A DNA stretch of 64,000 nucleotides, taken from contig JAFREE010000121.1 of NCBI GenBank assembly GCA_019400425.1, positions 1 to 64,000 on the forward strand, read 5' to 3'. Position 1 is the stretch's first letter; each line of letters begins with the position of its first letter. A model generated the notes under the pieces. That model ran no database searches and was not told where the DNA came from. It saw nothing but the letters and a program-made list of their open reading frames with translations. The stretch comes from Hymenochaete sp. R1 (taxonomy: Eukaryota > Basidiomycota > Agaricomycetes > Hymenochaetales > Hymenochaetaceae). Shown one piece after another: positions 1 through 64,000 of this stretch. Made by a program: the position numbers and the translations under genes.

Positions 1-885
1 TTCTAACTCTAATCACCTGGGATTATCTTTGTGACGCACGATCTGTCACTGCTTACATAATCATCACTCCTTCCTGTTCCATCCATCTGTCGTCACTTGC
101 TCTCCAAATCTCTCAATCTACCAATCTACGCTTTTGATCTTATCTTTCATTTTGTTTTGTTTTCATCCGACTCTCGCTTTCTTCACTCGGTTGCTTTGTC
201 TTTCTTTCGTTTCTCTCGAATTTTAAAAAATTTTCTCCCAAGTGTTGTATTTTAAAGTTGTTTTATATTATTGTAATTAAATGCGCGTGTTGGGGCGTGT
301 TTTGTGTTGAGGGCCGGGTCGGTGGTGTGGGGGACTTACCACTTTTTCCCGAATTACCTTCCTTATTTGGGTGATTTTTGTTGTTGCCGAGCTGATTGAA
401 TTGGTTGTTTCGCACGATGGGTGAGTTTCTCTCGTCTTTGGGAAAGAGTGGTGTGTGCTGTGGTGCATGTCTATCTCTGGAAAGCACCTATTCACCTTTC
501 GGTCTCTTCATCAAACACCCCGAACCGGAATTTTCGTTGGAATTTTCGTGTCGTTGTTGAGTTATGATGGTTGTGTAAGTTGACGTGCCCCCTGGGTGTA
601 CGCTCCTCTTGCGTCTTGCGTGCGCGTCTTCCTTCTCTCCTCCTCATCTCTCTCTTTCTTACTTACCATTAACCGTGGCATCTCCAGTGTTCTTCATGAG
701 TAAGTGTTTGCAGTCTTTATAGTTTCGAAAGCTCATCTTTGTTCTGTTAGATTTTGCACCTGTGCGACCGTCACGTCACAAGCTCAAAATTCGCACATGA
801 CAGCGGCCGAAATGTGCTTCTTCACCCCATGTCATCTAATTTCGCCTTTTCACAATCGAACGAGCATTCCGAAGTCATCAGAACA
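1..885. other. No gene recognised
   Basis: Pyrimidine-rich on the plus strand over roughly 60-240 and 600-680, as in many fungal promoters and 5' leaders. Open frames here are short and resemble nothing I recognise. It may hold regulatory sequence for a gene off the left edge, but nothing specific can be supported. Confidence 0.4.
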
Positions 886-1780
886 CGTTTAAGTTCAAAG
901 GCCGTGATGAAGGCAATTCTTGACTTGATGGGTGGTTCTCGGTAAGCAGTTTTTTTTCGTCTTCACTGTCTCCTTCGGTCACTGCTGAGGGTGTTCGGTC
1001 AGGCTAACGATGAAGAGATGTTGGCACTCGTCAAAACGTCCATCACCACCAACTTCGGCATTCGATGGTCCGAGTCTATGTGCAAGCTATTCCTCCAAGC
1101 TATATGAGCAGTAGCTAAAAGTGACCCCGGACGGATGACTGTGGCCATAAAGCGTTGTGCGCGCGTGGAGAAGATACCAGGTGGTGAGTTCAAACAGTCG
1201 TGCACACTCAACAGCGTCATGCTGAACAAAGACATCACCCATTCAAGATGCGCCGCCAAATCGAAAACCCTCAAATCATCCTCTTCGGCTGCCCATTGGA
1301 AAATATCAAGAGCGAATCGCAGACGAACGTTGAAATCGCGCGCGAGTTGGACTGGTCCAGAGGACTCGAGATCAAAGAGGAGCTAACCCAGATGCTCTGC
1401 AAAAAGGTCATCGAGTTCAAGCCTGACCTCATCTTCACCAAAAAGGGCGTCTCTGATCCTGTCTAGCATTCCCTCAACACCACAAGCCCTTAGTCGCATC
1501 CGCAAATCTGACAACAATCATATTGTGCGCGCTGTCGGCGCTACCATCGAGAACTCCATCGAGGACCTACAGGAGTCGGATGTGGGAACCGGATGCGCGC
1601 CCCTTGACATCGAGAAGCTGGGCGACGAGAATTTCTCGTTCCTTGTGGAGTGCGAGAGCCCAAAGGCTCGCACAATGTCCCTTTGAGGTCCCTCCAACGA
1701 CATTCTCACCGAGACCGACTGTGACCTCGCTGGTGTGAGGGGAGCAACGGTTTTCGACTCGGCGAAAGGTGACACGATAT
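886..1780 (+). pseudogene. Decayed CCT3 (TCP-1 gamma chaperonin subunit) relic
   Basis: Translated pieces match the conserved order of the chaperonin subunit CCT gamma, which folds actin and tubulin in the cytosol. Seen in order: a DLMGG block near 930; a probable intron (about 942-1007); ITTNFGIRWSESMCK near 1050; ARVEKIPGG near 1165; VMLNKDITH near 1218; MRRQIENPQ near 1250; SQTNVEI near 1320; FKPDLIFTKKGVSD near 1425; RKSDNNHIVRAVGAT near 1500; and LGDENFSFLVECESPKA near 1630. It is broken by a TGA at 1105-1107, a one-base frameshift near 1235, a TAG near 1465 and more stops. Part of the N-terminal region and the C-terminal third are missing. The functional copy must be elsewhere. Confidence 0.75.
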
Positions 1781-3562
1781 AATGTCGATCACCGTTTTTT
1801 CATCGACCGCGCGAGAGAGCGAGAGAGCGACTCTCTCAAGACTTAGCTTCCTACCACTTCCACAACGCGCGCATTGACATGCTCGAAGGGACCGAGAAAG
1901 AGCCCCATTGCGGCTGCTAAATGCGCAAGAACTCAAAGCGATGGCCGACCGAAACAGCCCACAGCGCGCCGAAAGCAGCAACGTGCAATGCGCCATGTCC
2001 TCACCCAACTCCCAGGAATGATCACACAGACGGTTGTGGTCTCCATCGCTTTCTCAAACAGAGCGAGCGACTCGCTGTTGGTGTGCCATCAGAGCGCACC
2101 CTTTTTTTCGCTACCTGACTCGCTCGCTTGCTCACAGTGCCCTCAAGCCATCGCTCTTCAGTTTCAAGCTATGGGGTGTCGCTCCTGGCGCTCTGAAAGT
2201 GCATTGCACTGAGAAATTGGCCCCCTGGTGAGTGTCGCACGCATGGATGGAAATAACAGAGCTGGAGTTGAGGTTGGTCAAGGCTGGTTGGGTGAAGGAT
2301 GTAAGGCGTTCGTGGGCGAAAACTTGGGCATCAAGGTGCGCTGGCTATCTTTTCGTCCCATGGATATTGGCTAACAAGTGACCCTGAAGATCGAATGAGT
2401 CATTGGGAATGGTCTGCTCGTCGTTCGACACAACTATCTCTGTCCCTTGGCGCGTTTTGCTCACTGGAATTGGATGGCGAATGAGCGTTGGACACCCTTG
2501 CAACATCGGCGGGAGCATCCGGGGCGGACGAAAAGACAAATGTCGGAGCAGGATGTGTGCATGGCGAACGCAAGAAGACATGCACGTTCCAAATTTTGCG
2601 CGCTCTCAAAGTCGTCTGTGAGTGTGAAGTCGAATAAAGGGAGTAGCATGACGAACAAACATCATTCTATTCTACGAGACAAAATACGACAATGGTGTAT
2701 CTATGTCTACGGTTTGTTGCTGAATTATGCAGTCGAAAAGAAGTCGCCGTTCTACAGAAAGTTACTTCTAGAAAGTTGCTTCGACTCAGCGAGGATCTCC
2801 CCGGCTGCGAGAAAGGTGTCAGGAAGGAGCGAGTGCGTGCTCTGTTTCACGCACCGAGAATGATGACGCCTATCGTTCCCTCCCCGCATTTTTCATCCTA
2901 AATGTCATATCCACGCACCGAGCCCCAAGTTTTTGCTCGTAGCAACAATTCAAATTCCATTCAAGCAGGAGATCCTCAAAAGAAAAATACAAGTCACTAC
3001 CACGGGACTTTTCTCACAAAGAGAAGAATACGAGTAAGGCTTCATTACGCGTCGTTAAGGATTCAGTCGAGAAACAAAGCGAAAAAAGAAAAGGCGCATC
3101 AAGGAGGGGATGGGACTAAGGAGACCAGAAAGTGGACAAGCAGACACGATAAAAGAAGATGGAAAATCAATAAGAAGCAAAAGAGACGAGCGAAGGTCGT
3201 CATTATCAAGAAAAGAAATACCATGATCCCCCAGAGGCGTGACGAAGATGGTGGTGACGGGGTATATCTTTCATGATACAGAAAACAAGATTAAAAAGAG
3301 AAGAAATGAAAACTGAAGGAGTGTCTGCAGTGAGATGATATAGAAATACGGATATGCATATGTACGGAAGTATAACGCACGGGAAGGGCGGAAGAAGAAT
3401 AAGAAGAACCGTATGCCGAGTGGCGAAGGTGTCTAAGATTAGAAGGCAAAACAGGGATTGTGAGGTACGGGGAAAGCCTGAAGAACACAAAAATACGAAA
3501 AAGAAACAAGAAAAACATCTTCCCCATTTTCCTTTGTCAACTCAGAGTAAGTCTCTGCTTCA
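1781..3562. other. No gene recognised
   Basis: Several frames of 60-140 codons are open on both strands but show no recognisable motif and no convincing splice pattern. The stretch around 2900-3280 is purine-rich on the plus strand. It lies between the CCT3 relic and the 3' end of the minus-strand cortical-anchor gene, so part is presumably that gene's 3' UTR. Confidence 0.4.
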
Positions 3563-6500
3563 TCACCCATCTTGACTGATTGCAGGCGTCTTCGATCTCC
3601 GAGGCCCGAACCGCGAGAAGAGATTCGCGACGCTATGTTCACCCGATTTCCGACTACTCGTCCGTGACCGGAATGAAAACGCAGGAGACGACGGACGAGA
3701 AGTTGGCTGAGCATGGCTCTCAGGTAGCGGGTCCGATGGTCGCGCGAATTGAGGAATAGGTCGATGTACTTTCGATGGGAGCTGTTGTTGGTTTGCTGCT
3801 CGGCCATGTGTATGGTCGTGAACGTGGTGCATGTGCTCATGAAGACCCGTCGCTCGACCGACGGTATGCCGTCCATCGCAGCAAGCGCGAACATTCTCGA
3901 GACCTTCATATCCGTCTCCGTCGCTCATCGTCGCGTTAATCTCGAAATCGAGATCTTCGCTGTCACCCTCACCATTGAGAGGTCCCTGTCCAAATTCGAA
4001 CCCGTGCATCCCAGCCGAGGTCGGACTACCAGGTGCCTCTGACCATCGAAGGTACTCCGCGGCAGGAGTGCCAGACCGTTTCCCTACTGAGCCTACCATC
4101 GACACGCGCGACCGACTTCGTCTCCTGCCACCCCGAGGTGTAACGTTTGCCATACTCCAGGGGGACTCGCCAGACATCCCAGACACTTCCGTTCGGCCCG
4201 TGCGCGTTGACATAGGCGACGTAAACGTGCCCCGATCAGGATTGCTGTTCCCTCGCACTGGAGTCACTGGAGGTCCATGGACTTGCGTTGCGGTTGGTGA
4301 TTGAGCAGTAGGGGCAGGCCGCGAGAGCAGGAAATTCAGAGCCTAGTCGAATTGAGTCAGCTCTAGTAACACAAACTAATATAGTCTAACGAACGTTAAG
4401 CCAAATTTCATGTCTTTCCTTCGTAGGCGCGGTGAACTTCATGTCTCTCTGAGGCGTTGAGATGACAATACTGTACTGGTACAAACCAGGGGGCATTGGA
4501 TTCGGATCCAGGATTTGTCGTACCGAGTCAATATAAGCTAGAAGAAAAAGGAAGAGTAAGCATAAAACTCGAAATAAAATGAAGTCAATACTCACCACTC
4601 TTCGCACTCTGCTCCGTCACATTCGTCGAACCCGGGTCACCCGAACTCCAATACAACGTCTTCGTATACGGATGGACCCAGAAGAAGCGTTTATGCCGCC
4701 TCTCTCCGTGGCCTTTTCCAATTGCCCGCCTCGTGTACTTGTATAAGAATTCTCCGATCATCGTCTGCGTAATCGCATGGATGATTGTCGGGTCTGACGA
4801 AGATGGCCCCATCCCTCCCATTCCCATTCCAGCAGCAGCGTTCCCATTTCGACTTGGTGTATCAGGCTCGAGGCCTGTAATATGTCCGTCAGCCGAGAAC
4901 GTCCGTTGATGTTGATGGAACTCCGATGAGATAGACGATCTCCGTGAGGCCATGTCGTCCTGGTCCGAGAGAAGAGACGCCGCCGAGCGAATTTGACGAT
5001 CGTGGAAGGGGGTCGTGTGTCCACTCTCACTCGACTGAGCATGCGTGCCAGACCTGAAGCTATTAGTTGAAGTCGCTTGTCGCATGATGGAAGACGACAT
5101 ATTGGATCCGAATTGTCGAGATCCACCAGGCGTGCCGCGGGTTGGGACTGTAAGTGCTGAGCCAAAGGTAGGCGTCGTCGCGCGTTGTATGAGCTCGGGA
5201 GGGGGCGGAGAAGATGGTCGAGGAGGCGGAGCGTCGCGGTGATATGACAAAGCAGAGGTCGGTCTTCGCTTTTCGGGGATGAAGGACGGAGGAGGCATGC
5301 TGTTGGGAGGCGGTGGCATCTTTGGCGGAGGAGGAAGCGTCATAACCGGAGGACGAGATTTGTCCACAGAAGGCGACATTCCCAAGGATTGAGTGTGTGG
5401 CCTCTGACCAAACTCCGTAGGACTGTCCACTGATGACCTTTTCCCGTCTTCTCCAGGCAACGATGCGAACCGCATGGGCCGATTAGCGAGCGTGTTTGTT
5501 GTGTCGCGCAGGGACTGAGCAGGCTGCATCGACGGCGTTGAAGTGGAAGGCATTACATTCGACGCGGTAGGCAATCCAGCCGGCGACGGTGAGACGAACT
5601 GGAATTGTTGGGAGGTCTGGCCAACGCGATATAGACCAAACCCGGGCGGAATTTGAGGAGACGGAGTCCACTCGTCGGTTTGAATCGACATTTCTGCCTT
5701 CGAAGGAGTATTATCCTTCTGAACTGGAGTAGGCGTTACTGCCGGAGCAGGGACAGGTTCAGTCGAGACGCCAGTAGACTCGTACTTCTTCGTTGGCTCA
5801 GGTTCCTTCTCCATAACGGTATGAGGACTCGTCGCCCTCGACACCCTGCTCGAGCTTGCTCCCATGTTCAACACCGACGCCCTCAAACTCGCCGTTTCAT
5901 CTTCCTCTTCGTCGTCGTCCGAGTAGTCGTTGTCTGTCATCGTCGACATCGAGTGGAAATCGTCGTCGTTCACGGACTCCGTTGCCTCAGTGCCATTCGT
6001 CACGCTCGGCGTCAGCGCGGAGCTTCGTGCATCCTGGTAGTTGTCCGCGTCAGTTTCTGCCTCTGTTTGAGGCTCGCCTTCGCTCGCGTACGCCAATTCA
6101 GTTCTGACATCTTCATCCTCATCCTTAACAACCTGGAGAGGCGTTGCTGTAGCTGTAGAAGCCGAACTGAGATACCGTAGGCGACGCTGCGCAAGGGGAG
6201 ATGAAGGCCAATTAGGTGCACCATATAAGCCAGGAGATTCAGGAGTAGGCGAGGTTTGAATCTCTGCATCAACGCGAGCAGGTTGCTCTGGTACGGGTGC
6301 AGGTACCATGACTTCTTTGACGACCTCCTTGATAACTTCGCGCACGATAGGCTCGGGATCGGGGATAGGGTCGGTCTGAATATTCGCCTCAAATGTGACA
6401 ATACGCTCTGGCTCATCCGTACCGATACTGACATGGGAGGTCGTTGGCTTGCGCTCTTCGTCAGTGCAAACGGAGACACTAAATGTCAAAGGTTCGGAAG

Positions 6501-8870
6501 TCTGCGTCGACATCTCCGACCTCTCGACAATAGGTTCAGTCGCGTGAACAACGATAGGTTCCGGCTCGAGGACAGGATCACACTGCATTGATCTGTCGAC
6601 AAGCTCGCGCGCAGGGATGACCTCTGGTTGAACCTGGATCGACATTTCTGATGTCTCCGGCTTGGTGACTTCCGCAACAAAAAGTTCAGGTGCCTCGGCT
6701 TCCGTTTGGCAACCAAAGTCTGCCGTTTCCTTCGGCGGCTCCGGTTCGTCCTCTCGTACGCTCTGCATCCCTACGCTTGAGTTCCCGATGCCCAACTCTA
6801 ACGCGAGTGCTTCCGGTGCACCGACCATCGACGCCGGTCTTGGTTCTTGGAACGCCGTCCCTCCGCGTCTTCGTCCGGCAATACCTCGCCCACCACGAGC
6901 ACCACCACGAGCAAAGGGGCTCCCCCGTCTACTTGCAGAGGATAGCGAAGGCCCACGTTTGAGAACGTTGGCAAATTCGGGGTCCATGCCGTCGATGCTT
7001 GCAATACTCGCGCGATTCGATGCCGATTCAGGAGATGGCGGAAGCTCAGAACGAGAGCGCATTTCAGGGCTTGTCATGCTCGTCTCTGCGGTCTGTGAAT
7101 CCGTCGATGTACCCTGTTGAACGGTTGAAGGATACACTTCCGATTCCTCGCTTTGATCCTGATAGTTGTCGTACTCGTCCTCATCATCTTCAACTTGCCG
7201 AGCTGCTAAAAGTTTCTGAGCGAGTGTACGGCCCATAGAACGGCCTGTCGCGAACGTTCCTTGTCCGCGCCCTCTTCCACGACCTCTGAACGGGCTACCA
7301 CGGGCGGCCGAGACGGGCGACCTTGGCACATCTTCCAATTCGTCGTCTTCCTCGTCGTCTTCGTCCTCGTCAAGCCGAACTCCCTGAACACCCGCCTCAG
7401 CGAGTTTGCGTCGATACTCCATCCGAAGCTCCTTTTCTTTCCCGAGCGTGCCTTTGAGAGTGCTGATCTGCCGTTGCGCATGGGCGAGCTTTTGCTGAAG
7501 GGCTTCGAGTTCGTTGGTAGGAGCTCGGGGAGAGATCGCGAAAGGTCGGGATGGTGACGGGTCGGGTGAGTTGTCGACGGACTCAGGGCCAAATGCATCA
7601 GGTGGGAAGAGAGCGGAAGTATCGAGACGGCGGCGGTTCGTGGACATGCCCATACCAGTTGTACCAGGACCGAAAGGATCTTCTTCATCGTCCTCCATCC
7701 CTGGTGTACCCTCCATCCCGCCAGGCGTGAACGGCGACCCTTGACGCGGAAGACGACGACTGACTCGCGCAAGCTCGGCTTTGTAGTTGTCGATGGATTG
7801 CTGAAGATCTGACTTGTCACGGGCAAACGAAGCTGTTTGTTTACGATGGGACGCGACGTCATTTTCGTGCTTGAACTTCAAATCTTCGTACGCTCGCTGA
7901 ACATTCTCAAGTTCATTCTTGAAGCCATCGTTAGACTCGCGCGTCGAAGCGAGTGCCTTTGCCAGACGTTTGGTTTCGACTTCGCCGCGCTGAGCAGTTC
8001 CTTGAGACTCGGAGAGCTGAGAGCGAAGGTCCTGCAGCGTTACTTCGAGGTTCCAATTCTCTTCTCGGAACTTGTCTGCGTAATGTGGTAAGTAAGAGTA
8101 AGTTCGACAGAGCTGAAAGCACGCACCAGCATTCTGCTCCTGCTGCCGCAACGCCGTACGCAAAGCCTCATCCGCCTTCACCATGTCATCCCGTTCCTCC
8201 TTCATGTTCTGGATAACTTTATCCCTTTCGCCCAACAGACTCTGCAGCCGCCGAACCTCCGTCAGAAGACTGCTTCCGATTTCAAACGCAAACTCTAAAA
8301 GGCAAGAGTTGAAAGGTGCACGAGCCGACAGAATGGGATATGACACGTACCGACATCGTTAGCTCTGTGAGCTGCATTCTTCGCTCGTCGAGACTGTGAG
8401 GCTGTCGAACCACTTTGACTTTGCGATGGCTGAACGTTTTTCGGGTGCGAGGAAGATGAGGACGAAGGTTCGACATCCCTGATCGATGGGCCGACCCCCA
8501 GCGCACCGCTCATCGTTGCATTCTCCTCGTCCCACGTATCGAGCGTTTTCATCAGGTCGCGATAGCGGAGTCGAGTTTCCGCGCTGGGCTCTTCGTTATC
8601 GCCGCGGTCAGAATCGGTATCTTGCAATTGACGAATGCGTTGTTCGAGATCCATTTGCTGAGCAAGCACGCGCTGGCCGAGAGCACCAGCCTGCTGAAGC
8701 TGTTTCTCTTTGGCTTCGAGAAGCGTCTGGAGATGCGAGCGCATGCTTGCCGCGGATCCAAGCGTACCAGACGATGAACTTGGGTTCTGAGCACCGCTCG
8801 AGCCGTTGAGGTTTGAAGCGTTACTTGCGGATGACGAGAAGATGTCGTCCTCTTCAGGTTTGGGGGGCAT
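3563..8870 (-). CDS. Num1/Mcp5/ApsA-like cortical anchor with C-terminal PH domain
   Basis: Predicted 1696-aa protein from five exons (8870-8351, 8294-8127, 8075-4596, 4537-4395, 4342-3563), all phases consistent. The family (yeast Num1, fission yeast Mcp5, Aspergillus ApsA) binds cortical phosphoinositides and anchors dynein and organelles at the cell cortex. The block starting DVEFAFEIGSSLLTEVRRLQ, with the following coiled coil, is the typical N-terminal family region. A long disordered middle carries acidic runs and about ten repeated QT/GTD motifs (about 6725-5670). The Mcp5-type PH domain begins GEFLYKYTRRAIGKG and spans exons 3-5. The start at 8870 (MPPKPEED) is chosen over an in-frame ATG at 8909 because the family region begins soon after; the longer start is possible. 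A PH domain with the same intron positions is fused to a kinase at 34.1-34.7 kb. Confidence 0.9.
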
Positions 8871-9403
8871 GATGGGATACAGGCGCTCAGAGGCCGCTAC
8901 GGCCAGCAAAGGCGCAGAGGAGGCGGCCGATGACGAGCAAGAGGTTAGGCAGGGGGCTTTGTCGACGTTGGTGGATGGTGGAAGGAAGTGGTTGAAAGAC
9001 GACGCGAACGACGAGGACGGAGCGTGGCCGACGCGAGCTCGAACAAATGTTCAACTGATCGACGCTCGTGGTTGCTCTCGCGCTCGCTCGTCTCCACAAG
9101 TCCGAGATTCTTTCTTTCTTACACTCGCTCACCGTTGAAGTTCGACCCCGCCGACGGACAACTCAACTCTGAAAACCGTCGTCACTAGCGAGCAGGCACT
9201 CACTTTAAACTGTCGTCCCTACCTTTCCTTCACCGTCATCTCGCAACTCCGAGCCATTATGTTCAGCGCGACACCAGAAATTGCATCAAAGTCGACGCTT
9301 CCCTCATAACCAAGCGAAGACACTTCAACCCTAGGCCTGTCAGGCGACCCTATGCCTACGACTCATTGTGCGCGGTCCACTGATAACACCATCTGCCTCG
9401 TCT
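8871..9403. other. Upstream region of the cortical-anchor gene
   Basis: Holds the presumed promoter and 5' UTR of the minus-strand gene starting at 8870. No convincing coding sequence; open frames here lack recognisable motifs. Confidence 0.4.
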
Positions 9404-10350
9404 ACCAAACCGCTGACGGTCGAAACACGTCTACTAGTCCTCGATAGAAGCAGCTCACTACACTTAAAAACTCTCGATTGCATGGTAAGATTGCCATACG
9501 CTCTGAGCAACCTGTCGCGCATGGAGTGTTACCCGATATCCCCAGGAGTCAGTGTCGTCTACACTCGAAGCGAGGTTGTCGTCGCTATCAAACTTTATTG
9601 TTTTTTCTTGTGCGAAAAAATACCGCGGATTGAGGCGTTGTACGTCTATTCTTTCTTATTGTGCTTAACGATTTCTGACGACCTCTTACTCGTAAAGCAA
9701 TGAGAAAGAGATATGCGTGTGGCCCCAATGGAATTGTCCAAACGTCCTCTCCTCTTTCGGGCTCTCGACATCGCTGCAGGCCTCGAGTAGTCGCATTATG
9801 ACACCACGATTCATTCGGACCTTTGATCCGTAAGACAATTTCTTTCACGCCGTGATAAGTTTTGGTAATTTTGACAGCGAATACAGTCCCCTCAACGGAT
9901 GAAAGGGCCTTGATCTGAGTCTCCGGGACTGCTCGCCATCAAAATCGTTGGCAAAGATTCCCGCAACAACGATGGCGACGGGCAACTATCTCGCCCTGAA
10001 CTTATCGACTACGACGTCCCCGAAAGGCATTCCATGGAAATCGATGTCTGGGACCTCAGTATGACAGTTTATGTAGGACAACGGCGTTTTATCGATTTTG
10101 TTATATGGTACTTTCAAGTAATGTACCGTCCAGAAACACAGTCTTTACCTTACCTACGAGCGACCACATCGAAATACGACAGACTCATGCTTACGTAGCT
10201 ATCTGAGACGGTAAACTTTCGAATTCCCCGCCAACTCAAACGACGGTAACAGTGTTCGCTTCAAAGCTCATATCTAAGGCTTCCGTGAATGTTGGTGGAC
10301 AAGAAAGCCATTGGAACCACCTTTTATGGTCCAAATGCATGCGGCATTAG
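9404..10350 (+). pseudogene. Relic of a TKL-like kinase of the local family
   Basis: Scattered matches keep the order of the intact local kinases. Seen: KPLTVETRLLVLDRSS near 9405 (N-terminal signature); VVVAIK near 9580 (beta-3 lysine strand); NEKEICVWPQWNCPNVL near 9705 (start of exon 2); a decayed ERALI..SGTAR near 9900 (DFG region); LSRPELIDYDVPERHS near 9990 (APE region); DVWDLSMTVYV near 10050; and ERPHRNT plus FEFPANSND near 10165-10230 (C-lobe). Stops, frameshifts and lost segments throughout rule out function. Intron-sized gaps at the family positions suggest a DNA-level duplicate, not a retrocopy. Confidence 0.75.
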
Positions 10351-11721
10351 GTCAATCGCGACCCCAAAGAATGTCGAGCGAGTTCCAATCCACAGGCGCT
10401 TTTCAGAAAACACCGGCTCCCTCAACGTAGTCAACGGATGGCCTATTGCCGTTTATCTTGGAATTGGTCAGAGTTGATTCCGATCCTTTAATGAAGGGTA
10501 TATCGAAGCATCAAGACGGGTTTGATACCCAACTGCAACCATTCAACGAGTATAACCGGATGAAAGGTCAAGACTGAAATGGGTTGGTCGGAGATGGGGG
10601 CAACGCGAAGAAGAGAATCGCTAGGATGCTGTTCGTGTTTTTCCAGTGTCAGCATTTACGTCTTTTTAACCAATTATATGCTGGCAGACTAAAAATCTCT
10701 CTTCTATTCGCTCTATCCTCTATGTAGGCAATGCATCCTTCTCATCTAACGGAATGCCTTACCCACATCTCACATTTTAGTTCCAACATATCGGTATCGA
10801 GAGGACGACTTCGGATGTCATGAACTCAGCCAGCGTTCTTTGCAGAATAGCTGCAGTAGCGCACTCGACGTCTTCAACTTTGGTATTCCTGTCTTTCCAT
10901 CACACGAGTTTGATCTAAACGACTACGAAACCTCTTTCACTCATCCTTTAAAGTTTTTATCGTAAACGAAAGGGTCATTCGAATGTTAAGTCAGGGCACA
11001 CCTTTAGCACCTCAAGGGCATCAATCCCCACGAGCCCACACTAACAATGCTTCCATCCTGTCCTCTTCCGAGTAAGGTCTATCGTCGAACGACATAGCGT
11101 CACTTGCGCTTTGCTCCAGACCGTGCAGCGATCGAGTATGACGTTTCATTGTTTTCTGCAATTGTGGAGACCCCTGCCTACGACATGAACGGGGGGAAGT
11201 GTGGTGCTGTAAGCTTGGAAGCCATTGGAATTATCGGACAGGAAAGCTCGCCCCTAGAGAGTTCCATGCCTCATACATGCATATTTCGCGTCTCCACCAA
11301 TCATATCTATAAACGGACAGGTAAAGACGTACAGGAACATCATTTCTTTGAACTTCGCTCAGGTCGGAGTTCTGCCACGAATACTCGCTGCACCATCACG
11401 GATCTCGATAACACCGACGGACACGCGCAGAGTTGGAGCGACGGCAAGGCTCTGTCCTTTATCGGCCTTGAAGACTATAAATACTCCCATGTTCTTGCGT
11501 TTTGCATTATCCTCAATCCTCTCATCAGACATCGGTGAGCCTCCGCACTCGCTCAAATTGCCCTGGTCTTCACTCACCCACAAATCAATAGCATATAGTG
11601 TCCCCGAAGAACGTTCGCAAGTCACACAGATTAGACACCCATCGCTACCGAGTTAACGGTGAGTAAACCTCGCTCTTGCGTCATTCTTAAAATTTGTGCT
11701 CACCTTCGTCGTCCTCAAGCA
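10351..11721. other. Intergenic; upstream of the decarboxylase gene
   Basis: No supportable gene. A 144-codon open frame at 11104-11538 has no recognisable motif. A likely 5' UTR intron of the next gene runs from a GTGAGT donor near 11659 to an AG at 11718-11719, just before the chosen ATG. Confidence 0.4.
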
Positions 11722-13032
11722 ATGCCATACTCTCCAAAGAGCGCGAGCGTCAAGAAGCTGGTCGCCTATTTCACTGAGAACCCGAAGTTCTATGATGACT
11801 TCAAAGCTGCCTTTTACATCGCCCATTCCACGGGACTGAGCGACTTCACTACGAACAACGTTGGCAACGTCGATGAATACATCCAGTTCATGGATGAGTT
11901 CGTGTACTGGGTTCCCACCGAGAACGTCAAGGGAGACAACGTCTACATTCACATCTGTCTTTTCTACTTCATTCTCGAGCAGAATCCTGTCCGCAAGTAC
12001 CAAAGCCCCATTGACCCGAGTTCCAAGAGTCCATGGCGCTGGCTCTCGCAGTGGCTGATCGACTACGCGAAGGAGATGGGGACGTGGATGGACACCCCTC
12101 AATCTATTACGCCTGCGAGTGTTGATTCGTTCAGAAAAGCTGAGAATTACCGCATTGGCGACTACATTGAACCTTCTGGTGGATGGAAGACGTTCAACGA
12201 ATTCTTCGCCCGTCACATCAAACCGGAGTTACGGCCCATCGCAAGTCCCGACGATGCGACAGTCATTGTCAGCCCCGCTGACTGCAAATTCGACGGATCT
12301 TGGCCTGTGAGCAGCCCAGGCGCGGCCGTCGAGTTCGAGGTCAAAGGCGTTCCCTGGACCATCAGTCAACTTCTCGAGGACAATACGTCCAACGTGAAGT
12401 ATGGCGAACTTTTTGCCGGCGGTGTCTTCACGCACTCTTTCCTCAGCCCCACCGACTACCATCGCCAGCACGCACCTGTGTCTGGGCGTATCATAGAGGC
12501 AAAGGTTATCCCTGGCCTATGCTACCTTGAGGTCGTTCTCAAGGAGGGCCAGGAACCCTCGGGCCATCGTTCTGGCAATCGTTCTGGCACTCCCATGCCT
12601 CGCCTTGGTATGCATCGTAGCATCCGCCAGAAGAAAGAGGACAGGACGATCATACCCTTCAACGCAGCTGTGAACGCCAGCTCCTTCGCCGCCTCTACCG
12701 ACTCCGGCGTCGACGCGTCCGCCCCCGACTTGGACGCTCCCGACTCTCCTGGATACCAATTCCTCCAAGCGCGAGGCCTCATCCTCATCGAGAATGATAC
12801 GCTAGGAAAGGTCGCTGTGCTTCCTATTGGCATGGCGCAGGTCTCGTCCGTCGTTCTCAGCGTGGCGAAAGGTGATGTGGTGAAGAAAGGACAGGAGATC
12901 TCTTGTTTCCACCTGGGCGGTTCGGACATTATCATGGTGTTCATGAAGGACGCGAATGTCGAGTTCCTCCAGAAGGAACAAGAGCACTACAATTTCGGTA
13001 CTCACGTCGCTACTGCCCATCCCAAGAAGTAA
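11722..13032 (+). CDS. Phosphatidylserine-decarboxylase-family enzyme, soluble PsiD-like type
   Basis: Single-exon 436-aa protein. The family makes its own pyruvoyl cofactor by self-cleavage at a Ser and decarboxylates phosphatidylserine or, in fungal branches such as PsiD, an aromatic amino acid. Seen: FNEFFARHIKPELRP (the FNxFF block), SPADCKFDGSWP, YHRQHAPVSGRI near residue 255 and, near the C-terminus, HLGGSDIIMVF with the GGS self-cleavage motif. There is no mitochondrial presequence or membrane anchor, and HLGGS resembles the HFGGS of PsiD more than the LGST of mitochondrial enzymes. The N-terminal domain before FNxFF is also PsiD-like in layout. Start at 11722 (MPYSPKSA) directly follows a plausible splice acceptor; an in-frame upstream extension to 11659 lies in the presumed intron. 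The substrate cannot be told from sequence. Confidence 0.85.
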   Translation: MPYSPKSASVKKLVAYFTENPKFYDDFKAAFYIAHSTGLSDFTTNNVGNVDEYIQFMDEFVYWVPTENVKGDNVYIHICLFYFILEQNPVRKYQSPIDPSSKSPWRWLSQWLIDYAKEMGTWMDTPQSITPASVDSFRKAENYRIGDYIEPSGGWKTFNEFFARHIKPELRPIASPDDATVIVSPADCKFDGSWPVSSPGAAVEFEVKGVPWTISQLLEDNTSNVKYGELFAGGVFTHSFLSPTDYHRQHAPVSGRIIEAKVIPGLCYLEVVLKEGQEPSGHRSGNRSGTPMPRLGMHRSIRQKKEDRTIIPFNAAVNASSFAASTDSGVDASAPDLDAPDSPGYQFLQARGLILIENDTLGKVAVLPIGMAQVSSVVLSVAKGDVVKKGQEISCFHLGGSDIIMVFMKDANVEFLQKEQEHYNFGTHVATAHPKK

Positions 13033-13361
13033 AGGTGCGTTTTTTCTGACTTCAGAAACAACGCTCAGTCTAAATTCGATTTCCTCCCCAGGCCAGTCGT
13101 CGCTAGCTGCATATAGGATCGACCAAATGTACGAACGCGGAGAAGGAGAAGAAGAGGGGTACGTTGCTTCCTGTAATCTGTGATTTTCTTAAAATTGCAG
13201 TATCGAATGTACAATATGACGCACTGTGTCTGAGAATACTAAGCACAACATTCTATTTGTCGTTTTGATTGACTGTTTCCCGAAAACAAACTAAGACACA
13301 ATTCCACAGAAGACGTGAGGGACAAACGATAAGGGATAGCAAAGTGATATCTCTAAACAGT
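13033..13361. other. Convergent 3' region
   Basis: Short space between two convergent genes; a possible 3' UTR intron follows the decarboxylase stop (about 13035-13091). Nothing else seen. Confidence 0.4.
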
Positions 13362-15240
13362 CTATATAATAGCGTCGAACCATTCCGAGAGCACTTCCAC
13401 ATGTAGCGCCAAGTCCTCTCCCGTGTTATATCGCCACCCACTCCCAAGCTCTACGCGCAACCGACGATCATACGTGTAGAACCACCCCGACACCGTAGGA
13501 CACGTGTTCCGATTGCTAAAAGCGACGTCCCTGACGATGAGCGTATCATTATTTGAGTCTGGCGTGAACTTAGTGAGGATGCCGAGTCGTTGAAGGTCGC
13601 CGAATGAGCTATAGGTGGGAGTCGTGACTGAGAAGACATCAATACCAGTATTGTCTTCTTGGCTGGTACTGGGAACGTCGGCTGTCGGTTCGCTCGGGGT
13701 GGAACGGCGCAGGAAGGCCTCGATGGATTTCTGAGTGAAACGCATAGAGTGAAAGTCAGTAAGAGGCGCTAGACGAATGTGATTGACGTACGTCTACGCC
13801 GTCCCAGGCATCTTTGACGCTTCGCACAAGCTCGTCCCAGAAAATAGTCTTGTCTATCGTGCGAGATACCGAATCATCCTTACTATCGAGCTTGATGAGT
13901 TTTCGATACGGGTCGATAGGAAAAGCAAGCGGGACTGCGTCTACGGTTGATAAAGGCACTTTGCAGTCATCGCCGAAACGCCTGTAACAATCTGGCATGT
14001 TCGGGCGCTGCAGATACACAGTGTTGGCACGTTCCGAAGACGTACTCCAAACAACAATCATACCTGATCGATGGCATTCGCGGGAGTGAAGAAGTGGGTT
14101 GCGCCAAGGAAGCTGGAAGATACTTCCTCGAACCGATTCTTGCCTGTCTTCCCGGCGATCCGAAGAGACGCCTCAGCGTTTGCGAGGGTGACGAGCGCGG
14201 TGATTCCGTGGGTGATGGTCTTGTCGTGAGCTTTACATGCAGCGTGCAGTCGGGACGTCTCGTCTTTAGTGAAAGATTTGCCGACTCTGAGAGAACGGTC
14301 GGGTCCATCCCGTTGGTGCGCGCCAGGTAGGTAGTTGAAAGGGACCTGATTGAGAATCGGGTCAGAGAAGAGCGTAGGAAGGAAAGTGGAAAGGACGTAC
14401 AAAGCCTTCGGGGAACGACTCGGAACTAGAAGGTGCCTCGGAAGCATGCGAAGGTGTAGATTTGTCGGTGCCTTGTACCACCCATACCATATGAGACGGA
14501 GGTGGAAGCCTGTTGATCTCATTTCCCCATCGTATATCCTCCAACAAGAGGCTACGATCGTTAAGCTCGTCAGAAAGGAACTCGAACAGCTTGTCTAGTA
14601 GCATGAAGCCGGAACGTCCATCCACATTGAAATGGGGTGTGCTAAGACTGGGTAGAAAGGAGTCCATGAGATGATCATCGAGTAACGAGAGGTGGAACTA
14701 ACGTGAAAGTCCATGCATCTCCAACGGCTTGAGGTTCTGGAGAGACGTGCAGCTCGAACATGTACCTCCCCTCATTTCCTTTCCACCATCGCTCATATGC
14801 TATTTTTCCGTGCCGGTCTTGCCATTCCATTTCTTCGTCATAGAACACGACCACGTCCCTCGTCCATGCAAGGGCATCCTCGAGCGTTTTGGGAACGACG
14901 TATTGGAACTGATGCTTGTGTGTGCGGTCATCACGAGAGCATGTCAACGCTACCGATGGGACGAGATGCCGGAGACAAATGAAGGCGCAAGAGACTTTAT
15001 GTTTGAGCTCTGAGCGAGAGATGAGACGAGCAATGATGACGGAGGAAGAGAAGGTGCAATGCGTGAAGCCATCCAGATCGCTAGAATTCGAAATCGAGCG
15101 ATGAGATGCGATGGACACAGAAAAGGTGAGATGAAGAAATGAACTGACGCCATTTGAACCGAGAGGACTTCTCCGCCAGTACACGGCCTGATAAAGACCC
15201 CTGACCGGGATTGTTGGAAAGTAGAGCCTGCAGCGGACAT
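13362..15240 (-). CDS. HxxxD-type acyltransferase (condensation-domain fold)
   Basis: Predicted 527-aa protein from six exons (15240-15149, 15080-14703, 14647-14401, 14345-14064, 14007-13792, 13730-13362). Exon 3 opens with TPHFNVDGRSGFMLLD, the catalytic HxxxDG motif of the CoA-dependent acyltransferase superfamily (BAHD, alcohol acetyltransferase and peptide-synthetase condensation folds). The usual N-terminal strand and helix pattern is present (LRHLVPSVAL, then FQYVVPKTLEDALAWTRD). Such fungal stand-alone enzymes often acylate secondary metabolites; the substrate here is unknown. The first intron is set at GTCAGT (15148) because only that donor keeps the frame. An in-frame TTG-led extension upstream to 15402 runs into repeat sequence and was not used. 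Confidence 0.75.
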
Positions 15241-15320
15241 GGTGAGCTGCCTCTGAGGCTCTGAGGAAAAATCAAGAGCGATGTCTGGGACGGGATGCTG
15301 CTCGTGTGCATGGGTTTTCT

Positions 15321-15482
15321 TTGCGGTTGAGAACTGGTTGAGAGGGTCAGGAAGATCTCGCACGCGTCTCGCCAACGCACTCATCTTCATCTTCTCCTTC
15401 AACCATTTTCACCTTCCTTGCGCAAACAGCAACCATTGTATTGACTGCTACGCTAGTGTTATTTTAATTCAAAGTAATCAGT
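15321..15482 (+). repeat. Dispersed repeat, copy A
   Basis: About 160 bp containing the run CGTCTCGCCAACGCACTCAT, then CTTGCGCAAACAGCAACCAT, ending in an AT-rich stretch. Two further copies lie at 19207-19390 and 19462-19680. All three lie upstream of kinase starts of the same subgroup, so the repeat appears to have travelled with the duplicated promoter. Confidence 0.7.
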
Positions 15483-15634
15483 ATTAGCTACGAGGAGCTT
15501 CGCCAGTACGAGGGTCGATCTGCACGGTGCACCGTTTGTTTCACGTCTTCGCGTTTCTTCAATTCATCATCGCCCCCTTCTTCACCTGCATCCTCCTTCA
15601 AGTTGCCTTATTTCCGTCGACAACCGGCTTTATC

Positions 15635-15942
15635 ATGGCGGACACTAATGTAATCACCCATGTAGATGGTCACGTATCGGATACTAGCACTAACAAGGAA
15701 CAAGAGCAAACTCAGCAAAGCGCGTCGGACTTCGATGGAGCCTCGCCATTCAAGTTGTTGACCATTCAGAGACCATTGCCTGTAAACAACAAAAGCATCC
15801 TATGGGAACTGCAGAAGCTTGACTTACAAGAAAAAATTGTGTAGACGTCCCACCACAGTGTAGGTCTAGGAGCGTATTCGGACGTCTTCAAAGGAGAGTG
15901 CCATCCGTCGCTTGGGGGAAACGTGGTCGTCGCTATGATATA
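15635..15942 (+). pseudogene. Truncated kinase first exon
   Basis: Starts MADTNVITHVDGH and is a close copy of the first exon of the kinase at 19829. It includes about 100 bp of nearly identical upstream sequence (15538-15634 against 19731-19828). An in-frame TAG at 15842-15844 interrupts it just before GLGAYSDVFKGEC. Similarity ends after VVVAM, where the intact copy continues with KRLRF. No later kinase exons follow. This is a recent partial duplicate. Confidence 0.85.
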
Positions 15943-16414
15943 GTACACGTAGTATACGTAGCTGGGCCATAGTTAATGCCGATATCGCTGACAGCGGTGT
16001 CATGCTCGAGCCTTTCGCGCTTGACGAAATTGGCATTCCTGGTTGTAACGACGACAATGACTTGCCGTCTGGGCTGGCATGCATGGAAAGGGATTATTCC
16101 CTAATACAACCCAATTAATATCAATGAAACTGCAAAATTGTGTATAGCGTGCTTTGATTGCTTGGATACACTCTCCGAGAATGTAGCCTGTCGAAGTCTT
16201 TACCATTAATATTGTGTGTAAAAATGTAAAATGCTGCACGGAATGGTGACGGAAGCAACAAAGGGAAAGCACGCGTGCCACGGCAGGCCGCCTCGCAGCT
16301 TCAAGCGCCCTCCTTCTCGCCACTCCCTTATTAGTTGCTGCCGTTGTCATCTCTGAAAAAGCAAGCAGCACAAGCTCCATCGCCGCTGTCACTCATTGTG
16401 CTCCTGGAGGCTAC
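15943..16414. other. Intergenic; upstream of kinase-Rho fusion
   Basis: Sequence that replaces the rest of the truncated kinase and leads into the next kinase start. It contains a near-palindromic TACACGTAGTATACGTA run near 15943. No gene seen. Confidence 0.4.
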
Positions 16415-19086
16415 ATGTCAGCCTCCATCGTCTCTCACTTCAATGCTGTCGCACAGCCTTGGGAGGAAAGCGACCCGCATCCCTCAACTTCCTCCACCGC
16501 CTCCGTTAAGAGACCGCTAACTACCCAGAAACCTTTGCCAGTTCTCGACAGGAATATACTATCTCACCTTCAAAGGCTCGATTTGTACGGCCGGATAATT
16601 GAACGTTCCGAGCATGCTATTGGTCATGGTGCCTTCTCTGAAGTTTTTAAGGGAAAATGCTGTCTCGAGTCCCAAGGCTATGTCACTGTCGCCATTAAGC
16701 GTCTTCGTTTACATGTGAACACCGTAGAGTGTAGCAACGTATGTATGATCTCTTGCGTAATTTGTCTTTTCTAACTCTTTCTTCTTCTTCGTAGCTATTC
16801 GAGAAGGAAGTCCTTGTCTGGTCTCGATTAGGCCACCCGAACATCCTACCGCTGCTTGGATATGCTTTCTGCGGTGATACGGGCTATCCGCAACTCGTTT
16901 CCGAATGGATGGAAAACGGCACAGCATGGGCTTTCGTACAAAAAAGGCGAGACATTAGCTTCTCAGAAATTCTGGATTTGGTGCAATCATCTCGTATTTA
17001 TCCTCGTTATCTGTCTCTATCTCATGTGTATCCATTTCCCAGATTCAAGATATCGCCGCTGGCCTTGGATACCTTCATGCTAATGACACAATTCATTCGG
17101 ATTTGAAATCTGTGAGTGAATACCTTTTATTGCGACTTTTCGGACTTAATGATTTAATTAAGGAGAATGTAGTGATTTCATCTGAAGGAAGGGCTTTGAT
17201 TTGCGACTTTGGAAGCGCCCGTGTCCTCCTTTCGTCCATGTCTTTGGTGAAGATGACCTCAACAACAAAAGGGACAGTGAACTACCTCGCACCTGAACTT
17301 ATCGATTACAACGTCCCCGCCAAACACTCCAAAGAAACTGATATCTGGTCGTTCGGCATGATAATTTACGTATGAATGCTCTCCCTGCATATGTTGCCGC
17401 TCATACCCACTGATACATGAGCCAGGAACTTACCACCAAAGAAAGACCATATCGAAATATGGCAGAAGCTCAAACATACATGGCTATCTTAGCCGGGAGA
17501 CTTCCTGAGTTTCCCACCACATCAAACAACAGTCACTTACAAATGCGGCTTCAAGAGCTCTGTAGACGTTGTTGGGCTCGGGAGCCGTCGAACCGACCTT
17601 CGATGCAGGAAGCCAAGCTGACGTTGGATCAGCTACATTCTGAGAGTACAACAGGTACGATTTGGAGGCAGCTATCGTCTTCAAGTCCGCAAGATGTGAA
17701 CTCAAATCTCAGATTCGTCAGATTTCAACTTTAGTGAGATTGATCTAGAAATTGAGCCTTCAATGGGCCTGAAATTCACGGGCCAGCTGCCTCAGCAAGG
17801 AACCTCAAAGAGTTTGCCTGTTATCCCCGAACAGCCGATACCCGGTAGCGTTTCCGACATCCAAGCGCAAACAAGTCGCTCCAACCTATCAGATACTCGC
17901 GATTTTCGAATGCTCATAGCGGAAAACATCGCTCCAGAGAAATCATCAATTGAGGTCATGTCGGACGTATATTGCCAGCCTGGCAGTAGTATGTCCCCTT
18001 TGGCATCACCTCAACCTGAGGCTCAATCCTTGGTAACGCATCATGTCAACAGGTCCGGCCAACCTGGTCCATGGCTTTCCTCTGAACGTGATTTCTTCGC
18101 ACGAGCATCTTTCCGTGTCCACAGGCGGAAAATCGTTGTCGTCGGGGATGGCGCCTGCGGAAAGGTTTGTTTCAGCATACTCCTGGTTACCGCGTGCTCA
18201 AGGTATTATCTTTGGTCGTCCTTACATCTGCCGGTAAATACAGAGTATGTGCGCTCGTAATTTTGAGATGAATATCCGTTTCTGACAATTTTCGGAAATT
18301 GCAGCTAGTCTTCTTATGACTTTCTCCGAGGGTGTTTTTTCAGAAGTTCGTACTTGCTCTCTTATAAGCGCATCTTGACTTAGAATATGTATATTGTAGG
18401 GCCATCCTCCTACTGTATACGATACGCACGTTAAAGAAGTTGAGGTAGATGGAAGACATCTCGAGCTTCAATTATGGGATACCTCTGGTCATGAGAACTA
18501 CGACCGCCTCCGCCCTCTTTGCTATGACAATACGAACGTAATCATTATATGCTTCAGTATTGAATTTTATACTTTGTTTTCCAACGTTCAAGAGAAGGTA
18601 CAGTGATTCTTTCAATCCTCCGCCTCATGAATGCCGCTCGATACGCTTGATATCTGCTTTTTGATAGATGTTTTACTGACCATCCATAATGGTTTTCTTT
18701 CTCTACCAGTGGGTTCCAGAGATCTCTCACTTTCTGGATGGAGTCCGCATTATACTGGTCGGTTGTAAAAAGGACATCAGGTATGAAATAGGAATAAATG
18801 AGAAAATGTCCGCAATTAACGACCGTCTTGTGACTCCGGAGGAGGTGTGTCATTTAGCTCATTTGAACTTGGTCTTTTACGTAGCTGACCAGGAGCATTA
18901 TAACATGGACTATACATCATCCAGGGCTTTAAACTTGCGCAAGAAATTCGGGCGCAGCGTTATCTTGAGTGTTCGGCGAAGACTGGGGAAGGTCTTTCGG
19001 AGCTGTTTGAGCATGCTGCGCGCTTGTCACTTCTACCGCCAAAGCGGAGGAAATTGTCGAGGTTAGCGAAATGTATCATTATATAA
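16415..19086 (+). CDS. TKL-like kinase fused to a Rho-type GTPase with CaaX box
   Basis: Predicted 667-aa protein. Exons: 16415-16738, 16795-16980, 17043-17111, 17163-17369, 17426-17654, 17713-18164, 18244 (one nucleotide), 18305-18345, 18400-18597, 18710-18844, 18925-19086. Kinase: glycine loop GHGAFSEVFKG, VAIK lysine, catalytic loop IHSDLKSEN (non-RD), DFG, APE, C-lobe RCW and NRPSM. A linker of about 120 residues leads to a complete Rho domain: P-loop GDGACGKT, switch I PTVYDTH, WDTSGHENYDRLRP (the catalytic Gln position is His), CKKD, ECSAKTGEG. The C-terminus is basic and ends KCIII, a CaaX prenylation signal. I infer a membrane-tethered kinase with a GTPase output. The one-nucleotide exon is the only way found to join P-loop Lys to Thr in frame. 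No transcript evidence is available. Confidence 0.85.
18244..18244 (+). other. Predicted one-nucleotide exon (A)
   Basis: Flanked by an AG acceptor (18242-18243) and a GTATGT donor (18245-18250). Intron lengths are 79 and 60 nt. It supplies the first base of the invariant P-loop Thr codon (A+CT). Skipping it puts the whole GTPase domain out of frame. The same arrangement occurs at 28812 in a paralogue. Confidence 0.65.
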
Positions 19087-19206
19087 AGTAGAACGGAAGG
19101 ATGCATACCCTTTTCTCTCGAGATTAGCTCCCTGCCCTCCATCGTGAAGCCGATTCAAGCAGAAATATTGCTTTACGCTATCATTGTTTTTTTTGTTATC
19201 TGTCAA

Positions 19207-19390
19207 ACCCCTAGGCCTGCCAAATTTTATTGTGGTCGGTTGACGGTAGAAGAGATCTCTCATGCGTCTCGCTGACGCACTCATCTTCATCTTCTCGTTC
19301 AACTACACCCACTGTCCTTGCGCAAACAGTGACCATTGTATCTACTGCTACACTAGTATTGCTTTAATCCAAAGTAATGGTTGCTACTGA
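19207..19390 (+). repeat. Dispersed repeat, copy B
   Basis: Second copy of the repeat at 15321-15482, recognised by GCGTCTCGCTGACGCACTCA and the following CTTGCGCAAACAGTGACCAT. It overlaps the region just downstream of the kinase-Rho gene. Confidence 0.7.
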
Positions 19391-19461
19391 GGAAACATGA
19401 AGCGCGAGACCTGGGTCGAATCTTCATCATGATCATGTTAGGCATATATGGATTCGGGAAA

Positions 19462-19680
19462 ACCCTTAAGCCCGCCAAACTTCTTTGCGGTTGGTTGACA
19501 ATGGTTGAGATGGCGAACGGCCGAAGGCGACAGGAAGATTCTCTCACGCGACGCGTCTCGCTAACGCGCTCACCTTCATCTTCTCCTTCAACCACCTTCA
19601 CCGTCCTTGCGAAAACAGCGACCATTGTATCTACTGCAACACTAAAATTGTTCTAATCCAAGAGAAAAAGCAATCAATAT
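19462..19680 (+). repeat. Dispersed repeat, copy C
   Basis: Third copy, in direct orientation about 80 bp after copy B, with CGCGTCTCGCTAACGCGCTC and ACCATTGTATCTACTGCAAC. It lies directly before the promoter of the kinase at 19829. Confidence 0.7.
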
Positions 19681-19730
19681 CGTCCTCGAGAAGCAGCATC
19701 GTCAGTGTTGATCTGCACGGAGCACAGCTT

Positions 19731-19828
19731 GTTTCACGTCTTCGCGTTTCTTCAATTCACTCATCGCCCCCTTCTTCACCTGCATCCTCCTTCAAGTTGC
19801 CTTATTTCCGTCGACAACCGGCTTTATC
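19731..19828 (+). promoter_or_regulatory. Duplicated kinase promoter and 5' leader
   Basis: Nearly identical to 15538-15634 in front of the truncated copy: pyrimidine-rich, including TTTCACGTCTTCGCGTTTCT and ending in the shared start context TTTATCATGGCGGAC. It is taken as promoter or 5' UTR by position. No TATA box is obvious. Confidence 0.55.
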
Positions 19829-21925
19829 ATGGCGGACACTAATGTAACCACCCTTGTAGACAGTCACGTACCAGAAACTAACAAGGAACAAGAGCAAAGT
19901 ACATCGGACCTCGATGAAGCCTCGCCACCCAAGTCGTTGATCGTTCAGAGACCATTGCCTGTAAACGACAAAAGCATCCTATGGGAACTACAGAAGCTTG
20001 ACTTAGGCGACAAAGTTGTGAAGACGTCCCAGCAAGTTGTAGGTCATGGAGCGTACTCAGACGTCTTCAAAGGAGAATACCATCTGTCGCCTGGAGAGAT
20101 TGTGGTCGTCGCTATGAAGCGCCTGCGCTTTCTTCCGGATCCAACGCATTGCAAAAATGTAATCATCCTTTCCTCTATCATGCTTGCTTATAAACTGTCT
20201 CACCCCGCTCGTTTGCTCAGTTATTTGAGAAAGAGATCTACGCTTGGGCCAAGCTAAGTCATCCCAATGTTCTTCCATTGATGGGCTTCACTTTCGAAGC
20301 AGGTACTGGATACCCTATCCTCATTTCCGAATGGATGGAGCATGGAACGGCTTGGGACTATATTACAGAACGTCCTGAACTGCCTTTCGCGGAGATTATG
20401 AACTTAGTGCGTCTAAAAAATGCAGGACCGACCGAAGCTAACCGAAGGTTTCCCAGATCTGCGATGTCGCTGCTGGCCTCAGTTATCTTCATGACTGTAA
20501 CACGATTCATTCTGATATCAAATCGGTGAGTCAACCGTTCACTTCCACAAAAGTCATTCGTCGAGACATCATACACAGGACAATATCGTCATCACGCCAC
20601 AACGAACTGCAAAGATTTGCGACTTTGGAAGCGCGCGGATTCTTATTCCTACGAAATCACTCGCTAAGATAACTTCGAAAACAAAGGGAACCGTTCCTTA
20701 TCTTGCGCCAGAGCTTCTCGATTATGAGAATTTGTCCGTCCATTCTAAGGAGACTGATGTCTGGGCACTGGGGATGACAATCTACGTATGACTTCACACC
20801 ATGTTTACCTAATGTATATATCTACTAACCATCCCGTTCGCGTGCATCAGGAAATAGTCACAAGGAAACGACCGTACCATAACATGACAGAATATAAAGC
20901 AAGCACGGCAATTATGAACGGGCAACTACCGATCTTCCCTCCACCGACCATAGAAATGGATAAGAGCGTGTATTCCAAACTGGAAAACTTGTGCAGACGT
21001 TGCTGGGATCGTGTGGCGCCTTCTCGCCCTCATATGGCACAAATCCAATCCTATCTTTTGCTATTGCGATCTGGATTGAACAAGTCCAGTATCTCTTCTT
21101 ATATAAACAACATTCGAGGACAAAGCACGTATACTCTTCTAGAGTTTCCGGACTTCGAGCGTGAAACTCTTTCAGGCGATAGATCAAAAACAGGACCTAG
21201 TAGACTTCATTACGGTACGAGTTCGGCTAACATGAAACGAGGCGAAAATTGACATATGATTAGGCTCTAAATTTGATCAGTCTGTATCTTCACGAGCGCA
21301 AGAGCTGTTAGAGATGCACAGCCAGGATATACCTGAAGGTGCTAAGACTGCTCCTGCCTCCTATGGACGGCTAGACAACCTCTTCCGTGTTTTAGCCACC
21401 CAAGGTACGTCAACAAGTCTCCCAAGTTTTGACAAGCTAACCTTTACTCGTTTACGCGCCTTTACTATGAATTATTAGTTCATTTCAAAGTACCTGAAGG
21501 CCATTCCCAAATCGGTCCTATCCGGAAAACAAAACGGTATGCTAGATTCCATGTACAGAAGTACCGCCGCTTATTGTGGTTCTACTCGCAGAAATGCAAA
21601 CTTAACCTGCAACCGATGCAGAAACCTGAACCTCAGATGCTACTTTACAACTGACCCCAATACCTGCCAGCGTTGCATGAATAATCGATCTAAATGCGCA
21701 GTCCCTGGAAAGACAAAAGTACCGTCACCAACACCGTCAGTATTATCTACGCAAATTGCTTATGCCCTAAATTAACTGATTTTATAGGGGGCTTCACATG
21801 TTGAATCTAATAGAAGAGAAGACTCGACTAGAGGCAGTTGTAGAGGAACTGTAGGAAGTTGGCAACGAGTTTTTATTAGGTCGGACAATGAAAGTGTGAG
21901 ATGGCGAAGCGATAACGAAGATTGA
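19829..21925 (+). CDS. TKL-like kinase fused to a Zn2Cys6-type cysteine cluster
   Basis: Predicted 546-aa protein, exons 19829-20158, 20221-20406, 20457-20525, 20579-20785, 20851-21214, 21264-21404, 21479-21536, 21592-21739, 21788-21925. Kinase motifs: GHGAYSDVFKG, VAMKRLRF, IHSDIKSDN, CDFGSAR, APELLD, SRPHM. After a linker, exon 8 encodes CNRCRNLNLRC followed by CQRCMNNRSKC: six cysteines spaced C-x2-C-x6-C-x8-C-x2-C-x6-C, within the Gal4-type Zn2Cys6 pattern. A basic, serine-rich end follows. In Zn2Cys6 factors the cluster binds DNA; here that role is only inferred. The intron before exon 8 (GTATGC at 21537) is required to reach the cysteine frame. The last intron (21740-21787) is less certain; reading through it would end the protein in a short unrelated tail. 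Confidence 0.75.
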
Positions 21926-23407
21926 AACAACGATGAGAGCGAAGCGCGACATTTGGTTGATTTTAGGCGATCGAGCCAGGGCGTCAGACGAAGAGACCCA
22001 GATACAGAAAGTCGGCCTGAATGATGATATACACTAGCGAAGGGATAACAGGAAGTCGGGAACAGATAATGTAATAAACCCGCAAAATGAGCGTGAAGCG
22101 GATGTAGACTATCGGCATTCCTCCGTGTACCTTGAAAAGCAGCAGACATGCCCGCACTTCACAGGTTCAAATGCAAACAGTCACTTTCGTTATCAAACTC
22201 CGTCAACTCTGTCACTGACGCAACATCTATGCGCCAGACTGTAATCCAGATAAGAAACCAAAGCACATAGCACAAACTTCTGTTACATACTATCCGAGGT
22301 TAGATCCCACTTTCTTCTACTTCACCCCCTTTCTCCTGCCACTACAGTCCGGCATTGCAAACGATCACCCTCATCCAGACGTATTCCCGGACTATGCGCA
22401 CTGGGCTGAAGTAACCGAGAAAATAACCTCACGTATTCGCTTGCATTGAAGGAATGAAATTTGTAGATGACGACAGACCGACTTGACCAGGTTCGTGAGC
22501 CAAGGGACAAACCTAACCAGCATAGGGCGCATTTGAGCGAGAATGAGAAGAACCTAACGTAGCAAGTTCCATTGCCGTGGTTCATTGGTAGTGTCGCTCG
22601 ACAAATATATGGCCGTTGGTGATGCTTTGAGTGGAGACATGTGAACGTGTTTGGCATGAGCAACACGGGTGTGCTACTTATCGTTGCTCTTCTGAAATAC
22701 GAAAGAAGCACCCGACGGACGTAGGAACGGGGTAAGCACATTTTATTTGATAGATGAAGTGATCTCGTCGACACACTTTTCAGAGCTAAGCAAGCATATA
22801 ACCTCCTCTCCTGTGTCTCATCCTCTGCCCACGTAACATTCGACGTCAAATTCCTGGACGTCGCCTATGTCCGCCCGTTGGATTAAACCCTGCCAGTCGT
22901 TCCACTGTCATGTACACTTGCGTTGCATGTCGTCCTCGATTTTTTGACCTTGGGGGAATTTGCCTTTGGTGTCTTACATGGGAATTGCTTCAGAGTGCTC
23001 TGCTGTCGGTTCATGGCGTATCGTCTGGCCTCGGCTTATGGACTCGCACGCAAGAACTGAAAGTGCGTCTCGCTCGGCCAACAAGCGCTCGTGGTGCGCA
23101 GACTGCCTTGAGATAAGTGTTCATGCCCGCAATCCTCTGCTGAGCGAGCGTGTAGCGCTCGGTCATAGCGCTCGAACACGCAGCGACGGTGGTGGTGTGA
23201 AGAGAGGACGATCAGCAGGGCTGCAAGACAGTGCAAGTTGCAACAGACGCGCCGCGTAGATCCGTTGCTTATCTCTTTTTAACTTATTTCATTCATGAGT
23301 CATACTAAGGTCGGCGTTGTGCTGTTCGCACCTCACTCACCACTGTTACTGTCTTCGAAAGAAAGGTGACGACTCTAGTACTGTCTCGTATCCAGTTCCA
23401 CTCCGTT
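21926..23407. other. No gene recognised
   Basis: Nearly 1.5 kb between two kinases. Open frames on both strands (for example 22322-22849 minus, 175 codons) show no recognisable motif or splice pattern. The region may hold regulatory sequence for the gene starting at 23408. Confidence 0.4.
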
Positions 23408-25202
23408 ATGCAGCACTCAGAGCAAGCCAACTATGTACTTTCAAGCACCAAGGCCATAACCGAGTCCGGGCAGCTAATTCCACAGAGGAATTTCAAATCT
23501 CCAGTCAAGAGAACAAACATCTGGTCGCACTTGCAAAAACTAGATCTACACGAAAGTGTTATAAGGAGCTATAGGTTGACTATCAGACGCGGAGCATTTT
23601 CTGGCGTGTTTGAAGGAAAATGCTGTCTCTACCCTACTAAAGTCACTATCCTCGCCCTGAAGCTCCCCCGGAGCCCCGAAGCCTGTTTCAAGGTAGAAAC
23701 CGGTGACTACCACAATGTAAGTGTATTCCGAACGCCCTAATCACCGCACACTGATAAGCCATATTGCTTTGTAGCCGTTCGAGAATGAAATCTGCGCATG
23801 GTCGCGACCAATACATCCAACTACTTTACCAATTATTGGATACACATTTCGCACCGTCTCAGGGTATTCGCAGCTTGCGTTGGAGCGGATGGAGGTTGAA
23901 ATGGCGCGCGATCTCTTTCAGAGAAGACCCAGTAGCACGCGAAATTGGGGACAAAACAAATGTGATTCATCGAACAATTCGAATGCGAAGATTTTGACCA
24001 TTCAAAGGCCATCGCCATTCATAAACAGCGTTATGATGCGACACGTCAAAGCTCTCGATCTACACGGCAGAATCAGCTCGCGCTCTGAGCATGCTATCAG
24101 TCATGGGGCATTCTCCGAGGTTTTTAAGGGAGAGTGTATTATTGAGTCTCGTGGCCGGGTCGCAGTCGCCATTAAACGTCTGCGTTTTCATGTAAATTCC
24201 ATGGATTGCAACAAAGCGCGTAATTCCCTTTTCTTCGACATTAACTAATGCCGACAATAATTGCTTGCACAGCTATTCGAGAAGGAAATATGTGTTTGGT
24301 CCGGATTAAATCATCCGAATATCCTCCCTTTGCTTGGCTACACATTCTGCGGAGACACTGGATATCCGATGCTCGTCTCGGAATGGATGGAAGATGGCAC
24401 AGCGTGGTCTTTCATCCAGAGAAGGTGTGACTTAGATATTATGGTCGTCTTGGAACTGGTGCGTGCAAGGTGTTGTGTTGCCTTTTTTTCGCTAAAGCGA
24501 GTTTATCAAGATCTCAGGAATCGCGGCAGGTTTATCGTATTTACATGCAAATGGCACGGTTCATTCAGACGTAAAATCGGTGGGTCCTCTCATTTTCATC
24601 ATCCCTTAAGTCAACGTTAATGCCTAGTGAAAGGACAATGTGTTAATATCGCCGGAAGGGAGGGCCTTACTCTGCGATTTCGGGAGTGCCCGCATGCTTA
24701 TCTCTTCCAGATCGCTAGCAAAGACAAGTTCAACGTCTAAAGGGACAGTCAATTACCTTGCTCCCGAACTCATTGACCCCGATGCACATGCCAATCACTC
24801 GAAGGAAACCGATGTCTGGGCGTTTGGAATGACATTCTTTGTATGCCTATTTACATACCTCTTTTTTTTCTTATCTGAATATGATGCACGCGCCAGGAAT
24901 TAGTATTTCGACAAAGACCCTACAGTGATTTGCTTACATCTCAAGTAGCAATCGCAATTTATACCGGGAAGATTCCTGATTTTCCTTCTATGTTACACGA
25001 GAGTGAGACTGACTGGCTGAAAATGCGCTGTCAAGAAATCTGCGAACGCTGCTGGAGTCGAGAAGCATCTAATCGACCATCGATGCTCGAAATCAAGTCA
25101 CTTTTGAAGCAACTACAAATTGTAAGCCTCGCAAATCTATCTCGTAGCTTGTTATTACCGTCTAAGCACCCGCACGTCTATCAGCGCAATTCGATTCCTT
25201 GA
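23408..25202 (+). CDS. TKL-like kinase with an extra partial N-lobe in front
   Basis: Six exons give an open frame: 23408-23716, 23775-24215, 24273-24458, 24511-24579, 24634-24840, 24897-25202 (525 aa). The first exon and 5' part of the second encode a diverged first kinase N-lobe (RRGAFSGVFEGKC, LALK, then PFENEICAWSRPIHPTTLPI). It breaks off and runs in frame into a complete second kinase with its own signature (LTIQRPSPF), SHGAFSEVFKG, VAIKRLRFH, VHSDVKSDN, CDFGSAR and APELID. The tail is short with no added domain. The second intron begins GC (GCGCGT at 24216) where paralogues have GT, so splicing may be weak or lost. The gene may be functional or newly decaying. The start is the ATG at 23408; the frame is open upstream without an ATG. 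Confidence 0.65.
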
Positions 25203-25350
25203 GTATCAATCAGGGGCAGCGGTTCACGGTGTTCACAGGCAGAACACCGTGACCACTCGTAGCTGATCAATAGTGATTGAGGTTTTTCATTAATATTCAA
25301 TAGTCATGGTAAAATCAAGGACTCTGATGTAATCCTAAACCATACCGATT

Positions 25351-25548
25351 ATGAACAGGCACATCTTACCACACTTCAAAATTCTCGACCTCCACGGTAG
25401 AAACACCACGCGTTTCGAGCACGCTTTGGGACATGGTGCGTTCTCAGAAGTCTTCATGGGCCATTGTCGCCTAGAGTCTCGGGGTGAGCTCGCCGTCGCC
25501 ATCAAACGTCTGCGCTTTCATGCTGACACCGTGGACAACCGTTGAGTG
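25351..25548 (+). pseudogene. Truncated kinase N-lobe fragment
   Basis: Begins MNRHILPHFKILDLHG and runs through GHGAFSEVFMGHC and VAIKRLRFHADTVDNR to a TGA where paralogues have the first splice donor. No later kinase exons follow before RPB7. It is the remnant of one more duplicate. Confidence 0.8.
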
Positions 25549-25788
25549 CGAGCTGGTTTTAAACTAGCTAAAACATCTCTTATCTACCTCAAAGTTCGGC
25601 ATCAAAGCAGACAGCAATTGCTTTTATTAGGAACATATTTACGAATTGCCAGCGCCTTATAAGACTATTTGAGTTCCTTGACTGCAGTGTTACAGAAAAG
25701 CGCCCAACGGACGTTAAAGAACAAGAATCGGAACATCATGGTAAGAAAAAAGCGTATCAAATGAAAGGAGGGACGCTCGAAGTTGGTA

Positions 25789-26566
25789 TTAATCAATAAC
25801 GCCCAGGTGGTCCTCTTTGATCGTTCCGATAGCAAACTTCGCACAAAGTTGGTTCAGATGACAAGCCAAAAAGCGCACTAGATTGGTCCACTCACAATCT
25901 GCGTTGCATCGACACGCGTACCAACTATCTTTAGGCGGACTCTCGTATTCTTTTCGACGATCTGATAGAAGTAGTGAATGGGATGTCTGCATAAAGCTAT
26001 AGACCACTGACCTGGTCTTCAGAAGCAAACGAAGGCGGGTTTGAGTTCGGGTCAAATTTCATATCCGGGTGGATGAGCTGCAACGCATGAGCAAGGTGTC
26101 GGCTAACTTCTGACTCGTTCACGCACCTGATGTGAGACGAAGACAGTTAACGGCCCAACTTCAGCAAAGAACCCCATCTACACGTGTCAAAAATTCAGCA
26201 CTTCTCTTGCCTTGGCACTAAAATATGAGCACACCTTGTTCACATTGTTGACCACTCCGTCAACGACTTCTCCTTTGAAAGGTTTGAACACGATAGCTCT
26301 GTACCGCGTGACGAACTCGGCCTGCCCGCTTCCTGGCAACACCATCCCCTTCCCAACATCCAACACGCTCACAACGGCGATGATGTACCCAAATTGGCCA
26401 GAGCATGTTCCTTCTACGTCCGCATAAAGTTTCGTTTCTAGAAATTGAAGCATGCGCGGACCGAAGTACGAAGGGTGAAGGAGAATGGTGTGTGTAAGTT
26501 CTTTCTGAAGACGTCGTCAGACACTTCACGCCGACAGCATTCGAAGACACATACGATGAAGAACAT
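25789..26566 (-). CDS. rpb7: RNA polymerase II subunit Rpb7
   Basis: Predicted 170-aa protein from six exons (26566-26555, 26504-26235, 26177-26127, 26077-26012, 25961-25896, 25836-25789). Rpb7 pairs with Rpb4 to form the stalk of RNA polymerase II in the nucleus and binds emerging RNA. Seen: HPSYFGPRM and [13 protein letters not shown] in the N-terminal domain, [12 protein letters not shown] at the domain junction, [14 protein letters not shown] starting the OB-fold domain, and the ending [15 protein letters not shown]. Length matches the family (about 171 aa). The first exon is only four codons (MFFI), which explains why the gene is easy to miss. An intact essential gene lies between two kinase copies. 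Confidence 0.95.
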
Positions 26567-27121
26567 GTTAGACTTATCACGGTATTTTCAACATGGAATT
26601 CGGTACGGGCTGCTACTGGCTTTAGGAGAAGAGGGTACAAAGAGAAGCAGTTGGCACAGACCAAGTCGACTCGAGCTTTCTATTGCGTCGATCGTTTACG
26701 TCGATTCGGGTTTTGTCGTCTCAAGAAAACTAAGACCGGGACCCATTCTCGTACAACCACTGCCATTTCCCTCCACTGCTGATATGATAATGTCTGTCAC
26801 CAAACTTGTCTTGAGCAATTATTTTGCCTGGCATAGCACTATTCGGTGACCATGGAAGACCCCTTCCCAACCCTATGGACAGTTCCAATCCACTTGATGA
26901 TCAAGTATCAGCGAATCCTGATTGATAACGTGAACGAGCGCTTCCAGTGGGAATTGAAAGTATGTTTATGAACATCGTGCCACTTACATCTGATATCCAG
27001 ACGTAACTGACCCGTACGACGGGAATCAGCAAACAACTCGCACGATCGGCCAATGTAGCTATCGAGCGTCTACTCCTATATCCTCTTTGTTGTCGTTGCA
27101 ACCTCGGTGTTATCGACTCTC
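26567..27121. other. Divergent promoter region, rpb7 and kinase
   Basis: 555 bp separate the start of rpb7 (minus) from the next kinase (plus). No coding sequence supported. The frame of the kinase is open upstream to a GTG at 27107, but the first ATG is 27122. Confidence 0.45.
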
Positions 27122-29689
27122 ATGAGCAGTTCTACAGAACTCAGCTACTTGACTAGTGCAGGCTCAAGCCCCGAGCATGACCACGAGAAGAACTCGCTCG
27201 ATAGCTCAGGCAGCACTGGCACTGTCGCGAAAGCGTGGACTGTTCAGAGACCATTGCCAGTAGATGACAGGAGCGTCTTGCTGCAACTACAGAGGCTTGA
27301 CCTTCATGGAAAAATTTGCTGGCGATCGCATCACGCTGTAAGTCACGGAGGCTACTCAGAGGTCTTCAAGGGAATGTGTCGTCTGGCTTCAAAATCACAG
27401 GTTATCAACGATGCCATTAAACGCCTGCGGTTCCACGTGAACACCGTGGATTGCAAAGTGGTGAGTAGTCTACTTGTTGCAACCAATGCGCGCGAGTATT
27501 GACCATCTCTTCGGCCCTTAAGTTGTTTGAGAAAGAAATATATGTTTGGTCTAAACTCGAGCATCTCAATATTCTTCCCCTGTTGGGTTTCGCTTTCGAC
27601 GATGATACTGGATACCCCCTCCTTGTCTCTGAATGGATGGAGTTTGGAACGGCTTGGAACTATATCAAGGCGACTCCAGAGATATCTTTCTTGGAGATAT
27701 TGAATCTAGTGGGTTAATTGTTTTGCGTTTCTTAATATATCTCGAGTTTATGCCGCCATTTCGCAGATTTGTGATGTCGCTGCGGGCCTCGAATATCTTC
27801 ACGCAAATAATACTGTGCATTCCGATATTAAAGCTGTACGTGCGATTCGTGCTTTCTTCATGATAAAAATGTCTAACCAGTACCTCAGGATAATATTGTC
27901 ATTACGCCAGCAAGGCGGGCGATGATATGCGACTTTGGGAGTGCTCGAATTCTGGTTCCTACCAAATCTCTCGCTAAAATGACTTCGACGACGAAAGGGA
28001 CCGTCAACTACCTTGCCCCAGAACTCGTCGACTTTCGCAATACAGCCGCTCTACATTCCAAAGAAACTGACGTATGGGCCTTCGGGATGACAATTTACGT
28101 TCGTGAATATGATTCTTGTCCCTCGGTCACCTTGACTCTAAGTTTAAAAAAATCTAGGAAATGAGCACGAAAGAAAGACCATATCAGAATATGTCTGAAG
28201 CTCAAACGTGCATGGCAATCTCTACCGGAAATCTTCCATCGTTTCCTCCGTCGTTTATCAATGAAGAAAACCGTTTGCACTTAGCGCTGGTGAATCTATG
28301 TACTCGTTGTTGGGTGTCCAAGGCGTCAGCTCGTCCGCAGGTAACAAGTATCCATAGTCGCCTCCAAGAGCTTCGCACAGGTTCAAATGGAACTATGTTA
28401 CGCAGAAAACCTGGCATCACTAAGGTCCAAACGAACTACCGATTCAAAGGCAGATTCCCAAAGATCTTTTCTTCGCAGAAATACGTTGTCATCGATTCCG
28501 AGTACTTGCAAGATCAAATTCTCAACGAGCCTACGTCAAAGGGAGAGCTTGAGCCAATCTCAAACCCGCCTCCTTATTCAAGGGTATCATCTTCTACCAC
28601 GCTCTTACGACCATCTTTCTCTCGATTGGGTGTTACCAAGAAAGATCCTACTTCGATAATTTCTCCTCAAAAAGGTATTCACAATGCTCAGGGAAAGATT
28701 ACTATAATTGGAGACCATGCTTGTGGCAAGGTGCGTTATTTTATACACTTTATCTCTTTCTGACAAACTAACCATTGTCCCTTATCAATGACTATGCCTT
28801 GCTAAACAAAGAGTATGTATACGCTCCTTACTTAAACAGCTTCACGCCGTTGATATGATTGTGTCCTATAAGCGTGTCTACTCAACGTGTTTTTGAAGGG
28901 TATATTTCTCGAGGTGTGATTCATCTTTGACCACATAAAGCAGCACTACTAACTCAATGATACAACTTCGACCAGACTAACTTTCCCACTGTTCTCAATG
29001 AGCACATTGGGAGGTTTAGGACTGATGGGAAAGATGCCGCTTTTTTGTTTTGGGATATCTCGGGCTCAGAAGACTACGATTATGCTCGTTCGCTATCTTG
29101 CGTAAACAGCGACATAATAATCATCTGCTTCGCCCTTGATTCCGCGGATTCATTGAAAAGTGTCTTGGAGACGGTATGTTCTCGAGTATCGTACCCAGCC
29201 GTAAAGGAAACTCACCGTAATTTTCATTTACTCTCTTGCTTTTTTGGGGGTGTTCAACCAAAGTGGTCTCCCAAGATCAAACAATTTTGTCCGGGGACAT
29301 CACTACTACTCGTTGGCTGTAAAGTGGATCTCAGGTCGGATGCCAAAATTGACCTCCCTAGGGGTTTCGATAGATCCGTTACGTCTAAGGAGGTATGTCC
29401 TCCAATTTTCGAGCATCTTCCTCATTTCGGGTTTTGTCATTCATGTCTAACTTGTTTGAAAATCTACGTCCTATGCTTTTTATTTCTTCTGCGCGTTGAT
29501 GTCATACGTTGACCGTCCGTGTTCCTGTTCATATATTTCAAACTCGAACAGGGGCAAACTATCGCGAATACGATTGGCGCCAAGTGTTACTTGGAATGTT
29601 CCGCAAAAACAGGCGAAGGTGTACATGCTGTCTTTGAATGCGCTGCTTGGCATATGTCGTCGATTCGCGCAGGACTCAAAGGGAGCTGA
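27122..29689 (+). CDS. TKL-like kinase fused to a Rho-like GTPase, no CaaX
   Basis: Predicted 627-aa protein. Exons: 27122-27460, 27523-27708, 27767-27835, 27889-28098, 28158-28730, 28812 (one nucleotide), 28873-28913, 28976-29173, 29264-29392, 29552-29689. Kinase motifs: SHGGYSEVFKG, DAIKRLRFH, VHSDIKADN, CDFGSAR, APELVD. The GTPase region has GDHACGKT, CLLNVFLKGIF, PTVLNEH, FWDISGSEDYD (Ser at the catalytic Gln position), GCKVDLR and ECSAKTGEG. GTPase exon lengths 1, 41 and 198 are the same as in the gene at 16415, so the two share an ancestor already fused. The protein ends RAGLKGS without a prenylation box. Membrane attachment was therefore lost, or the last exon is missed. Confidence 0.83.
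28812..28812 (+). other. Predicted one-nucleotide exon (A), second case
   Basis: Preceded by an AG acceptor (28810-28811) and followed by a GTATGT donor (28813). Flanking introns are 81 and 60 nt. Lys AAG + A + CG gives Lys-Thr and continues CLLNVF, exactly the Rho consensus. The 13-base core AGAGTATGT is shared with the site at 18244. Confidence 0.65.
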
Positions 29690-30543
29690 GGGTAGAGGTT
29701 AGGCCTGTATTTGTTGAGAAGAGAATTGATATTCTGTGGATTGATGATGGAATTGTACTTGTCTTCAATTTTATGCTTCTTTCCTTTTTGTGGGTCGAGG
29801 TATAAAGCAGCAAACAAGGATGTTCAGTATTAGAAAAGAGACAAAGGCCCGGGAGACATGTTGAACGGAAATAAACAATCAAAAAAGATCGCAATTATTC
29901 GTATAGGAAAGTCAAGGTGCACCCATAAGCATTTCAGAACTGATTTCGATCACGCCAGCACATAAGAAAACTGAACAAGCTTAGCAACGAGGGAGGAGTG
30001 CGCATGTCTGTGGTAGTCACTGCCGTGCTAGCGCAAGGTCGGGCGTGCTGGTAATAAATGAGCCTTGCGTGGGGATCCTTCCTTTGAGTTGGGTGGCGGC
30101 GTTTCAAGGACACATCGATGTATCAACTCTGGTGTTAATATCGAACATCGGCACGATCATCATGACAGTGTAAAAGAGAGTCGCGTCGTCTCACTCTCTT
30201 CTGCCTGCTTCCGTGATCACCTCGCCCGTTTCAAGCAATACTCCAGAACCAAAGCACCGACACCGACGTCGTCTGTCTCACGACCGATCAACATTAGTCT
30301 GAGACATATATGCATAGGACTCGGCATTTCGCCCGCAAAAAGTGATATCGCTCAGGTTCGAAATCATCGGCGTTGATGGCTTGCTCATCGACGTTCTTCA
30401 TCCCATCATCCGCGTACCCGCGTACGCCGTCGCCAAGCGCACGGCAGTGCATAGAATGAAAAGAATAAAGAAAAGACGAACGGTCTGAAGGCGAGCTAAC
30501 CTCACCCACTTCCAACTTACCGTCGCCGTCGTCGCCTTCTGTC
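29690..30543. other. No gene recognised
   Basis: 3' region of the kinase-Rho gene and promoter of the GH43 gene. Open frames lack motifs. Confidence 0.4.
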
Positions 30544-32067
30544 ATGTTGACCCTACCTTTCGTTTCTATACTCGCCTCAGCAGTCGCAATTTCAGCCGCT
30601 TCGTACCCGGCTCCGATTCCTCTCTCGGGTAACATTTCGGCCGTCCGTGACCCGACACTCTGTAAACACCCTTCGTCCGGTGAATACTTCCTTTTCACAA
30701 CAGGCATTGGTATCCAGATCCGAACTTCGACGGATCTCGTGCACTGGGAATATGCAGGAGAAGTGTGGTCGGAAGGTGAGGCTACGTGGGGTGACCAGTA
30801 CAATAATGGGACAGGAAACTTTTGGGCACCGGATTGTTTGGTTGATGATGGCGTGTTCAAAGTACGAGTTTGACCGCTTTACCATTTGCACATAATTGCC
30901 TTGAGATAGCTGACCGACAACATTTGTTCGGTGTTTGCAACTGTAGTTGTACTACTCGACGTCAACGATTGGCAGTCAAAACGTACGCCTATCCTTATTT
31001 TCATCCCTGTCTCATTATTGGGTTTGACTGTTTTGCTACAGTCGGCCATCTTTTACGCCACGTCGACAACGGGTGAGCCAGGATCGTTCACGCACAAGGG
31101 TCTCGTGAACGCTACTACCAGCGAAAGTGACTACAATGCCATCGACCCCAAGTACGTCTCCATACATGCCCACTTCGTTGGCTATCTCTCTGACTTTGCA
31201 TTTCTTGCTTTCTTTCAGCCTGATCATATGTACGTCCCTTGTACACTATTGCGTTGTATGTTTCGTTTTCGCTGATACTGCTTGTCCCTTCTCGCAGCCG
31301 GTAGCTCTCATTACCTCTCGCTCGGGAGCTATTGGTCCGGAATTAAAGGCGCCAAGTAAGCTTTACCCTTTCTCTCGTTTATGTTTTGGTCCTAATACCA
31401 TCAATTATAGCGTCTCATCATCGACAGGCCTCTTCACTCCCAAAAATCCTACGTTCGACGAACTCGCGGTCCGTGCCGCAGGTGGACCCACCAACATTGA
31501 AGGGTCCGTCATATTCGAAGAGGGAGGGTATTATCACCTTTTCACGAGCTGGGGAGCTGGGGAGACGTATAGCGTTGTTGTTGGAAGAAGCTGCGAGTGC
31601 GCCTCTTATTTACATTTCTTCAATTATACCCTTTTAACGTGTACTTTCTGTCTCGAACGAATCCCAAACAAGGTTGACGTATGGTTACGTCGATCAATCT
31701 GGCGTGGCTCTTGAAGAAGGTGGAGGTTCGGAGATCTTGGCAAGCCATACCGATGATGGAGTCTCCGTGACGGGTCCTGGTGGGAACGACTTGTTCCGCG
31801 ATGACGATGGGACGATCTATACTGTCTATCGTGCGCCTTTTCCATGCTTATGATCTGGATGTTGTGGAAGCTAAAAGGCATACTTTTTTTAATGCCATAT
31901 ACAGATTATATCAACTCGAGCTCGGTTGATACGGTAAGTATTTTTCTGCTTGAGCCCCTCACTTGGTTAGTCTTAATTGTGCTGACCCCTGACCTCTCTA
32001 GCTCGGTATCAATCGCCTTGACTTTTCCTCCGGGTGGCCTGTCGTCATTGACGGGTTGTCGGATTAA
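30544..32067 (+). CDS. Secreted GH43 endo-1,5-alpha-L-arabinanase
   Basis: Predicted 323-aa protein from nine exons (30544-30861, 30947-30982, 31042-31151, 31219-31229, 31298-31355, 31411-31596, 31673-31830, 31905-31933, 32002-32067). The family cuts arabinan side chains of pectin outside the cell. Seen: signal peptide MLTLPFVSILASAVAISA; the catalytic base Asp in AVRDPTLC; HWEYAGEVW; the pKa-tuning Asp in NAIDPNL; the catalytic acid Glu in NIEGSVIF; then SGWPVV near the end. Length is normal for fungal arabinanases. The fourth exon is only 11 nt. The one weak point is the exon 6 donor (GTGCGC), chosen because it alone restores the frame into TYGYVDQSG. It is unrelated to the surrounding kinases. 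Confidence 0.88.
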
Positions 32068-32565
32068 ATTGAAGACCGAGCTGGGAAAGAGAGAGGCGCA
32101 GGCTTCAACGACGAGAGAAAAGGAATACAAGAAGTGAAATCGGACAGAAACTGGACAATTATTTTTATCTTTTAAGTTCATCTCAACCATGACTCTGTAT
32201 GAGCATGAGCATTTCGACCATCAACGCATTCCTCTGGATCATGTCATATAGTTCTTCATATACGACAATTTGATTGAGATAAAGGAAAAGAAATGACATC
32301 CCTTCCTTCTGTGGTTTTCACGGAACTCGACCTTGTAAACACATGAACGAAAAGTTTCGCTCTGCTACGGCGGAGCAGCGTAGCAGCCGAATTTAACGAA
32401 GGTGAACGTCAAAACATCCTGCAAGTCCTTATGCCGATGTTATCGGAGACAATAAATCGGCAAAATGACGTCGGTTATCACCGGCGCACGGTGTCGGCCG
32501 TGCAGCAGCTACAAGTTTCTAACTGCTCTTTCTCTCTTCAAGGCGCTCACCACCGGGAAGCCGGA
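32068..32565. other. Upstream region of kinase-PH gene
   Basis: The frame of the next gene is open from an ATG at 32431. However, a polypyrimidine tract and CAAG near 32517-32541 look like a 3' splice site, so 32431-32541 may be leader or intron. No other gene seen. Confidence 0.4.
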
Positions 32566-35500
32566 ATGAACGCTCTGTCGCCTTCCATGCCAGCGTGGGA
32601 CTCTGGCGATGTTGGCACTGGTACAGACCGCTTTCAAGCTTTAGACGAGAACAACGAACACAGATTATCGAACACTATCAACAGTTCCTCTGACAAACCA
32701 TTGACCGTTCAAAAGTCCTTACCGATCATCAACAGACGTCTTTTACCGTATCTACAAAACTTTGACCTCCACGGCAGAATTGTATCTCGATCACAACATG
32801 CGGTAGGCCACGGTGCCTTCTCGGAGGTATTCAAAGGAACCTGCCTTCTGGAGGTTCGGGGACTGGTCGTCATCGCCATGAAACGTTTACGCTTCCATGT
32901 CAATACATTTGATTGCAATAATGTGCGTATTACTCTCTGCAATATCGCTCAACACGATTCGATTCTCTGCATTCATCATTTAATTCAGCTGTTCGAAAAA
33001 GAGATATACGTGTGGTCACAGTTGAACCACCCGAACATCCTCCCACTTCTGGGATACGCATTTTGTGGGGACACCGGATACCCGCAGCTCGTTTCGGAAT
33101 GGATGGAAAATGGCACTGCTTGGGCATTCATACAAGGAAAGAATGATATGAAGAGTTCAGTAATTTTATCTTTGGTACGAGAATTTTAAATGCCTGTACT
33201 AGTAGGCAATTCTCAATGAGATTTATGGCCTAGGTATCAGACATCGCTGCTGGCCTTGAATACTTGCACGCAAACGGAACAGTCCATTCGGATCTTAAAT
33301 CAGTATGTCTGCTGCTTTGTAGTGACTTATTGCTGAACTCTGATATTTTCTCAAGGACAATATTGTTATTTCCTCGGAAGGAAGAGCACTGATCTGTGAT
33401 TTTGGGAGCGCACGCATCCTCCTTCCATCTAAATCGTTAGCAAAGATGTCTTCAACGACTAAAGGGACAGTGAAATACCTCGCTCCCGAGCTCATTGATT
33501 TCAATTCCCCGGCAAGGCATTCGAGTTCGACTGATGTCTGGGCCTTCGGGATGACAGTTTATGTACGTGTCTTTCTTTCACTTTTGCCGCCCACTCTTAT
33601 GAAAACTCCTTATACAACAAACGGGTACTAGGAGCTGGTCACCAAGGATAGACCATACCGCGACCTGGCAGAAGCTCAAGCGTATTTGACGATTTTGGTC
33701 GGAAAACTGCCCATCTTCCCTCCCTCACCACGATTTAATGATGAGATCCGCTTATACCCACATATTCAAGAAATCTGTAGATGTTGCTGGCTTCTCAAGG
33801 CATCTGATCGACCCTCGATGGAGGCGGTCAAATCGGTCCTGGATCAAATACGGATCTCATCGTGGTCAGACACTATTCATGACCAACCTTTATTTCCTAA
33901 TTTGGAACACGACCTACAACAAACCTCATTTCCTTCAGCTCCTCTTTCAAAACATACTGCGTGGACTTCGGAAACAAACTTATCCTCGGCTTCCGACAAT
34001 GCGAGTGCATTGTCAGAAAAGGGCTCCCCTCATTCAACAGGGCAATGGTATCAACGATCGGCCGCACAGAGCGTGCCTAACTTATTCGCTCAGGTGAGGG
34101 TAACATATAAATCGAAATAAACTTATTTCTAAAAGTATGCAGGAGTTTCGCATTGGAAGGGAAGATAGCACAAGGAGTATCACGGAACTAAGTGGCGACG
34201 AAACCAACGACAGCGACGTAATCTCACAAGCGTCAAATGGAGAGTTCTTATACAAATACACACGTGGGACATTCGGAATGGGACATAGTGAGAGGCGGCA
34301 TAGAAGATTTTTTTGGGTGCATTCGTATAGGAAGACACTGCACTGGAGCTCGACAGATCCTGTGAAAGCACATACTCCAGACAAGGATACAAGAAACGGT
34401 GATACTCTATTCCCTCTGTTCTGCAAAATTTGTACTGATTTTTTTTCTTTGCGTCACAAGTATATATTGCCTCGGTACGGCAAGTCTTTGATCCAAATCC
34501 AACACCCCCAGGCTTGCACGTATACAGCATAATTATTTCAACTCCAAACCGAGAAATCAAACTCACCGCACCTACCAAATCTCGACATGAGGTTTGGATG
34601 GAGGTACGTAACTCAATGGAGGTGACTACTAGTATAAACTTATTTCTGTGCTATAGGCTCTGAGACTCATACTATCAGTTCCCAACACTGTTAGTCTAGC
34701 TTTATCGTCGTCGTCAAAGGCCCGTAGCTCTTCTTTGGCGACAGTTCAAAGAATGCATTCCCCCGAAAAACATTATTTCATGTCTTCAACCTCAGAACAA
34801 AGTAAGTATTCTCGACTTTCCGAAGTTCCTCGCGCTCCATCCCCAAAATTGACCAATATTACCCTTCAAGTCAGGAGGCAGCAAAATCGATCAGACACAT
34901 CTTTGGTAAGCACCACTGGCACTCGTCTGGAAAATCAATATTAATATGTTGACACTTTCTGCAGACTTTGTCCTCCGAAGGGACTACAGAAACATCGCCG
35001 TCGATCCTAACCCCGAACGCCAGAGTCCACGCATTTGGAGATAACAGTTACCTGCATTCTGGCTTCAACACACTAAAGGATGAAGCTCTGTCGTCGACGC
35101 TGTCTTCACGGCCATCTTTTCCAGGTAGTAACATGGAATCAACCTCAACCTCAATCGCACCGCGCAGAAACAACCAAGATGCTCGCAGCCTCAGCCATGA
35201 TTTATTCAACTTACTTCATCCAGAATCGCAAGACAGTCATAACAGGCAAACACGAAGAGATTTGTGGCAGTCGAATACTCATGCTAGCAATCCGCGGGTG
35301 CATCGTCGCCCTTACCACTCGGAAGACATCGTTGGCGATAACGATGATGATAATGAAGGATGGATGAGTGATCCCGAAGGCTACAATGACATCCATGGCG
35401 CTGGAATACGAAATGAAAGGCGAAATAGTACCCTCGGTCGAGATCATAGCCCAGGCCGGATAGGAAGGCAGCGGTTCTTTGAAGGGCAAAACTCCGAGCC

Positions 35501-35633
35501 GGACACCCACGCACAGATGTCAATGCTTTCTTCGACTTCTGCTTTATCGCTGCCTTCGTTTGCAGACAGCAAGCAATCTAAAAAAAGAAACCTCATAAAG
35601 CTCATCTCGCGATTTAGGCCTCACGGATCATAG
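32566..35633 (+). CDS. TKL-like kinase fused to an Mcp5-type PH domain
   Basis: Predicted 865-aa protein from nine exons (32566-32922, 32989-33174, 33234-33302, 33356-33562, 33632-34093, 34143-34398, 34461-34603, 34657-34905, 34965-35633). Kinase motifs: GHGAFSEVFKG, IAMKRLRFH, VHSDLKSDN, CDFGSAR, APELID, DRPSM. After a linker comes a PH domain opening GEFLYKYTRGTFGMG, then RRFFWVHSYRKTLHWSS, RQVFDPNPTPPG and HEVWMEALRLIL. It matches the PH domain of the gene at 3563-8870 almost motif for motif, with both internal introns at the same positions and phases. Mcp5-type PH domains bind cortical phosphoinositides, so plasma-membrane targeting is inferred. A disordered acidic and Ser-rich tail ends LIKLISRFRPHGS, recalling the LFSRFGPRRS end of the 3.6-kb gene. 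Start may instead be 32431. Confidence 0.85.
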
Positions 35634-36222
35634 GATTTCTCTCTCAGTGAGGATGTTTTGAAAGTTATGTTGTAAGACTTGAACCGTATTTGATTTTATA
35701 CTTGTTCTTGAGTCATTTGCTACTGCCGGACTAGGACTTCGCTTACTTTACTTTTACAATCTTTATTTCTATTTTCTATCTATACGCGTTAATTTAAAGC
35801 TTAGCTTATAGTATCATCGTACGAAAAGCAAATGAATGAAACGATACATTCCTCGTGTAGTTTCGTCGGACTTTGTCGTCTCATCAGATATAATTGATTC
35901 AGGACGCTCTTCCAGGGTGAAAAATGCAATAGCAATACGAATATACAATGTCGGGGACCACGCAAAAGCCGATGAGGCAAAGCTTCGACCAATAGAAGAT
36001 GGGAAAGCAACGCGAAGTTTGAATAAAAATCGAGAACGCCGAGATCCAAGCCAAGAGAAACAATAAAGCTGATACACGAACGACGAAAGCGAAAGTCAAA
36101 ACATTGTACAAGAAGAAAGCAGCGAGTTCTGAGGAGGTGACATAACTTGATCAGGTAATAGACACGAGACTCCGTGCTCCAAAGCCTAAATTCAAATATA
36201 GAAAGATAAAGTCCGCAAACAA
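35634..36222. other. Convergent 3' region
   Basis: Lies between the stops of two convergent genes. AT-rich, no recognisable coding sequence on either strand. Confidence 0.4.
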
Positions 36223-38047
36223 TCATGAAGCAAATCCGGTGTCCAGGTTGGATTCAGAATACGAAGGCCGCTCGTACGACTTCAGGAAGACGAGATTAGG
36301 AAGGTAGAAATATGCTAATAAGTATCTCGTCTGCCAAGGACGCAGCAAAAATAAGCTCACGCGACTCAGATCCTTTTCCTTCTCCCTCCTCGCCAGTCTT
36401 CCGGCGCTCACGGGAACATGCAAAGCCTCAGCGTCTGGATCTGTCGAATAACCCTACACAACAGATTCAGTAGGAAGTCCGTCAGCGCAATCGTAAAAAA
36501 AGACTCACATGCGTAGAATAGGTCGAAGTGAGGGCGGTGAGGCCAGTGCGCGTCGCCGCACGAAAAGACGTTCGAACGTCGAGGTCTCTCCCTGTAGCTT
36601 CATCCATGCTGGATGATCGGTTGAGCCGCGTCCGGAAACGTCGACGGGAATTCAATCTGACAGTCACAATTCCTCTCATTAGAAACCCACTAGCAGAGCG
36701 AGTGGAAAGACAGTGCTCACGAAACAAGCATCGAATTGACGTAGACTATCAAAAGCGCGCATTCATCAGTGCCACCAATCTCGAAGCACGAAAAAGCATT
36801 GAAAACCCGCACCGTTCGGAATCAACAGATCCAGTAACACGTACGCCATCGTATCCGGTTTCGTCAACTCTGTGATCAGCGCAATAACCGCACACAGCGC
36901 CGTGATCGAGCCCGTCCCCAGCGAATACAGCATCAGCTTCTCCAACACGGTATCTGTCCTCGTCTTTTCTGTCCTCCATCTCCATCTTCCCCGCCTCGTT
37001 CTCTCTGTCCTTCCTTCTACCTCGACATCATTCCCTACATCTTCGTCTCCACCCACATCATCCCCATTCCCATCGCGGACTACTTCCCCATCCGTACTCC
37101 TTGATCTCACCCGCCATAGTAAGATCATCATCACACCAGCAAGATAAATGTCCGTCGCGGCCGTCACGCCGTTGATGCCATGTTCGATGTTGATGAGACT
37201 AGCAAGTTGGGTGATGGACGTGAAGTGATACGCTTTTCCAAAGTAGGCGAGCATAAGGCACGCTTGGGCGATGATGAGGATGAGGCCTGAACTGGTCAGG
37301 AAAAGGCTACGACGGCTTACTGGTGACAGATATTTGTGAGTTAGACATGCGACACAGAATGAATGGACGTACATCGCCAAATACGGAAAAGGAAGAAGCA
37401 TTGCACGAGTGCGTCAACGATCGCCGTGAATAACGTTGACAAGTTGCTAAACCTGTCGAATTCTAATATTGAAAAAGTCTCACGCCTATCAATAATATCA
37501 GAAACGCACTGATCGTATCGAAATAGGTTGATGACATTTCCAAAGTTGGTGATGAAGAGCTCGTAACAAGTGTATATGACGATAGCGTCGAGCGTTGTGT
37601 TGAGGGCCCAAACGAGAGGCACGAAGACTTTCATCATACGAGTGTCGGTCTTGCCATATTTCTATGAAAGACAAGGGTGGTATCTCGGTGGTTAGAAGAA
37701 CGCCTTCATGATGGCTAAAGACGAAATGAAGTACGCACTTCGAGGTATAGGTAGAGCTGGACCGTGCTTGCGCCCCACAACCTGTTTGAACTTCAGCGCT
37801 GACTTCAGCACCATAACCCGCGGTCGAGATACATACGTCGTGACGAGACTGGAGGAAGGAGATAAGAGCTCATCAGCATGGTGTAAAGATAGAAAAGAAA
37901 AACGAAACTCACATGCTGCTTATGAAAAGCAATCCATACTGTCCCATACTCCATAAGCACCACCACTCTCGAGCCAGCACAAGATGAAAGACGCACCGTG
38001 TCTCCCAAGTCCAGATTCGGTACATCTCCTGCGCCAGACGACGCCAT
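36223..38047 (-). CDS. Multi-pass membrane protein of the basidiomycete DUF6534 type
   Basis: Predicted 420-aa protein from nine exons (38047-37997, 37938-37913, 37781-37739, 37661-37510, 37452-37373, 37319-36813, 36745-36721, 36656-36509, 36453-36223). About seven hydrophobic segments are visible, among them YGLLFISSMLWGASTVQLYL, MMKVFVPLVWALNTTLDAIV and LFLTSSGLILIIAQACLMLA. The family hallmarks QLYLYLEKYGK after the first segment and FFLFRIWRLS before the later ones are present, as is YVNSMLVSLNSR near the C-terminal domain. An Asp/Glu/Arg-rich loop sits before the last two segments. The family is large in mushrooms and has no known function. The two smallest exons (25 and 26 nt) were placed by frame and family pattern. 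Confidence 0.75.
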
Positions 38048-39284
38048 AGCCGCACGGGAACCGACGACGAGCCAGACACTGCTGCGTGGAGGCGGGGATG
38101 GTGATGAAAAAGAAAGAGGCAAGCGGGCGGAAGACGGGGGGAAGGCGCTCACTGGCACGACCGCACAGTCGGACGGAGGTAACTTATATACACACCGAGA
38201 TCGAAGCCAAGGATACGAATGAGTGCATTGCCCGGACACGGGCTTTGAATTTCAAAAGGACATGTCGCCGTCCGCTGCGCGAAAGATTGAGGGAAAAGTC
38301 AGGGTCGATCAGATCAGATTGGCTTTAGTTGGCCGTTGTTGAGGTCTCCGCTTACGAAATGCGACCTCGCCGACTTCGGCCTTCGCCGGAGCGCTGGCTT
38401 AGCACTAATAGCAGATCCTGGTCTGGGCCATTCGGCGCCGCGGAAGGCCTCTTGTTGCTTTGCATGAAACCTGCCTGCCAGCCATGCGAGAGAAAAGTTG
38501 TACAGAGTGACCGCCGAACGGATGAACGACAAGCGAAGTGAGAGAACGGGAAGTCGGGGACCCGGAAGGGTTTGATCGGATCACTGGAATAACGGAATCT
38601 CAAGAAATTGTTTGCGAAATAATGCCTCGACAACAACGATGGATCCACAGTAGAGCGCGAGGGCTGTGCAAGTCTCAGAGTATCGGCATCAGGAAGAAAC
38701 GAATGCGTGTTGAGTTCATAACTTGAGTAAGGACTCAAAAGGAGGTCAAAAGCTCAAGGAAGGAGGCAAGCCCGACTTAAGTTTGGGTGTGGGAACAAGT
38801 GACCCTAAACTGGGCCGCCGATTCCTTCGGACTTCGAACTCGACAAACGAGACCTGCGGGGCTTGGCTCTCGACTTCCACCTTCCTCTGTCAATTGCTGA
38901 TATGAGCCACAGACCATATCAGATGTTCGAAACGCACTTCAATCAATCAAGCATGACTATATACGCCAGCGCAATTACTGTGAGAAAAAGGTGACAAACC
39001 CCACAGTGGCGATAGACATCGAGACTCACTTCTCTCATTTCATTCGGGCATCAGCGAGCACGACGTTGAACATGTTTGTACCTCTTAAAGATCTTTCACG
39101 CCCATCCATGCACCCATCCATTGTCCTCTCAACAATCGCAGCTCTGATGACTGATTCTCGCAGCTTGATGCAGGTGTACTCGCTCCAAGAACAAGTGCTC
39201 ATCCGACATCGAGGAACTCTTTGGAGCAACCTCTGGCCTCACCGAAGCCTTTACTAGCAAATAGCGAAATCATATTTCAATATA
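38048..39284. other. No gene recognised
   Basis: Short open frames only. A stretch near 38902 reads MSHRPYQMFE, faintly like the kinase C-lobe block RPYxNMxEA, but it is too short to call. Confidence 0.35.
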
Positions 39285-39450
39285 GGAGTTTGATCTACGT
39301 GGTATAATAACGGAATGGCCCCTACAAACCATAGCCTTCGGAGCGTACTCCGACGTCGTCAAAGAGAAATTCTACATACGCGCTCATTGGGATGTCAAGA
39401 CCGCTATCAACTCGCACACAGTTTTTATGGAAGTACTGGAGTGTATGTAT
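39285..39450 (+). pseudogene. Kinase N-lobe relic
   Basis: Reads EFDLRGIITEWPLQT, then AFGAYSDVVKEKF, then DVKTAIN. These match the first-exon block of the kinases at 46663 and 56541 (EFDLHSMITERS, GGYSDVFKG, VAIKRL). No later exons and no start remain. Confidence 0.7.
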
Positions 39451-39761
39451 ATTATGCTAAGATTGAATACGAAACAGGTGTTTTGTAATGATATCATGCA
39501 AAAAGCCGGTCACACCATCCGTTGTTGGTGCGAAAAAAATGGTTGTCAGTGCGGTGTCAGCCTTGGCAACTTCTGATTTGCGAGCGGGAAAGAAAACTGA
39601 GGTTTTGAATACTATGCAATCGTACCCATTGTCGTTGAGCCTCGTCGTCGTTCGTCGAGAAGATTTGACTTGAGAAGTTGAGAGTCGCGTTCAGTAGCAC
39701 CCGCTTCCGGTTCTCGCCGAACCAGGCTCGAGGATAGATGATCGACACATCACTTCCGGCT

Positions 39762-39777
39762 TTATCAGATTTGATAA
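39762..39777 (-). promoter_or_regulatory. Iron-type GATA motifs upstream of siderophore transporter
   Basis: 39762-39770 is a perfect ATCWGATAA on the minus strand (ATCTGATAA). The overlapping 39769-39777 (ATTTGATAA, plus) matches at 8 of 9 positions. ATCWGATAA is the known site of the iron-responsive GATA repressors Urbs1/SreA. It lies about 250 bp before the transporter ATG. Confidence 0.6.
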
Positions 39778-40017
39778 TCTTTCGAGCTCACGCGTTTCCC
39801 TCTTCTCACCATCATCAGCGCTGTACGCTCACGCCAACCTGGCTCGTTTATCGCAGTCACTCGATTTTTATCCGTATAAAACGCTCAAGCGTCTAGGGAA
39901 GAGTAGCGGTAACGACGGAGACGGAGGTGCTACTGGCGACAACGACGAAAGGGAGACAAGTATTGTCCAGGAAGCCAAAACGGCGGAGGCCGCGAGGATT
40001 AGAAGCAGGACGATATC

Positions 40018-43000
40018 ATGCCTCGCACAAGCAATCTCGATAGAGCCGGCGGGTACAGGCCAATTCGACAGTCTGCTGAGAGCGAACGGGGACGGGGACG
40101 CGAAACGGAGACGACGAATCTCAGACTGAACGCCGAAGGCGGCGACCTTCATCGCGTGCCATCTTTGTCTTCACCTTCCCATGCACATTTTGCTTCCGCC
40201 TCGTCGTCAACTTCGACGTCCGCCTCTACATCTCCCATCGACGCCCTTCCGTACGCACACTATGGCTCGTACTCACACTCTCGTTCACGGAGATTATCAC
40301 ATTCGAAAACGCAATCGTCGCACGCTCGGAGACAGTCCCACACTCAGACTCAGGCGTATGCGCACTCAAGGATAGCGAGCGCTGAGACGGACATTGCAGC
40401 ACACGTTGGAGCGATGAGGGCCGAAGCAAGTGGGAAGGTATATGGCAAGCGCGCGAAGTGGATATTGGGCATCTCGTGCGTAGTTTACTTATCTCTAATA
40501 TTCTTCTCTCTCCCTTCTTCATTCTCTACACACACGCCATTTCAATTTTCGTGAAAAACATCGAAGCTGACAAACCATTCTCCCTCTTCTCTCTTCTGCT
40601 TGCGTGAAACGTACGATGGATGCTGGATTAGCCTGGGTCTCGCATCGTACGTGTATTCGCTCGATAGCAGCACCACTGTCAACTACTTGAGCTTCGCGGC
40701 CTCAACGTTTGGAGCACACGCACTTATCTCAGCCGCACAGGTTTCGCAAGGAATCATCGGTGCGCTTTCATGCAATCTTTTACTCGACATTTTTATGCAG
40801 GCTGATTGAGCTGCGCGTTCTATGTTCTTGATTTCGGATTTGTCGGTGTTGGTATTGATTGTGCGCGCCACATGCGTCACGTCACTAACATTCACACGGA
40901 ACACTGCACCTCCCTGTACGATGCGTCTGTGCTTGTGACGCGGTGCGGATGTCGTATTCGCGCGTTGGGCTTCAAGTTGCCGTTGGAAAACCTGTCATCG
41001 CAAAAATCGCAGACGTCTCATCTCGAGCGTATGCATTTCTCTCAGTCTGTGAGTTCATTGTTTCCATCGTCTTCTCGTCCCTAGCGCCTCTCTCCACTCA
41101 ATGGTCCCTGCCACTGATGCATGCTGTCTCGATTAATAGTGATATTCTACGTCGTTGGATACACGGTTATCGCGGGTGCGTCGAGTTTTGGTATGGTGGG
41201 CTTCGGGGTGATCATCTACGCTGTGTACGTCTCTCATGCGATTGACCATTGGTCTGTAAACTGACAAGGCATTCTAGTGGATATACGTCAGTCATTTCCC
41301 AAAGCAATTCTTCCCACCATAAATAACTGAACTCGGAAACGCGCTGCTCCAATTCAACGCCTTTTGGCTGTTACCTCTCATCTTCCTTCGTTACTCTGAC
41401 CTCTACTCAGAGGCTTGCAACTCCTCACACAGATTGTTATCGCAGACATGACGACACTCAAATGGCGTGGGCTCGTTTCCGCGCTCGTGAGCGTCCCTTT
41501 TATCATCAATGGATTCATAGGTCCGAATATCGCAGCGTATGTGCTAGAACATCACGGATGGCGGTGGGGGTGTGAGTGCTTCTTTCCTAAAATCTATCCG
41601 AACTCGTCTTCTTATATTTGCATATGGTAGACGGCATGTTCGCGTTTCTGATGCCCATCATGCTTCTACCACTCATTGGTACGCTATTTTGGGCTGAGAA
41701 GAAGGCGAGTAAACTTGGCATCGTGAATTCGCTTGTCGGGGCAGAGGCTGCTGGGTCCTTAACGGAACTGGACTTGTTCGAAGGTATATACATCCACGTT
41801 CAGTATGTCTTTTTGAAAGTTGACATGTCCTTATATCTTCTGTCGGACTGTTTCTTCTTCTTTCTGGCGACTTGCTCTTATGCGGGGTCTTTCTTATTTG
41901 GAAAAGCGTCAAAGTTATCGTACAAGGAAAAAATGGTTCATATAGCTCAACAGCTAGACCTCGTTGGACTACTGTTGCTCGGCATCGCGGTCACTTTTTT
42001 GTTGTTGCCTTTGACATTGGCTGGATCGGAACGTTGGGGATCAGGTACGCTCTCGTTCTCTGATTTGATAATTGTCAATCCTCTAATGGAAATACCTGTG
42101 ATTCCTAAATACACTACGTCCCTGGTTTTCCAGGGTCGCTCATCGCTATGCTTCTCGTTGGTCTCGCAACATTGGTCGCTTTCGGCGTCTGGGACCTCTC
42201 GTACGCTTCTCTACCCGTCGTTACTCCGCAATTCGTGCGGAACCGAGGCGTGGTGATTGCAAGCATCATCGGATCCCTAGACTTCGTGTGTCGTTTACTA
42301 ACTATATCTCAAATCTTAAATCATTCTGACATTGAATGGTTGAACGCAGTTATCATACTTCTTAACCTACGTCTATCTCTACTCCTTTGTGCTCGTCGTC
42401 AAACCCTGGACAACACTTCAGGCAACATACTTTATGCAGATCCAGGCTGTATCCATGACGTGCGCAAGCATCGTCGCAGGAATGATTATGCTGTATCTCC
42501 GTCGCTTCAAGGCCGTCCTCATCGGCGGGCTGCTCATCCGACTGTTGTAAGTACCTCCATTTTCGCAATCATTCATGATTCATTGATTCTTACGTCTTGT
42601 AAAATAGTGGGTGTGCGCTCATGCTGCACTCGCGCGGTGCCAACGCGTCGAATGTCGAAGTCGTGTTCACGCAGATTTTACAAGGGGTTGGAGGGGGAAC
42701 TGCAGCAATGGCGCTGCATGTCGGTTCGCAGGCGAGTGTGAGGCACGCGGACGTTGCGATGGTTATTGCCGTGGTATTGCTGATTATCGAGTTCGGTGCG
42801 GCGGTGGGGAGTGCGGGTGGTATATCCTTTGCATTTTCGTTGTGACCCCAGGATTGTAACCTCACTCATGGGTTTTAATTGATAGCGGGCGCGATCTGGT
42901 CTGGTACGATGCCAAACAACTTACGACACGAGTTACCACAACTCTCGCAAGCAGAGAGAGATGCGCTGTTTGGGAGTATCACGGACGTGCTTCGATATCC

Positions 43001-43357
43001 GCCAGGCGATATTGTACGGGAAGGTGTGATTAACGGTGCGCTCCTCTTTTCAGTTTGAACCTTTTTAGTAGCTCGTTCATTTGCTAACCTTATGGAACAG
43101 CATACGACTCGACAATGAAAGTGATGGTGCTTGCTGCAACGGGCGTTGCCGTGCTACCCATCTTCTTTGCGCTAGCAATGCCAAACTGGTATCTCGGCGA
43201 TACGCAGAGCGCGGTCGAAGAAGATGGCATGTTGGATTTTGAGAACGAAAGTGATGAAGGGCAGTCGATATTGCTTGGAGAGGCTGATGACGAATTACTG
43301 GTGGAAGGTGACGAACAACACAGAACTGGTCGTGATGGGAGGGACCAGGTACGATGA
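40018..43357 (+). CDS. MFS siderophore-iron transporter (Arn/Sit/MirB type)
   Basis: Predicted 722-aa protein from thirteen exons (40018-40475, 40632-40759, 40977-41048, 41140-41224, 41278-41286, 41411-41571, 41631-41783, 41907-42044, 42134-42285, 42350-42546, 42608-42816, 42886-43035, 43101-43357). The family imports ferric siderophores by proton symport. A cytosolic Ser/His-rich N-terminus precedes YVYSLDSSTT in the first membrane helix. Next come GKPVIAKIADVSSRAYAF (the MFS loop 2-3 motif), GPNIAAYVLEHHGWRWGYG, and GAIWSGTMPNNLRHELP with AYDSTMKVMV near the end, all typical of this subfamily. The tail is acidic. The fifth exon is 9 nt. The 217-nt second intron is long for this locus and could hide another exon. 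It probably works beside FTR1/FET3. Confidence 0.87.
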
Positions 43358-44172
43358 AACGCGACACTCGTAGGTTTGAATACAATTAGTTTTGCCTCAG
43401 ATACGCTCGCTATCTTTTGCTTTCGTTCTGCTGTATGAGATGTTGGATGTTATTGTTTAGTGTTTTCTTTTTAACTTGCTCACTCTCAGTCCTTAACTGT
43501 TACAAATTTTCCTTAGATCTTGCACAGATTTTTTACGGTATCTTGTTTTGTACTCTAAAGCTTACTTCACTCCATGCTTTCATCAACTTTGCTTGTATGT
43601 TTTGCGTAATACCATAAGTCCTAATACCCATATTGTTTCTCCATATCAGAGAGGAGGTCGGTTATCATTTATTATTCCCCTCGTTATCGATATTGCACCA
43701 AACATACCATTTTCCTCTGCTTGAGCACTTGATAAGTTACAGATGCGGCCACATCACTACCTTGTCCTTTAAGAAAACAGAAGACAACTACTTCACTGAA
43801 CGAGCCACTCAATGTGATTGTGTACGTTGTATTAATAACAGAAAGAAAGGAGAGGGGTCGTGCGGAAGTTAGACCTCATAAATGTTGAACAGAATATACG
43901 TCCGTGTGGTTGAGCGTGACTCACAGGTCTCCGTAACCCATTAATATTTCTCGTCATTACTGAGGCATCGGTCAGAAGTTAAAACAATTTCGACTTTTTA
44001 CTGTATATATCAACATCACTATTTAATTCGTACATTGGGGGGCGACAAAGAAAAGAAACGGGTCGTGAATGTCGTGTCTGTGGTCGTGGAGGAACAAAGC
44101 AACTACAGTACAGATTGAAGCAAGAAACAACTACAGTATATGGCAACTTCTTAATGATGTCGTTCAAAACAT
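43358..44172. other. Intergenic; outer end of left inverted-repeat arm
   Basis: AT-rich 3' flank of the transporter. From 43625 on it is the outer part of the inverted repeat. No gene seen. Confidence 0.4.
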
Positions 44173-44886
44173 TCAAAGATACTCCTCCATCAAGCCCTTG
44201 TCAATTGCCTCTTCCATTGAATCGCTCCATGGATCAACCTCGTCCGGGAGCAAGTGGAATGGCTCGAATGGCCCCACCGCTGAATATTCCGTATCCAAGA
44301 ATCCCCCTACTTCTTCATAGATCTCCACCTTCATGTACAAATTTTCCACTGGCTTTCCTACTACGTTCTCCGTTATCTTTCGCAGTACACCATACTCTCC
44401 CATATGCATGACACGCTCAGTGTGCAGCAAAAACTCTTCATCGTCACCGATCCTTTGCGAATAATACGCTCCACATATCTCGTGGAGGATACTGTACTCG
44501 ACAATCCGGCTCGGTAATCCATTCGATTCGGAGTGAGAACAGTCCACAGTATAGGTGCGGAGGATGCCACGGAAGGACGACAAGGAGGGTTCTGTCGCTG
44601 GAAGTGCTATCTCGTATCCGGGCTCGTCGGTCAGCATGAAGAATAACGTCGGAGGAAGGACGCTATCGTCAGCAGGGTCATAGACCTCATCTTCCTCTGA
44701 GGCTACGAAATACGATGGGGAGCTAGTGGGAGAGTCCGTAATGTCGGTCGTGTTAGTGTCCATCGATGACAGCGTAGCCTCGCTGCATAAGTCTTTGTGG
44801 CCATTCAGGATCGCGAGGAGCCACGCTCTGACTGCAGGATCATTCCTGCCATTTCGTGGGAAGCCTTGGAGATTCTGGCTGTTCAT
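44173..44886 (-). CDS. Conserved hypothetical protein, left-arm copy
   Basis: Intronless 237-aa frame with an acidic, Ser/Thr-rich first half (EEDEVYDPADDSVLPPT) and a better conserved second half (IVEYSILHEI, TERVMHMGEYG, KVEIYEEVGGF, DEVDPWSDSMEEAID). I do not recognise a domain. Start at 44886 (MNSQNLQGF) is the first ATG; the frame is open further upstream without one, over an aspartate-rich stretch. The right-arm copy at 61961-62725 stays open with many substitutions, which suggests selection on the protein. Confidence 0.7.
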   Translation of the reverse strand: MNSQNLQGFPRNGRNDPAVRAWLLAILNGHKDLCSEATLSSMDTNTTDITDSPTSSPSYFVASEEDEVYDPADDSVLPPTLFFMLTDEPGYEIALPATEPSLSSFRGILRTYTVDCSHSESNGLPSRIVEYSILHEICGAYYSQRIGDDEEFLLHTERVMHMGEYGVLRKITENVVGKPVENLYMKVEIYEEVGGFLDTEYSAVGPFEPFHLLPDEVDPWSDSMEEAIDKGLMEEYL

Positions 44887-46662
44887 GGTGTGTGCGTAAG
44901 GAAGAGAAAAGTGATGTGAGAGACGGAAAGGTGCGCTGTCGTCGTCGTTGTCGTCGTCGTCGATGTCGTGGATGCGGTCGTTGAATGCGACGACGGTGGC
45001 TCGACAGATGAAGACGTCGAAGTGAGAGAGTGGTAGAAAGAAGTCGATGCCCAAGCTAAGCAGTCCAAGCTTTCAGAAGTCAGAGCTTCTGTTGGCTATG
45101 AAACCGTGGGCAGAGGTAAAGAGCGATGGAAGTCAGGAGAAGACACAATGCCAGCTTTTTATGAGCAGAGTGATCGACGCGGGCGGAGTGTCGGCTAATG
45201 CCTGCCTCGCGCATCCTTTTCGAGAAACTTTACCTTAGGCATTCTCCAGTGAGTTGAGTAGTTCTTCAACAATATTATGAGCCGTTTCTAATCAATAAAT
45301 TAGCTTACTGATTTTATTCAGAGCATTTGATAATCGAGGTCCGAGTTCTTCGGTCCGAGACGTGTCCACGTCGCGTCGCGTCATTTGTAAATCACGTTAC
45401 CGCGTTTCGAAAGCCATTTCGCAAAGAAAGAGATCAATATTCACAGAGATCGCAAAACTGTCTTTCAACCAGCAATTCATTTATTTGTTATATATGTAAA
45501 AATGCACGCAACTAGTCGAGTTCCAATGTCGTCGCATCCTTCTTTCTCCCATTCCTTCTGAATCGTAAGAATTGACAGGTTCTGTCACCGTATTCCAAGC
45601 TTGCGAGAGGGTCGTCATGCCCGATTCAATATTGATGATTCCACCCATCGAAGTTTCCCCTTATCAGGTCAATGTCTTTTCCACGGAACTTTTTCATCTA
45701 ATAGTCAACGTCAACCAGGAGAATTGAAGCTACTCCCGTAGGTCAGTCACTCACTCGGAGAACCCTCACAATATTTAGAAACGCACTCTTTTGACCTTCA
45801 CGTAGGTCTGTTCTTTTGTCGCCTCGAGTGCCTTTCATTGGAAACTTTGCGGCGAATGAGCTAGCAGCGATGTTTCGCGCCTCTATATCAACCACTAAAG
45901 CAAACTCAGTCTCGGAATTTGATGCGGTATTCTTGAACTCTTACCCATTCAAGGCAGCGACGTAAATCCGACTCTTTGACCTCCATCCTCTTCAACGCTC
46001 GCCCCTCAAAACGACACAGTTCCGAAGGAAGAGGCTCCTTACAATCAGTCAGACAGCTCGTGCATAGACAATCATCTCCGAAGAAGGTCCAATGTTCACG
46101 TTGTCGACCTGACTTCGGGGTTCACCGATGAGAGAAACGGGTTTCAAGAAACCAAAGGCTAAAATGTGGAATGACGTTGCTTCTTCCGTGGCGTAATGCT
46201 ACTCTCTTTGGCGTCGATGACCGTCTATGACAAGAAGGAATAGAACACAGACGACGCAGTCAATGAGCCAACAGTACTAGTGAGTGAGTCGACTTCGCGT
46301 CCAATGAAATTTGCAGTGAAGATCATTTCGTTGGATGGGATCGACAGAGCCATTGGGACGACGACTGACAACTGACTCTTCGATTAGTCTCTTTCACCTA
46401 GTACGCCATTCAAAAAATGCAAGCTGGATTTTCGTACCACTGCTCACTATTCTGCACACGTCCTAATGTATGAACTGCTGTGCTACGTGTTGCGGACCCA
46501 CCCAAAACGTCCGATCTTCTTACGGCCATCAGCGAACGAAATAATGTTGCCTAAGCACCATGCGCCTCCATCGTGTTTCGACATCTCTATCTTCAACGTC
46601 CATCATTGCATCCAGCTCGTCTAACAGTTTCAGCATTGATATTTAACTCTCGATCACCAACG
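44887..46662. other. Intergenic within left arm
   Basis: 1.8 kb between two divergent genes, matched by 60263-61960. A piece near 45890-45965 stays open in both arms (containing SVSEFDAVFLNSYPFKAAT) but shows no start, splice sites or known motif. No gene called. Confidence 0.35.
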
Positions 46663-48491
46663 ATGGCACTTTTGGAACATGCTCAAGGCTTCTCCGACAT
46701 CATCGTCAGTTCCCTTGCACGACCATTGACCTCCCAGAAATCATTACCAGTGGACGATAGAAGTATATTGCAAAAACTGCAAGAGTATGATCTATACGGC
46801 ATGATCACAGAGAGATCTCAACACGCTATGGGATTAGGAGCATATTCTGACGTTTTCAAAGGAAAGTGTCGCTTTCACTCACATCAACAGATCACCATTG
46901 CCATCAAGCGTTTACGATTTCGGCCGGATGCAGTCGAGTACAAATGTGTGAGCCATCTTGCACTTCAAGCAAGAAATTGACTAAATATTTTATTCAGATA
47001 TTTGAGAAGGAGATCTATATGTGGTCCAAGCTTAACCATCCCAATATCCTCCCACTCCTCGGCTATTCTTTTTGCGGAGATACCGGTTACCCTTTACTTG
47101 TTTCAGCATGGATGGATTTTGGTACTGCTTGGAATTATATCAACGATCATACTGAACTTTTACTCTCGGATATCCTGCCTCTGGTTCGTTCACTCTGTCA
47201 TAAAATCGGTTGTCATACACAACAATCCTTTTACCAACCAACAGATATGCGATGTGGCTGCTGGTCTGCAGTATCTTCACAAGAAAGGTGCCATTCATTC
47301 TGATCTCAAATCGGTGAGAAACAAGAATCATGTATGTACTCGCACGATGAACTGTATCTCACCAGGACAATGTCGTTATTACTCCTGAACGCCACGCAAT
47401 GCTTTGTGACTTTGGTACTGCATGAATGTATCTTCCCACTGAGTCGCTTGGCAGGATCACCCCAACTGTTAAAGGGACTCTACGTCATCTTGCCCCAGAG
47501 CTTCTTGAAACATCAGACCCGTCTCGTCATTCTAAGGAAACGGACGTCTGGGCGTTCGGAATGACAATCTACGTGCGTTCTTTACACCTCAATCCTTTTA
47601 CTTCGCCATGATGAATCGCATAATTGTTATAGGAAATGAGTACGAGACGAAGACCATTTGAAGGCACGACGGAGTTTCAAGCGTACACTGCCATTGCGAA
47701 AGGATTATTACCGAGTTTTCCCCCGCAATCATCGAACGATGTTTGCAATTTATATCCAGAATTGCAAAGCGTATGCAAAAGTTGTTGGCACTTGAAAGCT
47801 TGCGATCGGATCCATGCAGAGGATATCCATACTCGACTCAAACTATTGTCACAGGCTGATGATGACATGTCTAGCCATTCTGATACCAAAGTGAGTGGAA
47901 TAAATTCGAATCTTCAATTCTGGAAACTCATCTCTTTACTCCTTTCCATAGGAGAGCCAAGGCGTGATGGTTCAAAATGAGAAACCCATGTTTATAGGAT
48001 CGTATTACGGCCCTCCTTCATATTCTATTAGCGAGAGCGATTCAACTGGCAGCGATGATGGGAAGAGCCTCGTTATGGTGTCAGATGAGGAAGAAAGAAT
48101 GCCTGAGAGTGATCGTGAGAGTGTCGATGGTGGAATTGCGTCGGATCAGGGTGAATTATCAATCGATTATGAGCAGGATAATGTCGGTGAAGAGGTTGGT
48201 TTGGACGAGGGTGAAGAAGTCGAAGAAGACAATATGTCGAATGGCAAGCAGGAGATCGGTGTTTTGGAAGATGGGGAACTTGAAGCTCCATACGCATACG
48301 ACGATACCTATGACGATAATACTGAAGGCATCTATCAAGATGAGCTCGGTGACGCAAAAACCGAGAGTGACGACTATGGTGCCTACCTTTCGGATGACCA
48401 AGGTGACTTATACTACGAGGCTGGTGATGATGGGTATGATAATAATGAATGGGAAACGGGTTCGGCTGGGTATTACAATGAATATGATTAA
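46663..48491 (+). pseudogene. TKL-like kinase with acidic tail, left-arm copy, nonsense mutation
   Basis: Exons 46663-46947, 46998-47183, 47245-47313, 47366-47572, 47633-47890, 47952-48491 would give 514 aa. Kinase motifs GLGAYSDVFKG, IAIKRLRF, IHSDLKSDN and CDFGTA are followed at once by TGA (47423-47425), where the right-arm copy has CGA (Arg). Downstream the frame is open again through APELLE and a strongly acidic tail (SDEEERMPESDRESVDGG). It is therefore one C-to-T change from intact: a very young pseudogene, unless the stop is read through or is a sequencing error. Start MALLEHAQG is the first ATG of the frame. Confidence 0.82.
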
Positions 48492-48952
48492 TTCCTTCTT
48501 TCTACTCTTTACTGTCTATAATCTTCGGTATTTGCTGTGGGGCTCACAGGATGTGAAGCACGATAGTGTAGTATGGATGGACGCGAACGCGAAATGAGAG
48601 ACTGAGAGAATGAATCACTGGGGACATGGAATAATTCCGAACCCAAGGAGTTATTTGCAACGAATATAGCTCGCCATCGACAATGGATGTATATGAAGGG
48701 CTCACGTACTTCCTTGCGTTGCATCAGGGAAGAACCAAGTCGTATTGATCTGAGCCTAGAGCGTGGGAATACATTAGCAAACAAGCAGGAAGCAGGGCCT
48801 CGGGCGTGTACCTCCGCCCCTCTGTTGTTGTTGTACGCGTTATTCAAACCATCACAACCAAAGGTTCTTTTTCAAAGGACTTTTATCATTGAAAACTAGT
48901 CACGATACTTCTTGGTATCTTCTCGTTATCATCACCGCGCATTCGCAAGATT
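48492..48952. other. Convergent 3' region within left arm
   Basis: Between the kinase and FTR1 stops; conserved in the right arm (57937-58434). No gene seen. Confidence 0.4.
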
Positions 48953-50446
48953 TCATGCATTTGACGTCTCCTCAACCTCGCCTTGATCGACCCTCGTTCC
49001 ATTCTCTTCCGAATTCTTCGCCTCTGACGCGTTCGACCTATCCACATTATTCTCTTGATGACTCCGAAGGATGACCTCTTGGTGCCGCTTATACGCCTCT
49101 GTCTTGTACCCGAAGAACGTCGAGCGACCTTCAGAGACTTTCATGTAGACGAGGATGGAGACGGCGAGGAGCCAGTAGAGGACGTAGGACAGGACTGTGC
49201 CAACTGGGAAGGTTGCCTGGTGAGTAGTAGACCTATTTCAATAGATAAGAAGACGATACTTACTCGTCGCAGTGTTTGTCCAACCGAAAATGGCACCAAA
49301 GATCTCCCACCCTTGACCGTCAAGGTTATTCTCCGGGTTACAACAGTCAAGATGCCACACGACATCTTTCATCACAACGCGTCTGTCAACTTCTGCAGAA
49401 AGGGGAGAAAAGCTTTACTTACTCCGCACGTCAAAGCTTCCTGGTCCGTCCCCTCCTGTATCATCCACCTCAGCCCCGACAAGCCTCACAAACACGTACG
49501 ATTCAAACGATCCAACTGCTTTGGAGAAGAGACCCGCGCCGATGAAAAGGACGAAGGATGTGATGACGACGAGGAAGAGAGTGAGGGCTGCACGAGAAGC
49601 AAAAAGGTAGATGAGGAACCCGGCGAGGAGACCAGCTGCGATGCCTGTTATAGCGGCGAGAGGGATGGAACGTGCGGATTGGCCAAGGGAAACGCCTCCG
49701 ACGAAGACGACAGCCTGAAGGATACTGTTGTGAGTGGTTACATCTTAGATAAAGGAACATTGACTGACCTCCATTCCCTCACGCAATACAGTAATGAACG
49801 GCAACAAAAACAGAACCCATCTTCCCGCTCGTCCTTCCTTCGCCCTCCTCTCCGACTTTTCGAACGCTCTCGCGAGCTTGACGCGCCATTTCGCGTGCGC
49901 ACGGTCCAGCTTGAGCATGGTGAGACCCATGGCGAGGATGATGAGGGCTGCGACGAGGGAGAAGATGCCTTCCCAGAGATCTTCGGTTTTCGACCAGAGA
50001 TCGGAGGCTTGGGTGAACCAGACTGCGATGAACGCTGCACCGATGGCGAGAGCTATGAAGAGTCCTAGCGCGGAGCCAAGGGCGATCTGGATGCAGGTTA
50101 GATGGAAATTGGGTGCGTCAGTGAGGACTCAAACCTGGATGCGAAGTTTGCGAATGAGTCGTCTGGTTGCAAGGTCCGTGTTTTGCTCTTGAGCATCTGC
50201 AAGTTCGGGGAGTCGTAACTGATTATCGCTATTAGTCTCTTCTTTCTCAGGTGAGTTTCCGCCTTCCACTTGGCCTGTGCCCTTTTCATTGGCTTGGTGA
50301 TGATGGAGGAAGAGGCTATGAGGATGAGACGCGGAGTTTGGCCTGGCGATTTGGTCGACGAGACCCAGAAGGACCGATACGATGATTGCTGCCTCCAATG
50401 TCTCCCGGAAGACGATGAAGAAAATGGGCACTGAGAAGACAGACAT
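48953..50446 (-). CDS. FTR1: High-affinity iron permease FTR1
   Basis: Predicted 433-aa plasma-membrane permease from five exons (50446-50135, 50086-49769, 49714-49423, 49392-49264, 49203-48953). FTR1 passes Fe3+ made by the ferroxidase FET3. Seen: MSVFSVPIFFIVFRETLEAA with the first REXLE iron motif; a loop rich in His, Glu and Asn; GLFIALAIGAAFIAVWF; the second motif in TVLREGMEAVVFVGGVSLG; GLLAGFLIYLFASRAAL; DVVWHLDCCNPE; and a last helix LSYVLYWLLAVSILVYMKV. It is divergent from FET3 with a shared 540-bp promoter, the usual fungal arrangement. Exons 2-5 lie in the left inverted-repeat arm up to 50010; the first exon, promoter and start of exon 2 are unique. It is the only complete FTR1 here. 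Confidence 0.95.
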
Positions 50447-50589
50447 GGCGGACGGAGGGAGATGCTCGACGGCGGGCAATCGTATGCAGCTAACTATAAA
50501 ACGGGAGCTCGTGTGCAGATGGGAAAAAGGAATAGCGGAAGGGGGTGATTCGTCGGCTCCGACGGGGAGCGCGTGCATCTTATCGCGGT

Positions 50590-50598
50590 ATCAGATAG
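50590..50598 (+). promoter_or_regulatory. Near-consensus iron GATA site
   Basis: ATCAGATAG, 8 of 9 against ATCWGATAA, 144 bp upstream of FTR1. Confidence 0.45.
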
Positions 50599-50697
50599 TT
50601 CAGTTCTATTTCCAGCTTCCGACCATCGCATGTCTCATTTTTGAACTCAATTGCCAGCAGGACACATGTTGATGTTGCTGTCGCGTTAGTCTCATGA

Positions 50698-50706
50698 TTA
50701 TCTGAT
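50698..50706 (-). promoter_or_regulatory. Perfect iron GATA site
   Basis: Reads ATCAGATAA on the minus strand, a full match to the Urbs1/SreA-type site ATCWGATAA. It lies 252 bp upstream of FTR1 and 281 bp upstream of FET3. Confidence 0.6.
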
Positions 50707-50986
50707 TAGCCGGACGTCCATCTCATCTCTTCGCCCCATCTTCTAGTGCTCGTTCGCTTTCCTTGTGGTCTGCTAACTTTCCTTGTCGGCCGAAGAATTT
50801 AATTTCTCGACTTCGAGACGGCACCGATATGGTTTCTAAATTTGCACGCACCTCCCCTACCATACTCTATCATCTCTTTCCCACTCTATTTTGATATTTT
50901 GATTAGACCCGGATCCCGCGTTTTTATCAGATATACATCGACTCTGGCGTATCTTTCTTTCAATCCCCCATCCTCATCACCTCACC

Positions 50987-53556
50987 ATGGCCTCCTTCCT
51001 CACTGCCTCTCTCGCGGTCCTCTTTTCCCTCCCTTTCACCCTCGCAGGCCTCACCCAATATTGGTGGAACATCACTTACGTCGACGGAGTGAACCCAGAC
51101 GGACTTTTTCCTCGGCGCGCCATCGGCGTCAACGACTCATGGCCTCCTCTCCCCATTGACGTGCCCGCGAACGACACCCTCCTCCTTCACGCGACCAACT
51201 CGTTGGATAAACCAATGACGGTGCACCACCATGGTATTGATCGTTTAAAATTTACAATATTTTTAATCTCCGTGTTTACTTTCTGCTCTCTTCGCTCAGG
51301 GATGTTCTTCAATAATGCAAGTTGGTATGACGGGGCAATTCAGTTGAGCCAATGGTAAATCGTCTTCAGCACCTGTCGTGTCTCTGGAAGAAATTTTGAC
51401 TGTGATTTCTTCAGCGGAATACCGCCCGGGGAGACATTTACGTATGTCGTGCCAATCAACGAGTCCGGACAGTGGGGTACCTATTGGGCACATGCGCATG
51501 CGAACGGTGGTTTGACAGGTCCGTTTTTGTCGTTTTCCTTTCGAGTAACGAAGTTCGACCTTAAATCGCTGGTTTGAAGATGGTCTGCGCGCGCCACTTG
51601 TCATTCATCCGGAGGAAGAGGTTCATGCCAGCGATTATGATGAAGGTGGGTGTCTCTATTTGGATCGTGATTCACAGTGTGCGCTGGTCAAAATTGATTC
51701 GGCCTTTATAGAATACACGATTGTTATGAGTGATTGGTATCACGACGAACATGACGTCCTCATCGACTCTTTCATCTCCATGTCGAACCCTGGAGGCGCT
51801 GAGCCCGTTCCTCGTACGCATTTCTGTTTTTACACCAGTATTCCGCATTAACATTACCACGCTTAGAATCACCGCTCCTCTACTTTGCCCAAAATGGATC
51901 TTACCTTACTGGCTTCAATGGCAACGCTTCCCTTCCCTTCTCCCCATCCAAGACGTACCGCCTTCGACTCATCAACGCCGGCTCCTTCGCTATGTTCTTT
52001 TTCTGGATTGACGGGCACTCCATGCGTATAATCGAGGTCGATGGAACGGATACGCAAGCTATGGACGTCGACATGCTCAGCTTGACGGTTGCGCAGAGGT
52101 ACTCGATTCTCGTCACGGCGCTGAACGAGAGCGAGGTAACGAATGGGCAAATGAACTTTGCTATACACGCAAATATGGATACGGACATGTTTGATACCGT
52201 GCCAGATGACCTAAACCCTAGTGAGTCGATCGCTTTCTTTTTCTTCTTTGCGACTGGGTTTTTAAAGATGAAATGCAGATGCTACCGCCATTCTCTCGTA
52301 CAATTCCTCATATACCCTTTCCTCGCCCGAGACCGTCGATGCGTATGCAGATACAAATGATACTGCGCTCGTGCCCATCCCTGTACTTGCGCAGTATCCT
52401 TCACCCGACCGCACTATTGAATTACTTGTTTCGTTCGACACGATGACGGATGGGACGAATCGGGCTATGTTCAATGAGTTCGTTCCCTTCTTGCATTTCA
52501 TATTGGACTTCCTCTCACATGGTCGTTACTACTGTGCCGTTTTGCAGCATCACGTACAACGCGCCTGTCGTACCTACGATTTTCAGTGCCGTTTCTCTTG
52601 ATAATGTAACGGGCCAAGGGGGTGCGGCAGACGTTGAGGGAGCGTACGGGCCTTGGAACTATGTGCTTGAGCTTAATGGGACAGTGGACCTAGTAGTTCA
52701 GAATGGAGATGCCGGTAAACATCCTTTGTAAGTTCTTTCTTTTGTCGTAATGTCGTCGAGGGACTAAAAAAAATTCGCGCATAAACGACAACAGCCATCT
52801 TCACGGCCACAAGTTCCAAATCGTCAACCGCGCAAGCGACTATACTTCGTCCGACCCATCTCTCAACCCCGCACTCATCGAGGGTCAAGAGAATCCCGTT
52901 CGGAGAGATACGGTTCAGATCGAGAGCGGCGGAAGCGCGACGTTGAGGTTCCTGGCTGATAACCCAGGGGCTTGGTTTTTGCATTGTACGTTCCCTTCAT
53001 CTATACTATGAGAATTGATTCCAACGTCACCATTCATTCGCTTTGCAGGTCATATCGGTACGGAATTAAGCTATCTCCTTAATCAATGGCGGCAAGCTAA
53101 TATTTTTTGTACTTTCATTTAGAATGGCATCTCGAAGCAGGCCTCGCTATTACCCTCATCACCTCCCCTTCCTCAATGGTTGCCGCCGCCGACCCAACGA
53201 CAGGAACCCATCCAATTCCTTCCTCGATGTATTCCCAATGCGCCGCCCTCTCCGTCCCTACAGCAGGCAACGCCGCCGGCCTATTCTCCACCACTGACCT
53301 TACAGGTCTCACCCTTGGACCGTTTGTGCAGAACAACGGATGGCATGGGAAGGGCATTGGGGCGATGGTTGGGTGTGTGCTGAGCGCCATTGTGGGTGTG
53401 CTCGGGGTCGTTTGGTACGCGGTTCTTGGGGAAAGGTTGAGCGAGGGAGAGGTAGAGGCGATGGCGTGGAAGAAGGTGGAGGAGAAGGAGAGGAGGCGGA
53501 GGGGTGTGCTAGGAATGTTTGGGATTGGGAAGGGTGGTGCGGAGAAGAGGGAGTGA
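50987..53556 (+). CDS. FET3: Multicopper ferroxidase FET3
   Basis: Predicted 646-aa protein from eleven exons (50987-51233, 51300-51354, 51415-51518, 51580-51645, 51712-51813, 51867-52220, 52279-52477, 52548-52727, 52795-52985, 53049-53057, 53123-53556). It oxidises Fe2+ to Fe3+ at the cell surface and hands it to FTR1. Seen: a signal peptide ending near TLAGLT; copper motifs HHHG, WAHAHANGGLTDG, HPFHLHGH and HCHIEWHLEAG, including the type 1 copper Cys-His pair; cupredoxin domains in the usual order; and a C-terminal membrane helix (GAMVGCVLSAIVGVLGVVWY) with a short basic cytosolic tail. Exon 10 is only 9 nt and encodes the core of HCHIEW, so it must be spliced for activity. The second copper site reads WAHAH where many family members have W-[YV]-H-S-H. 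Confidence 0.94.
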
Positions 53557-53994
53557 GGGGTTGAGCCGGATTGATAATCGAAGAAAAGTGCTTCATTGAA
53601 TATCGTTTTCTTTTTTCCTGGCTATTTGCAGTTGTGTTTCCCTCTTGCTTCAAGGATCACTATCAAATAAGTAATTTTGATATTAACGAATCTGAAACGT
53701 CAAAGGTGTACATGTGTATGGATGAAAAGATAAAGTGTCCTTCAGTGCCAGATGCGTGCAAGCTATCACGCCGCTCGTCGAACTTCACTTCGATCTTCTC
53801 TTTTTTTTGTTCTGCGCTGCGTGCGTTCGGGTTAGTAGTCGGAGTACACAAATGAATTAGAAAAACGGTAAGGAGAAAGGCAAGGAAAGACGAGATGCAA
53901 TTGACCTGATCAAGTCTGGCGTCAAAAGTCGAACAGGCACCTTTCGAGTCTAACACTGTCTGTGAAGCCTTTAAATTCGGATATATAAACCAGC
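53557..53994. other. 3' region of FET3
   Basis: No gene seen; presumed 3' UTR and spacer before a minus-strand kinase relic. Confidence 0.4.
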
Positions 53995-54370
53995 ATCGTT
54001 ATTTGACGACTTAGGGAACATCTAAAGCTTCCCGTTCATGATTGTCATGTCTACTTGAGCTTCTATGAGATTTCGGTACGGCTTTTGCTAGTGCTCAATT
54101 CCTAAACCATAGGTTAGACGTTGGTAGAGGAGAAAGAGGATGAACAAAAAAGAAGTGCACATAGACTGCTAGTGTCACCACCTCGAAAGACCAGACACCG
54201 TTACTTTTTATACGGTTTGCAGTGACATTGTGGTTGACGAGCTCGGGAACAAGGCAACGTGTCCTTATTCCGTCGACGCCATCTTTGCAATAGAATCTGT
54301 TGAGAAATACATCGTGCAGCGCCGAAGTCGTAAATTAATGATCTTCCCTCAGGAGAACTGGCAATGTTAT
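53995..54370 (-). pseudogene. Kinase C-lobe relic
   Basis: On the minus strand: NIASSPEGRSLIYDFGAAR (exon 4 start with the DFG region), a decayed LVPELVNHN (APE region), NGVWSFE, an intron-like gap, and near 54050 ELSTS with a frameshifted PYRNLIEAQVDMTIMNGKL (exon 5). Stops and frameshifts rule out function. Its first bases overlap the end of the upstream kinase-receiver gene. Confidence 0.75.
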
Positions 54371-56541
54371 CCTGAAAATGATACCCACTGACCCGCAGCA
54401 CCCAGCACTCCGGTATCGTGCAAAGGGAAGAAGTCATCCACAAAACCGGGAGCTTGCATTGTTTCCTGGGTCCGCCTTGTTTGCGTAAGGTGCTTCTAGT
54501 TATGCATAAATGAGTCAAAACGGTAGTATGCATAGCGAAGCAAGAACTGACATCGACCATGCTTTCCAGACTTTCTTTTGTGAAAGGCTTCCTGAGAGTG
54601 TCATTCATCCCGTGCTCTTTATGGACCGCAACCTCATTAGGACTCGGAACAGTACTCGTCGTCGCAATAATAGGAGTATATAAATTAGTCTGCCGGATTT
54701 GTGATGTTGCCGCGAACCCGTCAAGGTTTGGCATAACTATATCCTAGTAAAGGCAGCGTTCGTAGGAAAAGTTACCAACGGAGTTTGATTACTTACCATC
54801 AACACCAGGTCATATTCTTCTGATCTCATCTTTTTAACTGCCACTTCTCCATCAACAGCGATGCCAACGCTATAGCCAAGTGTCTGTAAAAACTTAGTCG
54901 CTTGCTGTCGATTGACCGGATCGTCGTCCACAACTAAAATACTAGGCGAGACGTCCCAGCCGGACTCAAAATTACCGGTCGATGGAGGACCCTCAGACAC
55001 TGTCCCCGACAGCCAGCCGAAATCGTAGGGGCTTTGTTGGATTGTATCTTCCGTACCATCATTCCCTCGGTCTATGATAGATGTAAAAGAAGTATTAGGA
55101 TAAAGTCTTGTTCCTGTGCCACTGCCAGTACTTGATCCCTCCTGCGATAGAATATCATCCCAATCCCAAGATTGACTCAACGCGCTCAGGCTGTCTTTCC
55201 GCTGTCTTCGCGGAGTTTGGGTATTCCATGGATCCTGCTGTCCTGGTGAGCTTTTGGACTAATTTTTGTTTGCTTTGCCCACCTTGTAAACCGTCCGGGG
55301 AGATGTGCTGCCAGCCTGGAGTAAATTTTGAAGCCGAAAATGGACACCCTCTGCATTGAGTCGGGAATTAGGTTCCAGGTTCCAACAACCCTCGCATATG
55401 CTCTGTAGTTCCAAAGTATAGTTGCCCATATCGTCCCATAATTGCGATGGGAAGACTGGTAATCTCCCTCTTATAATTGCCATGTATGCTTGAATTTCCG
55501 TCAAACCCTCAAATGGCCTACGTCTCATGCTCACTTCCTATTGAATAAATGCAATACGATGAACAATCAAAGAAACGAGAGAAACGGTGAGAAAACTCAC
55601 AAAGATTGTCATGCCGAGTGCCCAGACATCCGAGTTCTTAGAATGTTTAGACGGATTTATATCATCGATGAGCTCTGGAGCAAGGTAACTTGTTGTCCCC
55701 TTCACGGTTGACGTAATCTTTGCAAGGGAATGCGTTGGCGTATACATTCGCGCTGACCCAAAATCACAGATCATGGCCCTTTTCTCCGGCGAGATAACGA
55801 CGTTGTCCTGAAAAGTAAGTTCACCATAGGAACTCTCATGCGTAAAACAGCATTTCTCACCGACTTGAGGTCGGAATGGACAATATTATTTTCGTGGAGG
55901 TAAGCAAGCCCTCCGGCGACGTCGCAAATCTACTGAGTGATGAATAACGTTATTTTGACGTTCATGTTTATGGCAAAGACGGACCAATGCTAGAACTTCA
56001 GACGAACGGATTGTGGAGTTCTCTTTGACGTAGTTCCAAATGGTTCCAAGTTCCATCCATTCAGAGACAAGTAGAGGATAGCCTGTGTCAGAACAGAAGG
56101 TATATCCCAAGAGCGGAAGGATGTTTGGATGGACGAGCTTGGACCAGACGTAAATTTCTTTCTCAAATAGCTGGAAAGAGGGGATGGCAGATTAGCAATA
56201 CCTGAAACGAAAATGAAAGGAGCGCTGCTCACAAGTTTGTACTCAAGTGCTTCCGGCGAAAACCGTAGGCGCTTGATGGCGACTCTGACATGGCGACGAG
56301 TGCGAAGACGACATGTCCCCTTGAAGACGTCAGAATATCCACCAAAGCTCACAGCATGAAGAGACCGCTCTGTTATCATAGAATGCAAATCAAATTCCTG
56401 TAGTCTTCGCAAAATTTCTCCATCATCTACTGGTAAAGGTTTCGGGGATGTCAATGGGCGTTCCGAGGAGCTGATAATGGTTGGCTCTTCAAGTTGTTCC
56501 CGTTCCAAGAGTAGGTGCGTCGACTTGCGAGGATCAGCCAT
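54367..56541 (-). CDS. TKL-like kinase fused to a response-regulator receiver domain
   Basis: Predicted 595-aa protein from eight exons (56541-56233, 56170-55985, 55929-55861, 55807-55601, 55537-55283, 55237-54797, 54743-54552, 54495-54367). Kinase motifs: SFGGYSDVFKG, VAIKRLRF, VHSDLKSDN, CDFGSAR, APELID. A Ser/Gly-rich linker leads to a full receiver domain: SILVVDDDPVNRQQATKFLQ (acidic pocket), GIAVDGEVAV, DLVLM joined to DIVMPNLDG (phospho-acceptor Asp), PIIATTS (conserved Thr) and LRKPFTKESL (conserved Lys). Receivers normally take phosphate from histidine kinases or phosphotransfer proteins, so this protein could link a His-Asp relay to Ser/Thr phosphorylation. The intron joining kinase to receiver is short (45 nt, or 48 at a tandem acceptor). 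Without it there is one in-frame TAG. No DNA-binding output domain is present. Confidence 0.82.
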
Positions 56542-56874
56542 CAGATTCGTAGCTGGTAAATGACTGTTAAAGCGATGGTGGACGTGAAGAATAGAGAGAC
56601 CACGCGTAGGTGTGACATGAAGGAGGGACCGGGGCGGTGAAGCTTAGTTAGTATGTCCGTTGATTACGAAACGAGATTGGATGCCGAAATCTTTTCTTCG
56701 CCCCGTTGAACGGACACTCAAATCGACAATTACACATCGGGGTACTTCAAATCATCTGCTTTTAGATGAGCTAATTGAAAATGTAAAGCAAAATTTTGGT
56801 GGCCAGTAGAGGAGATAGAAGTTGTGGTAAAAGCCAAGTCATATTGACATGTCGATCGTATAATCACTCAGATG
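56542..56874. other. Upstream region of kinase-receiver gene; inner junction
   Basis: Promoter of the minus-strand kinase up to the inner end of the right arm. No gene seen. Confidence 0.4.
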
Positions 56875-57936
56875 AAGCCTCCGACCTCTGGTCGAAAACC
56901 GAAGATCTCTGGGAGGGCATCTTCTCCCTCGTCGCAGCCCTCATCATCCTCGCCATGGGTCTCACCATGCTCAAGCTGGACCGTGCACACGCGAAATGGC
57001 GCGTTAAGCTCGCGAGGGCATTCGAAAAGTCAGAAAGGAGGGCGAAGGAAGGACGAGCGGGAAGATGGGTCCTGTTCCTGCTACCGTTCATTACTGTATT
57101 GCGTGAGGGAATGGAGGTCAGTCATTGTTCCTTCATCATCTAAGATGTGACCACTCACAACAGTATCCTTCAGGCTGTCGTCTTCGTCGGAGGCGTTTCC
57201 CTTGGCCAATCCGCCCGTTCCATCCCTCTCGCTGCTATAACAGGCATCGCAGCTGGCCTCCTCGCCGGCTTCCTCATTTACCTTTTTGCTTCTCGTGCAG
57301 CCCTCGCTCTCTTCCTCGTCGTCATCACATCCTTCGTCCTTTTCATCGGTGCAGGTCTCTTCTCCAAAGCAGTTGGATCGTTTGAATCGTACGTGTTTGT
57401 GAGGCTTGTCGGGGCTGAAGTGGATGATACAGGCGGGGACGGACCAGGAAACTTTGACGTGCGGAGTAAGTAAAGCATTCCCGCCTTTCTACAGAAGTTG
57501 ACGGACGCGTTGTGATGAAAGACGTCGTGTGGCACCTTGACTGCTGCAATCCGGAGAATAACCTTGACGGTCAAGGATGGGAGATCTTTGGCGCCATTTT
57601 TGGTTGGACAAACACTGCGACGAGTAAGTGCCATCTTCTAATCTATTGAAATAGGTCCACTCACCAAGCATCATATCAACCTTCCCAGTTGGCACAGTCC
57701 TGTCCTACGTCCTCTACTGGCTCCTCGCCGTGTCCATCCTCGTCTACATGAAAGTCTCTGAAGGGCGCTCAACGTTCTTCGGGTACAAGACAGAGGCGTA
57801 TAAGCGGCACCAGGAGGTCATCCTTCGGAGTCATCAAGAGAATGTAGATAGATCGAATGCGTCAGACGCGAAGCATTCGGAAGAGAATGGAACGAGAGTC
57901 GATCAAGGCGAGGTTGAGGAGACGTCAAACGCATGA
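56875..57936 (+). pseudogene. FTR1 3' fragment, truncated by the duplication breakpoint
   Basis: Begins inside exon 2 of the FTR1 copy at SDLWSKTEDLWEGIFSLVAA and runs through LREGME, VVFVGGVSLGQSARS, DVVWHLDCCNPENN and the final helix to the same C-terminus. The first iron motif (RETLE), the first two membrane segments, the start codon and the promoter are absent. The frame is open upstream only to a TTG at 56796 through unrelated sequence. The retained part stays open, so decay is recent. Confidence 0.85.
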
Positions 57937-58434
57937 AATCTTGCGAATGCGCGAAGGTAATATCGAGAAGATACCAAGAAGTATCGTAAATAGTCTTCAA
58001 TGATAAAAGTCCTTTGAAAAAGAAACCTTTGGTTGTGATGGTCTGAAAAACGCGTACAACAGAGGGGTGGAGGTACACGCCCGAGGCCCTGCTTCCTGCT
58101 TGTTTGCTAATGTATTCCCACGCTCACGCTCTAGGCTCAGATCAATACCATTCCAACCTACAAGACTTGGTTCTTCCTGCCCGCGCAATACCAGAGTTCT
58201 GATGCAACGCGAGGAAGTACGTGAGCCCTTCATATACATCCATTGTCGATGGCGAGCTATATTCGTCGCAAAGAACTCCTTGAGCTCAAAGCTATTCCAT
58301 GTTCCCAGTGATTCATTCTCTCAGTCTCTCATTTCGCGCTCGCGTCCATCCATACTACAATATTGTGCTTCACATCCTGCGAACCTCGCAGAAAATACCG
58401 AAGAATATAGACAGTAAAGAGTAGAAAGAAGGAA
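57937..58434. other. Convergent 3' region within right arm
   Basis: Counterpart of 48492-48952; no gene seen. Confidence 0.4.
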
Positions 58435-60262
58435 TTAATCATATTCATCGTAATACCCAGCCGAACCCGTTTCCCATTCATTATTATCATACCCATCATC
58501 ACCAGCCTCGTAGTATAAGTCACCTTGGTCATCCGAAAGATAGGCACCGCCATCAATCTCTCTATTTGCGTCACCGAGAACATCTTGATAGATGTCTTCG
58601 GTATGATCGTCATAGGTATCGTCGTATGCGTATGGAGCTTCAAGTTCTCCTTCTTCCAAATCACCGATCTCCTGCCTGTCATTCGACATCTTGTCTTCTT
58701 CGACTTCTTCACCCTCGTCCAAACCAACCTCTTCACCGACATTATCCTGCTCATAATCGATTGATAATTCACCCTGATCCGACGCAATTCCACCATCGAC
58801 ACTCTCACGATCACTCTCAGCCATTCTTTCTTCTTCATCTGACACCACAACGACGCTCTTCCCGTCATAGCTGCCAGTTGAGTCGCTGTCGTTGCTAGAA
58901 TACGAAGGAGGTCCGTAATACGAGCCTATAAATATAGGTTTTTCATTTTGGAGCATCACGCCTCGGCTCTCCTATGGAAAGGAATAAAGAGATGAATTTC
59001 CAGAATTGAAGACTCAAGTTTATTCCACTCACTTTGGTATCAGAATGGGCAGACACATCTTCATCAGCCTGTGACAATAGTTTGAGTCGAGCATGGATGT
59101 CCTCTGCATGGATCCGATCGCTAGCTTTCAAGTGCCAACAACTCTTGCATATGCTTTGCAATTCTGGATATAAATTGCAAGCATCGTTCGCTGATTGCGG
59201 GGGAAAACTCGGTAATAATCCCTTCGCAATGGCAGTGTACGTTTGAAATTCTGTCGTGCCTTCAAACGGTCTTCGTCTCGTACTCATTTCCTATAACCGT
59301 TATGCGATTCATCGTAGCGAAGTAAAGGATTGAGGTGTAAAGAACGCACGTAGATTGTCATTCCGAACGCCCAGATGTCCGTTTCCTTAGAATGATGAGA
59401 CGGGTCTGATGTTTCAAGAAGCTCTGGGGCAAGATGACGTAGAGTTCCTTTAACTGTTGAGGTGATCCTGCCAAGCGACTCAGTGGGAAGATACATTCGT
59501 GCAGTACCAAAGTCACAAAGCATTGCGTGGCGTTCAGGAGTAATAACGACATTGTCCTGGTGAGATACAGTTCATTGTGCGAGTACATACATTATATTTA
59601 ATTTTGTTTCTCACCGATTTGAGATCAGAATGAATGGCGCCTTTCTTGTGAAGGTACTGCAGACCAGCCACATCGCATATCTATTGGTTGGTAAAAGGAT
59701 TGTTGTGTATGACAACCGATTTTATGACAGTGTGAACGAACCAGAGGCAGGATATCCGAGAATAAAAGTTCAGTATGATCGTTGATATAATTCCAGGCAG
59801 TGCCAAAATCCATCCATGCTGAAACAAGTAAAGGGTAACCGGTATCTCCGCAAAAAGAATAGCCGAGGAGTGGGAGGATGTTGGGATGGTTAAGCTTGGA
59901 CCACATGTAGATCTCCTTCTCAAATATCTGAATAGAATATTTAGTCAATTTCTTGCTTGAAGTGCAAGATGGCTCACATATTTGTACTCGACTGCATCCG
60001 GTCGGAATCGTAAACGCTTGATGGCAATGGTGACCTGTTGATGTGAGTGAAAGCGACACTTTCCTTTGAAAACGTCAGAATAAGCTCCTAATCCCATAGC
60101 ATGTTGAGATCGCTCTGTGATCATGCCGTATAGATCATACTCTTGCAGTTTCCGTAATATATCTCTATCGCCCACTGGTAATGATTTCTGGGAGGTCAAC
60201 GGTCGTGCAAGGGAACTGACGATGATATCAGAGAAGCCTTGATCTTGTTCCAAAAGCGCCAT
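58435..60262 (-). CDS. TKL-like kinase with acidic tail, right-arm intact copy
   Basis: Predicted 512-aa protein from six exons (60262-59978, 59927-59742, 59680-59615, 59556-59350, 59290-59033, 58971-58435). Motifs: ARPLTSQKSLPVGDRDIL, GLGAYSDVFKG, IAIKRLRF, IHSDLKSDN, CDFGTARMYLPTESL, APELLE. The last exon encodes about 175 residues very rich in Asp and Glu with many Tyr near the end (DDQGDLYYEAGDDGYDNNE), probably disordered. No folded tail domain is seen, unlike the paralogues. Exon 3 is 66 nt, one codon shorter than the family norm of 69. This copy keeps Arg (CGA) where the left copy has a stop. Start MALLEQDQG is the first ATG in frame. Confidence 0.85.
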
Positions 60263-61960
60263 CGTTGGTGATCGAGAGTCAAATATCAATGCTGAAACTG
60301 TTAGACGAGCTGAATGCAATTAATGATGAGCGTAGACTCGGAGGATAGAGGCGTAGAAACACGATGGAGGCGCATGGTGCTTAGGCAACATCATTTCGTT
60401 CGCTGATGGCCGTAAGAAGCTCGGACGTTTTGGGTGGGTCCGCAACACGTAGCACAGCGGTTCATACATTGGGACGTGTGCAGAATAGTGAGCAGCAGTA
60501 CGAAAAATCCAGTTTGCATCTTTTGAATGGCGTACTAGGTGGAAGAGACTCATCAAAGTCAGTTTGTCAGTCAGTCGTGGTCCCAATGGCTCTGTCGATC
60601 ACATTCACCTAAATGATCTTCACTGCAAATTTCATTGGACGCGAAGTCGACGCACGCACTCAGGCTGTTGGCTCATTGACTACGTCTGTGTTCTATTCCT
60701 TCTTGTCGTAGACGGTCATCGACGCCTAAGAGACTAGCATTACGCTATGGAAGAGGCAACGTCACTGCACATCTTTGTCTTTGGTTTCTTGAAACTCGTT
60801 TCTCTCATTGGTGAAGCCTAAAGGCTGGACGACAACGAGACCATTGGACCTTCTTCGGAGATAATTTCCTGTCCACGAGCTGCCTGACTGGTTGTAAGGA
60901 ACTTCTTTTCTCGGTATTGTGTTGTTTTAGGGGGGTGAGCGTCGCAGAGGCTGGTAGTCAAAGAGTCGGATTTGAGTCGCTGCCTTGAATGGGTAAGAGT
61001 TCAAGAATACTGCATCAAATTCCGAGACTGAGTTTGTTTTAGTGGTCGATATAGAGGTACGAAACACCGCTACTAGCTCACTCGTCGCAAAATCTCCAAT
61101 GAAAAGCACTCGAGGCAACAAAAGAATGCGTTTCTAAATTTTGTGAGGGTTCTCCGGGTGATTGACTGACCTACGGGAGTAGCTTCAATTCTCCTGGTTA
61201 ACGTTGACTATTGGATGCAAAAGTTCGTGGAAAAGACATTGACCTGATGAGGGGAAACTTCGATGGATGGAATCATCAATATCGAATCGGGCATGACGAC
61301 TCTCTCGCAAGCTTGGAATACGATGACAGAACCTGTCAATTCTTACGATTCAGAAGGAATGGGGGAAAGAGGGATGCGACGACATTGGAACTCGACTAGT
61401 TGCGTGCACTTTCACATATATAACAAAATAAATGAATTGCTGGTTGAAAGACAGTTTGCGATCTCTGTGTGAATATTGATCTTTTTCTTTGTGAAGTGGC
61501 TTTCGAAACGCGGTAACGTGATTTACAAATGACGCGACGCGACACGGACACGTCTTGGACCGAAGAACTCGGACCTTAATTTTCAAATGCTCTGAGTAAA
61601 ACCAGTAAGCTAAAGAAACTTATTGATATGAAAAGGCTCAAGATATTGTTGAAGAACTACTCAACTCACTGGAGAATGCCTAAGGTAAAGTTTCTCGAAA
61701 AGGATGCGCGAGGCAGGCATTAGCCGACACTCCGCCCGCGTCGATCACTCTGCTCATAAAAAGCCGACATTGTGTCTTTCCCTTACTTCCCATCGTTCTT
61801 TACCTCTGCCCACGGTCTCATAGCCAGAAGAAGCTCTTACTTCTGAAAGCTTGGACTGCTTAGCTTGGGCATCGACTTCTTTCTACTGCTCTCTCACTTC
61901 GACGTCTTCATCTGTCGAGCCACCGTCGCATCCACGACATCGACATCGACGACGACGACA
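60263..61960. other. Intergenic within right arm
   Basis: Counterpart of 44887-46662. No gene called. A short open stretch near 60930-61120 (minus) matches the left arm but lacks a known motif. Confidence 0.35.
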
Positions 61961-62725
61961 ATGCCCTTTCCGTTTCTCAAATCACACCTCACATCTCCCT
62001 ACTCAGACATCATTGACAACCAAACTCTCCAAGGCTTTCCACGAAACGGCAAGAATGATCCTGCGGCCAGAGCGTGGCTCCTCGCGATCCTGAATGGCCA
62101 CAAAGACTCATTCAGCGAGACCACGCTGTCACCGATGGATACTTACTCGACCCACATTACGGACTCTCCCGCTGGCTCCCCGTCGGATTTCGTACCTTCA
62201 GAGGATGATGAGGTCTATGACCCTGCTGACGATAGCGTCATTCCTCCTACTTTATTCCTCACGCTGGACGACGAGCCCAGTACCGTGATAGCACTTCCAG
62301 CGACAGACCTCTCCTTGTCGTCCTTCCGTGGCATCCTCCGCACCTATACTGCAGTCTGTGCTGACGTCGATTCGAGTGAGCCACCGAGCTGGATTGTCGA
62401 GTACAGTATCCTCCACGAGATCTGGGGAGTGACTTACTCGGAAAGGTTCGGTGACGACGGAGAGTCATCGCTGCACACTGAGCGTGTCATGCATATGGGA
62501 GAGTATGGTGAACTGCGAAAGATAATGGAGAACGTTATAGGCAAACCAGTGGGGAAATTTTACACGAAGGTGGAGATCTATGAAAAAGTAGGGGGATTAT
62601 TGGATACGGAATATTCAGCGGAGAGGCCATTCGACCCATTCCACTTGCTCCCGGACGAGGTTGATCCATGGAGCGATTCAATGGAAGAGGCAATTGACAA
62701 GGACTTGTTGGAGAACTATCTTTGA
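61961..62725 (+). CDS. Conserved hypothetical protein, right-arm copy
   Basis: Intronless 254-aa frame, the inverted counterpart of 44173-44886. Shared blocks: LQGFPRNGKNDPAARAWLLA, EVYDPADDSV, LSSFRGILRTYT, IVEYSILHEIWG, TERVMHMGEYGEL, DEVDPWSDSMEEAIDKDL. The start used (MPFPFLKSH) lies upstream of the left copy's because the two N-termini differ by indels. No known domain recognised. Confidence 0.7.
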   Translation: MPFPFLKSHLTSPYSDIIDNQTLQGFPRNGKNDPAARAWLLAILNGHKDSFSETTLSPMDTYSTHITDSPAGSPSDFVPSEDDEVYDPADDSVIPPTLFLTLDDEPSTVIALPATDLSLSSFRGILRTYTAVCADVDSSEPPSWIVEYSILHEIWGVTYSERFGDDGESSLHTERVMHMGEYGELRKIMENVIGKPVGKFYTKVEIYEKVGGLLDTEYSAERPFDPFHLLPDEVDPWSDSMEEAIDKDLLENYL

Positions 62726-63561
62726 ATGTTTTGAACGACATCATTAAGAAGTTGCCATATAATGTAGTTGTTTCTTGCTTCAATCTGTACTGTAGTTGCT
62801 TTGTTCCTCCACGACCACAGACACGACATTCACGACCCGTTCCTTTTCTTTGTCACCCCCCAATGTACGAATTAAATAGTGATGTTGATATATACAGTAA
62901 AAAGTTGATATTGTTTTAACTTCTGACTGATGCCTCAGTAATGACGAGAAATATTAATGGGTTACGGAGACCTGTGAGTCACGCTCATCCGCTCGGACGT
63001 ATATTCTGTTCAACATTTATGAGGTCTAACTTCCGCACGACCCCTCTCCTTTCTTTCTATTATTGATACAACGTACACAATCACATTGAGTGGCTCGTTC
63101 TGTGAAGTAGTTGTCTTCTGTTTTCTTAAAGGACAAGGTAGTGATGTGGCCGCATCTGTACCTTATCAAGTGCTCAATCAGAGGAAAATGGCATTCTTGG
63201 TGCAATGTCGATAATGTGGCGAATTATAAATAATAATCGACCTTCTCCCTGGTATATAGAAACAATATGGGTAACCCCTTCCCTGGAATCAACGTGTCGA
63301 CTGCAAATCACTCAGATAATCGCCGTTCAATGTGAGTGTATCCCAGTAATTCGAGCTTTGAGAACGTTACATCAAGCGTATGCCTACCCATTACTCGACT
63401 TGGATTGGATCATGAATCTGTCGATGGCGAAGAGCGATGGCTTCAATGATCGAGCTAGTCCTCGTTCAATTGACCTCTCCGTCCTTTGCAGTTCCGAGTC
63501 TGATTCGTTTCCTACAGCCAAGACAGCACTGTCTAAATGGTCACGAATACATTGTCCGCTT
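62726..63561. other. Outer end of right arm and flank
   Basis: AT-rich 3' region of the hypothetical gene to the arm end at 63273, then unique sequence downstream of the GTPase gene. Plus-strand open frames at 63205-63709 are antisense to or flank that gene and were not called. Confidence 0.4.
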
Positions 63562-63923
63562 TCATACGATAATACAGCACGAACAAATTTTCTTTTGCGT
63601 CTCTAATGTATATCGAGCCGCATGTTCGAATACTTCGCGGATACCTTCACCCGAGCTCGCCGAACATTCAAGATACTCTTTTGCTCGAAGTTTTTTCGCG
63701 ACGTCGTGACCCTATGAAAGTTTGAAGGCATAATAGGTCAGTTCAATTTAGGTAGGATAATATTTGAGACTTAAAGTAGCAGACATGCCTGTTTCGCTGA
63801 GGTTCGTGGTTTAGGCGCTTTAGTACACTCATCAATGGACGCGCGTCTTTTTCTAACATCATTCTTGCATCCAATAAGCAAGGTAGGAGCCTGTGGACAA
63901 AAATGTGCCACCTCAGTTGCCCA
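63562..63923 (-). CDS. Rho-type GTPase domain, C-terminal part (gene continues off the right edge)
   Basis: Two exons are visible: 63923-63789 (135 nt) and 63711-63562. They read WATEVAHFCPQAPTLLIGCK, then NDVRKRR, and after the intron GHDVAKKLRAKEYLECSASS and GEGIREVFEHAARYTLE. These are the G4 (CKND) and G5 (CSA) blocks of a Rho domain. The first exon has the same length as its counterpart in the kinase-Rho gene at 16415. The protein ends KKICSCCIIV: a CaaX box (CIIV) with a neighbouring cysteine. The intron between them starts GC (GCATGT) and ends TAG. Upstream, 63924-64000 looks like intron. Whether a kinase precedes it, or it is a free-standing Rho protein, cannot be seen. Confidence 0.82.
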
Positions 63924-64000
63924 CTTCGCGGCCGAGAAGCGAGAATTTCAGAAAAAAAGATAGAGGGCAGCGGAAACTATAAGCTACCTTTATTTGGATA

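What the first reader, a model, noticed from the sequence alone, without database searches (positions are those of the whole stretch)
9404..63923. Locus of one kinase module joined to many different C-terminal domains
At least seven kinase genes or near-intact copies and five relics share the same N-terminal signature, exon lengths and non-RD loop. After the kinase domain their tails are unrelated: Rho GTPase (two), Zn2Cys6 cluster, Mcp5-type PH, response-regulator receiver, acidic tail (two). One gene gained an extra N-lobe. This looks like repeated duplication and capture of new output domains, comparable in logic to integrated domains of plant immune receptors. That function is inference.
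Basis: partly seen in the sequence, partly recalled or inferred. Interest (0 to 1): 0.92.

Follow-up and report, generated by a model that had tools for sequence, protein, structure and literature searches.

The report
Fungal kinases fused to captured proteins
A wood fungus carries a large family of protein kinases, many of them welded to a copied piece of a different cell protein, an arrangement known so far as a disease-detecting design in cereal plants.

Summary
The window carries 8 near-intact copies (one with a stop) and 6 relics of one five-exon tyrosine-kinase-like module; the rest of the genome, a Hymenochaetales fungus, carries dozens. Tails: Rho GTPase, Num1/Mcp5 PH, Skn7-like receiver, casein kinase 1, FYRN/FYRC, TPR, weak Zn2Cys6, acidic. 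In 8 of 15 copies with a recognisable tail (in the window, K5) one uninterrupted frame holds kinase and tail.

Tails were captured as genomic DNA: intron positions match resident genes, down to a one-base exon in Rho1 and four Rho tails. One donor type, Num1/Mcp5, lies in the window. Rho-tailed kinases do not form one clade (AU p = 0.0002); other tail classes might.

All 23 modelled kinases keep their catalytic residues. Four Rho tails lost Gln61, the CK1 tail both catalytic aspartates, and Rho and PH tails sit on branches 5 to 17 times longer than the resident copies. Distant members form kinase-pseudokinase tandems. Related fungi fuse the kinase to G-alpha, VWA, WD40 and Zn cluster.

The closest plan is the plant kinase-fusion/tandem-kinase immune receptor, apparently reached independently. 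An immune role is inference (0.5).

The parts
3566..9050 (-). Resident Num1/Mcp5-like gene (approximate ends), the donor type of the PH tails
   Evidence: ORFs; Mcp5_PH 1e-21 on its main ORF; orthologues in Agaricomycetes, best Fomitiporia 57%
9385..10355 (+). Kinase relic K1, many frameshifts and stops
15704..15937 (+). Kinase exon 1 relic with a stop
16415..17638 (+). K2 kinase module
   Evidence: PF07714 7.9e-48
18126..19086 (+). K2 Rho GTPase tail, CAAX-like CIII end, Gln61 changed to His
   Evidence: Ras 7.5e-42; introns as in Rho1 of C33
19880..21057 (+). K3 kinase module
21479..21772 (+). ORF with Zn2Cys6-like cluster after K3; junction not resolved
   Evidence: Zn_clus 17.4 bits, E 0.0048, below cut-off
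23396..23925 (+). Kinase N-lobe relic upstream of K4
23946..25115 (+). K4 kinase module, no recognised tail
25339..25542 (+). Kinase N-lobe relic downstream of K4
27122..28373 (+). K5 kinase module
28158..28760 (+). One open frame holding K5 kinase C-lobe and the Rho P-loop GDHACGK
28692..29686 (+). K5 Rho tail, Gln61 changed to Ser, no CAAX
   Evidence: Ras 5.2e-12 on one exon
32635..33850 (+). K6 kinase module
34239..35630 (+). K6 Mcp5 PH tail and the donor-like C-terminus after it
   Evidence: Mcp5_PH 1.8e-37; 62% identical to resident PH; C-terminus E 1e-4
39200..39544 (+). Kinase exon 1 relic
43625..50010 (.). Left arm of inverted repeat, 90.5% identical over 6.5 kb, holds K8
46675..47839 (+). 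K8 kinase module with one in-frame stop
47952..48488 (+). K8 acidic tail; junction not resolved
53953..54360 (-). Kinase exon 4-5 relic behind K9 (approximate)
54549..54943 (-). K9 receiver tail, phospho-acceptor site kept
   Evidence: Response_reg 6.8e-26; intron as in the Skn7-like gene of C168
55343..56481 (-). K9 kinase module
56875..63273 (.). Right arm of inverted repeat, holds K10
58438..58971 (-). K10 acidic tail, 87% identical to K8's; junction not resolved
59084..60259 (-). K10 kinase module
63565..64000 (-). C-terminal exons of the Rho tail of K11, whose kinase lies outside the window at C26:66617-65492

Best explanation
This is a family of intracellular TKL-type kinases with intact catalytic residues, many of which took up the 3' end of other genes of the same genome, so that each such protein carries a copy of a different host protein domain. 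Shown here: the shared module, fused frames, DNA-level capture, one tail class (Rho) whose history departs from that of its kinases, loss of catalytic residues in captured enzymes, long branches of captured Rho and PH domains, and a sister class of kinase-pseudokinase tandems. Inferred: each tail acts as bait or sensor for an outside factor (parasite effector, toxin, virus or non-self product) that attacks the parent protein; contact releases or clusters the active kinase, which signals defence or cell death.
For: Single-frame fusions in 8 of 15 copies with a recognisable tail (TPR of C287 and C335 by eye only). Introns shared with resident Rho1: 3 of 3 in K2, K5 and K11, 2 of 2 alignable in K13, and a 1-nt exon read in all four tails; one intron shared with Num1 by K6 and K12, one with the Skn7-like receiver by K9. 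AU test against one Rho-kinase clade p 0.0002, groups being set by tail type but tested after the tree was seen. Kinase Lys, HSD and DFG kept in 23 of 23. Captured enzymes changed: Gln61 lost in 4 of 4 Rho tails, CK1 tail HRN and GFG, G-alpha tail of P0013 DVGLD. End branches: Rho tails 0.59-0.90 against 0.073 for resident Rho1, PH 0.22 and 0.68 against 0.041, yet pN well below pS. On C302 and C124, 9 of 26 distinct modules lost the HxD Asp and 10 of 14 neighbour pairs share one frame (which includes one C81 pair that does not). Kinase fusions in relatives to G-alpha, VWA, WD40 and Zn cluster. The same plan and the decoy model are published for wheat Sr43 and Lr9 (passages).
Against: No expression, ligand, cell-death or population data. 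The K9 receiver keeps its phosphorylation site, and the PH, FYR and TPR tails have no enzyme to lose, so they fit targeting as well as bait. The K2 and K11 Rho tails keep CAAX-like ends, which suggests membrane anchoring. Loss of Gln61 can mean a permanently GTP-bound output. Rho tails as one clade are not rejected (p 0.46), so Rho may have been captured once. Parsimony needs 12 tail changes where 12 labels need at least 11, so only Rho shows movement beyond one origin each. Arms-race selection was not tested, and I did not search for NLR or HET partners.
Confidence: 0.5

Rival explanations
1. The tails are addresses, not baits. A common kinase is sent to membrane (Rho CAAX), cell cortex (Num1 PH), chromatin (FYR, Zn cluster) or complexes (TPR, WD40), giving rapid rewiring of ordinary signalling.
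For: PH tails keep 62 and 79% identity to the resident PH; CAAX-like ends kept in K2 and K11, 2 of 4 Rho tails; receiver keeps its Asp site.
Against: The CK1 tail lost both catalytic Asp; K5 and K13 Rho tails lost the CAAX; full Rho or G-alpha folds are odd as mere addresses; pseudokinase tandems are not addresses.
Confidence: 0.27
2. Neutral churn: tandem and inverted duplication keeps joining kinase 5' halves to nearby 3' ends; most fusions have no function and decay.
For: 6 relics in the window, K8 with a stop, a 6.5 kb inverted repeat at 90.5%; dN/dS of the recent K8/K10 pair is 0.20 over the kinase but 0.36 in the acidic tail and 0.46 in exon 5.
Against: In the 9 PH, Rho and receiver comparisons pS is 0.71-0.88 while identity stays 42-79% and pN 0.10-0.38 (constraint is not divided between tail and parent branches); kinase motifs kept in 23 of 23; fusions recur in related fungi.
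Confidence: 0.14
3. The tails are true outputs: the kinase regulates an attached GTPase, receiver or transcription factor.
For: K9 receiver is complete; Rho P-loop and base-binding motifs are kept in the tails.
Against: Rho Gln61 and CK1 catalytic residues lost; tails differ while the kinase stays.
Confidence: 0.07
4. Separate neighbouring genes wrongly joined.
For: K11, K13 and C312 junctions are unresolved; K9 needs a 45-48 nt intron; K3 has a further stop before the Zn cluster.
Against: 8 single-frame fusions (only K5 of them inside the window); K2 and K6 joined by one 58 or 49 nt GT-AG intron; an uninterrupted 830-codon kinase-G-alpha frame on a 3,143-base contig in a relative.
Confidence: 0.02

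Closest known systems
Plant kinase fusion proteins (Sr43, Lr9/WTK6-vWA, Pm4, Yr36) and tandem kinase proteins (Yr15, Sr62, Pm24)
   Same: Kinase joined to diverse other domains or to a pseudokinase, many independent fusions, VWA among the partners, second domain proposed as integrated decoy (PMC10260397, PMC10260399, passages)
   Different: Different kinase lineage and kingdom; plant genes have proven resistance function; here dozens of copies in one genome and partners that are core signalling proteins; no function shown
Expanded TKL and FslK kinases of Agaricomycetes
   Same: Fungal kinases in lineage-specific expansions (PMC2838846, PMC3937382, passages)
   Different: The passages read describe expansion, not one module with many captured host domains
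NLRs with integrated domains
   Same: Integrated host-derived bait logic
   Different: No NACHT or NB-ARC domain in the 10 fusions or tail frames scanned; a kinase is the constant part

Membership tests
Tyrosine-kinase-like (PF07714/PF00069) kinase | Kinase profile with catalytic Lys, HxD and DFG | tested here: met
   K2 PF07714 7.9e-48 and PF00069 1.2e-47; motifs in 23 of 23 modules. No tree against named kinase groups was built.
Plant-type kinase fusion protein (by plan) | Kinase with intact catalytic residues in one protein with an unrelated domain | tested here: met
   8 single-frame fusions of 15 with a recognisable tail
Plant-type kinase fusion protein (by plan) | Kinase plus pseudokinase tandems in the same family | tested here: met
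   9 of 26 distinct modules on C302 and C124 lost the HxD Asp, 8 of them beside another module; 10 of 14 neighbour pairs share a frame. No cDNA.
Plant-type kinase fusion protein (by plan) | Several independent fusion or swap events | tested here: met
   Many different tail classes on one module; Rho clade rejected p 0.0002, but PH p 0.16 and TPR p 0.14 not; 12 changes against a minimum of 11 for 12 labels
Plant kinase fusion protein (by descent) | Descends from plant kinase lineages | tested here: not met
   By search ranking only: best hits are Hymenochaetales and other Agaricomycetes, listed plant hits far weaker; no tree with plant kinases
Plant-type immune receptor | Kinase-dependent recognition of a pathogen factor | not testable with these tools
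   no functional data
NLR with integrated domain | NB-ARC or NACHT domain | tested here: not met
   Pfam scan of 10 fusions or tail frames
FslK fungal kinases | Groups with fungal clade 1 of Zhao et al. 2014 | not tested
   Their sequences were not compared

The most novel reading that the evidence does not exclude
Fungi evolved, independently of plants, a kinase-based intracellular immune (or allorecognition) receptor system in which a constant active kinase is joined to changing, often catalytically dead copies of the fungus's own hub proteins (Rho1, CK1, Skn7, Num1, G-alpha) as integrated decoys, with a kinase-pseudokinase sister class. The tails would be a readable list of what fungal parasites attack.
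Probability: 0.4. Interest if true: 0.93.

Novelty: new variant of a known kind. Interest (0 to 1): 0.85.

Why it matters
[quoted passage not shown] A fungal family of the same plan would be a striking convergence, would add a non-NLR class to fungal immunity, and would make an open question testable: which host proteins do the viruses, bacteria and rival fungi of fungi target? The captured tails name candidates. It also gives a locus where donor type, DNA-level capture and several acceptor genes can be seen side by side.

Tried and rejected
A codon-usage and splice-site gene finder ran on through intergenic regions into the next genes, so it is not used as a fusion test; junctions were read by eye and from protein alignment. 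Its output was used only as a first look at the C11, C335 and C312 tails; C11 was then confirmed by alignment.

Number of Rho captures: the 7-row Rho tree is unresolved and does not reject one clade of Rho tails (p 0.46), so one early capture followed by replacement in other copies is as possible as several captures. A shared Ala59-to-Ser change in all four tails leans to one.

Tail changes: parsimony gives 12, but 12 different labels need 11 at least, so this count is no strong support for swapping; the AU test on Rho is.

Resident Num1 as direct parent of both PH tails: both nest with Hymenochaetaceae Num1 at moderate support (90/90), but a pair of resident plus K12 is marginally rejected (p 0.048) and the trio is not (p 0.33); so the donor is this gene in this or a near ancestor.

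The organism could not be named: best Num1 hit is Fomitiporia at 57%. 'lgn' as a source label is taken to mean Logan read assemblies; the tool does not say so. Low minus-strand scores at 9-44 kb were not accepted as relics, since masked bases weaken their shuffles. Kinase copies on C51, C134, C214, C90, C301 and further sites on C312 and C335 were seen but not modelled. Literature searches listed no paper on a fungal kinase family with integrated domains; of their listings only passages of five papers were opened. The search with P0013's kinase against solved structures was sent with a slip in its first letters and is not used.

Full report
What is there. The window is the first 64 kb of a 77.9 kb contig (C26) of a 27.8 Mb fungal assembly. 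The nearest relatives of its kinases lie in Hymenochaetales (Coniferiporia, Phellinidium, Sanghuangporus, Fomitiporia, Phellopilus, Pyrrhoderma, Schizopora), and its Num1 gene is nearest to Fomitiporia, 57%. A spliced aligner written for the purpose found eight copies of one kinase module in the window, seven free of stops, with four phase-0 introns at the same places, and six relics. Over 23 modelled copies in the genome exon 2 is 186 nt in 21, exon 3 69 nt in 22, exon 4 207 or 210 nt in 21, and the catalytic Lys, HSD and DFG are kept in 23 of 23. The protein search of the own genome counted 164 exon-level matches, a lower bound, on C26 and many other contigs, some of them other kinases. Copies on C51, C134, C214, C90 and C301 were not modelled.

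Tails. By Pfam: K2 Ras 7.5e-42; K6 and K12 Mcp5_PH 1.8e-37 and 6.7e-42; K9 Response_reg 6.8e-26; C106a FYRN 1e-17 and FYRC 1.4e-16; C81c and C81e TPR 6e-16 and 1.4e-9; K3 Zn_clus 0.0048, below cut-off; C301 and C320 none. K5 Ras 5.2e-12 on one exon; K11 and K13 by alignment to Rho1. C11: casein kinase 1, E 2.3e-94 to a solved CK1. TPR in C287 and C335 and DUF3421 in C312 were recognised by eye. K8 and K10 have an acidic tail, K4 none recognised.

Are they fusions? One open frame without intron holds kinase C-lobe and at least the start of the tail in K5, K12, C11, C81c, C81e, C287, C335 and C106a, 8 of 15 copies with a recognisable tail (acidic tails not counted); of these only K5 lies inside the window. 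K2 and K6, in the window, are joined by one GT-AG intron of 58 and 49 nt. K9 needs a 45-48 nt intron; K3 a 49 nt intron and then meets another stop before the Zn cluster; K11, K13 and C312 are unresolved. In a related fungus an 830-codon uninterrupted frame holds kinase and G-alpha (1.1e-50) on a 3,143-base contig; since genomic copies here have four introns, that points to a spliced transcript (inference).

Where the tails came from. Resident Rho1 (C33; best solved match a Rho1) has three phase-0 introns in this stretch plus, as I read it, a one-base exon inside the Thr codon of GKT. The three introns are matched in K2, K5 and K11, two of two alignable ones in K13 (two of these, in K11 and K13, with GC donors), and the one-base exon can be read in all four tails (K11 and K13 partly by eye; no cDNA). 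The PH intron (phase 1) is shared by the resident Num1 gene at 3.6-9.1 kb, K6 and K12; K12 also keeps 46% identity over 173 residues of Num1's C-terminus beyond the PH domain. The receiver intron is shared by K9 and a gene on C168, 59% identical; the name Skn7 is recalled, not from a call. So 3' ends of genes were taken as DNA, not through mRNA. PH tails nest with Hymenochaetaceae Num1, apart from Schizopora and Rickenella, at moderate support (90/90), so capture is perhaps of family age; synonymous sites are near saturation.

Tail and kinase histories. In a 29-row tree K2(Rho), K12(PH), K6(PH), C11(CK1), C320 and K4 form one clade (100/98) and K11, K5, K13 (Rho), K3 (Zn), K9 (receiver), K8/K10 (acidic) another (98/94). 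All Rho-tailed kinases as one clade is rejected (p 0.0002); the PH pair (0.16), the three clade-B Rho kinases (0.197) and the TPR group (0.14) are not. Groups were set by tail type but tested after the tree was seen. Parsimony needs 12 changes where 12 labels need 11, so only Rho departs from one origin per class. Whether Rho was captured once and then replaced elsewhere, or several times, is open.

State of the tails. All four Rho tails changed Gln61 (His, Ser, Ser, Leu) and Ala59 to Ser, while the parent has DTAGQE (residue numbers recalled). The CK1 tail reads HRN for HRD and GFG for DFG. The G-alpha tail of the relative reads DVGLD where DVGGQ is recalled as canonical. The receiver keeps its acceptor Asp. 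End branches are long: Rho 0.59-0.90 against 0.073 (tree unresolved), PH 0.22 and 0.68 against 0.041. Still, in nine PH, Rho and receiver comparisons pN is 0.10-0.38 against pS 0.71-0.88, so there is constraint, not divided between tail and parent branches. The young K8/K10 pair has dN/dS 0.20 over the kinase, 0.36 in the acidic tail and 0.46 in exon 5.

A sister class. On C302 and C124 more distant members sit in arrays. Of 14 neighbouring pairs under 900 nt apart (one of them on C81), 10 share one open frame, 9 of the 10 that are at most 106 nt apart. Of 26 distinct modules (29 rows less three duplicates from overlapping fetches), 9 lost the HxD Asp, 8 of them beside another module. Coniferiporia proteins P0001-P0005 hold two or three kinases by eye, and P0127, P0134 and P0137 show two kinase stretches. 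Other relatives join the kinase to VWA (P0130), WD40 (P0148, P0151; P0179 with a cut-off kinase) and an N-terminal Zn cluster (P0134), and to SH3 by precomputed label (P0169).

Reading. The Sr43 and Lr9 authors (PMC10260397, PMC10260399; passages) propose that plant kinase fusion proteins hold one working kinase and a second, often dead or unrelated, domain as integrated decoy, with many independent fusions. The fungal family repeats these structural elements. By search ranking it is a fungal TKL family, so it works like, but is not, a plant kinase fusion protein. One review of fungal immunity (PMC10197012, passages) speaks of NLRs and names kinases among NLR effector domains; the searches listed no report of this kinase class. 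Bait or sensor is the best-supported role (0.5), ahead of targeting (0.27), churn (0.14) and true output (0.07). The immune step is inference.

Noticed in passing
L066 (C33) near 136; window 18244 and 28812; C26 71210; K11 near 64.3 kb: A one-nucleotide exon (A, between AG and GT) appears to complete the P-loop codon after GK in resident Rho1 and in all four Rho tails (K11 read from the printed sequence).
   Followed up: partly
C302:78-124 kb (L050-L054) and C124:1-19 kb (L055-L056): Arrays of tandem kinase domains in one frame, with units that keep and units that lost catalytic residues mixed.
   Followed up: partly
43625-50010 and 56875-63273: Inverted repeat, 90.5% identical over 6.5 kb, copying K8/K10 and unknown flanking ORFs.
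   Followed up: partly
C51:25017-25322- (L010): A kinase exon 1 that is 94% identical to K2's, with no further exon found in the 3.3 kb held.
   Followed up: no
C31:61404-61517- (L049): A further short Mcp5-PH-like match in a 49 aa frame, 53% identical to the K6 tail.
   Followed up: no
C312 (L013 1444-2560+): Kinase with a DUF3421-like tail, as in P0019 of Phellinidium, so at least one fusion class may be shared between genera (by eye).
   Followed up: no
C320 (L062 3852-5027-) and C301 (L065 44-1552+): Long single-frame tails after the kinase with no Pfam match.
   Followed up: no
P0009, P0010, P0131, P0132: Four Sanghuangporus species carry family proteins of 1097-1191 aa; in the one read (P0009) a long charged N-terminal part precedes the kinase.
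   Followed up: no
11635-13029+, 30469-31714+, 36766-37410-, 50903-52360+: Ordinary neighbours: phosphatidylserine decarboxylase, GH43, DUF6534, multicopper oxidase.
   Followed up: no
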